From: Bolinopsis microptera
Lineage: Eukaryota; Ctenophora; Tentaculata; Lobata; Bolinopsidae
DNA: 64,000 bases
Direction: 5' to 3'
Assembly: GCF_026151205.1 (NCBI RefSeq)
Contig: NC_087077.1
Span: 16,218,983 to 16,282,982 of the forward strand
The notes under the pieces are model-generated. The model saw only the letters and a list, made by a program, of their open reading frames with translations, had not been told where the DNA came from and did not search any database. This document shows, piece after piece, positions 1 to 64,000 of this stretch (its first letter is position 1; each line of letters begins with the position of its first letter). Position numbers and translations under genes: made by a program.

Positions 1-2
1 GT

Positions 3-599
3 GGAAATGAAGATTGGCGGAAGAGTAAGATTCTTGGGTCATTGTTGTGTAGTGAAAGTGATATAGCTGCTCGATGCATTGCTGGGAACAATGCCTTCTA
101 TAAGTTCACCAAGATCTGGTCTCAGCAGAATATCTCCGTTACCAGAAAGATAGCAGTATACGAAGCCCAAATTGTATCAATCATCATGTACAATTGCAGT
201 AGTTGGTTTCCTACTGCAAAGTCACTAGAAAAACTAGACATTTGCCATAGAAAACACCTTAGATCATTACTGAACATTTATTGGCCTCATGGAACAATAT
301 CCAATGCAAACTTATACCTAAGATGTAACTCAGTTAAGCTATCAGATCGTGTCCCTAAAGCAAGGTGGAAGCTCCTAGGTCATATCTTGCGTAGTGCTGA
401 TGACTCCCCCGCTGCATTAGCGTTAAAGTTTGCTGTCACAACAAACTGTAAAGGGCGCGTCGGTGCGCATCGTAAGAATTTGTTCAAGATTATTGTGAAT
501 GATTTGACCCGTAGAGGTTTAAAACTTAACTCTTTGAATGATCTTAATAAGCTTAAGATATTAGCCGATGATAGAGTTGCTTGGAGAAACAAATTTTAA
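3..599 (+). CDS. 3' end of a non-LTR retrotransposon (LINE) polyprotein, partial
   Basis: The frame is open from the window edge to a TAA at 597-599, so the gene continues to the left. Only the C-terminal part of the reverse-transcriptase polyprotein is present. It carries the usual post-RT landmarks of CR1/RTE-like LINEs: a KILGSLL stretch near the start, AFYKFTKIW, the conserved aromatic segment YNCSSWF, and RWKLLGHILR followed by a short Asp/Pro stretch. No catalytic YxDD motif is inside the window because that part lies upstream. The frame is unbroken, which suggests a fairly young copy. Family level (CR1 versus RTE/Jockey-like) is inferred from general resemblance, not from a search. Confidence 0.8.
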   Translation, partial: GNEDWRKSKILGSLLCSESDIAARCIAGNNAFYKFTKIWSQQNISVTRKIAVYEAQIVSIIMYNCSSWFPTAKSLEKLDICHRKHLRSLLNIYWPHGTISNANLYLRCNSVKLSDRVPKARWKLLGHILRSADDSPAALALKFAVTTNCKGRVGAHRKNLFKIIVNDLTRRGLKLNSLNDLNKLKILADDRVAWRNKF

Positions 600-800
600 C
601 TCTAGCTGTCTTGATCTGTACTGATCACCATTTTAGGATGACTTGATTTCTCTTAGGGGTTTTGAATATTTTAATGGTGTAAACAGTTTCTTAATAATAT
701 AAATTTATTTATTTATCTACGATATTATGTTCTTTTTATTTGGTTGAATAACTTTCATTTAACTGATTGGGATCTGACACACGTAATTTTGTAATGATCT
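600..800 (+). other. LINE 3' untranslated tail
   Basis: AT-rich sequence between the LINE stop codon and the heptamer array, with no frame of its own. It is most simply the 3' UTR of the element. The exact end of the LINE is not visible. Confidence 0.45.
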
Positions 801-1127
801 TTCTAATTTCTAATTTCTAATTTCTAATTTCTAATTTCTAATTTCTAATTTCTAATTTCTAATTTCTAATTTCTAATTTCTAATTTCTAATTTCTAATTT
901 CTAATTTCTAATTTCTAATTTCTAATTTCTAATTTCTTATTTCTAATTTCTAATTTCTAATTTCTAATTTCTAATTTCTAATTTCTAATTTCTAATTTCT
1001 AATTTCTAATTTCTAATTTCTAATTTCTAATTTCTAATTTCTAATTTCTAATTTCTAATTTCTAATTTCTAATTTCTAATTTCTAATTTCTAATTTCTAA
1101 TTTCTAATTTCTAATTTCTAGTTTCTA
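801..1127 (+). repeat. 7-bp tandem array (TAATTTC)n
   Basis: About 46 head-to-tail copies of TAATTTC, nearly perfect, with one visible variant (TTATTTC) near 935. It starts about 200 bases after the LINE stop codon. Many LINEs end in short tandem repeats instead of poly(A), so the array may be an expanded retrotransposon tail. That link is inferred from position only. Confidence 0.95.
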
Positions 1128-1329
1128 TTAACACGCCTACGAATTGACTGACCGTAAAATTTAACCTTTGTTTTATCAATGCCGATAATATGACTAATTT
1201 TTCTTGGAGAGAGTTTAGAAAGCATTATACCTTAACTTTGATAGCTTTGATCTGCTTCGTCGAAACTCGACAGGCCATTAGAGTTGCTGACCACCCCAGA
1301 GAGGAAGGAAAGGAAGCTCATAGAGAGGA

Positions 1330-2260
1330 TTACGTTTGTTGACAAGATGACATATGTACTCACTACTCAAACTTATCCTCGTGTAATGCCATATTGTTTT
1401 TGATGACCACTTAGTGACTTTGTCAAGATCAGACTGAAGCTCAGTAACATTATGTGAATCACTGATGGATCTGCAAATTCTTGTGTCGTCAGCGAAAAAT
1501 CTTAACGTTTAATGCAACACGCAGCTATAAGCGATGTCATTAACGAATATTAAAAACAGTATGGGATCTAAAACTGTTCCTTGGGGGGCACCACTTATAA
1601 TAAAAGCAATGATAGACATGTTGGATTCGAATTCTATTCGTAAGAAATGACTCGATCGAGATGATGATTTTAGGATGAAAACCGATAGCCCCCATTATAT
1701 CAGCAACCGAGAATGCCAACATGTCATCAATATTCAATGAATGGTTTCTGTAGGGATGGTGACTGAAATAATGCATCATTGATGTTAGTGGCTGAAGGGT
1801 CACTGAATACACTGCTTAATTGACGCTGAAAGATGTTAGCAATCACTTCAGGATTGGTGCAAGTTCTCTTGGCCTCATTGAAAAGCATCGGAATGCTGCG
1901 TTTCTGCTTAGAGAACTTTTTGGCATAGCTGTAAACATATTTTGTATTGCTGTGCACTTTATCTACCGCCTGTTATTATATATAATACGGTAGTTAAAGT
2001 CGTGGTTTATAGCGTCTCGCATGTCAGCGTACACACTCGAAATCTGGTTTCTAAGTGACTCCAAGTGAGCTGTTGTAGCGACTGGATTTTGTTCAGCCAA
2101 TTAAAACCGAAGTTTTAATTTGAGTTTCTTGCGAGACAATGTACTAACCGGTGTTAACTTGTTAACCATGTTATTTTGAACGTTGGTAAATACTAAATAT
2201 CTACCTTTTTTAGCATTTGTCTTTGCGGTCCGGCATAGCTCATCAGGCCCAGAAATTGTC
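1330..2260 (-). pseudogene. Broken antisense LINE reverse-transcriptase fragment
   Basis: Read on the minus strand, this is the linker and central RT domain of a CR1-like LINE. In order from about 2260 downward: a region with CRTAKTNAKKGRYLVFTN; an RNQISSVYADMRDAI segment; NTKYVYSYAKKFSK and the LFNEAKRTCTNPEVIANIF linker; then GAPQGTVLDPILFLIF-NDI (RT block 4); then KIFADDT, which carries the catalytic Asp pair, followed by TELQSDLDKVTKW. The pieces sit in different frames with stops between them, so the copy is dead. It is a different insertion, in the opposite orientation, from the LINE at the window start. Confidence 0.75.
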
Positions 2261-2708
2261 AGCTATTAGTTCAACAAAAAACAGATGCTAGAGATCTGTC
2301 GAAGAGACTGTACTATCAGATTCAATCGTTCTCTGTCTCATACCAAGCTTGTTTAAAGCAAATCTCTGATTATATCTGGTCAGACTTAATGTTATTAGAT
2401 CCCGTCTTAGTGCTAGTAAGGACAATAACAAGTTAATCTAATGAATGAAACTTCTAATTATTGTCACGTTTTAAGCAGCGTCACTAGAAGTTCATTCATT
2501 AAAGTAGCGTTCTTTCCGATCGGCGTTCTCAGAAACAATAAGAAATTAACTCTTAATGATATCATGGTGAACTTAGCTTGACCACGAGGTCCTTACAGCT
2601 GGTTCTTATAAAGACTACATCCTCCGCAGGCACTTTAACTCACTAACTTGTAATATGGACCTTGTGTCAGATTAGAACTTTCCATTGCTAGCCTCCAAAG
2701 CTCCAAGT

Positions 2709-3338
2709 AACCTAGTAACCATCTCCTAGTAACTGTATCCTAGTAACTGTCTCCTAGGAACTGTCTCCTAGTAACATCCTAGTAATCGTATACTAGTAAC
2801 TGTCTCCTAGTAACTGTCTCCTAGTAACTGTCTCCTAGTAACTGTCTCCTAGTAACTGTCTCCTAGTAACTGTCTCCTAGTAACTGTCTCCTAGTAACAT
2901 CATAGTTATCGTATCCTAGTAACTGTCTCCTAGTAACTGTATCCTAGTATTTAGTAACCGTCTCCTAGTAACTGTATCCTAGAAACTGTCTCCTAGTAAC
3001 ATCCTAGTAATCTTATCCTAGTAGCTGTCTCCTAGTGACCGTATCCTAGTAACTGTCTCCTAGTAATATCCTAGTAATCGTATCCTAGTAACTGTCTCCT
3101 AGTAACAGTATCCTAGTAACTGTCTCTTAGTAACATCCTAGTAATCGTATCCTAGTAATCGTATCGTAGTAACTGTCTCCTTGTAACTGTATCCTAGTAA
3201 CTGTCTCCTAGTAACAGTATCCTAGTAACTGTCTCCCAGTAACTGTAGCCTAGTAACTGTCTCCTAGTAACATCCTAGTAACAGTATCCTAGTAACCGTC
3301 TCCTAGTGACCGTATCCTAGTAACTTTCTCCTAGAAAC
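2709..3338 (+). repeat. 14-bp minisatellite (TCCTAGTAACTGTC-like)
   Basis: Roughly 45 units of 14 bp built on CCTAGTAACTGTCT, with variants ending GTA, ATCG or CATC. Shortened units (AACATCCTAGTAATCGTA type) recur at intervals, which suggests a higher-order pattern. No coding frame. Confidence 0.92.
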
Positions 3339-5560
3339 CTACCGTCTCCCTAAAATTATAACCTTATTTATTATTGCATATTTATATGGAGTTACAGTTA
3401 CGCAGACTTACAGGCAATTACACTATTCTTTCTCTCTTCATTATTAATTAAATACGAATCTTTGCAAAGTTAAATTTTGTTTAAATTTGTATTCAGGTTA
3501 AATTAAATGTTTATGAACGCAATTTACCCGTAATATAAAGTATTTTCTCTCGTTGTTTCCAATCCTCACGCAGGGCTGTGAATTATGATAAACTAGTTGA
3601 CTATGCACTAGCAGACAGCATTTAATTAGGGTCTCGAGTAGTGCCATATTATCCAAATTTTCAAATATTCAAATATTATTTCCAAGTCATATTAGGATTA
3701 CTACTACTATTAGGATTTAAAGGTATATAGTGTGGAATTTGGCCTGTATATTCCCATTATCATAGTTGGTATTGTTGGTATTTTGATGTAGAGGGAACCA
3801 CACAAATAGGCCTCAAAATCTTTGTTTGCATTTCACAAGAGAATAACTAGGGAATAATATTCTGATTTTTATATTATACCATAGGAATTATTATTCAATA
3901 GTGATATTATCATCATATTAAAATCATTTCGTATTTTGCGGAATTTGAGCAGATTAATTAAAAACTAATTATCTCATAAACCTTGCTTTATCTTAATGAA
4001 CCTTAATGAACCTCAGAAGATCGTTTAGCAGGAGCCTGCCAGGTCACAACAGCTGGTTGAACTAGTTCAATATAAAGTTTGCTGTATCTCTTTGTAGGGG
4101 AACGATCTGGCATGGCCTCTAACAAATATTTCCAAGGTGGATCTTTAATGTTTGTTTGTGATTATATTTGACAAGAGCAGTGTAATGCTGTGGTTTGGTT
4201 TAACAGTAAACGAACGATTCAATATTTCTGAGGAAATGCCCGGGTTTCACTTTTGCAACACATACTTTACTGTTTGCTCAGGAAAACGTCTAGTTACCAG
4301 GTTCCTTGATTAACCAGGTAATTTACTTCATATTTCCTTTCCCCTCACTACTGGTTTTGTCTGAAAAATAATATAAATTCTCTTAATTTCAGTTGATCAG
4401 GAAGTGAGCTATCTGCCAGATTGGAAGCCAATCATCGAAAACATTGTTTCTAGATTAAATCAATTTTTAATAATTTGATGTTTTGCTTTTTGTTGTACCT
4501 CCTTGTTTTACCTCTTTGAAAGTTTAAAACCACGTACTAGTTTAAGAAATGATTTGATTTACATTCAACAGTGCGATAATAATAAACCTCTGTTTCACAA
4601 AACTCTTTCTTTAATTTAATTAGAATTTAAATACTCTTTATCAAACCTCTGCGTTATCAAATTCAGACACTGCTTTACATTTTGCCGCCCTGCTTCAGCC
4701 CAAATTATTTATGATTTGATTTGATTATGCGAATAATAGACCGCAATCTAATATAATTCAGATAATATTTGTACATGTTCGTTTGAAATTGAGGATATTG
4801 GTAAACAAACAAATTCCGTTTTCGACAGTGGCTTAATTTTGGCATCTATTCACCTCGCATGTTCGATTGAACATTAGCCACATTATAAATCTTTATGTTC
4901 AATTACTCTTTCGTGGAGAGTTCTACCAGTAAGTGCGACCAACGCAATAATAAGGGGCGCAGCTTTTACAGATGAATATTATATAAATTAAATTATAGCT
5001 AGAACAACTGAACAAGTTTCTTGTTTGATTAGTTTAACCCAATTGATGTGATTTTGACACAGTGCTTCAGTATATCCTATAAATACTTTTAGTTGGGAAT
5101 TCAAATATCTATTCAATGGTTATATTGGATACAAGTTGTTTTGCGTGGCAGACACAGCCCTATTGAAATTCTTCCTATTAAACCAAATGATTCTGTCATA
5201 CAATTTGGAACTTGTTGAGCCTGCTCTGATCATATCAAAATAGACTTTACTAGAAGTCATTAGTCAAGTCTATTATGACTATACCACTAATGGGAAAAGC
5301 ATGTTTCTGAAACCAGACACGGATTCACAACTTATAATGGTTGTGGCTGGAAGCCTATTGATAAAGATAAAACATGTAATTTTAATGCATGGGAAAGCTA
5401 GTTCATTCATTCAATGAACTAGAGTTTCAAAATAAACGGACCGTACTGATTTACAGTGGAAACTATTTATGTTCTCAAAATCGTCTTTCCACCATCAGCT
5501 AATGATAATTGTATGATATTTTTTATTTAAATCTTTGATCGATCGATTAATATAATTGCT
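3339..5560. other. Intergenic/intronic sequence, no gene seen
   Basis: AT-rich, no open frame with coding character, no recognisable RNA gene and no clear terminal repeats. A small inverted repeat (AATGAATGAA...TTCATTCATT) lies further left at about 2440-2503. Confidence 0.5.
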
Positions 5561-5575
5561 CTAAATGTTTGAATC

Positions 5576-5700
5576 TAAACACAACTCAAGCAGGTTATAG
5601 AGATGCCCAGGGTAAATTTCACGCCCCCGCCCCCTCCCCTTTAATTGATCTAAATGTTTGAATCTAACATGAGACCTGCAGGTAGAGATGCCCAGGGTAA
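5576..5700 (+). repeat. Short local duplication around the 5.7 kb exon
   Basis: The segment TAAATGTTTGAATCTAA...AGAGATGCCCAGGGTAAAT occurs twice, at about 5560-5613 and 5650-5702. The second copy contains the start of the exon described next. In the first copy the same ATG is followed by a C-rich run instead of the coding sequence. Confidence 0.7.
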
Positions 5701-5791
5701 ATGTCACGGCGTCAGCACTGCGGAACCAGCGCCGTATGGCTGCGGAAAGGGAGCGGGTTAAGAAACTGAAGAGGAACGCAAATGTATCACC
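5688..5791 (+). CDS. Alternative 5' exon 1a of an unidentified large gene (first coding part)
   Basis: An open exon from ATG to a GTGAGT donor at 5792, coding 34 residues plus two bases (phase 2). The peptide is basic and Arg/Ala-rich (MPRVNVTASALRNQRRMAAE...). The segment RMAAERERVKKLKR is likely helical. An AG acceptor-like site (CCTGCAG) lies just upstream and an in-frame stop sits at 5670, so the exon may carry a short 5' UTR or may itself be spliced from a leader. It joins in frame to the exon at 6697. The pair ends in phase 1, like all other first exons in this window. I do not recognise the protein. Confidence 0.55.
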
Positions 5792-6696
5792 GTGAGTAGT
5801 CTTTATAGGTGTTTGTTTTGTCAGGAGTATTTTCAAGAATTTGTATTTTTGCGAGTTTGTCTTTTTGTAGTATGTTAGTAAATAGTTTGCTTTTCAAAAA
5901 TGAATTTCTCGGAACTATTTACATGAAAGAGTGTGTATGTTTAGGAGTAGTTTTTTAAGGGTTTCTCTATTAAGAATAAGCTCAACTACTAAGAATAAGC
6001 AACTTACAAAGTTACAACGAAGATAAGCCAAAATAATACTGAAATATTTTACTTTTCATTCAGCACGCCACATTTTAGCCCTAAAAACGATCGGATAAAG
6101 TACCAAGAAATCAGGTTTCTTTATGTGACAGATACAAATTCATGAAGGGATCAATTAATCTTTGTGTCAGATACAAATTCATAAAGGGATCGATTAATAA
6201 TTATTAATCGTAACCTTTTATAAATGCGTTAGATATAAATAAATAGAGGGATTATTTAATATTTAATTGACCGTCTGATTCTCCAATTTTATTAGATTAA
6301 GATTATTGCCAGTACAGAGCGTGCCCTTCTTTTAAACTGATTGAGCTAATTGCGGGAATTTTTTCTTTTTACAAATGTAACTTACGCAACTGCTTTATAC
6401 TAGTCAGATGTTCGGGTATTTGGTTATTGTTGACATCATTTGTGATTGAATGATAGTACGGAGGACGAACAATCAGTTCGGAAAATTTTAATTTTGTATA
6501 AGCGGAGGATGGCCATGATGTAATCTTGAAGACGTCATCCTATCCGATCAATACAGACTGATTTGTTTAAAATAAATACAGTTGATATTTTATGTAGTAA
6601 TACTCAATATTGAATCAATATTAATTAGGTAAACCAATAAAATTTCAATAAAATAGGTTAAACAGTGAAGCTGAAACTAAAACGTAATGATTTCAG

Positions 6697-6767
6697 GGAC
6701 CCTGTTATAGTAGCGGACGACCCCTTCAGCTTCAACGTTGGTGGACTACTCATCAAGGACGTTCAAG
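6697..6767 (+). CDS. Alternative 5' exon 1b, spliced after exon 1a
   Basis: A 71-base exon between a good acceptor (GATTTCAG) and a GTCAGT donor at 6768. Joined to the exon ending at 5791, the frame continues without a stop: PDPVIVADDPFSF then NVGGLLIKDVQ. It ends in phase 1, the phase shared by the other first exons. The DPF motif recurs in the 10.3 kb exon (GDPFDLDE). The GGLLIKD stretch slightly resembles a segment of SLC4 transporters, but that is too short to support an assignment. Confidence 0.5.
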
Positions 6768-8260
6768 GTCAGTGAAAATATGTTGAAAATTATACTTCGT
6801 ATATAAGATTTTAAACAAAATGCTAATAAAGAAACGTATTATAAATTGAAGCAAGGTATATAATTGGTTTTTATTTTGGATCGTTGAATGATAATTCTGT
6901 GGTAATGAAAATTATGACTTGTATATTGAATGTGCGAGGGCTATAATCTTTGTTTACGACTGGTACAGCTTTTCATGTACCCTCTCCGCCGGCCCGTCTT
7001 CTCGTTTATCTTCCCCGACGGCCTGGTTACCAACAATTACGGTCTAATTCATTGAACAGATGATGGGCAGTGTCAGACAATAAACTCTCACAGTCTCACC
7101 AGTGCTTGTAATTGCCGTGTCGTTTTGCGACCAGGCCGGCAATAAACAGGCAAAGCTGATGTTGTATGAGTAACCCTTAACACATTTAACTCCTCATCTA
7201 TACGGATACTACTATACCTTGCTTCTTGATTCATTTCACAGACTCTGCCGCTAGAAGTCTGCTGCTAGGACTCGTAACTAAGCAAAACATTGTTTCTTAA
7301 TTTTGTTCACTAACTTTACAACTGTAGTCGTTGTGTTTGTTTGTCAGAAGTTGTTAGCATCGCGTGCTGTTGGTAGATATCGGACTGTATCACACATTGC
7401 CGGATTATATTTATATCTTTATGAATTTCTGCATAAAGTTAGTTGTATGATGGTGGACTTTGGTTGCTCCTTCAGAGCCGCGTGAAACGACTAATCTACT
7501 TTCGGTCAAACAATTTTGATGATGAACTACTATACTATACTGTACAGAGTATTTAATATCGCCATAAACTCTGCAGTTTTTGTGAATACTCCACTACACA
7601 ATGGATCATGTACCGTTCATCTGAATCCACTCTGTATACTTACAATTAAAAGCAGATTATAAACTAATTCGTGCCAAGAGAAAGGATGCCGCATTCTATG
7701 CTACTATAATAACACAGCATGCCGCATTCTGCGTTACTGCTAGATAATAATAATTCGCAGATTAGCATCTTAGGCTGAACTGTCACGTACCCTCATTATA
7801 ATGAGGGATACAATGATCATTGATCAATGGTTATTGGTCAATTTGATTTATTGGAGACAATCATTTTCGGTTCGACGAAATTGTTGAACAAATCATTTCA
7901 ATCAAATCATTGATCAATTGTGAAATTGTATAGTTTTAAACAGTTCGGTGAAAAGCGACCATAAATGATTTATGATAAAAAGGTTTAAACTGCTAGTTTT
8001 TTTAACAGGAGATCAGCGAGGAGTTTAATATATTTAAAGGAGAGAACAGATTATTTTAACAGTTTAAAAAATGTATGCGGTTGATATGTTCGGACCTTCT
8101 CCTACTCTTGCTGTTGTCGGAATTCTGCTCAACTGTTCCATGGTCTTCTATTGGGAGTAAACTGCTCCTAAAATAAGCTGTTCCATGATTATGCGATTGA
8201 TGATCTGAGCTAATTTCTGGTAGACTACTACCGGTACTTACGAAATGGCTATTTTCGTAC
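6768..8260. other. Intronic/intergenic, no gene seen
   Basis: No supported coding or RNA feature. Just upstream, at about 6120-6260, a degenerate 55-bp unit is repeated about three times around AGATACAAATTCAT(A/G)AAGGGAT. Confidence 0.45.
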
Positions 8261-8263
8261 TCT

Positions 8264-8800
8264 TATCAAAATAATTGCAGCGAGTCCGTTAACTATGCGT
8301 ACCCTAATCATCAGTAATTGCAGCGTTTCGTTTGTCATTAACATTACTCTTTGATCATCGCCGAATCATCACTTTCGTGTTCTATTTAGCATCATCAAAA
8401 TAATTGCAGCACGTTCGGCATATATACGAAACCCAATAATCAGTAATTGCCGCATTTTGTTTGCTATTAAAGTATTCATGTTACAGTGTGCAAACCCTCC
8501 CTGATCATAAGTAGATACTTGAAACGATTCCTAGATAGCAACTTTCGTCCAAAAATCAGCCTCGCAAAAATAATTGCAGCAAGTTCGTTACGTATCCGAA
8601 AGTCGAAACCCACTTATCAAATAATTGCAGCACTTCCCTTGTCATTGATATTGCTATCAGCTCATCAGCGGACATTTGAAACTCCTGCTTGACAACAACT
8701 TTCGTACTTTATTCAGTCTCAAATAATTGCAGCGAGCCCGTTATACACGTAAGACCTACGTAATATAAGCGTAACATCAAATAATTGCGAAATCAAATAA
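8264..8800 (+). repeat. Degenerate ~130-170 bp tandem repeat marked by AAATAATTGCAGC
   Basis: The core AAATAATTGCAGC followed by a variant of (G/A)AG(T/C)(C/T)CGTTA recurs at about 8270, 8400, 8570 and 8723. Between these lie shorter AGTAATTGC(A/C)GC or AAATAATTGCAGC boxes and ACTTTCGT(A/G/C)C boxes in the same order. Four diverged higher-order copies are visible. No frame is conserved between them. Confidence 0.7.
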
Positions 8801-10299
8801 TCACAAACTCTCCTTCTTATCAACTGCTCTCTCTTTCTCTGTTGTAGCTGCAGTAGACACTTGAACGATTGCTTCACAACACAACTACTCCGCCACAACG
8901 ACAGTGTAATTGTTTTGAATCACAACCGTTTAACTGCACCTTGTCATCATGACCCGACCTCTTTTTGTTCCCAATCTAAAACCACACATGTGTTCGGCAA
9001 GATTTAAATGATTTCCCCGTCCTACCTTTAGTGAGAGGAACCCGCACGAGCTCTCCCATTAATTGCCGGATAAAAGAACGCACAGTGAGAAGATTGGCCG
9101 GACAAAGATAGCCCTCAGCTCAGGATGCCCTCGTGGTTGGCTTTTGTTTAACTCCATGTAAATTTATCATCGCTTGTATTTGAGTATTTGTGCTCCTTTG
9201 ACACGGGGATATCCGAATTGCCATTACTTCCGCCCTGTGAAATGCAAGGTACCACCAAGTGCCATACGGCTTCGAACTCTCGATTCTAATTGCCACTTGC
9301 CAGACTCGTTCCACTTGAGTCGGAGGAGCTGGAATGTTTTGATAATAATTCCTGTCACCGTGCTATTCTGAGCATCACAGCATATGCTTAGTTGCATGCG
9401 ATCCTACTATGATCTAGTGCTGGACGGTCGCATTGTTTAGGATTCGGTCATTGATTTCAGTATATTTAAGCATTCCTAAAACAAGGATTACTATTAGCCA
9501 CTATAGGGACGATGCCAGACCCGCCCTAGGGACGATGGCAACCCGTCCAAGGGAGGCCAGACCCGTCCTAGGGACGAATCCTTACCCAAACCACGTCATC
9601 ACCTGGTCCTTATGTCTAAGATGGGATAATATTGCGAAGGAGGGAGCTGCCAGCTTTTATTGTGACTTGTGAGAAGTGATTTGGTGAATACTGAATAGTG
9701 CTGCATGGTGATGAGATGATCAAACTGTGTCAAATCTTAACTTGCCGCAATTTTTCGTAACATTGCCCTTTAGAAATGATTCATTGCGTTTCAAAAAGTA
9801 TCCGGTTTAATGATTTAACTTTAAGGCCAATTATCACTTTAAGGTAACCAGACATGTGAATTTGTTTGAAACTTTTCAAAAGAAATGCTATCAAAAATGT
9901 AACTTCTATGACGTGTTTTCGCAACTTTTGTCTTGTGTGAAATGTTTGATTTCTGCAGGTTTCCTCAACAACCCATTGAATAAATTGTATGTAATAAATT
10001 GTATGTAATTAAAATATATAATGCAATAAAAATAAAGAGTAAACAATAATTTGCCAGGGCCCAAATAATAATATTCGTATATATACGACATAATAAACTG
10101 ACATCATCGCTCAATTAAAACTCGGCTTATTTCAAAGAACTGACATATGTTAGTTCAGTACCGTTGATTTTGTCATTTGTGCTAAAGGCAAACGTTTAAA
10201 AATCAAGAAAGTGTTCGGACATTTAAATTTGCTTGCCATTTATTTGTTTCCACCATTCAACCACCCTAAAGTAACATCAATTTTCCCTAAAAGAAAACC
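8801..10299. other. Intronic/intergenic, no gene seen
   Basis: Contains a short GC-rich patch at about 9510-9580 with a repeated AGACCCG(C/T)CCTAGGGACGA-like word. The open frames here are short and lack coding character. Confidence 0.4.
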
Positions 10300-10489
10300 A
10301 TGTTCCACGCCAACTTAAAGATCAAAAAGTACAAGAAGCCAAAGAGGAAATCGAATCATTCGGGAAGTTTCAACGAAACTCCCGTACAGAAAGATGATGA
10401 GTTTCTAGGGAACCTGCTGAGAAGATCTGAAGTACCCAGGTTCAGTGTGACTGGGGACCCATTCGACCTGGACGAGGCAGATTACGAAT
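10300..10489 (+). CDS. Alternative first exon (10.3 kb) of the same unidentified gene
   Basis: ATG to a GTGAGT donor at 10490, coding 63 residues and ending in phase 1. The start is very basic (MFHANLKIKKYKKPKRKSNH). It is followed by LLRRSEVPRFSVTGDPFDLD and an acidic end (EADYE). LLRRSE resembles a basophilic-kinase site. The strong donor, the abrupt charge pattern and the phase shared with eight other exons support a real coding first exon. No transmembrane segment or known domain is present. Confidence 0.65.
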
Positions 10490-11529
10490 GTGAGTAGTTA
10501 TTCAGTTCTATCTTTTACACATCTGTAACTTATAAGGCTGTTTATTACGATAAAATGATAATCTGTTAAGGTGTTTAATACACTGTGCAGGGTACTGTAC
10601 GTGTGTACGTGTGTACGCGTGTATGTGTTTGATATGTCAAGATTAGTTGCTTCAACATCCTGTATCAACTGACATCTGTTAATATGCGTGCCCCAGCCCT
10701 CACCTGCCTTGACATCCTTATAGCACTGCATGCCTATTTGCCCGCTATAAGTTATAATACAGCCACAGGGTGGTCATTTACTCTGGGCCACCCTGTACAT
10801 TCTGATCTCGATCCTGGACCTATGGGACAAATTTGCTCCTTAAAACCAAAACCAAAACCAATCCACCATGATAGGCCTCCAATTATTACTGATGGCCTTT
10901 TAGTTGTAGTATGGCCTACCAAAATGCACCCCAGGATGTTGCCATTCTGTGGCTCTCTCCTCCGCCTAGATTCACTGCAATTATATAATTATGTGAAAAC
11001 TGTATACCCATATTCAACCCATATTTCCGCGAGTATCATTAGAGTTATACGCAATTTCCCTGCAAGTAATATGGATTATTGAAAGTCTGTCTCTCCTGAT
11101 CCTGGATAGCATTGTATCAACCTATAACTGGATCGGAGGAGCACGTTGTGCAGCAGAATCTAGATGAGATTACAGCACCTACCACTGCAGATTAAAACCG
11201 GATCAGTAGATACAAGCCGGCAAACAGCCGGAGAAATTACCTTTTGACTCAGATCTCCAGGAGCAGACAGAGCTACAATTAGACGTAGGAACAATCTGGA
11301 CGGATGTGGTATTTTTAATATTCTAATGGCTGGTAAATGATATCAGTAAAACCACTACCATATGGGCTAGTTTATACTTAAATGTACTCTCTAGTTTCTC
11401 TCTCTAGTTTCCGTTTGATTCGTTTGTCAGGCTCTGGGAAATCTAAGTACAGGAATCATACAATCATACCGACCATTGTCATAGCTTCGTAACGGTAAAC
11501 AAAAGACTGGATACAGAAGAAGCAGGAAG
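10490..11529. other. Intron, no gene seen
   Basis: An open frame at 10684-11082 has no recognisable domain and no splice logic. It includes a KPKPKP run from a short repeat. I treat it as chance. Confidence 0.4.
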
Positions 11530-11917
11530 ATGCCAATGTTTGACTACTCTGTCCCTCGCTCCCAGCGGACCAGCACAGCCGGGAGCAAAAGTTCCAGCCA
11601 TAAACACAACAACAACGTTTCTCCGAAGCCTCCTCCCCGCCTGGTGAGACGTGACTCCACTTTAAGGCGTCTCCCCAGGTCTAACAACGCATCAATAAGA
11701 TCTCATGACACTTCTCTGGGTCCTTCCAACGGTGGTAACCATGACAACGGTGACACGTACCAACCTCTCGGGAGTGTTTCCTCGGGGAGGAGTGAGGATT
11801 TCCGGAACATGTCTGCGGCAGTGTGCCCTTTTGATAATGTGTGGAGGGCTAGTCAGGATTCCCGGTTGGATAGTAAATTCAAGAAGCTCACTATTTGGGA
11901 GAAGGGATGTCAATTCG
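11530..11917 (+). CDS. Alternative first exon (11.5 kb) of the same unidentified gene
   Basis: ATG to a GTAAGA donor at 11918, coding 129 residues and ending in phase 1. It is a long, disordered, Ser/Arg/Asn-rich tail. It contains a KPPPRLVRRDSTLRRLPR stretch with an RRDS kinase-type site and a PPP motif. The C-terminal part is more ordered (FDNVWRASQDS, FKKLTIWEKGCQF). Beyond the donor the frame becomes hydrophobic and AT-rich, as expected of intron. Together with the exon at 34864, it is one of the two longest of the array. Confidence 0.65.
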
Positions 11918-13291
11918 GTAAGATATTCAGATGTATCACTTTTTGTATTGCTATTAATTGTAAATATTGTATTTGTATGTATACAATATTGGCAATTGTT
12001 AGTAGTTATTATTAGTACCTGATTATTAATGGTTAATACATATTACTAATAATTATCAATATTATGTTATACCTTGGAGGGAATTCAGCTTTAAAAGCAA
12101 CTAATTAAAGAATGTAATATAAGTATAACTATCAGCGGAAATGAAAATTGTTAATGAAAATGTTTGAATCTATACCATGTCTATTGTCTAGTGCCTACCA
12201 GTGCTTTTACACCACAACATGTTACACGCCAGAGCATTACTTATTCAATCTTGATCCTTTTGTAATAATCTGTTGTCTGGCGATGCTGTCTAGCAATACT
12301 TTTACAGCTATTGTACTCGGGCAGTGAGTCATGATTAAGTCATAACATCACTCAGGATCAGTTGCTAACCATTAAAATACAAATAATTAAAAACCGAAAA
12401 AAAGCGACAGGTGAAATTTCCAAGATTCATTACCTTTTTGAATCGTTTAATCGTTTAATTGTGGGGATTGGGGACCATGCGTATACCATTATAAATGAAG
12501 GATTCTCTAGACGATGCCAAGGGCACGCTAGTTCACAAAACTTTAGCTAACTAACACATCTACTAACCTACAACTGCACTGCACACTATCCTATGGGGTT
12601 GTGTAGCGTTATTAGATAGGTTAGAGTTATTATCATATAATCTAACACTGTGTGACTGTGAATTAAATCAAAGTTTGTGTTTCGTCCTCGATTAAACCAC
12701 AATACGAATTGTTATTCATCCAAAAATAATGAAAGACTCCTGTGGATGAAGATTCTATATCGCATGAGATAAATTATTCCAAAACAGTGCCGACATATGT
12801 ATCATTTTACAGCAACATTGAAATTTTGCAACCGTTTTAATTTACTTTTATAGTTTTATGTCTAGTACCAAGGACTGCGTCTCGTATCGCGTCACGTAAC
12901 ACGGTCTGCGTAGCTAGCTAGGCGGCACGTACTCACGTACTCACGACACTCACGTACTACAGTGCGAGATGGGGTCTTATGTCCTAGCTAGACGGCACGT
13001 AACGCGTCTAGTAATCGATTACGTGTTATGTACCGTCTAGCTGAGCTGGGGTCTAAGATAATCTTCGTCCAAGTTCTGTACCCACACGTGATACCACGGC
13101 TCTACAAAAACTTCAGTTAATCTACCGACGTACCTATAATCTATATCACTTGTATGTATATATTATATATAGTACACTGCTCCATGAGGCTGTACTGTAT
13201 AATACCTTGATGTGTGTAACGGTGTGGGACCAGTCTTTATCATCGTCTTCTTGTACTGTTTGATATGAGATGTGGTACTGTTTGATATGAG
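11918..13291. other. Intron and 5' region of the nested sulfotransferase
   Basis: AT-rich up to about 12860, then an unusually CpG-rich stretch (12860-13060) with repeated TAGCTAG(A/G)CGGCACGTA words and an inverted repeat (about 12985-13045). The latter lies about 250-300 bases upstream of the sulfotransferase start and could belong to its promoter; that is inference. Confidence 0.4.
12985..13045. repeat. Imperfect CpG-rich palindrome upstream of the sulfotransferase
   Basis: AGCTAGACGGCACGTAAC on the left is mirrored by GTTATGTACCGTCTAGCT on the right around TCTAGTAATCGATTACGT. A further copy of CTAGCTAGGCGGCACGTA lies at about 12914. Confidence 0.65.
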
Positions 13292-14476
13292 ATGTGGTAT
13301 CGTTTTCGTCGCCGTATAACCATGAAGAACGCGTTGAGAATACTTCTCCATGTCGCGATTACTTCTTTTGTTATGTTTGAGTTGTCGTTGAAGTTCTTTG
13401 AACCGGATTGCTTGACCTGCTTATTTAACATATCCGACATCAAAATACCAACCATGTGGACTGAGTCACCTCCAACTAAACTGTCCGTGAAGCAGAGAGA
13501 CGCTGATGGTTCAGCTTCAGAGAGATACGTTGAACCAGACTTGGGTAGCTTGTCAGGAGAAGAGAGAGCAGATCTAGCGAGAACCCGGTGCAAGGAAGTA
13601 TACGGACCACACCCTAAACTGGAGAACTTGCAGTACCCTTTTGAGAACAGGGTGTTTCTAGCTAATAATGAGAAGCTGGCCTACTGTGCAGTTGCTAAAG
13701 CGTTCAGTTCTAATATCAAGAGGGTAATGATGTTCCTCTCCCGTTCAGGCAGGAATCTAAAGAAACTTAAAACTGACATTAGTCCTATAAATAAGATTGT
13801 GTACCCACACCAGCTTAACTTCTGGCCTAACTCCACGATATTAAAACACTATTCAGACTCAGGACAAACTCAGGTCTTAAAGGACTATTATAAAATTGTT
13901 GTTGTAAGAGACCCCATCTTGAAAGCAATCTCAGCATACAGGGACAAGTTCTTCAGTAAAACTGATGACAAATTCCATCAGTACTTCAGACAGGCAACGG
14001 GGAAGGCTATCTGCGTTGCAATGGCAAATTATAGGGAGCGAGAGGACGCGAACAAGTACCTAAAATCAGCAATAGTTGACTGCGGTAGAGACCCTGCCTA
14101 CATGGACTTACAAGCGTTCCTTGTCTGGTCCTTTCTCGTTCCTGATGAATTCAGACCTCATGCTGCAGATAATCTAAACCCACACTGGGCCCCCTCCATC
14201 CCTATATGCAGGATTTGCGACCCCACTGTGAACTATCACTTTATTGGGCACTTTGAAAGAGGCCTGAGAGACATCTACGCTATATTTGATCGAGCAAAAT
14301 GGGATTTTCCGTTTCCCAGTGTAAGCGATACTTCTATCTCAGAGGAAGAAGCTGTGGCGTTCAAAAAGGAAGTTGACTCTTTGCCGGGGGAACTGGTTAG
14401 GGAGCTTAACCAGGCCATGGCGGCTGAACGGTACATCCTGGGTTATACTAATGAGAGACCGCTAATTAACCGCTAA
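13292..14476 (+). CDS. Carbohydrate sulfotransferase, Sulfotransfer_2 family (HNK-1/chondroitin-type, intronless)
   Basis: A 394-residue frame with no intron. The first ATG is at 13292; Met11 (13322) is an equally good start. It has a short basic N-terminus, then one hydrophobic segment (about residues 13-36), which fits a type II Golgi signal anchor. The lumenal domain shows family landmarks: CAVAKAFSSNIKR (132-144) in the place of the 5'-phosphosulfate loop, VVVRDP...SAYRDKF (203-220), which is the 3'-phosphate-binding motif of PAPS, then HWAP (298-301), a CRIC pair (306, 309) and YHFIGHFE (315-322). It likely transfers sulfate from PAPS to a glycan in the Golgi. The loop has Ala-Lys where many relatives have Pro-Lys. 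The acceptor sugar cannot be told. It lies inside the first-exon array on the same strand. The lack of introns could mean an old retrocopy or a naturally single-exon gene. Confidence 0.88.
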   Translation: MWYRFRRRITMKNALRILLHVAITSFVMFELSLKFFEPDCLTCLFNISDIKIPTMWTESPPTKLSVKQRDADGSASERYVEPDLGSLSGEERADLARTRCKEVYGPHPKLENLQYPFENRVFLANNEKLAYCAVAKAFSSNIKRVMMFLSRSGRNLKKLKTDISPINKIVYPHQLNFWPNSTILKHYSDSGQTQVLKDYYKIVVVRDPILKAISAYRDKFFSKTDDKFHQYFRQATGKAICVAMANYREREDANKYLKSAIVDCGRDPAYMDLQAFLVWSFLVPDEFRPHAADNLNPHWAPSIPICRICDPTVNYHFIGHFERGLRDIYAIFDRAKWDFPFPSVSDTSISEEEAVAFKKEVDSLPGELVRELNQAMAAERYILGYTNERPLINR

Positions 14477-15060
14477 TTAACCGTTAATTAACGGGGATTA
14501 AACCACTGGTTATTACGTTGGAATTAACTTTTCATGTTCATTATTGGAGGTGGATTAATGGTGGTCTTCGTAACACCTAGATGACGTTTGTGTTGTATTT
14601 ACTGGGTTGTTTTGATCAACATGATTTCTAAGGGTCAAGAGGTTCCAATTTAAATTATTACTTTATTTTATTTTTTACATTGTAGTCTTGATTTGAGTTT
14701 ACACTACAATTTAATGAGGCTTCACGTATGCATGAAATGAGAATCAAATTTACGAATTATTTATTCATTCATATAGTGATAAAGCTTTTACTAAAAGTCT
14801 CTAACTCCTGATTGAGAAATTCAGTGGGATATCTGCTTTTTAGATATCAAATTCCAAATTTCAAGAAAGCTCAAATTTTCTACGAATCCAAAAGACACTT
14901 ATCAAACTGATTTGGAAGAATTTTATTGATAGACCAGGACGTAAAATCTTTCAATCGAGCAAAAGATCTATAGACTACATGATACTTAGTCGATTAGCAT
15001 TATCTACTTAACATGAGTATGAGGAGCCATTACATTTAACAAGGTACAGGTATAATGATA
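14477..15060. other. 3' flank of the sulfotransferase, no gene seen
   Basis: AT-rich. A TTAATTAACCG word is repeated directly at and after the stop codon. No clear further element. Confidence 0.4.
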
Positions 15061-15155
15061 CGGTTCCAGTAGCCATTTAGTTTTCTCCAGTTATTTGCCT
15101 TGTTTAACTCGCTAACTTTGTCCGCTGAGCACCGTGCTGCTCCCTACTAAACACT
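15061..15155 (-). mobile_element. Half of an inverted-repeat element related to the one at 52.8 kb
   Basis: GGTTCCAGTAGCCATTTAGTTTTC...TTTGCCTTGTTTAAC...TGCTCCCTACTAAACACT matches, in order, the right half of the element at 52810-53015. No mirrored left arm is present here, so this is a partial copy. Confidence 0.6.
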
Positions 15156-15441
15156 AAACACTAATATTGCAATGCCAACAGTAAGTAATATTGGCATTGT
15201 ACAATAGTACTGTAGTAATCAGAATAGATTCACCTATACCATGTAATCTTAACATTTGGAGTTCATGTCAACTGCACCAAATAACAATATTTTAATAAGT
15301 CTGATTGTATTTCACGTCTTATTAGACACCTGTACTATGTCAGTCAACCAAGCCTGTGAAATGCTAGCCAATAATTATTATTGGAGACAGTGGTGGATGT
15401 TATGTCTGCTCCTCAGTCACATATAGATCGTGAATAATTTA

Positions 15442-15949
15442 TTTGACCAAAACCCATAATCATGGGTAGAGTGGACCGCTGCCAGTGTCTCTCTTTCCCA
15501 AACAAAAAGAAATGATATTAATTTGATTGAACGTTCTCAAATGCAAAATGATACCGTGAATGAAATCGGTCGCTCGCTTTTCCCATTCATTCACGGTTTA
15601 CGAATTGTAATAAGTTTCGATTGATTAGGTACATCAATCAGATGCTGTAAAAATCTCTTTGGGTTGCGTTCGGGTCGATACCTAGTATTTCGGGGTAAGG
15701 GTGGTAGTTATTACTTATTGAATTAGCTGAAGTTTATTGAATCTTTATTGCCGAGTACAGCTGCCTTTGGGTAGTTCTTCTTAATCTATTACAATTGTAA
15801 ATGAATGGGAAAGGCGAGCGACCGATTTCATTCACGGTATCATTTTGCATTTGAGAACGGTCAATCAAATTAATATCATTTCCTTTTGTTTGGGAAAGAG
15901 AGACACTGGCAGCGGTCCACTCTACCCATGATTATGGGTTTTGGTCAAA
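15442..15949. mobile_element. 508-bp inverted-repeat element (MITE/foldback) with TA flanks
   Basis: Near-perfect terminal inverted repeats of about 150 bp: TTTGACCAAAACCCATAATC...on the left is mirrored by GATTATGGGTTTTGGTCAAA on the right. Within the arms the words GTGGACCGCTGCCAGTGTCTC and GTGAATGAAATCGGTCGCTCG are mirrored almost without change. A TA dinucleotide borders both ends, as expected of a Tc1/mariner-type target duplication. The 200-bp centre codes for nothing recognisable. The arms could fold into a very long hairpin. A fragment of one arm lies at 21748-21794. Confidence 0.88.
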
Positions 15950-16984
15950 TATCATCTCTTTTTGATTATAATGTCAGGGTACTTTATAAAGTCGAAATAT
16001 AAACTGATATCTTCATTAATAAGGAGGAAGTTTCAACAATTTCGAAATTTTTCCTTTAAAAACATTTCCTTGTGTTTAGGTAAGCATATCGGTCGATCAC
16101 TGACTGAATATGCCACTTAATACTCATTCAAGTTGGCATTAAATTCATTTATAATGACATTAAACTGTCGTGGCAAAGCAGAATTTGTTGGAAATCACGA
16201 ATGAGCAAAATTCTCACCTTTCGCACGTGCAAACTTTGAGCGGACGTTGCGTGCGCATCCAATATTGAATCGCCGTAAATTTTTGCATGTAATTGTTTTA
16301 TATATAGTTTGATAAGCATGCAAAGTTTCAAAGTATTTCAAGAAGAACTGTAATCACAACGGCACTCTAAAGTTGACAGAAAATGACGAAAACAGCAATT
16401 TTCAGTGATTTTAGCAATTTTCTATCAATTTGGGCGTGTCCCCACGTGTACAACTTTTTGATTTTTAACTTTAAACTAGCCTAATGCACAATTTATACCT
16501 ATAGGAAGCAGAACTGAGTTCCACAACCCAAGGCATGGCCCAACACCAGAGAATACTAAATCGCAAAATTGACGTTTTTATAAAATAATTCTTCAAAAAA
16601 GCACAAACTTCAATGACGAATATCTTTATGAAGGAGCAAGCTAGAAAAACATTCCGGTAGATTTTCAGAATGCTTGAACAATTATCTAAGGTAAAAATTT
16701 CCTCAGATTTTGAATACAATTACTTTTTAATGGTGTAAAATCATTTTTAAAAGTTATTACTTTGTCAAAAATCAAGTTTTAAAAATGGTTAACTTGATGA
16801 CGTCATCAAGGGGTGTTCATGACGTAAAATAATTTGTTTATACAATGTAAACTAAAGTGTAAACAATTATTTTCAAGACCTGTGGTCGGAAATGGCTGTA
16901 TCTTTTATACTTTTGAATCTATGGACAATTAAATACAGGCTACAATTGACTGGTAAAGCGTCTATCTCTGAATATATAATATAT
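15950..16984. other. Intronic/intergenic, no gene seen
   Basis: AT-rich, short open frames only. Confidence 0.4.
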
Positions 16985-16988
16985 ACTA

Positions 16989-17210
16989 GAAACCCGCCGC
17001 TAGTCGAAAGCTTTGTTCGAGGAAATTTTAAGCATCAGTTATGTTTTAATTTCTCTTCATCATATAGCCCCAAAACGATACTTTTAAGCGCATAAAAAAA
17101 TTTCAATCACAACCAAAGTTATAAATATATATAGGTATATAGCGTCATGAGGGTAAATGTGAGCTAGTTGTGAAATTCTGACGTAGCATACAGCATAACA
17201 CCGCGCGTTG
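16989..17210 (+). repeat. Left member of a direct repeat flanking the acidic-protein gene
   Basis: Begins GAAACCCG(CCG)CTAGTCGAAAGCTTTGTTCG and ends GACGTAGCATACAGCATAACACCGCGCG. It matches 18179-18455 throughout except that about 60 bases present in the right copy are missing here. Confidence 0.8.
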
Positions 17211-17321
17211 AAATCCGCTGTAGTCGAAAATTTTATTAAAGGACACTATAAGGGAGCGAATTTATCGTTCGAATTTATCGGTCATCGCTAGTCAATGGTC
17301 AAACAATCCAACAAATATGCT

Positions 17322-17972
17322 TTAGTTCACGAACCCTGCTTCACTGAAAATATATGAATAGTACATGTGGTTGCGTGAGTGGTTTGTATTGGTTTGAACT
17401 TGAGGTGTATCGGGAATACTGTCAGAATCGTTGTCACTATTGTTATTGTCATCACCGTCAGAGTCACCAGAGTCACCAGAGTCACCAGAGTCACCAGAGT
17501 CACCAGAGTCACCAGAATCGGAGTCATCAGAATCAGAGTTACCAGAATCGGAGTCATTAGAATCAGAGCTGTCACTGTCGTCTCCACCACCGCTGGTGGA
17601 ACGCATATTTTGGGGGTTAATCGAATACCTGGTAGAATTTGATGGATGTTCGTCTAGATTAGCAGAGATTAATGGTACGTTAAGGCACCGCGAAAGTTGA
17701 GTGAGATTCAGGGAATCTTGATCTGTAAGGATCGAGTCATCGGTACTGAAAGTGAAATTAAATGTTAATGTTAAAGTGGATAGATACAGATACAACAAAT
17801 TTTAGATGATATTTATAAAGCAAGAATGGTAATGTAACGACGTTTAAAGTTAAATATATGTAGGTTCTTACGATGAGTCACGGTGTCTGAACTTTTTAAT
17901 ATCTTTAACTGTCACAGCAAATCGATTGTGCAGAGATCTCCGTTTAGCAGGTCTAGATCCACGAAAGGGCAT
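17322..17972 (-). CDS. Predicted two-exon gene for an Asp/Ser-rich acidic protein
   Basis: Exon 1 (17972 down to 17872) runs from an ATG to a GTAAGA donor in phase 2. Exon 2 (17745 down to 17322) starts after a TTTCAG acceptor and keeps the frame, giving 174 residues and a stop. The N-terminus is basic (MPFRGSRPAKRRSLHNRF, an NLS-like cluster). The middle is polar (DQDSLNLTQLSRCLNVPLI). The C-terminal half is a run of Asp-Ser-(Gly/Asn) repeats coded by a 9-bp tandem repeat. An AATAAA lies about 85 bases after the stop on this strand. No known family; acidic tails of this type occur in matrix or nuclear proteins. The splice sites and matching phases support it, but low complexity lowers confidence. 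Confidence 0.5.
17462..17580 (+). repeat. 9-bp coding repeat (AGTCACCAG)n
   Basis: Six near-perfect units of AGTCACCAG followed by diverged units with GGAGTCAT or AGAATC. It codes the Asp-Ser-Gly tract of the minus-strand gene and produces false open frames on the plus strand. Confidence 0.85.
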
Positions 17973-18178
17973 TGAAAAACAACAACAGATGAGTAAAATA
18001 TGTTAATCGTTGGAAGATATTTCAATCGAGAATGACAGTCAATTGAATTATTGCCAGGCAATTAAAATGGCACGTGATGTTTAACTGCGCAAAGTTATTT
18101 GCGTAATCAGAAATCAACAATATTTTTGTTAATGGTGTGTGCGCGGCGTAATGTCAGCATTGTGTGTAGCTCTAGCGA

Positions 18179-18455
18179 AGAAACCCGCTAGTCGAAAGCT
18201 TTGTTCGAGGAAATTTTAAAAATCAGTTATGTTTTAATTTCTCTTCATCATACAGCTCTGTTATACTGTAGACATAATGGAATTTATTTAACAATGGCGA
18301 CAGCGTTGTTAGTATTCGGATTCCCAAAACGATACTTTTTACCGCATCAAAAAATACCAATCACAACCAAAGTTATGAATATAAGTCATAGCGTGAGCGT
18401 AAATGTGAGCTAGTTTTGAAATTATGACGTAGCATACAGCATAACAACGCGCGTA
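18179..18455 (+). repeat. Right member of the direct repeat flanking the acidic-protein gene
   Basis: The longer of the two copies (about 275 bases), about 1.19 kb from the left copy. It has no obvious TG...CA ends or primer-binding site, so an LTR origin is possible but not shown. It could equally be the trace of a duplicated segment. Confidence 0.8.
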
Positions 18456-19003
18456 GTTAAGATGTTTTTGCTCGCGCACGTGCATTTTAACGTTGCTACG
18501 CAACAGCGCAGTAAACCTTTGCTAAAATAACGACATTATTCTAACGGTTATTTTACCTCACTTCCGACGTTAATTATAAAAAATCTAAAGTCTAAATCAA
18601 AATTCTAAGAATGCTATAGCCTATTCCTATCCTTTTTCTACAACCCTGCTAAAAATGGCGAGGTTTCAACTCCATTTGCGAGCTGGGTTTGATTTCACCA
18701 GAGGGTCATTTTGAGGTCGATTTTCGGTGTTTTTTCTTCTATGTCCCCGTTGCCGGGGAAATTTCGTCAAGTTTAAATTATAATATAGATATGTATCTAT
18801 ATAGATATCACGACAATCTGTCGTAAAACAGGGGTTCTAGAAAACCCACTTCCCGATGCTCCTGAAACCTGAAACTTTTGTTGCAGTCGATTTGGTCAAC
18901 GTCTAGACGCCCTGAAAAATTTCAGATCTCTAACTCAATTTTAACATGGTTTTTTAGGCACCTGAATATGGCGATTTTGGGTTTTTTACCGAATTTCGTA
19001 TAA
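18456..19003. other. No gene seen
   Basis: Contains an ATATAGATATGTATCTATATAGATAT palindromic AT stretch at about 18782-18808. Nothing else supported. Confidence 0.4.
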
Positions 19004-19350
19004 CAGTGCTGGCGAGTATTTTATGCAAATTTCTTAAAAATCTCAACATAATTATTTTTTATTCCTGTCATCTTTGACACCAAATTAGAATGTTTTGAAC
19101 TAAAAATAAATCTGCTGAACGACTTCCGATGAGTCTTAACTCTTAATGCCTGAAAAACTCCTGCCGGAGGCGGCGGCCTTCGGCCGCCGCCTCCGGCCGG
19201 AGTGCACGCTTCGCGTGCACGAAATAGGCTTGTAACGTGTACCAAAGGGGGTATAATAGTAAAGGGGGAATAATAGTAAAGGGGGTATAATAGTAAAGGG
19301 GGTACATAGTATACCCACAATAAATGCAACGGTCGTGCTTGCCAGCACTG
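19004..19350. mobile_element. hAT-like nonautonomous element carrying twin GC hairpins
   Basis: CAGTGCTGGCGAG at 19004-19016 is mirrored by CTTGCCAGCACTG at 19338-19350. CAGTG starts are typical of hAT-type terminal repeats. No convincing 8-bp target duplication is visible, so the class is tentative. Inside lie two perfect hairpins, both with a TTC loop: a 16-bp-arm hairpin at 19163-19197 made only of G/C/A arms, and an 8-bp-arm hairpin at 19202-19220. A 17-bp array follows. Confidence 0.6.
19243..19310 (+). repeat. Four 17-bp units AAAGGGGG(T/A)ATAATAGT
   Basis: Exactly four units fill 68 bases, with one A variant and one diverged last unit. The five-G run in each could form G-rich secondary structure. 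Confidence 0.9.
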
Positions 19351-22300
19351 TGAAAATCTGTTCTCGTTGTAACAACACTTGAATTGGAATTTTATAAAGA
19401 TTCAGATGAATACCACCTTTATTGGGATGTAATATCGCCTATGCAGTTCGATTCTTGAAATTTGGTATCGGAAGTTCGTGACCGAAATCGGTTTTGTAGC
19501 TAGTAGAATAATTGAAACAATTAATTGAAAAACATTAAACATTTGAACATTTAACCTTCTATCACGTCCTACCCTTCCGTCACACATTGCGCCACACAAA
19601 TAGTCTAATTATAAACGCACTCGAATGATATCTGGACTCTGACACACACTAATCACAGCCTTCCGACATTTGTATATATGTGACAGTATGTGACAGCAAC
19701 CGTTGCCGGTAGTAGAGTTGCTTTTAGTGGTAGTTGAGGGAAAGGAGGTCTAGATATGGTTTCATCTCCATTTGATAGTCGGTCTGTTTTTATCTATTTA
19801 AAAGCGCTGTTTTACCCAGGCACGGTGAGAGAGGTTAAAAATACAGGGTGAAAGTAGCGCTATAAATATCAAATCGTATGACTATGATGTTGGCAAAGGC
19901 TTTGAATTTGTTTTCAGTTCGTACACAACTTAATAGGTAGTCTAACTAGTTAAAGTAAAGTTATAGGATTTTAACAAAGCTAAAAGTAAAAGTTCCGACT
20001 TTGGTTTCAATCCGTACACATTTCAATAGGTAGTATTTTTAGTAACTATAAATAACTCACTAAATTTCGTTCCAATCTGTACCTCCATAGTCCATACACA
20101 TCTTAAAAGTTGGTCAAATTTTTATAATATAATATTTTTAAATGTCATTAAAAACACATTTTCTAAGTAACTTTCAGTGGCGGCTGATTAGGGCCGCCAG
20201 CATCGGTCTGAACTTTGAACTTACTTATATTTTTATATCTATTTTTTAGTTGAATGTGTGAATAAACTCGTAACCAACCCAATAAAAACTCGTAACCAAC
20301 CCAATAAGTTGTCGGACTGAAACTGATTAGAGAAATTTCCAGAGCAATTTTTCTCAAATAACTAAAAACTTGTCTCCGAATGTCAATTTCGCTAAATTGT
20401 GGTAGGAACACATCAAAGACTTCCAAATAGATGCAAAATGATCGCAACTAGCATATTTATAATTTATATATAAATTTATATAAATTACTTAATTATATTA
20501 GTTATGAAGCACTAAATGCCCTCAAATGCTTCTTTAATGAGTTATTGTTCAAAACATAATTTTAACTTCTGCAAATCGAGTAAATTTACAGGCGCTTGTT
20601 ATTTTGGAATGTCCTATTGATGTTCGAAATGTGCTACCGTCTAACAATTGCCATCATATTTCTAATACAGCGTTTCAAACAGCTTTTAATGCTGATAAAC
20701 ATTTAATTTTTTTGACAAAATAGTTAACTTTGCAATTTGTTAAGAATTTATTGAGAGACGGTGTTATAAATTGCAACTCTTGCCATAACTACGTGACGCA
20801 TTTATCTAAAGATATTTGTATCTTTCTATTGACATATACATACTATGCTATTATAGTTAACCTACGATATAATTTCGATTGTGGTCTCAGGTTTTGTCGC
20901 TAATCACATCGCTGTAAGTCGAATCTTTTACTTTTATCTGTAATCATAACTTTGCAAGCGACATTGCAATGGGGCTTTGTCACATTAACCTCTATAAATA
21001 AAGTTATTTGACACTCCTTAGCAGGGCTATTTGTTGTTGACCTCTACCTCCCACGCGTTCCAGAGTCCAGACATGACATAGAACACCCTCGCCAAGACAT
21101 CTTGTTTTCTATCATTTAAAATTAGAAAACTCCACCAGTAGGCAAAATATACATTTATGGACAACAGTACAAGTTTAGAACGAGAAGGGAAACTAGTAAT
21201 TGGCAAATAGTTAAGGTTTTATCTTTTTATCAAACCTCTGCGACTGCACATGTTTGTAACGGAGCATCATATTTAGAGAGTGGCTTAGACAGGATATTCC
21301 TATTCTCTAAATAGACTGAACACCAATAAAATACCCTTATATACATTCAGAACCAGTAACCTATACCCGGTCAGTGGGCAACTTTCCTCCATTAAAATTC
21401 CAACAAAGTGATTGTGGAGCGACTTTTTGCTACTTTACAGCAAAAATTAACGGAATGGAAAAATGTGGTAATTTTCCGGGACACTTCGGTAGTCGAATTT
21501 ACACCTGCTACAATTACACAGTACACGCTTGTTTTGGTATCAATATTTTATTGAAAATTCTATCGGCTATTAAAATGTTGATTCGGTTTATATATATCAA
21601 AGAGGTTTGTTTCTAAAAGTTTAACTCGGTTTTAATCATTATTTTGATTAGATCGCAGAAATGTCTCAACTCTTAAAATAAACTTCACAAACTTTTCATT
21701 ACACTAACCCTGTCTACTGCTGCATTATATTTTACGATTACATTTTATGGGAAACAGAGACACTGGCAGCGGTCCACTCTACCCATGATTATTACTCACT
21801 GTATTTTATTGCTAATATTGTAATCCTCACTGTATTTTATTGCTAATATTGTAATCCTCACTGTATTTTATTAAGACAACTTAATGTGGATCCCTTTGTA
21901 GTAAACCCTTACAACTTTACAATAAAACGTATTGAGGTTACCATAATTGTATTTGCAGGCTTCTGCTTGCGAATTCTATGTAATTATATTGTTGTCCTCG
22001 CAATCTTGAAGCCCTTATCATTATTATTATTTTTATCATAATTTATTTTCCTGCATTCGCCTCCTAGCTTGTTATATTATAGCTCATTAGAAATGATAGT
22101 TCCACCACTATAGTTACGTGGACTCATAACAGAAACTAAATGGTAATGCTAAAAGCACTTCATCTACAACTTTTGTTTTATTAACTTTTGTTTTATTTAA
22201 TATAAAGGTTCATTATGTAACATAAGCATTATAAATAACGAACAAATAACATAGCTAATGGTTATGGAGTATGATACCAATTCCGTCTGTAATGATTATA

Positions 22301-22992
22301 TTATCTAAAGTTGAGCTAACTAATTTGCTGTGCACGTGCAACTTCTTTGAGCTGTTTAGCAAAATATTTTTTGCACGTGCTAAGTTCAAGAACGGTGGAG
22401 TAAAATAAGTCATTTTGCATGCACAAAGGACAGTTTCACCAAATTATATGAAATGCACGTGAAATATTTGACTCTTAATTCCATGAGCGGACAGATAGCC
22501 ATGGTAATCACCACTTGGGTAATCAGTCGCCATGGTAATCACCACTTGTAAGATACGCCTCAAAATAATCTACATAGAGCTCCACATTAAACCGTAATAA
22601 TCTGGGGAACTTTGTGGCTTACAAACTTGCTGTAATTTCAGTAATTCCATGATTTTATGTTTACAACTTGATATTTTGGCGGATCATAGTCCATTATGAT
22701 CTAAATCTCTCCATCGATTATACTGAAAACTTTACCTTGTAGAATTATGCACACAGAGAGAGACTTATTTTAAGTTCTAAGCCATTTGTATTTTGTACAT
22801 AAACCTTTTATCAGTTTATCATTTAGATTGCTTTCTTAAGTTACTATTTGCAATTTATTTTCTGCAACCATGTTTTCAGGTTAACTTGGAGTCTTGCACA
22901 TTGCAATGATCATGTAAGCAGGACATGGTTTTTAGCGTATTCAAATTACAGTATTATCAAACAGAGTTGACTAGGACGTCTTCAGTAGGGTG
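19351..22992. other. No gene seen; minor repeats
   Basis: Holds a 20-bp duplicate (AACTCGTAACCAACCCAATA, about 20268-20307), a 33-bp unit in about 2.5 copies (CTCACTGTATTTTATTGCTAA..., about 21795-21870), and a 20-bp duplicate around CCATGGTAATCACCACTTG (22498-22548). No coding potential. Confidence 0.45.
21748..21794. mobile_element. Solo arm fragment of the 15.4 kb inverted-repeat element
   Basis: GAAACAGAGACACTGGCAGC followed by GGTCCACTCTACCCATGATTAT matches the right arm at about 15893-15935 nearly base for base. It shows the element exists in more than one copy. Confidence 0.75.
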
Positions 22993-23134
22993 CAGGGACA
23001 AAAGGATTTCGCGATTATTTTGGCCAATAATCGCGATACCGCGAATTACATTTCGCAGTATATTAAACTATACATAAAATTTGTCGCAAATAATGGGAAA
23101 AATCGCGATTCCGTACATGCCGCGATTGTCCCTG
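22993..23134. mobile_element. Short hAT-like MITE with internal palindrome
   Basis: CAGGGACAA on the left is mirrored by TTGTCCCTG on the right, 142 bp in all. The flanks TAGGGTG and TAGGATG resemble a decayed 7-8 bp target duplication. Inside, CGCGATTATT/AATAATCGCG (23010-23035) forms a 10-bp hairpin, and CGCGAT words recur. Confidence 0.6.
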
Positions 23135-26100
23135 TAGGATGATAAGACAGGAGGTTTAAGGGTGACATCAGGACGGTCAGTTACTTATAAAGTTTATAAG
23201 TTATTGTTAGAAGAAGGTTTATATTATATATTATATAAGTTATATTATATTATTAGAGAACTAATTAGATTAGATTATTTTAGAACTTTTATTTTAGAGA
23301 ATTGCAGTCCCAGTACGCTTGAAGTGAAAGAAAATAGCTACATACATTTGCTTAATTCTCTTAGACCTTTTGGCCTTAATACTGTCAATCCCTTTGGATT
23401 ACCTATATTCCATAAACCTCAATCTGATCTTTTTACCTGTTCCGGATTCTTAATTTTGTAACGGCTTGAGTTTCACTAACCTTTTAACATTTTTTAGGTT
23501 CAATGTCACCGAAGATGACTACAATCGAAATATATTTGGCAAGAATCTGAATGCTTTCAGTGTTGAAAGTTTAGTTTCTTAAATCCTGGAGTTGTCATTC
23601 GTGTCCCTGATATTTGGGTTAATTCTAACTCTCCTATTATATTATTATATAAGTTAACTAACTTTAACTGTTGTGCAGTGCGGATATTTGGTCTGCATCG
23701 CAGTAATCTAATCCAAGAATGAAGCAATACGTACAAGTAATCAAATCAGGGTCAATTGTTATCTTGCAAAGATACACTCCACAAGTATTATAATAAGATA
23801 ATAAGACTATCATGACTGTCATGATTATCTACAAGGACAAGCGAGCCACTGATTCATCTACCATCTTATATCGTCATCTACTAGGTTGATACGATCTATA
23901 AGACTCATGTTTAGGACATGGAAGCTAGGTCAGTAAATCGGCTAGCCATATTATCTGGCATCCTCCTGAGCACAGAAGAAATAGCCTCAGGGACATAATA
24001 TGTTAACCATTGAGACATAGATACGATCTGTAAGACTCATGTTAAGAAAGTTCAAATTGTCTATAATATAATACTGTAATGGATAAGATAATAAACGTAT
24101 AATAGCCGGTGCTGTATCTCCAACGTCTCCACTTCGCCAGTACCGCACTGTAATAGACGTAGTAATACACCGTAATACATAGTAGCACAGAACTGGAAGT
24201 ATAAAACATCATTCTATCCTAATATCTGATCTTAGGAGGTCGGCCTGGTAGGCAATTAGTAGTTTGGTATGGCTTCTTATCTATCTAGCATCCAGCTGAC
24301 GTTTAAAAGCAAACATGCTGCCTTCTAGTTCAAACCAAAGGTGGTAACATTTTAGAAAACACCTTGTTAACTTTAGATTTAGTTTCTTTTGAGAGTTTAG
24401 TTAGAGGAAGCGGGTTTGAGCTTTAACAATTAAAACATTATAAAGGAGCATTATAAACTGACAAAAACAAATTAGCTTCCTGCAAAGATTTGTGCTTGCT
24501 TTGAACTTTTCAATGATATAATACGTTTTGCTGAATTGCACTGCCACACTTTCTCACTGCCTCTCATTCTCACTTATTTTTCCATGATATTATCTATATC
24601 ACGCATGCCTAACTACAAAACTAGCCGATATTAAGCTGCATTATTAGAGTACTCAACAGGCTTAGAGTTATCAGGATTCCGGATTCTAGTGATTAGACTT
24701 TACTGCGTCAGACACACCTCACTCCTGCAGGCTAGCTAATCTGGCTGATCAAAGTAATAGTAGCCGTGGACAGGTCGCCTAGTTGGTATAGTTGGTTTAG
24801 TTGGTCAAGTTGGTCTAGTTGGTCTAGTTGGTCTAGTTGACAGTTACATACTTATCTTAGTGAAGGGTGGAATCCCATTCCATTATTTTCTCTCTGAGCT
24901 TGTCCTATTAAAACTGTTTTAATTTTAGTGTTGATTCTATCGATTCGATAATATTTGGCCACTCTAAACCTTAGAATTTAGTCATCAACAAAAGTTTTAT
25001 TTACTTGAATATTTTTAGTTGAATACTTTCGACATTTTTCTTTTAAGTTTCATGACGAGACTTGTATAAGATCCACTTTGAGAATATAGAGTTACGTTAT
25101 ACAGCCACTCTGACAATTATAGCAATCTTAAATTGTACGGATTGTTAATAATAATATGGGGCATGGGCGACGGGCGTGTATGAATAAAATTTTCCATTAT
25201 TTAAAAAAATACACAGTTACGTTATATATCCATGCCAAACGAGTATCACTAAAAATACAGTTCAGTTGTGCAGAAAATAGTGTTATTCATCTAACCCATT
25301 AAGGATAAATTTTATTATACAATAATTGTGAAAAAAAAACTATTGACGACATTCCAACGTTATGTATATACTTGAAGAATGCAAAAAAAAATCGGTCACT
25401 AGAATCTGAGCTGTTGTCATAGCTACGCTGTCGGGTCAATTAGCTAATTTAGCTCAAGATAAAACTACCCCGTTCTTTATATACACGAATTACGAAGGAG
25501 CAACCTTACATTCTACACACGAATTATGTCAGAAATTACTTAGATTCAAGTTATTGGACTGTGTATATTGTAGGAGGTCTCTATGAGAACCCATAGTCCA
25601 TGTTCTCGAAAAATTTCGATAATTGAAAACGGTAACTATGACCGAAAGTTCATTTCAATCTTTCAATCATCTTTTGCCTTATCATTAAACTAATTCCTGA
25701 TGCATAATTTTTCTTTTTTTACCAAGATAATTAAGGCTGAATAACTGAATCAACCAGACAGCTATACCCGATCAAACAGTGCATGATATCTGGTCATTGG
25801 CCCTTAGTTACCCGGTTAACGGCAGCTCTGTCAAATCTCTAGTCAGTTACACAACTCACGACCCGGCACCAACCCCTGACCTGGCGGCTCTTCTATTAGA
25901 ACTCAAACTAACAGTAATATTAAATTCAGCTTTACTCCCAAAATAATTGTCTAGCTGGTAATATAGCTTAAGTTGCTCCCTCGGGAACAGCTCTGCCACG
26001 TCCCTTATATCTCTAGAACATTTACACGGCTTACGACCCTAATTTCTAGCGGGCCATCAATTAGAACTCGAAGCTGAACTGACAGCGACACCATTGACCT

Positions 26101-26296
26101 CGGACAACTTGCTCTCTAACCAGCCAGGTGTCTGGACTCTGGAATTAGTGCTCCCATATCATATAAGTCCACTACCAATGGTCTGCATTTCACAGTTTAC
26201 TATTTCATCGTTCTACTTGCATTTCACAGTTTACAATTTCACATTTGTACCTCAAGAGGAAGACTTGATTGAACTTGACCTGTTTATATCGATGTG
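23135..26296. other. No gene seen
   Basis: Contains a short 9-bp array (TAGTTGGTC, about 24781-24840). From about 25860 the sequence is the left part of a segment duplicated at 28.55 kb. Confidence 0.4.
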
Positions 26297-26423
26297 ATGT
26301 ACCGAAGGAGAAGCAGCATAGCTAGACCTACCTTGTCCGGACTGAGCAACAAAGGTAGCAGAAGAGGAAGCAAGCTCCCTTCAATCAATGATGAAACTGA
26401 AAGCAAGAGCCATGGTAAACTAA
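26297..26423 (+). CDS. Alternative first exon (26.3 kb) of the same unidentified gene
   Basis: ATG to a GTGAGT donor at 26424, 42 residues plus one base (phase 1). The peptide starts MYRRRSSIARPTLSGLSNK and continues GSRRGSKLPSINDE. It is clearly paralogous to the exon at 32998 (YRRRSS, then S-N-K, then SRRGS(K/R)LPSI). RRRSS and SRRGS are basophilic kinase-type sites. A second possible donor (CATG|GTAAAC at 26415) is also phase 1, so use of either keeps the frame. Confidence 0.7.
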
Positions 26424-26635
26424 GTGAGTTTATTTTTTACTTCTTAGTTGTAAGATTGCTTATTATTGTGAAAGTGAAAGACGTGAAAGTGATGAATCAT
26501 GAAAGCAAGAGCCAGGGTAAACTCCATTTGTTCTTCTTAGTTATAAGATTGGTTGTTATTGTGAAAGTGAAAGCGGAAGTGAAAATAAAAGTGAAAGTGA
26601 TGAAAGCAAGAGCCATGGTAAACTGAGTGAGATGA
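26398..26635 (+). repeat. Three tandem copies of the exon's donor segment (~102 bp)
   Basis: GAAAGCAAGAGCCA(T/G)GGTAAACT occurs at about 26400, 26501 and 26602, each followed by similar intron sequence with GTGAAAGTGAAAG tracts. The splice donor of the exon has thus been duplicated twice. Only copies 1 and 3 keep (A/G)GTGAG. Confidence 0.8.
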
Positions 26636-28325
26636 TTTTTACTTCTTAGTTGTAAGGCTGACTAACTGAATAAACCAGACATCTGGCCTGATCAAACAGT
26701 GCCAGTGCATGATATCAACCTGGTCATTGACCTTTATAATTGCCTGGTTAACAACATCTCTGTAAAATCTCAGTCAAAGGCAACATATAAGTGCAGCGGT
26801 TGCGCCATTGCACTTTTAGCCGTTTCCCGCACATATTCACATTTTAAGCAGTTTCCCGCACATATCTCACTAACAGTCGTTTTCCGCACTTTTTTGCACA
26901 ATTTGGAACTTCCAGCAAAATTGTTCATAATTTTACGAATTAATCTTTCGAAAAATTGGTGCGAGTTCAGTTAAAAATTGAGCTGAGTTCACTCCTCTGT
27001 TCAGTGATTAGAACAATTTGGGCGAGTTTAGTCAGCAATATTAAGTAATCAAGGTCTGAACCCCCTGGCCCTCTCCCTCAACCTTCCAATTGTTCAATAG
27101 ATACACAACTTTTCTGAAAAGTTTTGATACCTTCAACCTCTGGATAAATAGTAATATATACATTTTTGTGGAATTTTCTGTCAAAGTAGCTTTTAAAACG
27201 GGCCGTAACCCGAAATTGAAGCCGGAACAAAATTCAGCCGAATATCCTCGTTTACCTTAATAAGACACAAAATTTCTTTGGTGAGTAGATAAACATTCCA
27301 ATGATCCTAACGCGACCCAGAAACCCTTACTGCATGGGGCCTAACTTTGAAAGTAAAAGAGTTAGACACTTACGGTTTTTTGTAACATGTTCGTCTTGTA
27401 AAAGTAACGTTACCTCCCCAGGAGGAAAATTTAAGACAACGTAGTTGTTGAGTTATCTCAAAATCTCCAGAAAAGTCCCATTGTGGGCCGATCAAAAGTT
27501 CACAACTTTAACTTTGCGGATTCCTGTACTCTGATTGGCTGAATTGTGTCACGTGCTAGCAGCTAGCTGCTTGAACATTGGAATGCGCCACGCGTGCAAA
27601 TCATGCTTAATGTCGTGCGCGAGGTCAAACCGTCTGTTTAAATTAAACCAACTCTAGTACCACCACCAGCCAGTAACTTTTCCTGGGTATCATAACTGAT
27701 GACGAAGTACCCAATTAGGGCTACTCCATGCCAAACATAAGGATATTTCGTATTCGGATCATATGCCTGCATTGCCATGTCAAGTCGCAAGACATGGTCG
27801 CCCAACCGAGCGATAAGTGATGTTAAGTGAGCCGATGAGCTCCACTTCTTGTCAAATTGGCTTTTGAATTACGGCCCAAGTAAAACAGTATAAGTGGTAT
27901 TTTAACGGCAAAATACAGCTCTTAAAAGTTGTAGGTTTGGAGGATCAATACGGCTGCTTTTATTCTTAAAAGTCTTAAGTTTGAACGACCAAAATACCCT
28001 ACTCGGCGTCAGTCAGCTGCATGACGATTGCACTATTACACATCATCATACCCATATGCTGTGAGATAACTTATATCAGACTGTATTTAAGACTGATCAG
28101 AGTCAGAATAATCATATCTCTTATCAGTTGCTCTTTTGTTGTTAGGGCACGTTTATATATTACGTCAGCCCGTTTTTTGGCCATTTTACAGGCATTTTTG
28201 AAAACGTCAGCAAGGCCCAGAGGCCAGATCTGCAAGGCCCATGCCAGCAAGGCCTTGCAGTGCGTAACGTACTTTTCGAAAAAAATTTACGCACTTACAT
28301 GTTGACTTTCTGTCATCGACAAATC

Positions 28326-28570
28326 TCTGACCCGGCACTAATCCCTGACCCGGCACTAACCCCTGACCCGGCACTAATAGAAATACCAGACCCGGCACTA
28401 ACCCCTGACCCGGAACTAACCCCTGACCCGGCACAAACCCCTGACCTGGCACTAACCCCTGACCCGGCACAAACCCCTGACCCGGCACTAACCCCAGACC
28501 CGGCACTAATCCCAGACCCGGCACTAACCCCAGACCCGGCACTAACCCCTGACCCGGCACTAATCCCTGG
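28326..28570 (+). repeat. 18-bp minisatellite (CCCCTGACCCGGCACTAA)n
   Basis: About 13-14 units of 18 bp, with variants CCCAGACC, GGAACTAA and ATAGAAATACCAGA. It reads as Thr-Pro-Asp-Pro-Ala-Leu in one frame and is open in both directions, which makes false ORFs. A single seed unit is present at the matching place in copy 1 of the duplication (about 25860). Confidence 0.92.
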
Positions 28571-29125
28571 CATGGCGGCTTTTCGATAAGAACTCTAACT
28601 GGCAGTAATGTTAAATTCAGCTTTATTTTGGTAATATTACCAAAATAATTGTCAGCCTTTAAAGCCTCAGTTCCTCCATCAGGAACAGCTCAGCCTTTCA
28701 CCCTTCTACTTGCATTTCACAGTTTATAGCTTCACTTTGCTACCTCGAGAGGAAGACTTGATTAAACTCAGTTTGTGTGTATCCTTGTGATTTCGAAGTC
28801 GATTCGTTTCGGCCGAACGAGGATCGGGGGACTAAACTCTCGAGGATGCAAGACGAAGCAAAGAATTAGCAACGTCCTTAATTCAACAAGTGACCAAGCT
28901 GAAAGCAAGATCTGTGTGGTAAACTGAGCGAGTTGATCCATTTTTACTTCTTAGTTGTAGAATTGGTTGTAATTTTGAAAGTGAAAGTGAAAGTTAAAGT
29001 TAAAGTTAAGGTTAAAATGAAAGTGAAAGTTAAGGTGAAAGTTAATGTGAAAGTGAAATTGAAAGTGAAAGTGAAAGTGATGATAGCAAAAGCCATGATA
29101 AACTAAGTGAGTTGATTCATTTTTA
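28554..29125 (+). repeat. Segmental duplication, copy 2 (decayed exon)
   Basis: Aligns in order with 25860-26640 (see copy 1). The GAAAGT hexamer tract downstream of the exon has expanded here (about 28976-29080), and the donor segment is again present twice (28898, 29086). Confidence 0.78.
28790..28926 (+). pseudogene. Decayed copy of the 26.3 kb alternative first exon
   Basis: Positionally and in sequence the counterpart of the exon at 26297. The start codon is ATT instead of ATG, the Arg-Ser start is lost, and the main donor reads GCGAGT instead of GTGAGT. The frame itself is still open, with GLNSRG in place of GLSNKG and QAESK matching TESK, and ends in a TGA after the donor region. A secondary GTGGTAAAC site remains. 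It is probably not used as a first coding exon. Confidence 0.65.
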
Positions 29126-29169
29126 CTTAGTTCTTTGGAGATTGGTTTTTTCAACCATCCAGACAATGG

Positions 29170-31107
29170 CTGTTGATTAAACTTGGAATTGTTGAAGGTA
29201 GCTGGCCAAGATTGTTTTTATTGTACCAATGTTATATCGGACAAACAAAAGTGCTCCTGAACTGGATAAGCAAATAGACAATTATTGTCTTAACAATCAT
29301 CCTAACATTTAATTCGGTTTACCATGATCTTAGCAAAGTTTTCTGGTATTCTCCAATTTCAACTACAACCTGAGCAAGAAAATGTGACTATTAAAATAGT
29401 TTAATTTTGTGGAACTGAGACAGTTACCATGGAGACGGACATGTTAAACGGATGATGGCCGACATCTGGTATCACGAATCAATAACTCATCAAATCCTTG
29501 GTAAATTTAGTATGTGATTTCTAGACTTAAATTAAGATTACACGATGAAGAATCGAAGATACGGTATAATATCCGACGGTCCAATTTTATGAACCTACCA
29601 AGTATCATTATCCACTACATTACTAGATAAAATTATTCGGGAAAGCGACATCTAATAGCGTCTGCAAGCTGCTTAACGATCATGATAAATCTAATAAAGG
29701 CATGTGCTTCATAATATGCACGTGCTATACATACTGTGCACGTGTACTATTCTAATTGAGTAATTGGTTTCAAGATAAATGTCAGTGTGGCTTAGACACG
29801 TACTTTCTATTATAGTCATGCTTACAAACTCAGACAATCATATCGAGTGAGGGGATATCATATTGAAGTCTTGGGTAATCTAAACAGACGACCTGAGCTG
29901 CCTTTGGACTGGGTAGCCGTAGTTTTATAATTCATAATCTTTATAAAGTATTTATTTCTTTTACTCAATACTCAAAGGACTGATTTCTTTTATTTTATTA
30001 TCTTTGTGTCTTCTGTTGAGGTATGTGCTCGTAAGTAAGCCATGATGAGGTAAGAATTTTCACTATTAGTATTAGTTACTTGATAGCTTCTACTGTTACA
30101 GTTGTGTGGATTTTTTTAAATTTTTATAATTTTTATATATAATTTTTAGATCATGAATACGATGTTGTCAAATTGTAACGTTGAATAATTCCTTTCCTGA
30201 TAAGAGCCTTTTCCTTGTCGCACCAAACGGGATCAATAGAAATTTACTCAAGAATACATTTCAACTATGCGACTCATAAATAATATTCCAATCCGGAGTT
30301 TACATTCAAAACTCGGTTTAGAATTCCAACTGACGAACAATTGGAAATTTTCTTTGGTTTCTTCTTGATAACTCTTTCACAATATCAATTATAACTGCCA
30401 AATATAACAATATAATATATAGTTACATTTTCAATTTAGTTTAGTATTTTAAGGCACTTTTCACGTTATTGCTAGTTAAATCGTATAGATTTATTTTTAA
30501 CCATTGTATTTCAACGTTCGTCTATGACAAAGATAAATCACACTCTTTTGCGGAACTCACGAAGCAAACTGGCCAATCAGTTTCCCACGTTGACCAATCA
30601 AAACTCAGGACTGCAGTGTCGCGTGTCAAAACATACGGTTGTCTGTTAACCAGTAACCACCCCACTAGCATCCAAATCTACAGGCGGTACCAATCCTTCA
30701 CACTCCACAGATCGCACTAGTAGCTCTGTCATGCATACAATACCACATAGCGGTACCACAAGCGTGCATGCGCGGCGCTTCTCGGTAAAGCAGTGTCTCT
30801 CTGTTACAATGTGACAAACAAAACACGGGCTTAACTAAAGCGGATTTTGAGAGATATTCACATATCACTTTGCTTGCTATTCGATAGCTGGCTGGCAGAT
30901 ATTGCATTTTATTCGATCGAATTAGCTTCCGTTCAGTTCTGGGCGTTTCGTTTGGAACTTCTAAACAAACTTTTATAACTGCGATCTTATCAAAAATATC
31001 AAAAATTGTCATAAGAAAAGCAGGAATATTTGATTTACTCGATTACCACATAATTAGCGACAATCCATCCATTCTTTATGTATACTAATTAATTCACATA
31101 TTATGTA
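29170..31107. other. No gene seen
   Basis: AT-rich, with several short frames of no coding character (for example 30469-30720). No terminal repeats recognised. Confidence 0.4.
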
Positions 31108-31983
31108 CCTTACTCGGAATTATTATAACCGGGATAAAGTGGTGGGTTTTGGAAGATTCCGCCATATTTTTCCCGGTCAAAAATTTTACCAGTCATAAAA
31201 AACCCGCCGACTCAGATTATGGGGTTCCAAGGGGGTGGTGATCATCATATTTTACCTGAAGTCTCATATGTGCTAGAGAAGACTTTTGAAGCAGTGGATG
31301 GAGGGCTGTAACTTTATTGGCGGTTGCTACCATAATTTCGTTATAAAAATCACAATTTGGTTATAGAAATCAGATTTCAGGGTGGACCGTGATTCTCACT
31401 TTTCTTGCCCATGAAGTGAGTAAACTGTGCCACTATTTCATGGTCCACGGTGGATTGATTACTGGAGCAGTTGAAGATGCAAAGCCAAGACGTTCCCCAA
31501 TACCAAGCGGTGGGCAGGAAATTAAGCTTCGGCTGACCTTCAGAGTAGTAGCCCCATTAGCGGACAAAATGAAAGTCTTGTTAAGACAACAATACAACTT
31601 CGAATTTGACGGTCAGCAGCAGGGGGATATTAATAATGATAATGGAGGGGACATTAGCGATAATGAGAATGAGAATACGCTTTAATGAAGATTTGACTTA
31701 TTATTGCTATAGATTTATTTTCCTTTAAATACTAGACGTGTCTTTTTTTCTATTTCTGAGTAATATCAGTAACTGTTAATTGAAATAACTTCTTTAACAA
31801 GTAACAAAAACAGAAATTTCGGTTGAAAATTTGTTGACCTCTGAAAAAAAAACTTGAAAGGTCGGCCACCGGTAAATACATGACCGGGATAATTTGGCGG
31901 GTTTTGGGAAAGTCCGCCATATTTTTCCCGGTTATTAATTTTCCCAGTCATAAATTAACCCGCTATAATATTCCCGAGTAAGG
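31108..31983. mobile_element. 876-bp DNA transposon-like element with long inverted repeats and a small ORF
   Basis: Left end CCTTACTCGG-AATTATTATA is mirrored by TATAATATTCCCGAGTAAGG at the right end, and TA borders both sides. Subterminal blocks (CCGGGATAA...GTGGGTTTTGG...TCCGCCATATTTTTCCCGGT and CCAGTCATAAA) occur near both ends. The class is unclear; TA flanks are compatible with several cut-and-paste superfamilies. No transposase is visible, so it is nonautonomous. Confidence 0.7.
31440..31685 (+). CDS. Small ORF inside the 31.1 kb element, function unknown
   Basis: Open from before 31389; the first ATG in frame is at 31440, giving about 81 residues to a TAA. It contains GGLITGAVEDAKPRRSP, then IKLRLTFRVVAPLADKMKVLLRQQYNF, then an Asp/Asn-rich acidic end. 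Amino-acid composition looks coding, but I recognise no family. It may be a remnant of a transposon protein, a terminal exon (TTTCAG precedes the region at 31380), or a captured host exon. Confidence 0.4.
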   Translation: MVHGGLITGAVEDAKPRRSPIPSGGQEIKLRLTFRVVAPLADKMKVLLRQQYNFEFDGQQQGDINNDNGGDISDNENENTL

Positions 31984-32267
31984 TATGTTAATTAATTCAC
32001 TATTCAGATTTATTGTAGCCTCGCGTATACAGAATGTTTCACCGATTACCACTGTCGTTATTAGAGTCTGTTCCGAAGTAACTCAAGATTCAGTGTCTCA
32101 CTAGAAAGAGACCCGTACCACTTCAACTGTAGTTTTATTTATTATTCCCTTCGATTTTATTAATTTATTTTTACTATATCTTTACAGTTTTCCTTATTAA
32201 AGTTCATTATTCATATTGTGTTGGTAAATTGAAAAAGTAATGGTTGCATTATATATAACCAGGTCGT

Positions 32268-32358
32268 TAACTATTGCCTCTATTAATAAGGTTCAGTAAC
32301 AAACTTCGAAAACATTTTCGAAGTTAGTTACTGAACCTTATTAATAGAGGCAATAGTT
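32268..32358. repeat. 91-bp nearly perfect palindrome
   Basis: TAACTATTGCCTCTATTAATAAGG...and its mirror image are separated by only a few bases, with arms of about 44 bp and one mismatch or bulge near CAGTAAC(A)AACTTCG. Such a structure can extrude a long hairpin and may be a minimal foldback element. Confidence 0.9.
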
Positions 32359-32997
32359 ACTGTTAACCACCATTGAACATAGGCTGACTACATAATGTGT
32401 ATGCTTAAATAATCAATATTCTGGCTAATAGAGACTCTAGCTTTACAGCAACAAAAGATGAGAATTAGGATACGATCGATTAATTCTTGTTGAAGTTAGG
32501 CTCTGACTATTCTCCTGACCGTTTGATTTGCTTGTTACGTTGTCTTAGAAACAAAAGAAGCCTATTTTGTCGACCTTAAGCTCTGTTAGAGACTTAGAGT
32601 GTTAGAACGAATGATTAATTATTGTTCAGCTCTGCAAGTATCATTAGTCTTGCTTGTTATCAGTATCTTGAGAAGTGTGAAACTTCTCAGTTACTGAGGA
32701 AGCATATGTTTTTGTGGGCCCTGATTCTTTACTTTTTTAAATTTTATTACAACAATATAATATCAGATTTGATCAGATACGATTGGTTGAGTTGAGCTCC
32801 GCCATTTTCAATTTCCATTCCTCTTGAACCTTTGCTTCTTATATTTTCTCATATTTTCTCAGCTACTAAAGAAGCTGAATTTTTTTGTTACGATCTGAAA
32901 CTTCTTTACACAACACAAGGTTAAGAACCAGGAGAAAAAAAGAAGGAAAAGTTGATAAAGGAGTCTCCCCCATCTAGCATCTGTAAAGCTGGCGGCC

Positions 32998-33136
32998 ATG
33001 TCAATGGCTCTCTTCTACAGACGGCGAAGCAGCGCAGCCAACGCCACCCAGTTGGCTGCGTTCTCCAACAAGAACAGTAGGAGAGGAAGCAGGCTGCCTT
33101 CCATCAGTGATGATGGCAACAACCTCGAGAAACTCC
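32998..33136 (+). CDS. Alternative first exon (33.0 kb) of the same unidentified gene
   Basis: ATG to a GTGAGT donor at 33137, 46 residues plus one base (phase 1). Starts MSMALFYRRRSSAANATQLA and continues SNKNSRRGSRLPSISDDG, ending LEKL. Its core (YRRRSS...SNK.SRRGSRLPSI) matches the exon at 26297, including the KL just before the donor, so the two arose by exon duplication. The upstream sequences are not obviously similar, consistent with separate promoters. Confidence 0.72.
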
Positions 33137-34863
33137 GTGAGTTTTTAATGCATGTCTTATTTTTAAAGCTTTGTACAGGGTTGCCCAGAGGTAACTGCCC
33201 ACAAGGGCACAATCAACCCATTAATATTAACTCACGTTATTCGTGTCAGAATTGCACACAAATTTTAGAGATTGTAGATATGGGTCAAACTTATTTTTCC
33301 AGAAAGTTTCGTAAAATGTCATCAATTACAGTGGGTGTGGCAGGCCACTCTCTCTTTTTCACTATTGTTTTCATGAAATATATATCACATGCTATTGTGA
33401 TATTTAGTCCAAGCCATTTCATGATTTATGTAGTTATATGTAAAGCTCAATTCAAATCAGTAGAGTTAGAGATGTTGCTTCAATGATCCAGGTATTGGCC
33501 GATCATGAAATTTGAACTGCCGCAATGCCGCAGACCGACATTATTTTGTGCATCAACATTGCATTGTGATTAACTTTATACACCATTATGATCATCTTTA
33601 ACAAACGACGACATTTAGTATTGAAAACCATGATCATCGATCTCAGTAATGAAGCAAGCAGCCCAATCATACGATGTGAATCTCCTTGGAATCCCTCCAG
33701 TTCTTCAGTCGGAGTAGGCTGACAAGAAGCCAACTATAATGATATCTCAATTAGGACTGACAATTATGATACTGACTAGTAAATAGCTACTCGAGAGTAA
33801 TGGGAAATTGACTGATCTGAATAATATTTTGTAATCTGACCAGTCCACCGCTTCCCGTGCAGTACACCGCGTGGAACTTATCACTTTATCATGCTAAATG
33901 CGCCAGTATTAGGAAAGGTACACTTAGTTAAGGGAGATATTGTATGTTATACACATGGCGCCGCGATACCAGGTTCTCAAATAAATAGCGGAACTAAGTT
34001 ATCTTCCATTGTGAACTACTGTTTGCTAAGTGGTAGGAGATACTACATCCCCTGGATAATGGATTCATCTGAAACAGAGTCGCATCGCAAAAATTGTACG
34101 GAACCACTGGGGGTTTTACCCGTATTCCACAACTAAGCCTAGGATCAATAGAGTCTGTAAAGTTGAACAGATCGTCAACAACTCAAACTCTGGATCTTAA
34201 ACCATTAACCAAGCGATGGCAAAATTCCAATCATATTCCTGGCCTAAACCTTATAAACTGTATGATGAGAACAGCATAATATGCGCTCCATTTCAGTTCC
34301 CATTTAAAGAGGATGAATGGTTCGAGTTGATGCTGAATAACCAATCAGCTTATAACATCAACTAATAATGTCCATGCTGTCTGCACGTGTCGAAATTAAA
34401 TTGGATTAAGTTCTGGCGTTATTTCTGGTTTACTTCCGTCTATTTCCGTCCTGTTTGACGTCATGATGAACAATAATTAACCGGACCCAATTACTTTTAT
34501 AGAGGATTATCCAAAAGGAAACAAAGGTGAATGATTTATCAGTATAGCTCCAATTATTGTATTGGTACATCTTAGTCAGCGACAATATCTAATGAGTAAT
34601 TTGATCTATTAAATTTAACAGAAACCCGAGATAACGACTCAAATCTATAATATTGGTTACTTTCATTGAAAGTGTCAATAAATGATCCAATCAAATTGTA
34701 CACTTAATTATCAACAGGCCGGGTTTAATGTCAGAGACAAACCCGCACACCATTAATAAATTTGCTTCTTTTTATTTCATCGTTTGTACTTAGTATCGCT
34801 CGTTTCCTGGTCCCGACCTATTTCTACAGAAGCTTAAAGATAGAGTGACACTTCAACGCAGAG
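33137..34863. other. Intron, no gene seen
   Basis: Frames at 33891-34136 and 34094-34279 lack domain features. No repeats of note. Confidence 0.4.
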
Positions 34864-35257
34864 ATGACGGCCGAGTTTATGTCCGGACTTATTGTGGGTC
34901 CTGTAGAGGTAAACCATGCTCAACTCATGATCCAACGTCGCGCTTCAGCACAAGAAAAGAAGTCCAAAGCGACTAGCATTCGTTTCAAAGCTTTAGCATT
35001 CGAAGGTGAGGCGTCCACCTCGAGCAGAAGAGAATCCAGAAGTAACTCTAGTCCACATCTCCAGTCTGGATCAGCCAGCACTACCAGTGGAATGATGAGG
35101 TCGTTCAGGAAGAGTATAAGAAACAGGATGTCTCAAGGTCAGAGGTCGAGGCGGAGATCTGCAGGGGTCCGTCCAGACCGCTCCATGCCGAATATAAAGT
35201 TCCCTCTTGGTGGGATTGCTGGGGTGTACGATATCAGCAGACTAATCTTTGGAAAAG
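34864..35257 (+). CDS. Alternative first exon (34.9 kb) of the same unidentified gene
   Basis: ATG to a GTATGA donor at 35258, 131 residues plus one base (phase 1). Begins MTAEFMSGLIVGPVEVNHAQ then LMIQRRASAQEKK. The middle is a Ser/Arg-rich disordered tail with RRES and RSRRRSAG, and the end is ordered (GGIAGVYDISRLIFGKG). The first 28 residues match the exon at 36912. The end segment TACGATATCAGCAG is repeated just past the donor (35277), giving a second possible donor in another phase. Confidence 0.72.
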
Positions 35258-36911
35258 GTATGAGGATTCAGTTTTACGATATCAGCAGGTAGGAGAATTT
35301 AGGGTGATTTATTAGCCCTAACCACATTTTAATCTACGGCCCTGATATTGATACTGATAATTACTGAGACCTATCAGGGATATATATAAACATTGTACTG
35401 ATCGTAGAAATGTGCTTAGAAAAAAAAACAACATTTTTTTTGAAAGACTCATCAAATAAGACTCAATAACACTACAGGACTTAATCAGATTGTACTGAGC
35501 ACTGTAAATTGACTAAGTAAAACTAGTAGCTTACTCTCTGAAATACACCCTAGTCATACGACATAAATTCAATAATACTGGGTTCATAATTCCAAAAGTT
35601 AATATGATCCTTACATTTGAGCCGTGAGTTCTATCATTTTGTTGATTTTTGTTGTTGTTGTTGCGTAGATTCTTTAAAACATGATCATACACAGTTTGGT
35701 AGATATCTTTTATATATTAATTAGTGATTTTAATCGATACGCACACGGAGACAGGCACAGATTGTAACCATCAATGCTCCTTTTGTTTACAACCATCAAA
35801 ATAATAATCATTTAAACTGATCACGTGATATGAATTATTAGTAAAACTCATCACATGATAGCTGCCTGGAGTTTACTATTATTAGTAATGTCTTCGGGTA
35901 AATCAAAATTGTATGGATTGTCCGAGTAAGAACAATTGAGCAAGAGTTTTATCCAAAGGCAGAAATGGGCATCGACGTCATAAACCTTTAATTATTATAC
36001 AATGATCGGCGCAAAACTGAAAACAAATATCTGTTCAATCGATAGAAACAATTCATTTTGAAAATGAGTATTGAATTTTGACGTGGTGCTTTTGCTAGAA
36101 TACAAGTTGAGTACAAACCGTTCGCCGCCGGGTCATTCTGGCACGCCGCCGACTATCTAGAATTTACGTGACGGACAACGCTTGATTTTTGGCACTTTCT
36201 TTAGCATTCGGTTTCTTGGGTAATATATGTAAATAGTCAATGAAATTTTTGTAAACCGAATATTGTGTTCCAGTGAACAACAGCTAGGGTTTTACTACTG
36301 AAATTAACATTATTATTCGCTATTGAACTCATAAAAACACCACCTTATTAATCCGAATATTCAGTAAAATGCTTCCCGAGGTGAGCACTAATTTTGAAAT
36401 AAATATTTGCCATCAATATAAATCCTCGTCTATTGCATAATTGCATATCACATTCAATAAAGTTGACAAAACTTCAAAGTAGGTAAATTATTGGCTCGTC
36501 CCAAGATGGTCGGTTAGATTCAGTAGTAAATGCCCACCCGCTCGTGTCTTCACTGTGATACTGGAAACATGGCCGGAAATGGCGGGTTTGTAAACATTTT
36601 TTCGAAAAATAATCTAAATCGAGGCTTAATGTGTGCAAAATAGACTCGTATAAAGCGAGCATCGGGCATCCATTATAAGCCTTAACTTCTTTTTTAAACA
36701 CACGAGCTATGTTGTGTTGAGGGGTAATCCCCATTGTCGAAGTTAGGACGAATGACATTTCCTCTACACACCGTTCTTGGTTCTAGTCATTCTTAAACTT
36801 GGTTGTTTCTTTACGCTTATTAACTGCTATTTGTCCTTTTTGTTGAATCTTTAAATTATTTTATGAAGCGCAAAACGGGGATTCTCGTCAAAGTCTCAAA
36901 GTTGCGTAAAG
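35258..36911. other. Intron, no gene seen
   Basis: AT-rich. A minus-strand frame at 36474-36758 has no recognisable features. Confidence 0.4.
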
Positions 36912-37203
36912 ATGACAGCAGAGTTCATGGCAGGATTCATATATCCTATCAAGCCAAACACGAATCAACTGTTGATACAATCAAGAAGTGGCTTTAAAAA
37001 GAGAAGCTTGAGCACCAGTCCACGGCCGGACAAATCCGGCTTGGACATGATGTCGTTCCAGAACATCAGAGACAGGGTTTCGCAGAGTTTTGAAACACAT
37101 ACTGGACGAGAAGCAGATGAGGACGAGGAGTCTTTGTACGGAGATGAGGCGTTACCTCTAATGGGGGGAAATGAGGATCATGTTAACGATATCACCATAT
37201 TAG
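36912..37203 (+). CDS. Alternative first exon (36.9 kb) of the same unidentified gene
   Basis: ATG to a GTAAGG donor at 37204, 97 residues plus one base (phase 1). Begins MTAEFMAGFIYPIKPNTNQL then LIQSRSGFKKRSLSTS. It is a paralogue of the exon at 34864 over the first 28 residues (MTAEFM-G-I, N--QL-IQ-R). After a Ser/Arg-rich part it turns acidic (EADEDEES...) and ends in NDITIL. KKRSLS is a basophilic kinase-type site. Confidence 0.72.
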
Positions 37204-37320
37204 GTAAGGGGGTAAGGTGAAGGCTGAGGGGCGTTATTAGGTAAGGGGGTAAGGTGAAGGCTGAGGGGCGTTATTAGGTAAGGGGGTAAGGTGAAGGCTG
37301 AGGGGCGTTATTAGGTAAGG
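37203..37320 (+). repeat. Three tandem 37-bp repeats containing the splice donor
   Basis: Unit starts GTAAGGGGGTAAGGTGAAGG and ends GGGGCGTTATTAG, three times, with a partial fourth. Each copy recreates TTAG|GTAAGG, so there are four potential donors in a row, out of frame with each other (37 is not a multiple of three). Confidence 0.9.
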
Positions 37321-40300
37321 TTCTTAACCAGGGAGGAATTATGCTTTTAATAAACCGGTGTGAGGACCTCCTCTCCATCAATTACACCATGTTTTATACA
37401 CCGCCGTCAGCCGTCTTAATCAAACCTTCAGTTTCGATATGTTTACAATCTGAAGTAGACAATGAAATATCAGATAACGTATGGCTCAATAGTGAATGTA
37501 TTGTACGTGGTTGGTGGTATGTACGTACAAGCCTGACACTCACTGATACTATCTGTTCAATTACACTATGTTTCTATGGGCATGAGTTTAGACTATTTGT
37601 GAAGGTAAACGCGGTAAAAATGATATTAACGTTGCGATGGTTGACCCAAAAATAAAAGCACAATTTACAAATCTTCGAAAGAGTCTTACGCGATAACGTT
37701 GGTCAACTCACAACTTGAAATTTGTACAAATTTCCATACTAGAGTCAGTGCGGAAGACAACAAAATCTGCAAATTCTAATAATTATGAATTAATATTATC
37801 TTGTCTAACGGGATTTACCACTTTTCTTGAAAGGAATACGGCGGAACTTGACTCTGGTGCAGTTTTATAATGAAGAGTGGTAATCTGCCTTGGATATTGA
37901 CTTCTGCTAGCCAAATTGTAATTTACCTTGAATATTGACTAGTCGAGGACACGACACGTGCGCGTGCTTTTCGTGCAGATTATCATTAATTAACTATGTC
38001 TGATGATTTATTGTTCAATAAATTTGGTGAACAAAGGGATTGTTTATGAGAGATTTGGTCTCCACTTTCAGCTTCGCTCTTAAAACACATCCATTTCTCT
38101 CTTTTCGGGTGATGTCCCAATTCTAGTTTATACACTTTTTCTTTAATTATCGGAATTACAAATTTTAGATCCGTGGCCGTGTCGCTATCAGTATTACCAA
38201 TGTTACTTAAAACGAACACGTTATATTTATTCACTAAGCAATGATGAATGACAAAAGGGCTTGGGTTTTTAAGAGTCGTCTCATGGTTGACTGGTTTTGC
38301 TAATTTGAATGCTGGCTACAACTATACAAGTTGAGCGATGTCAGGGCGTTGTCTAATACTGAATTAGAATACACGGCCATAGCGTGAGAGATAGTAACAT
38401 AATATTATATATCTAAGCTGTCTCCATAGTATGTGAATTGTTATTGTGTCTTTTAAGTCCCGTGTAGTCTCACAGTGGCTACCTGTTTGAAAGTCTCATA
38501 AATTGCTATACTCCTATTTATAGGTCTGTGAAACTCTATGCGGCGACACAAAAATCTTCTATTCAAGTTTATTGTTCGTGTCAACTATAAGCCGCGCTGT
38601 CGTTCTCCTGGAACCACGATCGATAATGGTAACCAGTAGATGAAAATATTTTAGGTTTCTTACAAAGTGGTTACATCAAAGAGAACGCCACCCGTTCTTA
38701 ACTTATGACCTGCTCAGTGACCACTCTGACTAGTGTTTGTGATTATGAGCAATCAATCATTTGATGTTGCAAACCTGAAGTGGGTCTCGTGTATTATAGG
38801 TTCACATATCAGGTGGCAACACGGTCGTCGGTCAGGGTAACCGTCTGGAAGTGAGTCTCGTGTCTCAGTTCACATATCAGGTGGCAACACGGTAAGTCGG
38901 TAACCGTCAAAGTCTCCAAATTCAATGAGCCGTCGGCCTTTAACCTTCGTTTTTTTGCTCATTTGTAGGACAATCAGTCTCCAGCTTTAAGTTGAATTGT
39001 TGCTTCAACACGTCTTGGTCTGAGTGGGATGTTCCCATTGTGGGTGCGCAATATTTGGCTGCACGTTTGTGACATATACGTGACCTAAGGCAACTTCATA
39101 GTTATTTGTTCATTGCTGATTGACAATACCTACTACCTTAACCAAGTGTTTATACTTTGTTCCTGCGTTCAAAATGAAGAAAAGGGTTAGCTACTTAGCT
39201 TATGACCTGTTCAGACTGAACAGACTGAACAATGTTCAGTGACCAATGATCAGTCATGGTGTCATGTGACTGTGAGCACCTGTATGTAGTATGTACCACA
39301 TGTAAACCTTGTAAAGTGCTCCATTAGAACACCACACCACATTGTTCATAACATTTTTATAACATTGTTATAACATTAACTTATATACTCAGTAAGATTG
39401 GGACAATTACAAAGATGTGATCTAAACATTAACACTAGTAATACTATATAGGTTGGGGAGCCAGCTGAGCCGCAATATTGTTAAAACCAGCTGGTATTGT
39501 TTGCCTCTACCCAGTGGTTGTCCTGGTTCCGTGCTAGTTTTTAGTTATCGGTATGATTATCGTGTAATCAGCTTCTTGACGACAGAATACACGACTGGCA
39601 AGTACGTCTTACGTCAAAGCACTATATTTTGCATGGTTCATCTCACTTAGCACCACTTAGCAACCAGTGCTTGGTTCATGTCGTGCAAACGTATAGTTAT
39701 ACCACCTTAAATGTCTGAACATTTGTGCGTTTATTGTTTTAACTGAGGCGCAATTATAAGTTCAACTCTGTGACACTCACGTTTAATTAGGTGGCTGCCG
39801 TATTTTTGGTATCCGCAGTCCATAAGTTTTCTAAAAGGTATAAGAAGAATATTTCATGAGCATTGTGAAGTTAATGTTTATTAAAACGACCGTAAAGTGA
39901 GGCCATAATCTTAGCTTTGCAATTGTCCTAATCTCAAAGGAAAATCTTTCGGTCAAACAAGAATTCTTTTGTATGGCACTATAAAGCACTTAATCTTTGA
40001 AATGACCATTCGTCCTTCAAGTACAATGAAAAATCAAATTTCCTGGATTATTCGTAGTCTAAGTGGTTTCTCAATTTACGTGTAGACAATAGACATAATG
40101 ATTTTCGTTGTGGAATTAAAAGGCTATATTCACAGTCATGGTATAAGAAGGTGAATAATTATTTACGTATGTAATATGTAAGTTCTTTTTCAGCACATTC
40201 GAGTAACATTCAGCCGTTTGAGAGCATAACGTGTATTAAGCTTGTATTGAAGAGAATCATTAGATAAACGAAAGTTCCCTCCCCCCAATGAACTTTTGCA

Positions 40301-40500
40301 GAAAAAGGCTCAGGGTTTACAATTGCAATTTTGGCAGATGATATAACGATATCACTATCAGTTGAGCATTATATAATATATACAGGCAAACTCCATACTG
40401 TAGACCGATCAATTCTTAAGTTCCTTCTTCATCTTGCATTTGTTATAAAGTCTCATAAACACTTACGTTCACGACTGCTCAGAAGTTTGTTCAAGATGCT
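37321..40500. other. Intron, no gene seen
   Basis: Holds one short tandem duplication at about 38774-38893: GAAGTG(G/A)GTCTCGTGT...TTCACATATCAGGTGGCAACACGGT, twice. Otherwise nothing supported. Confidence 0.45.
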
Positions 40501-41390
40501 TCCCTTAAAGTTAACCCCGGTTTACTTAGATTAGACCCCGCGGTTTATCTACCAATTATAGACTAAACCTCATTGAGCTTCTATCTGATATAAAGATATC
40601 TGATATAAAGATATCTCCATAAAAAGCACATCCAATTTGATACGTATGAAATAGTTCCTTAACTTTCTTGAATCTTGATTCTTCATTTACTTGAGATGCG
40701 TAGACCGAAATTGAACAGGGAATTGTTGTGGAGAAATAAAACAATAACGTGTTTGAGTTTGTTATTTACTTCGAAAACTACCCCAAGCGATTTATATGAG
40801 TGCATACATTAATTCTAAATACATTTCAAAAGTTTAAAAGAAGTTATTGCAATTCGCGCAATTTGGGGAGTGTGCTTTTTGTGGAGATTTAAACCGCGCC
40901 TACAAAGACAGTAGATATAGACCATAGTAATATATTATATTGATCTCAATTTAAACATGAATTAAAAGTGAGGATAACTTGACCTACTGGCTACTTAGTA
41001 TTAAGTATTAACGTAAATATCTTAAACGTATTAACATCTGTTACGCATAATTCCGTCGAGGCTCAGTGTGATAGCTCATGAACATTGACGGCGCTGACGC
41101 ATAACAGCTCGAGATGGTCGTCCGTCTAACAGTCACGTGATTCCCATATAAGGTAGTAGCATCCCTAACTATAAACTCCCCAGTTTATCTACAGCATTCA
41201 AACAGACTAAACCTATTGAGCTAATATATGTGATAAAAACTTATAAAGATATATACCATGATACTGATATATCTTGTCCTTGATACCTCAATTTAAACAT
41301 GTGAATATAGAGTGAGGAACTATGACTTGACCTCAATACTCAGTATTAACGTAAATATCTTAAAGTATTAACGCAACATAAGTGACGGAT
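40501..41390 (+). repeat. Two diverged direct copies of a ~350-bp segment
   Basis: GTTTATCTAC...AGACTAAACCT(C)ATTGAGCT occurs at 40542 and 41172, and CTCAATTTAAACATG...GTATTAACGTAAATATCTTAAA occurs at about 40945 and 41288. The order is the same, so these are remains of a duplication. Confidence 0.65.
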
Positions 41391-42602
41391 GAATTAGTCC
41401 AATATGATATGTAAATGCCGATCGATACCGTAGCAGCATAAACTTCCCAGTACCTGCAATTATAATCATTATATCTTACACTTTTAGCAGTGCAACATCG
41501 TGATCATATCCAGCTCCAACACGTATTTAACCAGCAAATCTTGCAATAAATTTCACAAATGTCACAAATGTCACAAACATAACTATCCGAGTATCCGATA
41601 TCCTGCCGTCAACACAGTGATATTCGCCGTTTCCGATAAACAGAAATTTGACAGGCTCCCTCTTCTCATGAGTTATCTTCTTCTTTCAACTGCTTGCAAC
41701 TTGTAATGTAACCTTCTAGACTATAATACTATAATAACTGTGTTTTATCACTATTAATGCTCGTGTTTTGCCACTTCTGATGTAAAATTGTTTATCATAT
41801 AATACAAATTCCCGTCTTTTAATGCTCGTGCTGTCGTGCGTACTAAGATACGCGTTAGAGTTTGTTGGCCGTATTTTGTAGCAAAGTTATGGAGATCAGA
41901 TCAAAGTTGTAGAACTAAAAGTTACAATGAACTTCTCGCCGGAATTCCAGTCATACCTCTTCGACTTCTTGAGACTGTTGGTACCAGATAAATAGCATTA
42001 GTACCCCTGTCAGTACCACCGACATAATCTCCGTTGAGTAACCTTCCCACGGTTACTATAGTCATGCGGTTGCTATGGCTCTATGGTGTCCGTTTGAGCG
42101 TCTCCGTATCCCTATTATGCCTTTCAATGAGGATTCATGGAGCATGCCTATCATCTTAATACTGACTTCCTGATTTCAATGTCCCAGCTTTTCATTAAGT
42201 CATTAGTAAGAATGAATATTCTTTACTTTGAAAGCAACTATTGTCCAATGCAACTCATATGGCTCAATCTATATTGTTCAGGTCTGAACTTAAACTTGTC
42301 TTGTGTTAGCCGTCTTTAAACTATTAATGCCACCTGACAGTGATCTACCAATCATCTTTCTCTTTCTAGTAATGAACGTGATTTGATTCAGAATTTCATT
42401 ATGATGCATGATGATCATCTGTCTCTGTCAAAAATCAATCGTTCTGCATTCCAACTTCCTAAACATAGACTAGCCAGAGGAAATCTAGAAATGAAAACAA
42501 CACAGTGAATAGTCTCGCACTGTCTACTATAAAATCCATAGTGTTGCAGTTTTTCAGTGTTAATCTTTGTTTCACTCGATCTGCAGGGACACATGTTGTA
42601 AG
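41391..42602. other. Intron, no gene seen
   Basis: Short frames only. A three-fold CACAAATGT run at about 41557. Confidence 0.4.
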
Positions 42603-42886
42603 GGAATGTTTCACTTTGGTTTCACTTTGGTTTCACTTTGGTTTCACTTTGGTTTCACTTTGGTTTCACTTTGGTTTCACTTTGGTTTCACTTTGGTTTC
42701 ACTTTGGTTTCACTTTGGTTTCACTTTGGTTTCACATTGGTTTCACATTGGTTTCACTTTGGTTTCACTTTGGTTTCACTTTGGTTTCACTTTGGTTTCA
42801 CTTTGGTTTCACTTTGGTTTCACTTTGGTTTCACTTTGGTTTCACATTGGTTTCACTTTGGTTTCACTTTGGTTCCACTTTGGTGA
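42603..42886 (+). repeat. 12-bp minisatellite (TTTCACTTTGGT)n
   Basis: About 24 copies of TTTCACTTTGGT, nearly perfect, with CACATTGG variants at four places. Because the unit is a multiple of three and free of stops, all three plus frames stay open (Phe-Thr-Leu-Val and Ser-Leu-Trp-Phe-His-Phe-Gly patterns). I regard those frames as non-coding. Confidence 0.95.
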
Positions 42887-43933
42887 CAAGGGATACGACT
42901 GTGTTTCACTTTTAGATGGCTACCTGTGTGCCGCGAGGATCTTGCTTGTCCCTACTACCTAGTACCTAGTGTAATGGGGTCGCGTAATCATTTGGAACCC
43001 CCCCTCCCCCCTCGGCTGATTACGTAATACTAACATGTGAACAACCCCTTATGGTACTATCTTACTATAGACTTGTTAAAGTAAAACCCTGATTAGAGAC
43101 TGGAGTACCCACCAGTCTAGTAACGTACTATCTGGCGTTATGTTTTTAGTAGATCCTAGAATCACTGTTGTTTTAGCTAATAGTGAGAGCTACAGCTAAC
43201 GTACTATCTGACGTTAGTAAATCCTAGAATACCTGCTGTTTTAGTTGGTTGATTATCTTCGTTCGAACAAAGTCTGAAAGTCGGTAGGTATTTAGTTTTG
43301 GTCCAGTGGGCAAGATAGGAAACCCAAGGTGCTGACGGCGGGTTTGATCTGATCTCCAAACTTCATAACTAGCGTTCTATTAGAGTCACTTCAAATTCCA
43401 TCATAACAGTTAAACCTAGATATGAAGATATCTTGGCTTCTAAAAACCTAATAAATGTGCAATACTTCATTTAACACGCCCATTCATACTTTATTAGTGA
43501 ATATTACTACTAGGAAACAATCTGGAATATAGGTTGGTCTACAATATGACGCAAACAAATGCAGCCATACCTCTGTCGAGTAAAGCTGGGCACAAAAATC
43601 TCGAAATTATAATAGAAAGACACTAACAAGTTGAATTTATTCGCTGCTGCAGTTTATATCAGGTATACCAATAGCCTCTTCTATTTTCTCCTTTATTTCC
43701 GATGTTGGTTCCAACATACTACAAGCATGCTGAACTAGTATTAGCAGTGCTGACCGAGTGGCCGGGACATAGTACTACAGTAAAGGCCAGGCTGTATTAA
43801 TAATTGAACAATTGAGCTGCGAATGTGTATAGTTTATCATTCTTCCAACTCGATTGTTCAACTCGGCCGGGAATTATTCTGTTGTACAGTAATACCCTGA
43901 TTTAACACGATGTGTGGGTGAACGGAGCCAGCT
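42887..43933. other. Intron, no gene seen
   Basis: A duplicated short phrase (AACGTACTATCTG(G/A)CGTTA) at about 43123 and 43198. Nothing else. Confidence 0.4.
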
Positions 43934-44747
43934 GCGGTAAATCGGGGTTTGAAGTAAATCGGGGTTTGCAGTAAATCGGGGTTTGCAGTAAATCGGGGTT
44001 TGCAGTAAATCGGGGTTTGCAGTAAATCGGGGTTTGCAGTAAATCGGGGTTTGCAGTAAATCGGGGTTTGCAGTAAATCGGGGTTTGCAGTTTATCGGGG
44101 TTTGCAGTAAATCGGGGTTTGCAGTATATCGGGGTTTGCAGTAAATCGGGGTTTGCAGTATATCAGGGTTTGCAGTAAATCGGGGTTTGCAGTATATCGG
44201 GGTTTGCAGTAAATCGGGGTTTGCAGTATATCGGGGTTTGCAGTAAATCCGGGTTTGCAATAAATCGGGGTTTGCAGTAAATCGGGGTTTGCAGTAAATC
44301 GGGGTTTGCAGTAATTCAGGGATTGCAGTAAATCGGGGTTTGCAGTAAATCATGGTTTGCAGTAATTCAGGGTTTGCAGTAAATCGGGGTTTGCAGTAAA
44401 TCGGGGTTTGCAGTAAATCATGGTTTGCAGTAATTCAGGGTTTGCAGTAAATCGGGGTTTGCAGTAAATCGGGGTTTGCAGTAAATCGTGGTTTGCAATA
44501 AATCGGGGTTTGCAGTAAATCGGGGTTTGCAGTAAATTGTGGTTTGCAGTAAATGATAAATCGTGGTTTGCAGTAAATCGGGGTTTGCAGTAAATCGGGG
44601 TTTGCGGTAAATCGGGGTTTGCAGTAATTGAAATTCAGGGTTTGCAGTAAATCGGGGTTTGCAGTAAATCGGGGTTTGCAGTAAATCAGGGTTTGCAGTA
44701 AATCGGGGTTTGTAGTAAATCGGGGTTTGCAGTAATTCAGGGTTTTT
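43934..44747 (+). repeat. 17-bp minisatellite (CAGTAAATCGGGGTTTG)n
   Basis: About 48 units. Variants carry TATATC, ATTCAGGG or ATCATGG, and a few units are interrupted (for example at 44551 and 44630). Read on the minus strand it makes long open frames with a 17-residue period (three units), interpreted as artefacts of the repeat. The plus strand has a G4 run per unit. Confidence 0.95.
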
Positions 44748-45799
44748 ATTGTGCACTTTACGTACCAACTTTAAATCCCACTCCCATTTGATAGAAATTT
44801 GATGGCTGCAGCATCAATTTAAGCTCACTTTCGGCCAAAAACATGCAATCTGCATGAACGTATCGTTGTAAGATAAAAAACAGCGCGTTTGCCAGAACTA
44901 TAGTTATCTTTCACACCGCCCCTACTTTCTGAGCACTTCTTATTTCTGCCAGTTAATTTCACAATACTTACTCGCTTTGAGATACTCCTCCTGCATACTT
45001 GGCACATGGCACATGGGCCTATTATTTGATATGCTTTAATTTATCTCAGACTACTTGTTTTTCTCTTGTATCTGTTGGATACTGCTTAGTATTGCCACTA
45101 ATTCGCAATTGCCCAACCGTTTCTTTTGTCACAAATGACATCCCTTTAGATGGATCCCATGGTTAGATTTCCAAATTGCTCAACCATTATGACTCATGCC
45201 CAGATAGATTTCATGTGGCCTATAGGGAGTCCAAACTGAATGTGTACTACTAATTGACCCGTCCAGTAGTCCTCCATTCATAAGTTGACAATTTGTAAAT
45301 CGTGCGAAAGAATTTTTTTCCTTTGTGAACGCCAGCGATTCATAACTTTAGGGCATCTTTTAGTTTTTCTCCCATAAATTCCTAGTTTCCAAATCTATGA
45401 CAAAATTATATATCATATCTGTATATCATGAAAATAATGACCCTGAGTTGCAAGCTTGCTTTTAGACGGTCTAATGAAGACCAACTGACATGTTTAGAAA
45501 TGAAACAGAAGCTTGGCATATTTAGAGTCCAGATTTTCGTTCGTTTAAGAACTTCTGAACTTCTTTTTTTGAGAGATTGCCAGCTTGAAATTTAGATTTA
45601 GATTTATCCCATATACTTACGACAGCCTGCACTGTAATTATTTACCCGATTATAAGCCACTTTATTTTCGAAACTTAAGAGTTGTTGTCGTAGGTTGCGT
45701 ATTTTTGTTCAATGTTAAGTCAGTGTCTTTCAACCCTTGAATCTGTACTTCCTGACCCCCTAAAAAGGACCACGACTACTCAGTTGACGAGGACCTGAA
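44748..45799. other. Intron, no gene seen
   Basis: AT-rich; no supported feature. Confidence 0.4.
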
Positions 45800-45968
45800 A
45801 TGTCTCGGAACTTATTCTACCGACCCAGAAGACCTAGCAGAGTAAGTGAGACTGCTCACAGTAATAACAACGGGTACGGAGGAGGGAGGAGATGCTCGGT
45901 GCAGGAGAGGAAACCTCCAACCATCCTCGCGCCTCGTCATTCAGACATACTGAGACCGCGCCACTCAG
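45800..45968 (+). CDS. Alternative first exon (45.8 kb) of the same unidentified gene
   Basis: ATG to a GTCAGT donor at 45969, 56 residues plus one base (phase 1). Begins MSRNLFYRPRRPSRVSETAH and continues GGGRRCSVQERKPP, ending in a His/Arg-rich stretch (APRHSDILRPRHS). LFYR...R-S weakly recalls the LFYRRRSS start of the 33.0 kb exon. RRCS is a basophilic kinase-type site. Past the donor the frame is hydrophobic and intron-like. Confidence 0.68.
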
Positions 45969-48900
45969 GTCAGTTCATTAGGCTCTTTTATTACACTACC
46001 TTTAACCTTATATGGCATGGTATTGTTACCATAGTTACACTACCATATAGGGTAATGACATCCCCACATGATCCTCCGTTAGATATATATATATATATAT
46101 ATAATATGCGGTAGAATTAAAGTAGTTCTAATACTGATCGTACAGTCCAAAAAGGGTGATCAATTACTTGCATATTGGTGCATAATTTAGAGATTTAGGA
46201 TCAGCGATCGCAGCATGTTTATTATTTTATTGTTTCCTTAATGTTTATTAATATTAGTTACTTTTAAACCCCCACAATTTTTTACCCCGTGCGCGCAACG
46301 TGCAGGTTTTCACAACAAATGTTCATCCTACAATTCGTAGTACTTTTACTTTTGACTGCACACATCTGTACGGAACATTATATGTGTGACCAATGCATTT
46401 ATGTTGTACCGAAGTTAACTAAAACTTAAAAAGTAGTTACACTACCATATAATATAAGCCAATAATATGTTACTGTATTGAGTTTGTATAGAACTTACTT
46501 GCCATCTGCACTGTCTAGAACTGAAATTAAAACACCACAAATATGTTACGAAAAAAACTGAGAACTTGTGTTTAAACTCAAAGACTTAGAGTTCACCAAA
46601 GGTTTGACACGCCGTCCGGCGGCTCACTGCTCGTGTAATCTTAGGAGCCAGGTTCAGGATAAAACGGTAGCGGTCTCCATGGTTACCACCGTCTCCACGG
46701 TGGCGGTTTCAAGCCTCTACTAACGCACAACTTGTGAGCCTGCAAGTGCTCATACAGTGTAGTACGAGGGCGCAGAATATGGCTGTTAAATATCGGTTCT
46801 GTCATGTTTTCTCGACAGTGTGAATACTGCACTGCAAGGTGTGCAAATACAAGTTCATGTGCCGATACACCGGGGGATAGGAGTCCTAGTTACCATAGTT
46901 ACACGACTACAGTAGATAACCTGTATTCACACCACGTATACTTTCATCGCTGGGGAGTCTGCAAAAAGCAGCTGGGATATGCGCATTATTCAACTTGCGT
47001 ACATATAATACTCATATAAAGTACTGTAGTATCTGCATTCAGGAACCATCGAAAGGGTGGAACCAAGAGCTACGAGAACCGCGTATAGGAAACTTACGAC
47101 CTGACCTCGTAACTGGTAGTAAATGAAAACATACAACTTTTAACAAACGTTGCTAACCTTTAATCTCGATTACGTATCAATTTGGATTGAAGAGATTTAG
47201 AGAGCGATATTTACAATAGACGGGAAATCTCAACATCATTACTATCATAAACTGGCAGCTAGCCAGCCCCATCAATATTGATAATATCTTAACACTATAT
47301 AGACTTCAACGAAATTAATGAAAATCGGAGTTTATTTTACGAAAAACAATCTGTTTACATTCCAGAGATACCTGAATCATGATCTGCACCAAGCTGCTCA
47401 AAAACGATTACAGATTGGGGCATTACTCATAACCTGTATGGGAAAGTTTATTCCTTTTATACCTTTTTATAAAATGTAATCTACTTGCAGAGTTGGAGCA
47501 TTACTTCAGTGGTGTCCCTGCCAAGCACTGGTTTATGTCAGTGGTTTATGTCTCTAGAGTCTAGAGGTTATTATTCACACAAATCATAGCACAATATTAG
47601 AAAGTCTAGACACAATCAATGTGTCAGTCAATTCGGATGTGGAGACGTAATTGGGTAGATTCATACTGAGTGGAAGTTGATTTCAGGCTATTTTAACTGC
47701 AATACAATGTATTGCCATGTTAACTACAATACAATGCACTGGAGTCCAGGGGGTTGGGGAAGGGGGTAAATGCAATGATACGAGTGCATATTTGATATTA
47801 TACGAATAGTTGTCCCGGTGCCATGGTAAATGACATTGGTCTACGAGGCATTTCTGAGTAGAGCAGATGGAGATGCTGTGATTCGTGAAATTGACCTTGT
47901 TGATTTTGTTGATCTTGTTGACCTTAATGATCTTGATGACCTTGTTGACCTTGTGTGTTTGGCGAACATTTGGTTATACTCGTGTTCTGTTGCTTTAGTT
48001 TGACAGTTTAAGCTCGTACTAAATTGTAAGGTTTCACCTAATTCCATTAAAAGTTTAACTTTAAGCTAGTCACTAGTTTTTCGTATTACCAGAATTGCTG
48101 AAGTGTTACAGTGATTCTGGAAAAGTACGTGAATTTTTATAAATGTGAATTTAGCAAAATATTGACCGAATTCACAAGTTTTAAAAGTTATCGGAAGGAA
48201 AATATTGACTTAATAATAGTAAGAGTCGTGCATTATAGGCAAAATAAGTGCATAGTAACTATTTTCGAGTTAGTAGCAAAATCCGCCTTTTAATGAGTCA
48301 GTAAAATGCTGGTAATACAGATTTTTAACAGGAACCGGACAAACGCCCGTTTAACTGTTGCATTCGTCCTTTCGCTGGTATATCAGATTTTTCTTAAGAA
48401 AACAGTTGATATATTCTTAGTAACCACTCTAGTAGGTATCTCCCAGTTAAAAGGTATCTTATAGTGTGCTTCACAAAATGGCGACAAGCTCACGAGTAAT
48501 GGACACTGTGTTCGTTTGATGTTAACACTAAACTACACTTCATCCGTTATTACGACAGACACACAACTGAGTATTCCACCAGTGCCCTGGGAATGCAGGT
48601 TATTAAATTTATCTTTTGACAGTCACAAAGCGATTTTGGAATACCGCAGAACGGAAGTATATAAACCGTATCTCGTAACAGCTCCGGGGGAACCTACAGA
48701 TACAGCTTGGTATTCTGGGTATATACAGTATTTTGGTATGTACTGCAGCTGTTTAAAGTTCTATACTCAGGTGAATTAGAACCTTCGTTTACTCTAGGGT
48801 TCAGAGCTTACTCGATACTTCCTTGCTTCTTTTTCTGAAGGCCTAACTGCTTCACGCCCCTAATAACGGTTTGTGATGTGGGTAGTCCGTAGAGTCCGGA

Positions 48901-51123
48901 GTACGTGACCAGGACTGCACATGAACTCTAGCCACCGAATGAATTGCAGACTCATGCAGGTGTAGGGGGCCTCTAAGTGGGACATGTCATCACGTCCGAA
49001 CTGACAATTACTTGTTCAGATTACCTCCAAATTCCGCCTCTCTTTCTCTTGACTTTCATATCTTCCTTTCTAGCCAAGGTTCAGACCTTGCATGAACTTA
49101 ATAAACGTAGACTGGTTGTGCTCTGTTGTTTTAGTTGTAAGTTTGATTAGAAAAGTTAAAGTTGAAGTCATGGCAGTCGATTATATTATGGTTATTAGCT
49201 CTAATCTTACGATCCAACTTAGCTTGAGATAGTTGACTCTTATTCGCGCTAACACACACAACTATACCGGTAGTTCAAAATTTACATAAACATATTATAT
49301 GTTTTTTATATATATAACTATAAATATATATAACTATAAATAACTATAAATAGCAGCTACTAGAGTATAAAGCTTGGCAAGAACCTTCGTAGAGAGATAG
49401 TGCGAGGCAGCGACACCCACAACCCTGCAGACACCAACACTTTTAACTGTCGTTTATAGAGGACAGTAATATCCACACGTTGCTGCTCGTTTATTGCAGT
49501 TCTCTCTCCTTTCAGTGCAGTGTTGAGTAAACTGCCTCTGAGATAATCCGGCTATGCACCTGCGGCGTCATATTAGTATTATGAAGGAGTCATCTCGCTT
49601 TTGCTGGGTAACTGCACGCCCGATTTTACTCCTTCATTATGTGTCGGCAATACGGCGTTTTTTACGCTTTGTTTACGTTTACAGGAGATTGGGGGTGTGA
49701 CAAATAATGATTGTAAATAGTTGACTGGGTTAGTGTTCGTGTGTTCTGATACTTGAGCTATTGAGCCAAGTTTTCCTTCCACTGGTCTGATAAAACGTGC
49801 GAGCTTGGCGACAGAAAACTTAGTTTAGTCAGCCTGAACTAGTACTCTGTACAGTGTACATGTCGTAAGTAGTTGTCTGCAGACAATTCGTTTTATTAAT
49901 TCAGTTTGCTTCCTTTCTGGTGTTTAACTCGTTGGAGACGTTTTTTGCGGCTTGTGCATCAATAAAAACTAGATTTTACATGACGTTGCAGTCAGTGATA
50001 TAGTTATAATAACATGCAGTAATAATCTAATTCGATAGTAATACGATAATATCGTGTGAGATCAATGAGCGTTGGTCACGAAGATCAAGCACTTTTTGTC
50101 TTATGACTCTTAAAATGGTTAAATTTAAATGATATAAAAGTTGAAATCGGTTTATTTGCGACTTGAATTACAATATGTACCTTTGTATTTCGTCTACTTT
50201 TAATTTACAGCTTATGGCTAACTTTTGAGCGTTGTAAAATGAATGCACTTTTCGTTTCGCCAACTTTTAGACTTTAGACACGCCCTTGTCTAGATCACAG
50301 CACTCTCCCTAACAGTTCCATACTGAGATCACTGTTAGTGCAGTCCCAAACCCTCCAAAATCATGAGTTCATCTGATCCTGCAAACTTCACGAACACATA
50401 CAGGCTACTTGACACTTGTGCGGCGATACTTCATGAGGATTAGAAAGTGTGAATTACACCTGCTTGACTGTCGACACTCTTGTCTTCTCGGCGTGCTGTG
50501 ATTGGTCAGATAATTTGCACGTGGGCAAGGCCATAGCTGGAGGATACTCCGGAGCTAAATAGCCGCAGTTGTATCTGCACAATGTTTATTGCCAGTGCCG
50601 GGTTGCGTTCTACACTGTTACGCTCTGTTTAGGGGGTGTGATACAAATGACGTTTGCTCCATATGCCAAAAAGGGTGGGGTTTTTTAACTGATAGGTGAA
50701 GGGGTTTAAAGCCAATTCATGAGGCATGGTTATTAGATAGTAAGTTAGGTATCTGGATGTTTCACCTTTACAGTTTTTTTTAAACAAAGCAACATTTTGT
50801 GGAAAGGGGTCCAAGCAATGTAATGGTGATGTAACTGGTGGTTGTTGGCCTGGCAACCAGGGGGTTAATAATTCTAAAATGTAGCTGTCAGCTTTTGTAA
50901 TTGCTCCTTTAGTTTAACGAATTCGATACACCTACTCTTCATTTACACTGTATAACGTCTGCATTCTGCAAGCAGTTTCTCCCTTTGCTTGCTTTGTTTC
51001 CCACGTCTTTTCTCATAAGATCCGTCCTGTCACCACATTGTTTCGTACTATTAGTATTGGTTTTAACACGAAACCTTCCTGATATAATCTGATATTCAAG
51101 GTGAAGACACTGTCTGACTCAAG
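45969..51123. other. Intron, no gene seen
   Basis: Holds an (AT)n run at 46085-46103, a GACCTTGTTGAT-type 9-bp repeat at 47893-47955, and an AACTATAAAT repeat near 49310-49350. Open frames (46804, 48516, 49579 minus) show no domain or splice support. Confidence 0.4.
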
Positions 51124-51316
51124 ATGCGAGGAGCTATTCACCTCTACATAAAGAAACCACATCAGAGTCCGGGAGGGCACAGCAGGAGATCCAACAGATC
51201 ACCCACTAAAACCTCTAACAGATCACCCTTTGCGTCCCCGAGAGAGTCACCGAGGAACAAGAGGTTTTCAGCGCTGGTGGACTTTGAAACGCTCGTCCCG
51301 GATCTCGATAAAATTA
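51124..51316 (+). CDS. Alternative first exon (51.1 kb) of the same unidentified gene
   Basis: ATG to a GTAAGG donor at 51317, 64 residues plus one base (phase 1). Begins MRGAIHLYIKKPHQSPGGHS, followed by an Arg/Ser/Pro-rich tract with three RSP steps (SRRSNRSPTKTSNRSP, SPRESPRNKR), then an ordered end (FSALVDFETLVPDLDKI). It is the last first exon seen before the right edge and so is probably nearest to the shared body of the gene. The SP sites suggest proline-directed kinases. Confidence 0.68.
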
Positions 51317-52440
51317 GTAAGGAGGATTTTTAGCATTTTGATGTTAAATTACCAAAATTTTCAAATTTAACAACAGTTAAAATTGATTATTCACATATAC
51401 GTATTATTCACTCAGGTAATAAAATTCAAGAGTTGTTAAGCAGCTAAGCTCGTTTAACTTAAAGCCACCAAATCACCCTTTGATGCAGCCTGTGAAACTC
51501 ACATGTGTTAAAGATATTAAAAGTCAATTTTATCAAGTAAATTTTATTTCTGGATGTGACACAGCCACAATTATTTTTAACAAATTTACGTGATTTGACA
51601 AAGGAAATATAGTTTTATTTTTTCAATCCCATAGTTGTAAAGATGTAGTCGGTTGAGTGACATACTATTGAGACTTGCGGTTCTTAATATATTAATATAT
51701 TACAACTATCTTACGTACAACATCCAATTGTACACTGCCCCTCTGTACTGAAAGTAACCCTCATTTTATATTTGTTACGGCCATTCTGTTCTTGATAAAC
51801 GTTACTTCTAAACCTTACCATAGCTTATACCATCCGGTTCTCAGTAAATGTAAATTAGATTCGCAGATCCATATTGATATGCTGGAGGTGGTTAAAATAA
51901 CAATCTTTAGTGATTAGTCTGAAAGCAACATAATTTTATGCAGATTTTATAATACTATTACTACCACTAAATTTAAATTCCAGTCGGTCAAAAATTCCCG
52001 CATTTATCACAATATGCAGATTACATATTCATACAAAATTAACTGATTAATGACGTAATAATTAAACAATGATATCGTTGAGCTCAGGATTGGAGGACCA
52101 TATTGTGCTGTCTATATTTACTAGTAACCTAGGTTACTACCCTAGTTACTAGCCTTGCAACCTAGGTTACTAGTAATCTGGACAGTTTTCCTGCTTCGCT
52201 CTTTAATTATAATCCTCGGAAATAAGCTCATTAGTAATTGCGTGAAACATCATTAGCAGTTGCATGAAACATCATTTATCATTAGTAATTGCGGGATTAC
52301 ACAGGATTAAATCAAATTATTGGCCCACTAACATAGCAAACTCTCATAATTCACAATTGCAAGTTAAATGGTATTTTGGAAACACCCCGGCAGGAGGGGC
52401 TTGTCGGTAAAGGTTGCCTGACAACAGTATTAGAGTTATA
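51317..52440. other. Intron, no gene seen
   Basis: AT-rich. CCTAGGTTACTA and its relatives are repeated in both orientations at about 52128-52170. Confidence 0.4.
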
Positions 52441-52443
52441 GGA

Positions 52444-52623
52444 TGTGGTCGTCACAGCAATCAGCTGATCCCCCTGATTCGGAGTTGTGGTTGTCACAGC
52501 AATCAGCTGATCGGAGTTGTGGTTGTCACAGCAATCAGCTGATCCCCCTGATTCGGAGTTGTGGTTGTCACAGCAATCAGCTGATCCCCCTGATTGGGAG
52601 TCGTGGTTGCCACAGCTGATCCC
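52444..52623 (+). repeat. 42-bp tandem repeat
   Basis: Unit GTTGTGGTTGTCACAGCAAT followed by CAGCTGATCCCCCTGATTCGGA, about four copies. The second lacks the CCCCCTGAT part and the last is truncated. Confidence 0.9.
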
Positions 52624-52809
52624 TTGTTTCAAATATTTCAGTCGTTGAGTCGTTACCATGTCGCTACCATCTGTCAGTCGTTACCATAGCTACAATTTTT
52701 CAGTCGGTCCCATTGCTCTGTAGTCTGTACGTGATAAGTCAGTCATCCCCTTATTTCAGTGTCCCATTGTAGCATTGTTACAATAAGGCCGAGCGTGAGT
52801 TTTTAACAT

Positions 52810-53015
52810 TGTAGTGTTTAGTGGGGAGCATCACGGCTTTCGACAGACAAAGTGAAGCAAGGCAAATAACAAAAATCAGCAATCTTAGCTGTAAAAAGCC
52901 AATGAGTGCCGGAACGTGGAATATTTTCATTTAGTTTTCATCAGTCATTGGCCTTGTTCCTCCCTTGTTTCACTTTGTCTGTCGAGAGCCGTGATGCTCC
53001 TTATTAAACACTACA
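52810..53015. mobile_element. 206-bp inverted-repeat element (MITE)
   Basis: TGTAGTGTTTA-TGGGGAGCATC...GACAGACAAAGTGAAGCAAG on the left is mirrored by CTTGTTTCACTTTGTCTGTC...GATGCTCC-TAAACACTACA on the right; arms are about 55 bp with a few mismatches. No convincing target-site duplication is visible. The 15.06-15.16 kb fragment belongs to the same family. Confidence 0.82.
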
Positions 53016-55564
53016 CTGTCACTTCATGCCAAAATTCAAAGTATAGATAATTATTATTGCTAACTGTGCGTAAAGCCGCCACACACAAGTTCGTCACCGT
53101 ACTGGTTTTTCTTTACTAAGTGACACGTTTTGAATTTTATTATTTTTCGTTATACTAACTAACTAAAGGAACGCAATCATGAAAATTTGTCGGATTTTTT
53201 CAAAGGATAAATATTTGAATATGTGGATTGCGAAAACGCAAGCTTTTAGCATAGACAGTTGTTGCTTGGTCTCGCCTTGTTAACATTTTTAGTTTTTACT
53301 AAAAATTATAAGTTTCTTTTTGTATGACAAATTGTTGATACACATAATATCTTTTAAGTCTTACGTATGACTGTAGTCTGTAATCTAGCTATAGTACAAC
53401 CTGTAATATATTACCTTCGGCTCCTGGTCATCATCAGACAAACAATCGTTTGAAACTTAGGTCTGTAGAAATTAGGTCTGTAGCGATTAACGAGTTTGAG
53501 TTTATTGTTTGGTTTGGTGAGGATATTTGAGGTGAATACACGGATTGGAAAGTTGTGCGACCGGTGGAACATGGTCTCAGCTTGTACAATGTAACCATGC
53601 TTATAACCAACAAACAGAGACTGAGAATGTGTCACCGTTTTTTAATATATCATCTTAGTGGCATATTAGTGGCAGACTCTTTCTTATTGTAACGGCAAAT
53701 GTTCCAGAAGGATTCGGACGAGTTTCTTTTGAAGCATAATACTGGCATACAAGCACGATTGATTCATTGAGATTTGAGACTCTGGCATTTTAATTCAGAG
53801 GATAAATTCAAATTGTATACTACAGTATTATTATTTATCAAACATCACACTAAAATGATATAATGTGAAAATTTCGTAAGTCTCACGATTCAGTCTGAAG
53901 CTTCAGGATAGAAAGACTTCGCTCTCATTGGAGAGGTATGTGATTTGCATGAATGCGAGTGCGATGAGCACTTATTAAGTAAAGTTCCCGATATTTGCCA
54001 AGGAACGATCTAATATGCAACCTGTAACTTACGTTACAACTGTTACTTGTGACCTATATTATAACCGTATCCTATAAACTTCGGCTCCTTAACATTGCAT
54101 CAGTCATCATCAGACAGTTAGAACATCTAACTTAGATGTCTGAATCTTCGGTCTGTAGAAATTATTGGTTACACAATTTCGAGCTTATCGTTTGGTTTGT
54201 ACTGCAGTTTGATGAGGTTTTTAAGAAAGTGAGGTATTACAGACTCAGGGATTCACAGACTCATTTACTTTCAATCTTTCGGCTTCTTTTTACTTTCAAC
54301 GTGAATAGTTAACCAGACAGCATTGCAGCAAGTAGTGTTCAGTGCTCGTGTTTGTAATTATCCAATTTAGAACAATTTAGAATTGATAATTCATACAAAT
54401 TGTCGATATTAGTGAAGCGAGGCATCTATTTCATGCACTGGTTCGGTTCTGATATATTAGTCAAGTTCACGGAAATTATTTTTTAAACCAGACCCTATGA
54501 AATCTGCCAGTGGACTGCACATTTTTTGGTAATTGCAGACGGTAACACGTCTGAATTTTATTGGTAGCATAAGTTTTAGTTTACAGTTCCGTTTGTCTTG
54601 CGGAGGGTCCCCTTTGTGTTCAATCTGACGTGTTGTACACTGTTCAGTTAGTATCATATCAGCAAGTACTGTGTTAGTTGCAATGTGAAATGCTCACGAT
54701 GTGAATTTGGCCGTTTTAGAGTTTTAGAGCTGATTACTCGCGTCTCATACGGACCTTTCTTTCAGATTCATGCATCATGTTGGTTCGCAATTTGCATCCC
54801 CTAAGTTTACATAAACAAGTTCGCGGGACTGATTATTTGTTTAATGTGGCACAACAGAGGCTTCGCTTGAGGTCACTTTTGTTTTTCTAGAACTTATAAA
54901 ACCTGTTAGCTAAACGCAAATTGGCGATAATCGGGCTTACTTTCGTTTTTTTCGATTACAGAAACCGAGAATTGGTGACAACCGGGCTTACTTTCGGCTT
55001 TGAGGATTACAGGAAAAAACAATTAAAGTTGTCCGTGTTTCTGCAAAATATAAGAAATGTGTCACTTATTGGCGTAGGATAGCAATATTAAACCGACATA
55101 ACACCTGTAAGCAACCATGTTAATTTTATTATATTCATTTAAACATAATGCTATATTGCTTTGAACTGTCCTCCTCCGCACCCAATAAAGCTTTTCAGCA
55201 CTGGAGTTCAATAGTAAAGTGCGTAGACTGAGGAGGTATTGCATTTGCTTCTATAATGTGTTTTGAAATTCTAACATCCTCTACGCGCGTGAACAGATAT
55301 GATTTAGATTATCGTCATTTCTTGAGTTTAAATCAATAACTTAATTAATGGATCATGCTTATCAATATTGCTGCACACTCTGGAGGAGCGTCATGTCGTG
55401 AGTCCAGAGCTCTTAGTCTAAGTTAATAGTTACATTATCTAGTGATCTGTTCCGTTATGTCTACACCAGGCGTTTCACTTTAAGTTTAGGTACGCCTAAC
55501 AGACTCTGTATTCGTCTCCATGTGGCTACTGAATGTGGTGATCTTGCGTGATCCAGTGCTGGAC
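53016..55564. other. No gene seen; one diverged duplication
   Basis: CTTCGGCTCCT...CATCATCAGACA...AGGTCTGTAGAAATTA...GTTTGGTTTG occurs at about 53416-53520 and again at about 54081-54200, remains of a roughly 120-bp duplication 670 bp apart. No coding support. Confidence 0.5.
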
Positions 55565-55604
55565 GTACTCTACCTGCATGTCATGAGGACATGAAGGTAG
55601 AGTA
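55565..55604. repeat. 40-bp palindrome
   Basis: GTACTCTACCTGCATGTC and GACATGAAGGTAGAGTAC form 17-18 bp arms with one bulge around ATGAG. Confidence 0.85.
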
Positions 55605-58600
55605 CCTGCATCTTGTTGTGATGTAATCGTGGTGTTACGTTAGACCATCGTCATACGTAATCTGTTAAACGTAACAATGTAACATCAAAATACTGTGGAT
55701 TTCTCCTTGCCGTTTGTTTTATAAGTGGTTGATAGTGGTGCTCTTTCGAATATATTATTTTGTTGTGATCCAGCGCATACCCTATCTGCACACTGACATA
55801 TTATCTTGTTAAATCATACCTTCTCATCGTCTTTTTCATTTATGAGATTTTCAGCTGCTTTCTAACACGTATATGAGAGTTTCAGCTGTATTCTAACGCA
55901 TATATACAGGCGGTCGTTACTCAATAATTGAGCTTCCCCTAGAGTCTCCTGTAGAGCACCAGCAGCTCTTCCTTGATACCTTCAATCCCGTCTAGTACTT
56001 TTGCGCATTTCAGCTACTAATGCTTTAATAGTGTACTGGTTTGAGGAGCTGTCTGCTAGTCTATCCACCAGATCCTGCTAATGTTTTAATGTAGCTGAGG
56101 TCTACTTTGTGTTAGTTAGTTAGTGTTAGTATATGCTACTATTATATGTCCACTAGTTGTTCTAGTGTTAGTATATGCAGTGTAGTAGTTGCTGTCTACT
56201 AATCCGCCTGATTATTTGGTTGTTGCTGTAGTAGTACTAGTAGCAGTGGGAGACTTTGGGTAAGGAAACTGATTCGGCCCCCAAGACGGGTTAGATCACG
56301 TGACCAATCAGTGACGTATAATTAGTGATGCGATCCATGGATTGATTATAATTGACCTGCTAGTGGTAGTAGACTGTGTCTGTTAGTGTTTCATCTGATA
56401 TTTTCAATGTGTCGGTAATTCAGTAATTGGTTCTAAAGTGTTGCTCATTTTGGTCTCTGTAATTATTTGATACTAATTGCTACTTGGAAAGCATTTTCTA
56501 ATTAGTTAGTAGATACTAATTAGTAAGTAAAGTATTTTCTAATTAGTTAGTAAATACTAATTAGTAAGTAAAGTATTTTCTAATTAGTTAGTAAATGCTA
56601 ATTAGTATTTTATAATTGGTAATATTTGAATGCTGTCTACTTATCATTTTAATTTTTAATGCCTTATCTGAAGGAAAATCAACTTGAGTTAAAAATAACT
56701 AGAACTGCATCGTTTAACATAATTACCTTCGCTTTATATCTGGTATAGACAGTCAATTAACTAATTAATAGCAGTGCTTTTAATGCTTGTTAAATAATAC
56801 TACTACATCTGAACACGATGTAATTGTGATGTACCTTCACACTTCGCAGCAGTCACGTACATTGTACAAGTATAAACTATGTTTTTTAAATTAGCTGCTT
56901 CTACGGTGGAGCTGGATGCTTAACAAAACAGATTATATCTTATTTTGTTGTTTTTACTTCTGGAGGCCTTCATGGAGACGATACATCAAACCACATTCAA
57001 AATCTTATGTTAGATTTTAAAAAGTTTAGTCTAGTTTTAAAGTCCTTAACCAATGAGCAATGACACAAACGTCTTCAAAACGCATAGAAATGAACTCTAA
57101 TAACGGTAAATAGTAACAAGCTGATTTCATAATTATTGGCTTGCGGTGAGGATGAAATAAATAATAATCGGGAAATTAAAATCAATTTATTAACAACAAA
57201 TTTGTTACCAACGATCCACATTTACAAATTCTAATCAATGATTAATTAAAACAATTACGCAATTTTTAACTGCAAATTACCGACGGAAATAACTTAAATA
57301 GCCAACAGTTAATGGCGTTTTATTATTTTATACCATCAAAAAGACTAACAAAATTAAAACTTGAACAATTCAAACCACAATCCACCGCTATCTGAAGTAA
57401 TTTAAAATTAAGTGGCTGTGTTTTTTATAAATGGTGTATTGACTGCTGTGTCAAGCTGTTCAAAAAGATACAGCCAGGTGGCATTGTCATTGTGGCTGAC
57501 AAAGTTTCACACTGCTCCATTTCGTGATCTAAATAGGTCGTTCTCAATTCTTATCAGTCTATTGTCCGTTTAAGCTGCACTTTTTCATGCAATTGTAATC
57601 GGCAATCGAATACTAATCATTTAGGCAATTATATGCGGTTGATGATATTATACTACATTGAATTTAACGAGGGCTGTACCAGATTAAAGATTATAAAGTT
57701 GTGGTGCAGATTATATTTATACTTGCGTTCTGCAAAAACGGTCTCATTCTGCTCGGCTTTACAGTTTTCAGCTTAATATCAGTTCTACACTTGCACTACA
57801 ACTTCAAATCTTGCCAGATATTATTCTGCACGGTCTATTATTCTATAGTAACAATTGGACTTGCAAAAGCCACGCCTAATTTATCCCATTATTAGTAATT
57901 ATACTACCGTAATGATATTATATTACGATACCATAACGTTTTCTGTGTGTATCCAGTCTCCCGTAACACATTTGTTAGCTATATCTGATTTCGATAAACG
58001 GAGCTGAAGATATTAAATTTTAAAATATCTGCATGTGTGGACAGTGTATTGAAATAATAAAGTTAAAAGAAGGTGGCGGCACAACGTTTACGTCTCGCAC
58101 GATTGCATACCACTACCACCAGTAGTTACCTTCAGTAGGAGCTGCAAATGCTTGCCGATATCAGTGCCACTCGCTACTTTACTGTTACTAATACTAATAC
58201 GTTATTTGTTATTAATATTACAGTTCACTTGCTCGGCTATTTCGGGTTATTTCATGAGGTTTAGTTTAACTTTAATACAGATCTTTACACCTACTTGGCA
58301 ATCAGAAATTAGAGCACTCAAATTGTTCTACTTCCACTGCATAACTATGTTATAGAGGGACATTAAACAAACACATTTATTAACACAAGGGCATACCCCT
58401 CATCTTGTCGCGGAACATAACCCGTCTACTTAACATTTGGTCATGGAACATAATCTGTCTACTTAACATTTGGTAATGCTGTATAACCCTTAGTTTAGAT
58501 TCTCAATTGTTCAGCACTATATAGTATGCTATTAAGCAGCACTCCATTAAAATACCCATATTTATTTGGTTTACTAACAGTAACTATTTGAATCGGCAGC

Positions 58601-59559
58601 TACATTTAACAAGCAGTATAATATATCAATGAATTACACGGCATTTGATACCTGGCTCTTATCGTTATACTCGCTCACAAACTATTTAACTAAACGATGG
58701 TCGAGGCTAAATGTGCACCAGTACCTGCGGCTTCAGTCCTCCTACCCCTTCACAAATCCTGATATCTTCTGTTGACCTATTGTTCAGAGCAGCGTAAGTC
58801 TTTGTGAGGGTACGATTAACATCTTTCCGTTAAAAGACTAATAGATACCTTTATCTACTTAATGGGATGCGGCTCTGTGAGACGTGCCTGTGATTAGTCA
58901 CGTATTTCTTGTACTGCAAAAACGTGAACAAACAAAACCGAATTGCTGCGACTGCTTCCGCGGAAAATTAGAGTATTTCTTGTAGTTACTAACTATAAGG
59001 CATTGGTTCAGGCTTGGCTTTGAGGAGCCTTAATAATTAATTTAATGAATCAATCAGTTGAATATCTTAACTTTAAATGAATCATCATACGTTTACGACT
59101 GTAGAGTGTATTATATATGATTGTGGACCCTACATAATTGTACCAGTTGGACCCTATTATAGAACACTAGAACAGGAACCCTACGCCCATACGGCTCGGT
59201 GTTTGATATGTTTACTTGATTGAAGATCATTCCTTATATTGGTGCTATCACTGCTACTGCTACTATCTATATTGTTTGAGCCACGTACCTACACGTTTTA
59301 TTCCGCATCATATTCCACGTTGTTACATCTTCAACCCTGACAAACTGGTCATGCGTAGTTGCTCTTCGGGATTGGTCTACAAAGTAACGGACTAAACGAT
59401 CCTTGATTTTGCAGCGCCAATTTTTTGTTTGTGATGGATCAATTAGTTGCTTCGACTCTTATCAACTGACTGTTAATTGACATGAAACTTGAATTGATTC
59501 TCTTTTTTTGTCGGACTCATTATACTTATAGGCACTACAATACACAATAAAATAGATTT
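55605..59559. other. No gene seen
   Basis: A 47-bp unit (CTAATTAGTTAGTA(A/G)ATACTAATTAGTAAGTAAAG...) is repeated about 2.5 times at 56497-56603. No acceptor plus phase-1 exon that could serve as the shared exon of the array was found with confidence. Confidence 0.4.
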
Positions 59560-59623
59560 AGAAGGTTAAAGTAAGTCCCTGGATAGTTAAGTGTCATCAA
59601 ACAAATGATACGACGTATTCCAG

Positions 59624-59684
59624 GGTGATCTGCTGAAGACTCAACTAGTTTCGGCCTTTGAGGGCCATCCACAGGAGTGTCACC
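59624..59684 (-). ncRNA. Hammerhead ribozyme-like motif downstream of the Penelope-like element
   Basis: On the minus strand: GGTGA, then CTGTGGATG, a stem GGCC-CTCAAA-GGCC, then CGAAAC, a 3-bp stem (ACT/AGT) closed by a 5-base loop, then GTC and a TCACC that pairs with the first GGTGA. This is the layout of a short-stem-III hammerhead, a class known from PLE terminal repeats. However, the first core strand differs from the canonical CTGATGA, so activity is doubtful. Confidence 0.4.
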
Positions 59685-59906
59685 TAGCAGAAGTCAAAAA
59701 TTTAATAAACTGATATCAGAAGAATATGTCATATTAGTAAACATACGGTTAATTAATCTGAAAATCCATTGTAAAGTTATAAACTCATGGGGCAGAAAAA
59801 GAAACAAAGAGTAAACTCGGTGTACAAAAGTGTGAGCTAGGAAGCGGAAAATATAGCCGTACACCCAGTGATAGAACGTGAGGTGTGACCTGAACCAAAG
59901 ATAACA

Positions 59907-60632
59907 TTAATTGCCACTGACCTTGCTCCTATTTAAACCAATTATCCTGGCTTTAAATCTCTCGATAAACATATCCTCAAACATGTTCAGGTCATCTCTA
60001 TTGCATTTACGGATAATCCCAAAGTTAAAACTAGAAAGTTTATCATCTAACATTTCATAATGCACATCGTGAATGTGCAGAGCTAATGATGACTTATTAT
60101 AATGTTCTGGTTTGAAAGCTGCTCTGTGGTTATTCATGCGTATATTGAGGGGTAGCCATGTCTGGCCAAAATAGAAGCCGCTTGAACATAACTTACATTG
60201 AGCTACGTATATAACATTCCCATCACTACAATTTAAACTCATATCTAGTTCACATATCTGATTGTTAACAATAAATTTCCCATCAGCGTTGTTTTCCGTG
60301 AGTTTGCAAGTCAGGCATCTTGGTCTTTTACATGCTTGTGATGAGGTGTTGTTGTCTCTTCTAGACTGTTCCACGTATTCTGCTGGTGTAGTGGCGAATT
60401 TTCTTCGTTTGAAGAGTTGGTCACTTATGTTACTGCCTCTTCTATTTGCGATAGTGATGGATACGTTCTCACCAATTATGTGTTCGATAGTCTGTTTCTT
60501 AGATTCTAGGAACATTCTGAGGTCTTTTAGTTCTTTGCAGTATTGGGCAGATAGTATCAAATTAGTAGAGGTTTCCTCCTTTTTCTCTACATCCGTTTTC
60601 TTAGGTTTCAGACGTTCATTCCTATTTCCTAT
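59907..60632 (-). CDS. Penelope-like element GIY-YIG endonuclease domain
   Basis: The open frame runs from 60632 down to a stop at 59907 and has no early ATG, so it is expected to be the C-terminal part of the RT polyprotein. It holds a Cys cluster (CKRPRCLTC), then the GIY-YIG core: VIYVAQCKLC, FYFGQT, an Arg five to seven residues on (NIRMNNHR), His residues (LHIHDVHY) and a conserved Glu (MFEDMF). It cuts DNA for target-primed insertion. The frame is +1 relative to the RT frame and overlaps its stop codon, so fusion needs a frameshift or this copy carries a one-base indel. Confidence 0.85.
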   Translation of the reverse strand: MGNRNERLKPKKTDVEKKEETSTNLILSAQYCKELKDLRMFLESKKQTIEHIIGENVSITIANRRGSNISDQLFKRRKFATTPAEYVEQSRRDNNTSSQACKRPRCLTCKLTENNADGKFIVNNQICELDMSLNCSDGNVIYVAQCKLCSSGFYFGQTWLPLNIRMNNHRAAFKPEHYNKSSLALHIHDVHYEMLDDKLSSFNFGIIRKCNRDDLNMFEDMFIERFKARIIGLNRSKVSGN

Positions 60633-62949
60633 CTACCAAATTCACCTTTTCTAGGACAATCTTAAGTTCCTGCTCATCATAGCCACTTTTCTTCAGGTCC
60701 GAAATTATGTCTTTAGCTGCTTTATCAAATGCTTTCTCGTCTGAGCATATGGTTCTTGCTCGTAGTAGTTGTGAATACGGGACGCTTTTGAATACATGAG
60801 GAGGGTGGTAGCTATTCCTTTGTAAAAATGATCTGTTATCTGTTGGTTTCTGGTATAATGATGTCGCTATACCGAAAGTCCCATTTTCTGACTGCCTTAT
60901 TTTAACTAAAACATCCAGGAAGCTAAGTTCCCTGCCTATTTCCTCAGTGAATTCTATCCCATATGCTGCAGCTTTACTATTGAGTAGTTTGACAAAATCG
61001 TAGAACTCTTCTTCTGTCCCTGACCATATACCAAAAATATCGTCGATGTAACGTTTCCAGAGTTTAACAAATAAGTCCCAGTTGTCGATGTTCTCTTTTA
61101 GGAAAATCTTCAAAAATTTCAGAAATGTATCTGCTAAGGGTCTTGAGATCGAACCGCCTGTTGGTACACCTTTGATGGCTCTGAAAAACTCTCCTCTGTA
61201 TTCTAGTGTCGAGTTCTGTAGACAAAAGTTGATACTTGTCATCATGCCTGATTTGATGTTTGGGGCGAGCGTTGTATCTTCTTCTAGTGCTGCATTAACC
61301 GACTGTCGGACGATATCCTGCCTCATACTAGGATATAGAGCTTTCACGTCCATCGTGAATAAAAGGTCCCTTTCATCTAAAACAAGGTCTTTGATTTGAC
61401 GTAGAAAATCACTGGTGTCTTTTATATATTCATCGTTTGAGTAGTTCCGTGAAACCTGTCCGAAGTGATGGGCTATATATTTCTCCAGCCTCATTGTGGG
61501 GGACTGTGTTAGAGCGTGTACCAATCTTGAGGGAGGGATCTTTTTGTCCCTGATTTGTTCCGCTTCTAGTTTGTGAATTTTGAATAGAGGGTAAGGAATA
61601 CCAGTTGTTGTCTTAAAACATGTTTTCCTAAGTTTTCCACCCCGTTCCGTGTATCCAGTGATGGTTTCTAAAATTTTGCTGTTAAAAGAGCCTCCGCTGA
61701 TTAATCTCTCAATCATGGACCTCTGCTGTTGAAGTATTTGGTCGTTAGGGTCTGTAACTAGTTTGTTGTAACTATCTGATTTACTGAGTTCTGAACTGAT
61801 AGCCGTGTCCACATCTTTAGAATTCATAACTAACACACTACCCCCTTTATCTGCTTTCTTGAAAATAAATTTCCCCAGTCTAACCATACTCTTACACCAA
61901 TTCTGTCCTCTGATTTCAACTGTAGTGAGATTGGATGGTGGTGTACTGAGTTCGAGTTGGTCCACAAATTGTTTCAGCTCAGTTTTCAACTTTTCAATCC
62001 CTGGTTCTAAATTCTGGGACCATCCTGTTCGTTTGATGTAAAGTGATCTAGGGAAGTCTTCTTGCTGATTGGTATGGTAATCGTCACATTCCTCCCTGTT
62101 TTTGTTGTGATGGGCCCTCCATGCTATGTTTCTAACAAATTCCCTGACATCATAATTAAGTCTGTCTCTGTCTGGTTTTCTTGGTGTGACGAACCCCGTA
62201 CCCTTGGCAAGGTAGAGTTTTGCCTCTGTTGGTAGAGGTATATCCGAGAAATTAAGTACCATATTTGACTCGTCAATTGTCCTGAGTCTTTCTGAAAGCC
62301 GTTCCTTCTTAGCTGACTGCCTTCGTTGTTTATAAGCTTTCCTGGATCTCTGTTTATAGGCTTGCTGTCCCTTGGAACGTTCTGCTCTCTTGATTATGGT
62401 AGGATGTTGTGGAGAGGACGGTACTTTGCCATGATGAGTTAATTTGTTTGAGTGTTTATATGACAGTTTTGATCTGATATGTGATTGTGTTCTGTCCATA
62501 CTTCGTCTTAGTTGTAGCATCTGTTGATCTGATAAGGTATCTGCAGCTTGTGTAAGCATCTGGTTTTCAATGCCACGTAACTTTGAGATGTCCCTTGATG
62601 CCTCCATTATACCAAGATCAATAGCACTCTTCCTTGTTTTTGATAATATGTCCTTCATCTGTAGTTCTAAATCAGGGTAATGAAATGATTTCCCAATTCT
62701 CGGCTGTACTGAGGATAGAACGTCGAGGGACTCATTATCAACACAAGTGTTCAGAAGATTAAGTTGGCATGAGCGATTCGTAAGTTTAACAGTATTCTTA
62801 TTGAGTATGGTTTCCCAATGATGAAAAGATGGCATAACGTATTCCGATAAAAGATTATTGTAATCCGCTTGGTGTATCTGTATTGGTCGGGTAGACCGAA
62901 AAGTCCTTCCCCTCAAAGTTCGTGTTGATTGGGTAGAACGTGTGGACAC
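60622..62949 (-). CDS. Penelope-like element reverse transcriptase
   Basis: 775 codons without a stop. The N-terminal third is helical and basic (KAYKQRRQSAKKERLSERLR region). RT motifs in order: ADKGGSVLVMN (366-376), FKIHK (457-461), MDVKALYPS with the first catalytic Asp (533-541), GVPTGGSISRPLAD (594-607), YIDD with the other catalytic Asps (634-637), and LSFLDV (675-680). All catalytic residues are present. YIDD followed by FGIW and the KADKGG box are typical of Penelope-like RTs, which are related to telomerase. The frame opens at a GTG at the inverted junction. The first ATG is about 39 codons in. Confidence 0.9.
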   Translation of the reverse strand: MSTRSTQSTRTLRGRTFRSTRPIQIHQADYNNLLSEYVMPSFHHWETILNKNTVKLTNRSCQLNLLNTCVDNESLDVLSSVQPRIGKSFHYPDLELQMKDILSKTRKSAIDLGIMEASRDISKLRGIENQMLTQAADTLSDQQMLQLRRSMDRTQSHIRSKLSYKHSNKLTHHGKVPSSPQHPTIIKRAERSKGQQAYKQRSRKAYKQRRQSAKKERLSERLRTIDESNMVLNFSDIPLPTEAKLYLAKGTGFVTPRKPDRDRLNYDVREFVRNIAWRAHHNKNREECDDYHTNQQEDFPRSLYIKRTGWSQNLEPGIEKLKTELKQFVDQLELSTPPSNLTTVEIRGQNWCKSMVRLGKFIFKKADKGGSVLVMNSKDVDTAISSELSKSDSYNKLVTDPNDQILQQQRSMIERLISGGSFNSKILETITGYTERGGKLRKTCFKTTTGIPYPLFKIHKLEAEQIRDKKIPPSRLVHALTQSPTMRLEKYIAHHFGQVSRNYSNDEYIKDTSDFLRQIKDLVLDERDLLFTMDVKALYPSMRQDIVRQSVNAALEEDTTLAPNIKSGMMTSINFCLQNSTLEYRGEFFRAIKGVPTGGSISRPLADTFLKFLKIFLKENIDNWDLFVKLWKRYIDDIFGIWSGTEEEFYDFVKLLNSKAAAYGIEFTEEIGRELSFLDVLVKIRQSENGTFGIATSLYQKPTDNRSFLQRNSYHPPHVFKSVPYSQLLRARTICSDEKAFDKAAKDIISDLKKSGYDEQELKIVLEKVNLVDRK

Positions 62950-64000
62950 GGCTATCAGTTCAGAACTCAGTAAATCAGATAGTTACAACAAACTAGTTAC
63001 AGACCCTAACGACCAAATACTTCAACAGCAGAGGTCCATGATTGAGAGATTAATCAGCGGAGGCTCTTTTAACAGCAAAATTTTAGAAACCATCACTGGA
63101 TACACGGAACGGGGTGGAAAACTTAGGAAAACATGTTTTAAGACAACAACTGGTATTCCTTACCCTATATTCAAAATTCACAAACTAGAAGCGGAACAAA
63201 TCAGGGACAAAAAGATCCCTCCCTCAAGATTGGTACACGCTCTAACACAGTCCCCCACAATGAGGCTGGAGAAATATATAGCCCATCACTTCGGACAGGT
63301 TTCACGGAACTACTCAAACGATGAATATATAAAAGACACCAGTGATTTTCTACGTCAAATCAAAGACCTTGTTTTAGATGAAAGGGACCTTTTATTCACG
63401 ATGGACGTGAGAGCTCTATATCCTAGTATGAGGCAGGATATCGTCCGACAGTCGGTTAATGCAGCACTAGAAGAAGATACAACGCTCGCCCCAAACATCA
63501 AATCAGGCATGATGACAAGTATCAACTTTTGTCTACAGAACTCGACACTAGAATACAGAGGAGAGTTTTTCAGAGCCATCAAAGGTGTACCAACAGGCGG
63601 TTCGATCTCAAGACCCTTAGCAGATACATTTCTGAAATTTTTGAAGATTTTCCTAAAAGAGAACATCGACAACTGGGACTTATTTGTTAAACTCTGGAAA
63701 CGTTACATCGACGATATTTTTGGTATATGGTCAGGGACAGAAGAAGAGTTCTACGATTTTGTCAAACTACTCAATAGTAAAGCTGCAGCATATGGGATAG
63801 AATTCACTGAGGAAATAGGCAGGGAACTTAGCTTCCTGGATGTTTTAGTTAAAATAAGGCAGTCAGAAAATGGGACTTTCGGTATAGCGACATCATTATA
63901 CCAGAAACCAACAGATAACAGATCATTTTTACAAAGGAATAGCTACCACCCTCCTCATGTATTCAAAAGCGTCCCGTATTCACAACTACTACGAGCAAGA
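62942..64000 (+). CDS. Second Penelope-like RT copy, 5'-truncated, runs off the window
   Basis: Open in one frame for all 353 codons. It starts at the codon matching residue 380 of the minus-strand RT (VDTAISSEL) and extends past YIDD and the LSFLDV motif to SQLLRAR at the edge. It is almost identical to the minus copy: I see only isolated changes, for example PLFKI to PIFKI and DVKAL to DVRAL. The two copies are joined head to head with no spacer. Confidence 0.9.
   Translation, partial: MDTAISSELSKSDSYNKLVTDPNDQILQQQRSMIERLISGGSFNSKILETITGYTERGGKLRKTCFKTTTGIPYPIFKIHKLEAEQIRDKKIPPSRLVHALTQSPTMRLEKYIAHHFGQVSRNYSNDEYIKDTSDFLRQIKDLVLDERDLLFTMDVRALYPSMRQDIVRQSVNAALEEDTTLAPNIKSGMMTSINFCLQNSTLEYRGEFFRAIKGVPTGGSISRPLADTFLKFLKIFLKENIDNWDLFVKLWKRYIDDIFGIWSGTEEEFYDFVKLLNSKAAAYGIEFTEEIGRELSFLDVLVKIRQSENGTFGIATSLYQKPTDNRSFLQRNSYHPPHVFKSVPYSQLLRAR

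What the first reader, a model, noticed from the sequence alone, without database searches (positions are those of the whole stretch)
5688..51316. Array of nine alternative first-exon units, all ending in phase 1, spread over 46 kb
Nine units (5688+6697, 10300, 11530, 26297, 32998, 34864, 36912, 45800, 51124) each open with ATG, code a basic Ser/Arg-rich N-terminus and end at a consensus-like donor in the same codon phase. Eight single exons sharing one phase by chance is about 3 in 10,000 to 1 in 10,000, before counting the paralogy between exons. The simplest reading is one gene with many promoters and interchangeable N-termini, its body lying beyond 64 kb. This layout is known for genes such as PDE4/dunce and some channels and transporters; which one applies here is not known.
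Basis: partly seen in the sequence, partly recalled or inferred. Interest (0 to 1): 0.88.

Follow-up and report, generated by a model that had tools for sequence, protein, structure and literature searches.

The report
Calcium sensor with twelve interchangeable front ends
In a comb jelly, one calmodulin-like calcium-sensor gene carries about twelve alternative first exons spread over some 63 kb, so the same calcium-sensing core can be made with a dozen different N-terminal tails.

Summary
The shared body lies 5.9 kb beyond the window: a phase-1 acceptor (window coordinate 69940) and five exons encoding a calmodulin-like protein with four intact EF-hands. It is not PDE4. Three more first exons (65574, 67612, 68951) lie right of the window; all 12 end in phase 1. 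The genome is that of the comb jelly Bolinopsis microptera. Six of my 12 predicted isoforms equal NCBI isoforms X1, X4, X6, X7, X8 and X10 letter for letter: five named LOC134817069, X1 named myosin light chain 1-like. Length ranks of my 12 give exactly those numbers. Mnemiopsis, and unnamed sources, also join different N-termini to one core. RRxS sites, the PKA type, number 13 against 1.4 in shuffles, in 6 of 12 tails. Most likely this is a tandem variable-first-exon gene whose promoter choice sets where a Ca2+ sensor acts, as in KChIPs. Separate promoters and targeting are inferred. NCBI already lists such isoforms; my paper searches showed none describing them.

The parts
5688..5791 (+). 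Unit A, first coding exon (MPRVNVTASALRNQRR..); intron inside the unit is phase 2
   Evidence: isoform equals P0006 = NCBI isoform X7
6697..6767 (+). Unit A, second coding exon; ends phase 1
10300..10489 (+). Unit B first exon (MFHANLKIKKYKK..), phase 1
   Evidence: equals P0003 = X6
11530..11917 (+). Unit C first exon (129 complete codons), phase 1; its 3' part matches the N-terminus of P0017
   Evidence: rank 2 by length fits X2 (inferred)
26297..26423 (+). Unit D first exon (MYRRRSSIARP..), phase 1; paralogue of E
   Evidence: isoform itself not seen in the database
32998..33136 (+). Unit E first exon (MSMALFYRRRSS..), phase 1; paralogue of D and H; a relative is read through in P0031
   Evidence: isoform itself not seen in the database
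34864..35257 (+). Unit F first exon (131 complete codons, three RRxS), phase 1; paralogue of G
   Evidence: equals P0004 = X1, named myosin light chain 1-like
36912..37203 (+). Unit G first exon (net charge -6), phase 1; paralogue of F
   Evidence: rank 3 fits X3 (inferred)
45800..45968 (+). Unit H first exon (MSRNLFYRPRRPSR..), phase 1; paralogue of E
   Evidence: equals P0005 = X8
51124..51316 (+). Unit I first exon (MRGAIHLYIKKP..), phase 1; counterpart in Mnemiopsis P0007. Units J, K, L and the five common exons lie right of the window and are listed in the full report
   Evidence: rank 5 fits X5 (inferred)

Best explanation
This is one gene of the comb jelly Bolinopsis microptera, NCBI LOC134817069. 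It has a tandem array of about twelve alternative first exons, A to L, over 5.7 to 69.1 kb. Each is joined by its phase-1 donor to one common acceptor at 69940 and to five common exons that encode a calmodulin-like, four-EF-hand calcium sensor. Shown: the exons, the phases, the common acceptor, and six complete isoforms that equal annotated ones. Inferred: each first exon has its own promoter; cell type or state chooses the promoter; and the tail, basic in 11 of 12, mostly disordered in the two that were modelled and rich in RRxS sites in six, decides which membrane, scaffold or partner the same Ca2+ sensor serves, with PKA able to switch that address. The array grew in part by exon duplication. 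The common exon begins with TA after the splice, so the junction codon NTA always gives Val, Leu or Ile and never a stop, whichever first exon is used.
For: Common phase-1 acceptor and EF-hand body. All 12 units in phase 1 with open frames through the body. 6 of 12 predicted isoforms identical to NCBI isoforms X1, X4, X6, X7, X8, X10 on a contig of 20,932,313 bases, the length of contig C6 that holds the window; five carry the name LOC134817069, X1 the name myosin light chain 1-like. Length ranks of all 12 predictions reproduce those six X numbers, so X2, X3, X5 and X9 fit C, G, I and K. In Mnemiopsis two N-termini (I-type P0007, A-type P0008), both named ACHWQZ_G014036, carry the same body, 180 of 181 residues. 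Among proteins without an organism name, J-type P0013 and P0014 share 179 of 179 body residues with P0016, whose N-terminus differs, and P0011 and P0012 share 179 of 180. RRxS: 13 seen, 1.44 expected, 0 of 2000 shuffles; [RK]Rx[ST]: 16 against 2.94, 0 of 2000. Four canonical EF loops. In both models (J-type and A-type isoform) the core is seven helices with a long fourth one; the J tail is below pLDDT 50 throughout, the A tail nearly so with a low-confidence helix at 8-27.
Against: No transcript start data were available, so separate promoters are not shown; no shared upstream 8-mer beyond random was found (9 of 12 units at best; 20 random sets gave 8 to 11). Whether NCBI's models rest on RNA reads was not checked. 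The Bolinopsis isoforms of C, D, E, G, I and K were not seen as entries. RRxS sites are in only 6 of 12 tails, and D and E are duplicates of each other, so counts are not independent. Tail G is acidic. A search with six tails joined (B, D, G, H, K, L) found 3 proteins at E up to 1 among 2163 candidates, all Bolinopsis, so those tails have no demonstrated conservation. The N-termini of P0011, P0012 and P0015 match no unit beyond shuffles (563, 310 and 171 of 1000) and P0016 is marginal (10 of 1000).
Confidence: 0.85

Rival explanations
1. One long precursor RNA from a single upstream promoter, with the 5' exon chosen by RNA processing: spliced-leader trans-splicing in front of one of the units, then cis-splicing to the body.
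For: Comb jellies add a trans-spliced leader to many mRNAs (leader on 56% of Iso-Seq reads in Hormiphora, called a lower bound; PMC8527503, passages read). All units found are on one strand in front of the body.
Against: The best acceptor-like site within 150 bases upstream of each unit scores no better than background (mean 9.7 against 9.4). But six true acceptors of this gene score only 8 to 13 on the same scale, so the test has little power.
Confidence: 0.13
2. Several unrelated genes whose first exons share a phase by chance, each with its own body.
For: At least one other gene-like frame does lie inside the array, a sulfotransferase-like one at 13286-14476.
Against: Six units are joined to one body in annotated isoforms; 12 of 12 in phase 1; paralogy among units; three sets of relatives elsewhere with one body and different N-termini.
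Confidence: 0.02
3. The body works as a myosin essential light chain with N-terminal extensions, as NCBI's name for isoform X1 (myosin light chain 1-like) suggests.
For: Name of P0004; N-terminal extensions are known in MLC1 (recalled).
Against: All four EF loops keep the Ca2+-binding pattern, whereas essential light chains have mostly lost it (recalled). The 60 sequences shown of 568 matched in the PDB are calmodulins, one calmodulin-related protein, or fusions that contain calmodulin.
Confidence: 0.06
4. A PDE4/dunce-type phosphodiesterase.
For: Layout alone; DPF or DPL motifs in units A, B and J recall PDE4 N-termini (recalled).
Against: Three PDE4 queries against 224 kb gave one weak hit, UCR2 at E 0.12; the true body is known.
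Confidence: 0.005

Closest known systems
KChIP genes (Kv channel-interacting proteins, neuronal calcium sensor family)
   Same: EF-hand Ca2+ sensors with alternative promoters and 5' exons that put variable N-termini on a common core; 17 N-terminal variants over the family (PMC3973911, passages read).
   Different: KChIPs are of the NCS family (PMC6104694, start of abstract); this core is calmodulin-like with four canonical loops. About twelve first exons lie in a single gene here, while the 17 KChIP variants are spread over KChIP1 to KChIP4.
Caldendrin / CaBP1
   Same: CaM-like sensor whose isoforms differ in N-terminus by alternative splicing (PMC4110014, start of abstract seen).
   Different: Three isoforms named there, against about twelve; described as part of a family that arose during vertebrate evolution (PMC6372560, start of abstract).
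UGT1 and protocadherin clusters (tandem variable first exons)
   Different: There the first exon encodes a large functional domain (recalled); here it encodes a tail of 42 to 131 residues, mostly disordered in the two modelled.
Calmodulin
   Same: Four EF-hands; best PDB relatives.
   Different: 39 to 46% identical to the calmodulins among the hits; extra N-terminal tail and NRGPPP C-terminus; 2 Met in the common part against 11 in calmodulin P0022 (counted by eye in the alignment), so the target-binding surface probably differs. Exons 73 to 84% identical to calmodulin lie on contig C11 near 10.97 Mb, apparently a separate calmodulin gene.

Membership tests
Multiple-variable-first-exon gene | Several first exons, same strand, spliced to one common acceptor | tested here: met
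   by identity to annotated isoforms for 6 of 12 units, by frame and phase for the rest
Multiple-variable-first-exon gene | Same codon phase at all alternative donors and at the acceptor | tested here: met
   12 of 12 units
Multiple-variable-first-exon gene | First exons related by duplication | tested here: met
   clear for 4 of 66 pairs (D-E, F-G, K-L, E-H), i.e. for 7 of 12 units; the other units show no clear relation
Multiple-variable-first-exon gene | A separate promoter for each first exon | not testable with these tools
   no start-site data; motif scan negative
Calmodulin-like EF-hand protein | Four EF-hands in two pairs with intact loops | tested here: met
Calmodulin-like EF-hand protein | Ca2+-dependent target binding | not testable with these tools
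   needs protein
KChIP / neuronal calcium sensor | Degenerate first EF loop (recalled) | tested here: not met
   EF1 loop DRDGNDSIGTEE is canonical
Myosin essential light chain | Mostly degenerate EF loops (recalled) | tested here: not met
   four canonical loops
PDE4 / dunce | UCR1, UCR2 and a phosphodiesterase domain joined to these exons | tested here: not met
   224 kb searched; whole-genome family searches for PDE4 did not complete

The most novel reading that the evidence does not exclude
A single Ca2+ sensor gene acts as an addressable module in comb jellies: promoter choice supplies one of about twelve tails, several of them PKA-switchable, so that Ca2+ and cAMP signals are combined at different sites in different cell types. 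Diversity that other animals spread over many EF-hand genes (KChIPs, CaBPs, NCS proteins) would here come from one gene, in a lineage that may be sister to all other animals.
Probability: 0.3. Interest if true: 0.75.

Novelty: new variant of a known kind. Interest (0 to 1): 0.55.

Why it matters
It would be a case of N-terminal diversification of a calmodulin-like sensor by alternative first exons outside vertebrates, and larger per gene than the KChIP or CaBP1 examples seen here. Mnemiopsis, and several proteins from unnamed sources, share the core and some of the tails, so it can be tested by isoform-specific in situ hybridisation or single-cell 5' data in a tractable comb jelly. It also shows that codon phase plus paralogy, read from raw sequence alone, correctly predicted a gene body outside the window.

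Tried and rejected
PDE4 was the first idea, prompted by DPF motifs in units A and B; rejected and then by the true body. Upstream acceptor scan: mean 9.7 against background 9.4; six true acceptors score 8 to 13, so it does not discriminate. Shared promoter 8-mers: none beyond random. Search with six joined tails: 3 hits at E up to 1 of 2163 candidates, all Bolinopsis; the database holds cluster representatives, and the length filter (0.55 to 1.75 times the query) just excluded P0031, so it is weak evidence of absence. Of the six motifs tried, PxxP, basic triplets and S/TP were not enriched (1455, 368 and 777 of 2000 shuffles reach the count); R..[ST] was weakly so (17 of 2000); the two PKA-type patterns strongly (0 of 2000). 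Paper searches: annotation identifiers, 0 papers; calmodulin, ctenophore, alternative first exons with two of three required (20 of 91 listed); calmodulin-like with alternative first exon and N-terminal (1 paper); Mnemiopsis with calmodulin-like and isoforms (1 paper): none listed is about this gene, judged from titles and starts of abstracts only. In PMC12221973 (Mnemiopsis chromatin loops) a term search found no 'calmodulin' and no 'alternative promoter' in the main text.

Full report
Where the window is. The window is positions 16218983 to 16282982 of contig C6 of a 264.65 Mb genome. C6 has 20,932,313 bases. Six NCBI proteins identical to my predictions come from a contig of exactly that length and are named Bolinopsis microptera. 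The organism is therefore the comb jelly B. microptera.

The observation. All nine units are real. Each is an open frame from ATG to a GT donor with one base left over. Unit A has two coding exons with a phase-2 intron between them. Donor match counts range from 5 to 8 of 9. The units are not uniformly basic: G has net charge -6 and B +1.

The body. I read 100 kb to the right and 60 kb to the left. At 69940, 5.9 kb beyond the window, a good acceptor (CCCTTTTCAG) opens an exon that needs one base from upstream. Four more exons follow, and together they give a 180-residue protein plus the junction residue. It has four EF-hands with intact loops, and its best solved relatives are calmodulins (568 sequences matched, 60 shown). 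Three further first exons, J, K and L, lie between the window and the body. All 12 units end in phase 1. The common exon begins with TA, so the junction codon is NTA and encodes Val, Leu or Ile for any preceding base; all four bases occur among the 12 units. The junction residue is V, L or I in 11 of 11 relatives examined, P0007 to P0017.

Parts right of the window, + strand, window coordinates continued (add 16218982 for contig C6). Unit J, 65574-65793, MPFLTLRRFRLRKK.., equals P0001 = X4. Unit K, 67612-67774, MPFFAIGRINKAIA.., donor AAG|GTTCGA, 6 of 9, the least certain unit; paralogue of L; rank 9 fits X9 by inference. Unit L, 68951-69092, MPFFAVGRLGKTL.., equals P0002 = X10. Common exons: 69940-70031 (linker YNKLKPDDPDK..), 70215-70340 (EF-hand 1), 70749-70862 (EF-hand 2), 71056-71117 (EF-hand 3), 71794-71944 (EF-hand 4, NRGPPP tail, stop).

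Independent confirmation. A protein search with the unit E isoform returned 33 proteins from 228 candidates. Six are Bolinopsis isoforms: X4, X6, X7, X8 and X10 are named uncharacterized protein LOC134817069, and X1 is named myosin light chain 1-like; that X1 belongs to the same gene I infer from its body, its contig length and its number. They equal my predicted isoforms J, B, A, H, L and F letter for letter. Sorted by length, my 12 predictions take ranks 1, 4, 6, 7, 8 and 10 for exactly these six. If NCBI numbers by length, as the six visible ones do, then X2, X3, X5 and X9 are C, G, I and K; this is inference. C, D, E, G, I and K were not themselves seen as Bolinopsis entries. The six clusters hold 14 member sequences in all, of which only representatives can be read. 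Whether NCBI's models rest on RNA reads was not checked.

Relatives. In Mnemiopsis leidyi an I-type (P0007) and an A-type (P0008) isoform share 180 of 181 body residues and the same gene name. Among them J-type P0013 and P0014 share 179 of 179 body residues with P0016, whose tail is different, and P0011 and P0012 share 179 of 180. J-type tails also occur in P0009 and P0010, and a C-type end in P0017 (0 of 1000 shuffles each). P0031 carries an E-type tail, apparently read through from genomic DNA (79% identity over 19% of the query, E 1.4e-4; sequence). So 5 of 12 tails (A, C, E, I, J) have a relative in another source. Against this, P0011, P0012 and P0015 tails match no unit beyond chance (563, 310 and 171 of 1000 shuffles) and P0016 is marginal (10 of 1000). 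B, D, G, H, K and L found no relative outside Bolinopsis among 2163 candidates, a weak test. In the table identity falls from 71% or more (P0001 to P0017) to 46% or less (P0018 to P0029, calmodulins and the like; the remaining four hits are fragments or partial matches), so this core may be restricted to comb jellies; the search method would miss distant relatives.

What the tails look like. AlphaFold gives a calmodulin-like core of seven helices, the fourth one long, with block means of pLDDT between 57 and 86, and tails mostly below 50 (mean pLDDT 57.7 and 58.5). Only the J-type and A-type isoforms were modelled; the A tail has one low-confidence helix at 8 to 27. RRxS occurs 13 times against 1.44 expected with composition kept; 0 of 2000 shuffles reach it. 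It is present in C, D, E, F, H and J and absent from the other six. D and E are duplicates, so the count is not of independent events.

How it most likely works. Shown: one body, many first exons that fit it, six of them joined to it in annotated isoforms. Inferred: separate promoters give different cells different tails; the tail fixes location or partner; PKA-type phosphorylation modulates it; the core reports Ca2+. The closest working analogue is the KChIP family, where alternative promoters give variable N-termini on an EF-hand core (PMC3973911, passages read). The closest layout is the UGT1 and protocadherin type of cluster (starts of abstracts). It is not a KChIP (EF1 is canonical), not an essential light chain by its loops, and not PDE4. 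The rival of one promoter with trans-spliced leaders deserves respect because comb jellies use such leaders widely (PMC8527503, passages read), and my acceptor test could not decide.

Novelty. NCBI's annotation already lists many isoforms, mostly under the name uncharacterized protein. My searches of the paper library listed no paper on it, judged from titles and starts of abstracts. As biology it is a new variant of a known kind.

Noticed in passing
13286-14476 (+): Single open frame of 396 aa with a Sulfotransfer_2 domain (E 3.6e-24), lying between first exons C and D: a probable nested gene.
   Followed up: partly
60754-61813 and 62941-64000, the second copy continuing right of the window: Perfect inverted repeat, 1060 bases 100% complementary, cut by the window end. 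The two copies carry frames that look like a Penelope-like reverse transcriptase and a GIY-YIG-like end (recalled resemblance); Pfam gives no match. It sits between first exons I and J.
   Followed up: partly
about -22415 to -21579 left of the window (L021:7585-8421): Voltage-gated K+ channel exon (Ion_trans E 8.4e-26, BTB_2 E 5.1e-6), about 27 kb before first exon A.
   Followed up: partly
800-1127, 2711-3338, 42608-42884, 43933-44745: Long tandem arrays: TTTCTAA x47, a 14-base unit x47, GTTTCACTTTG x25 and a 17-base unit x47; frames open through the last two look like genes but are repeats.
   Followed up: no
G000 contig C11, 6344876-6356367: Eight matches 51 to 74% identical to parts of calmodulin within 11.5 kb, apparently several calmodulin-like copies in tandem.
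   Followed up: no
about 92 to 104 kb right of window start (L011 to L013): Frames that repeat YNHT(N/D)CKNK again and again, right of the gene body; the DNA period was not measured.
   Followed up: no
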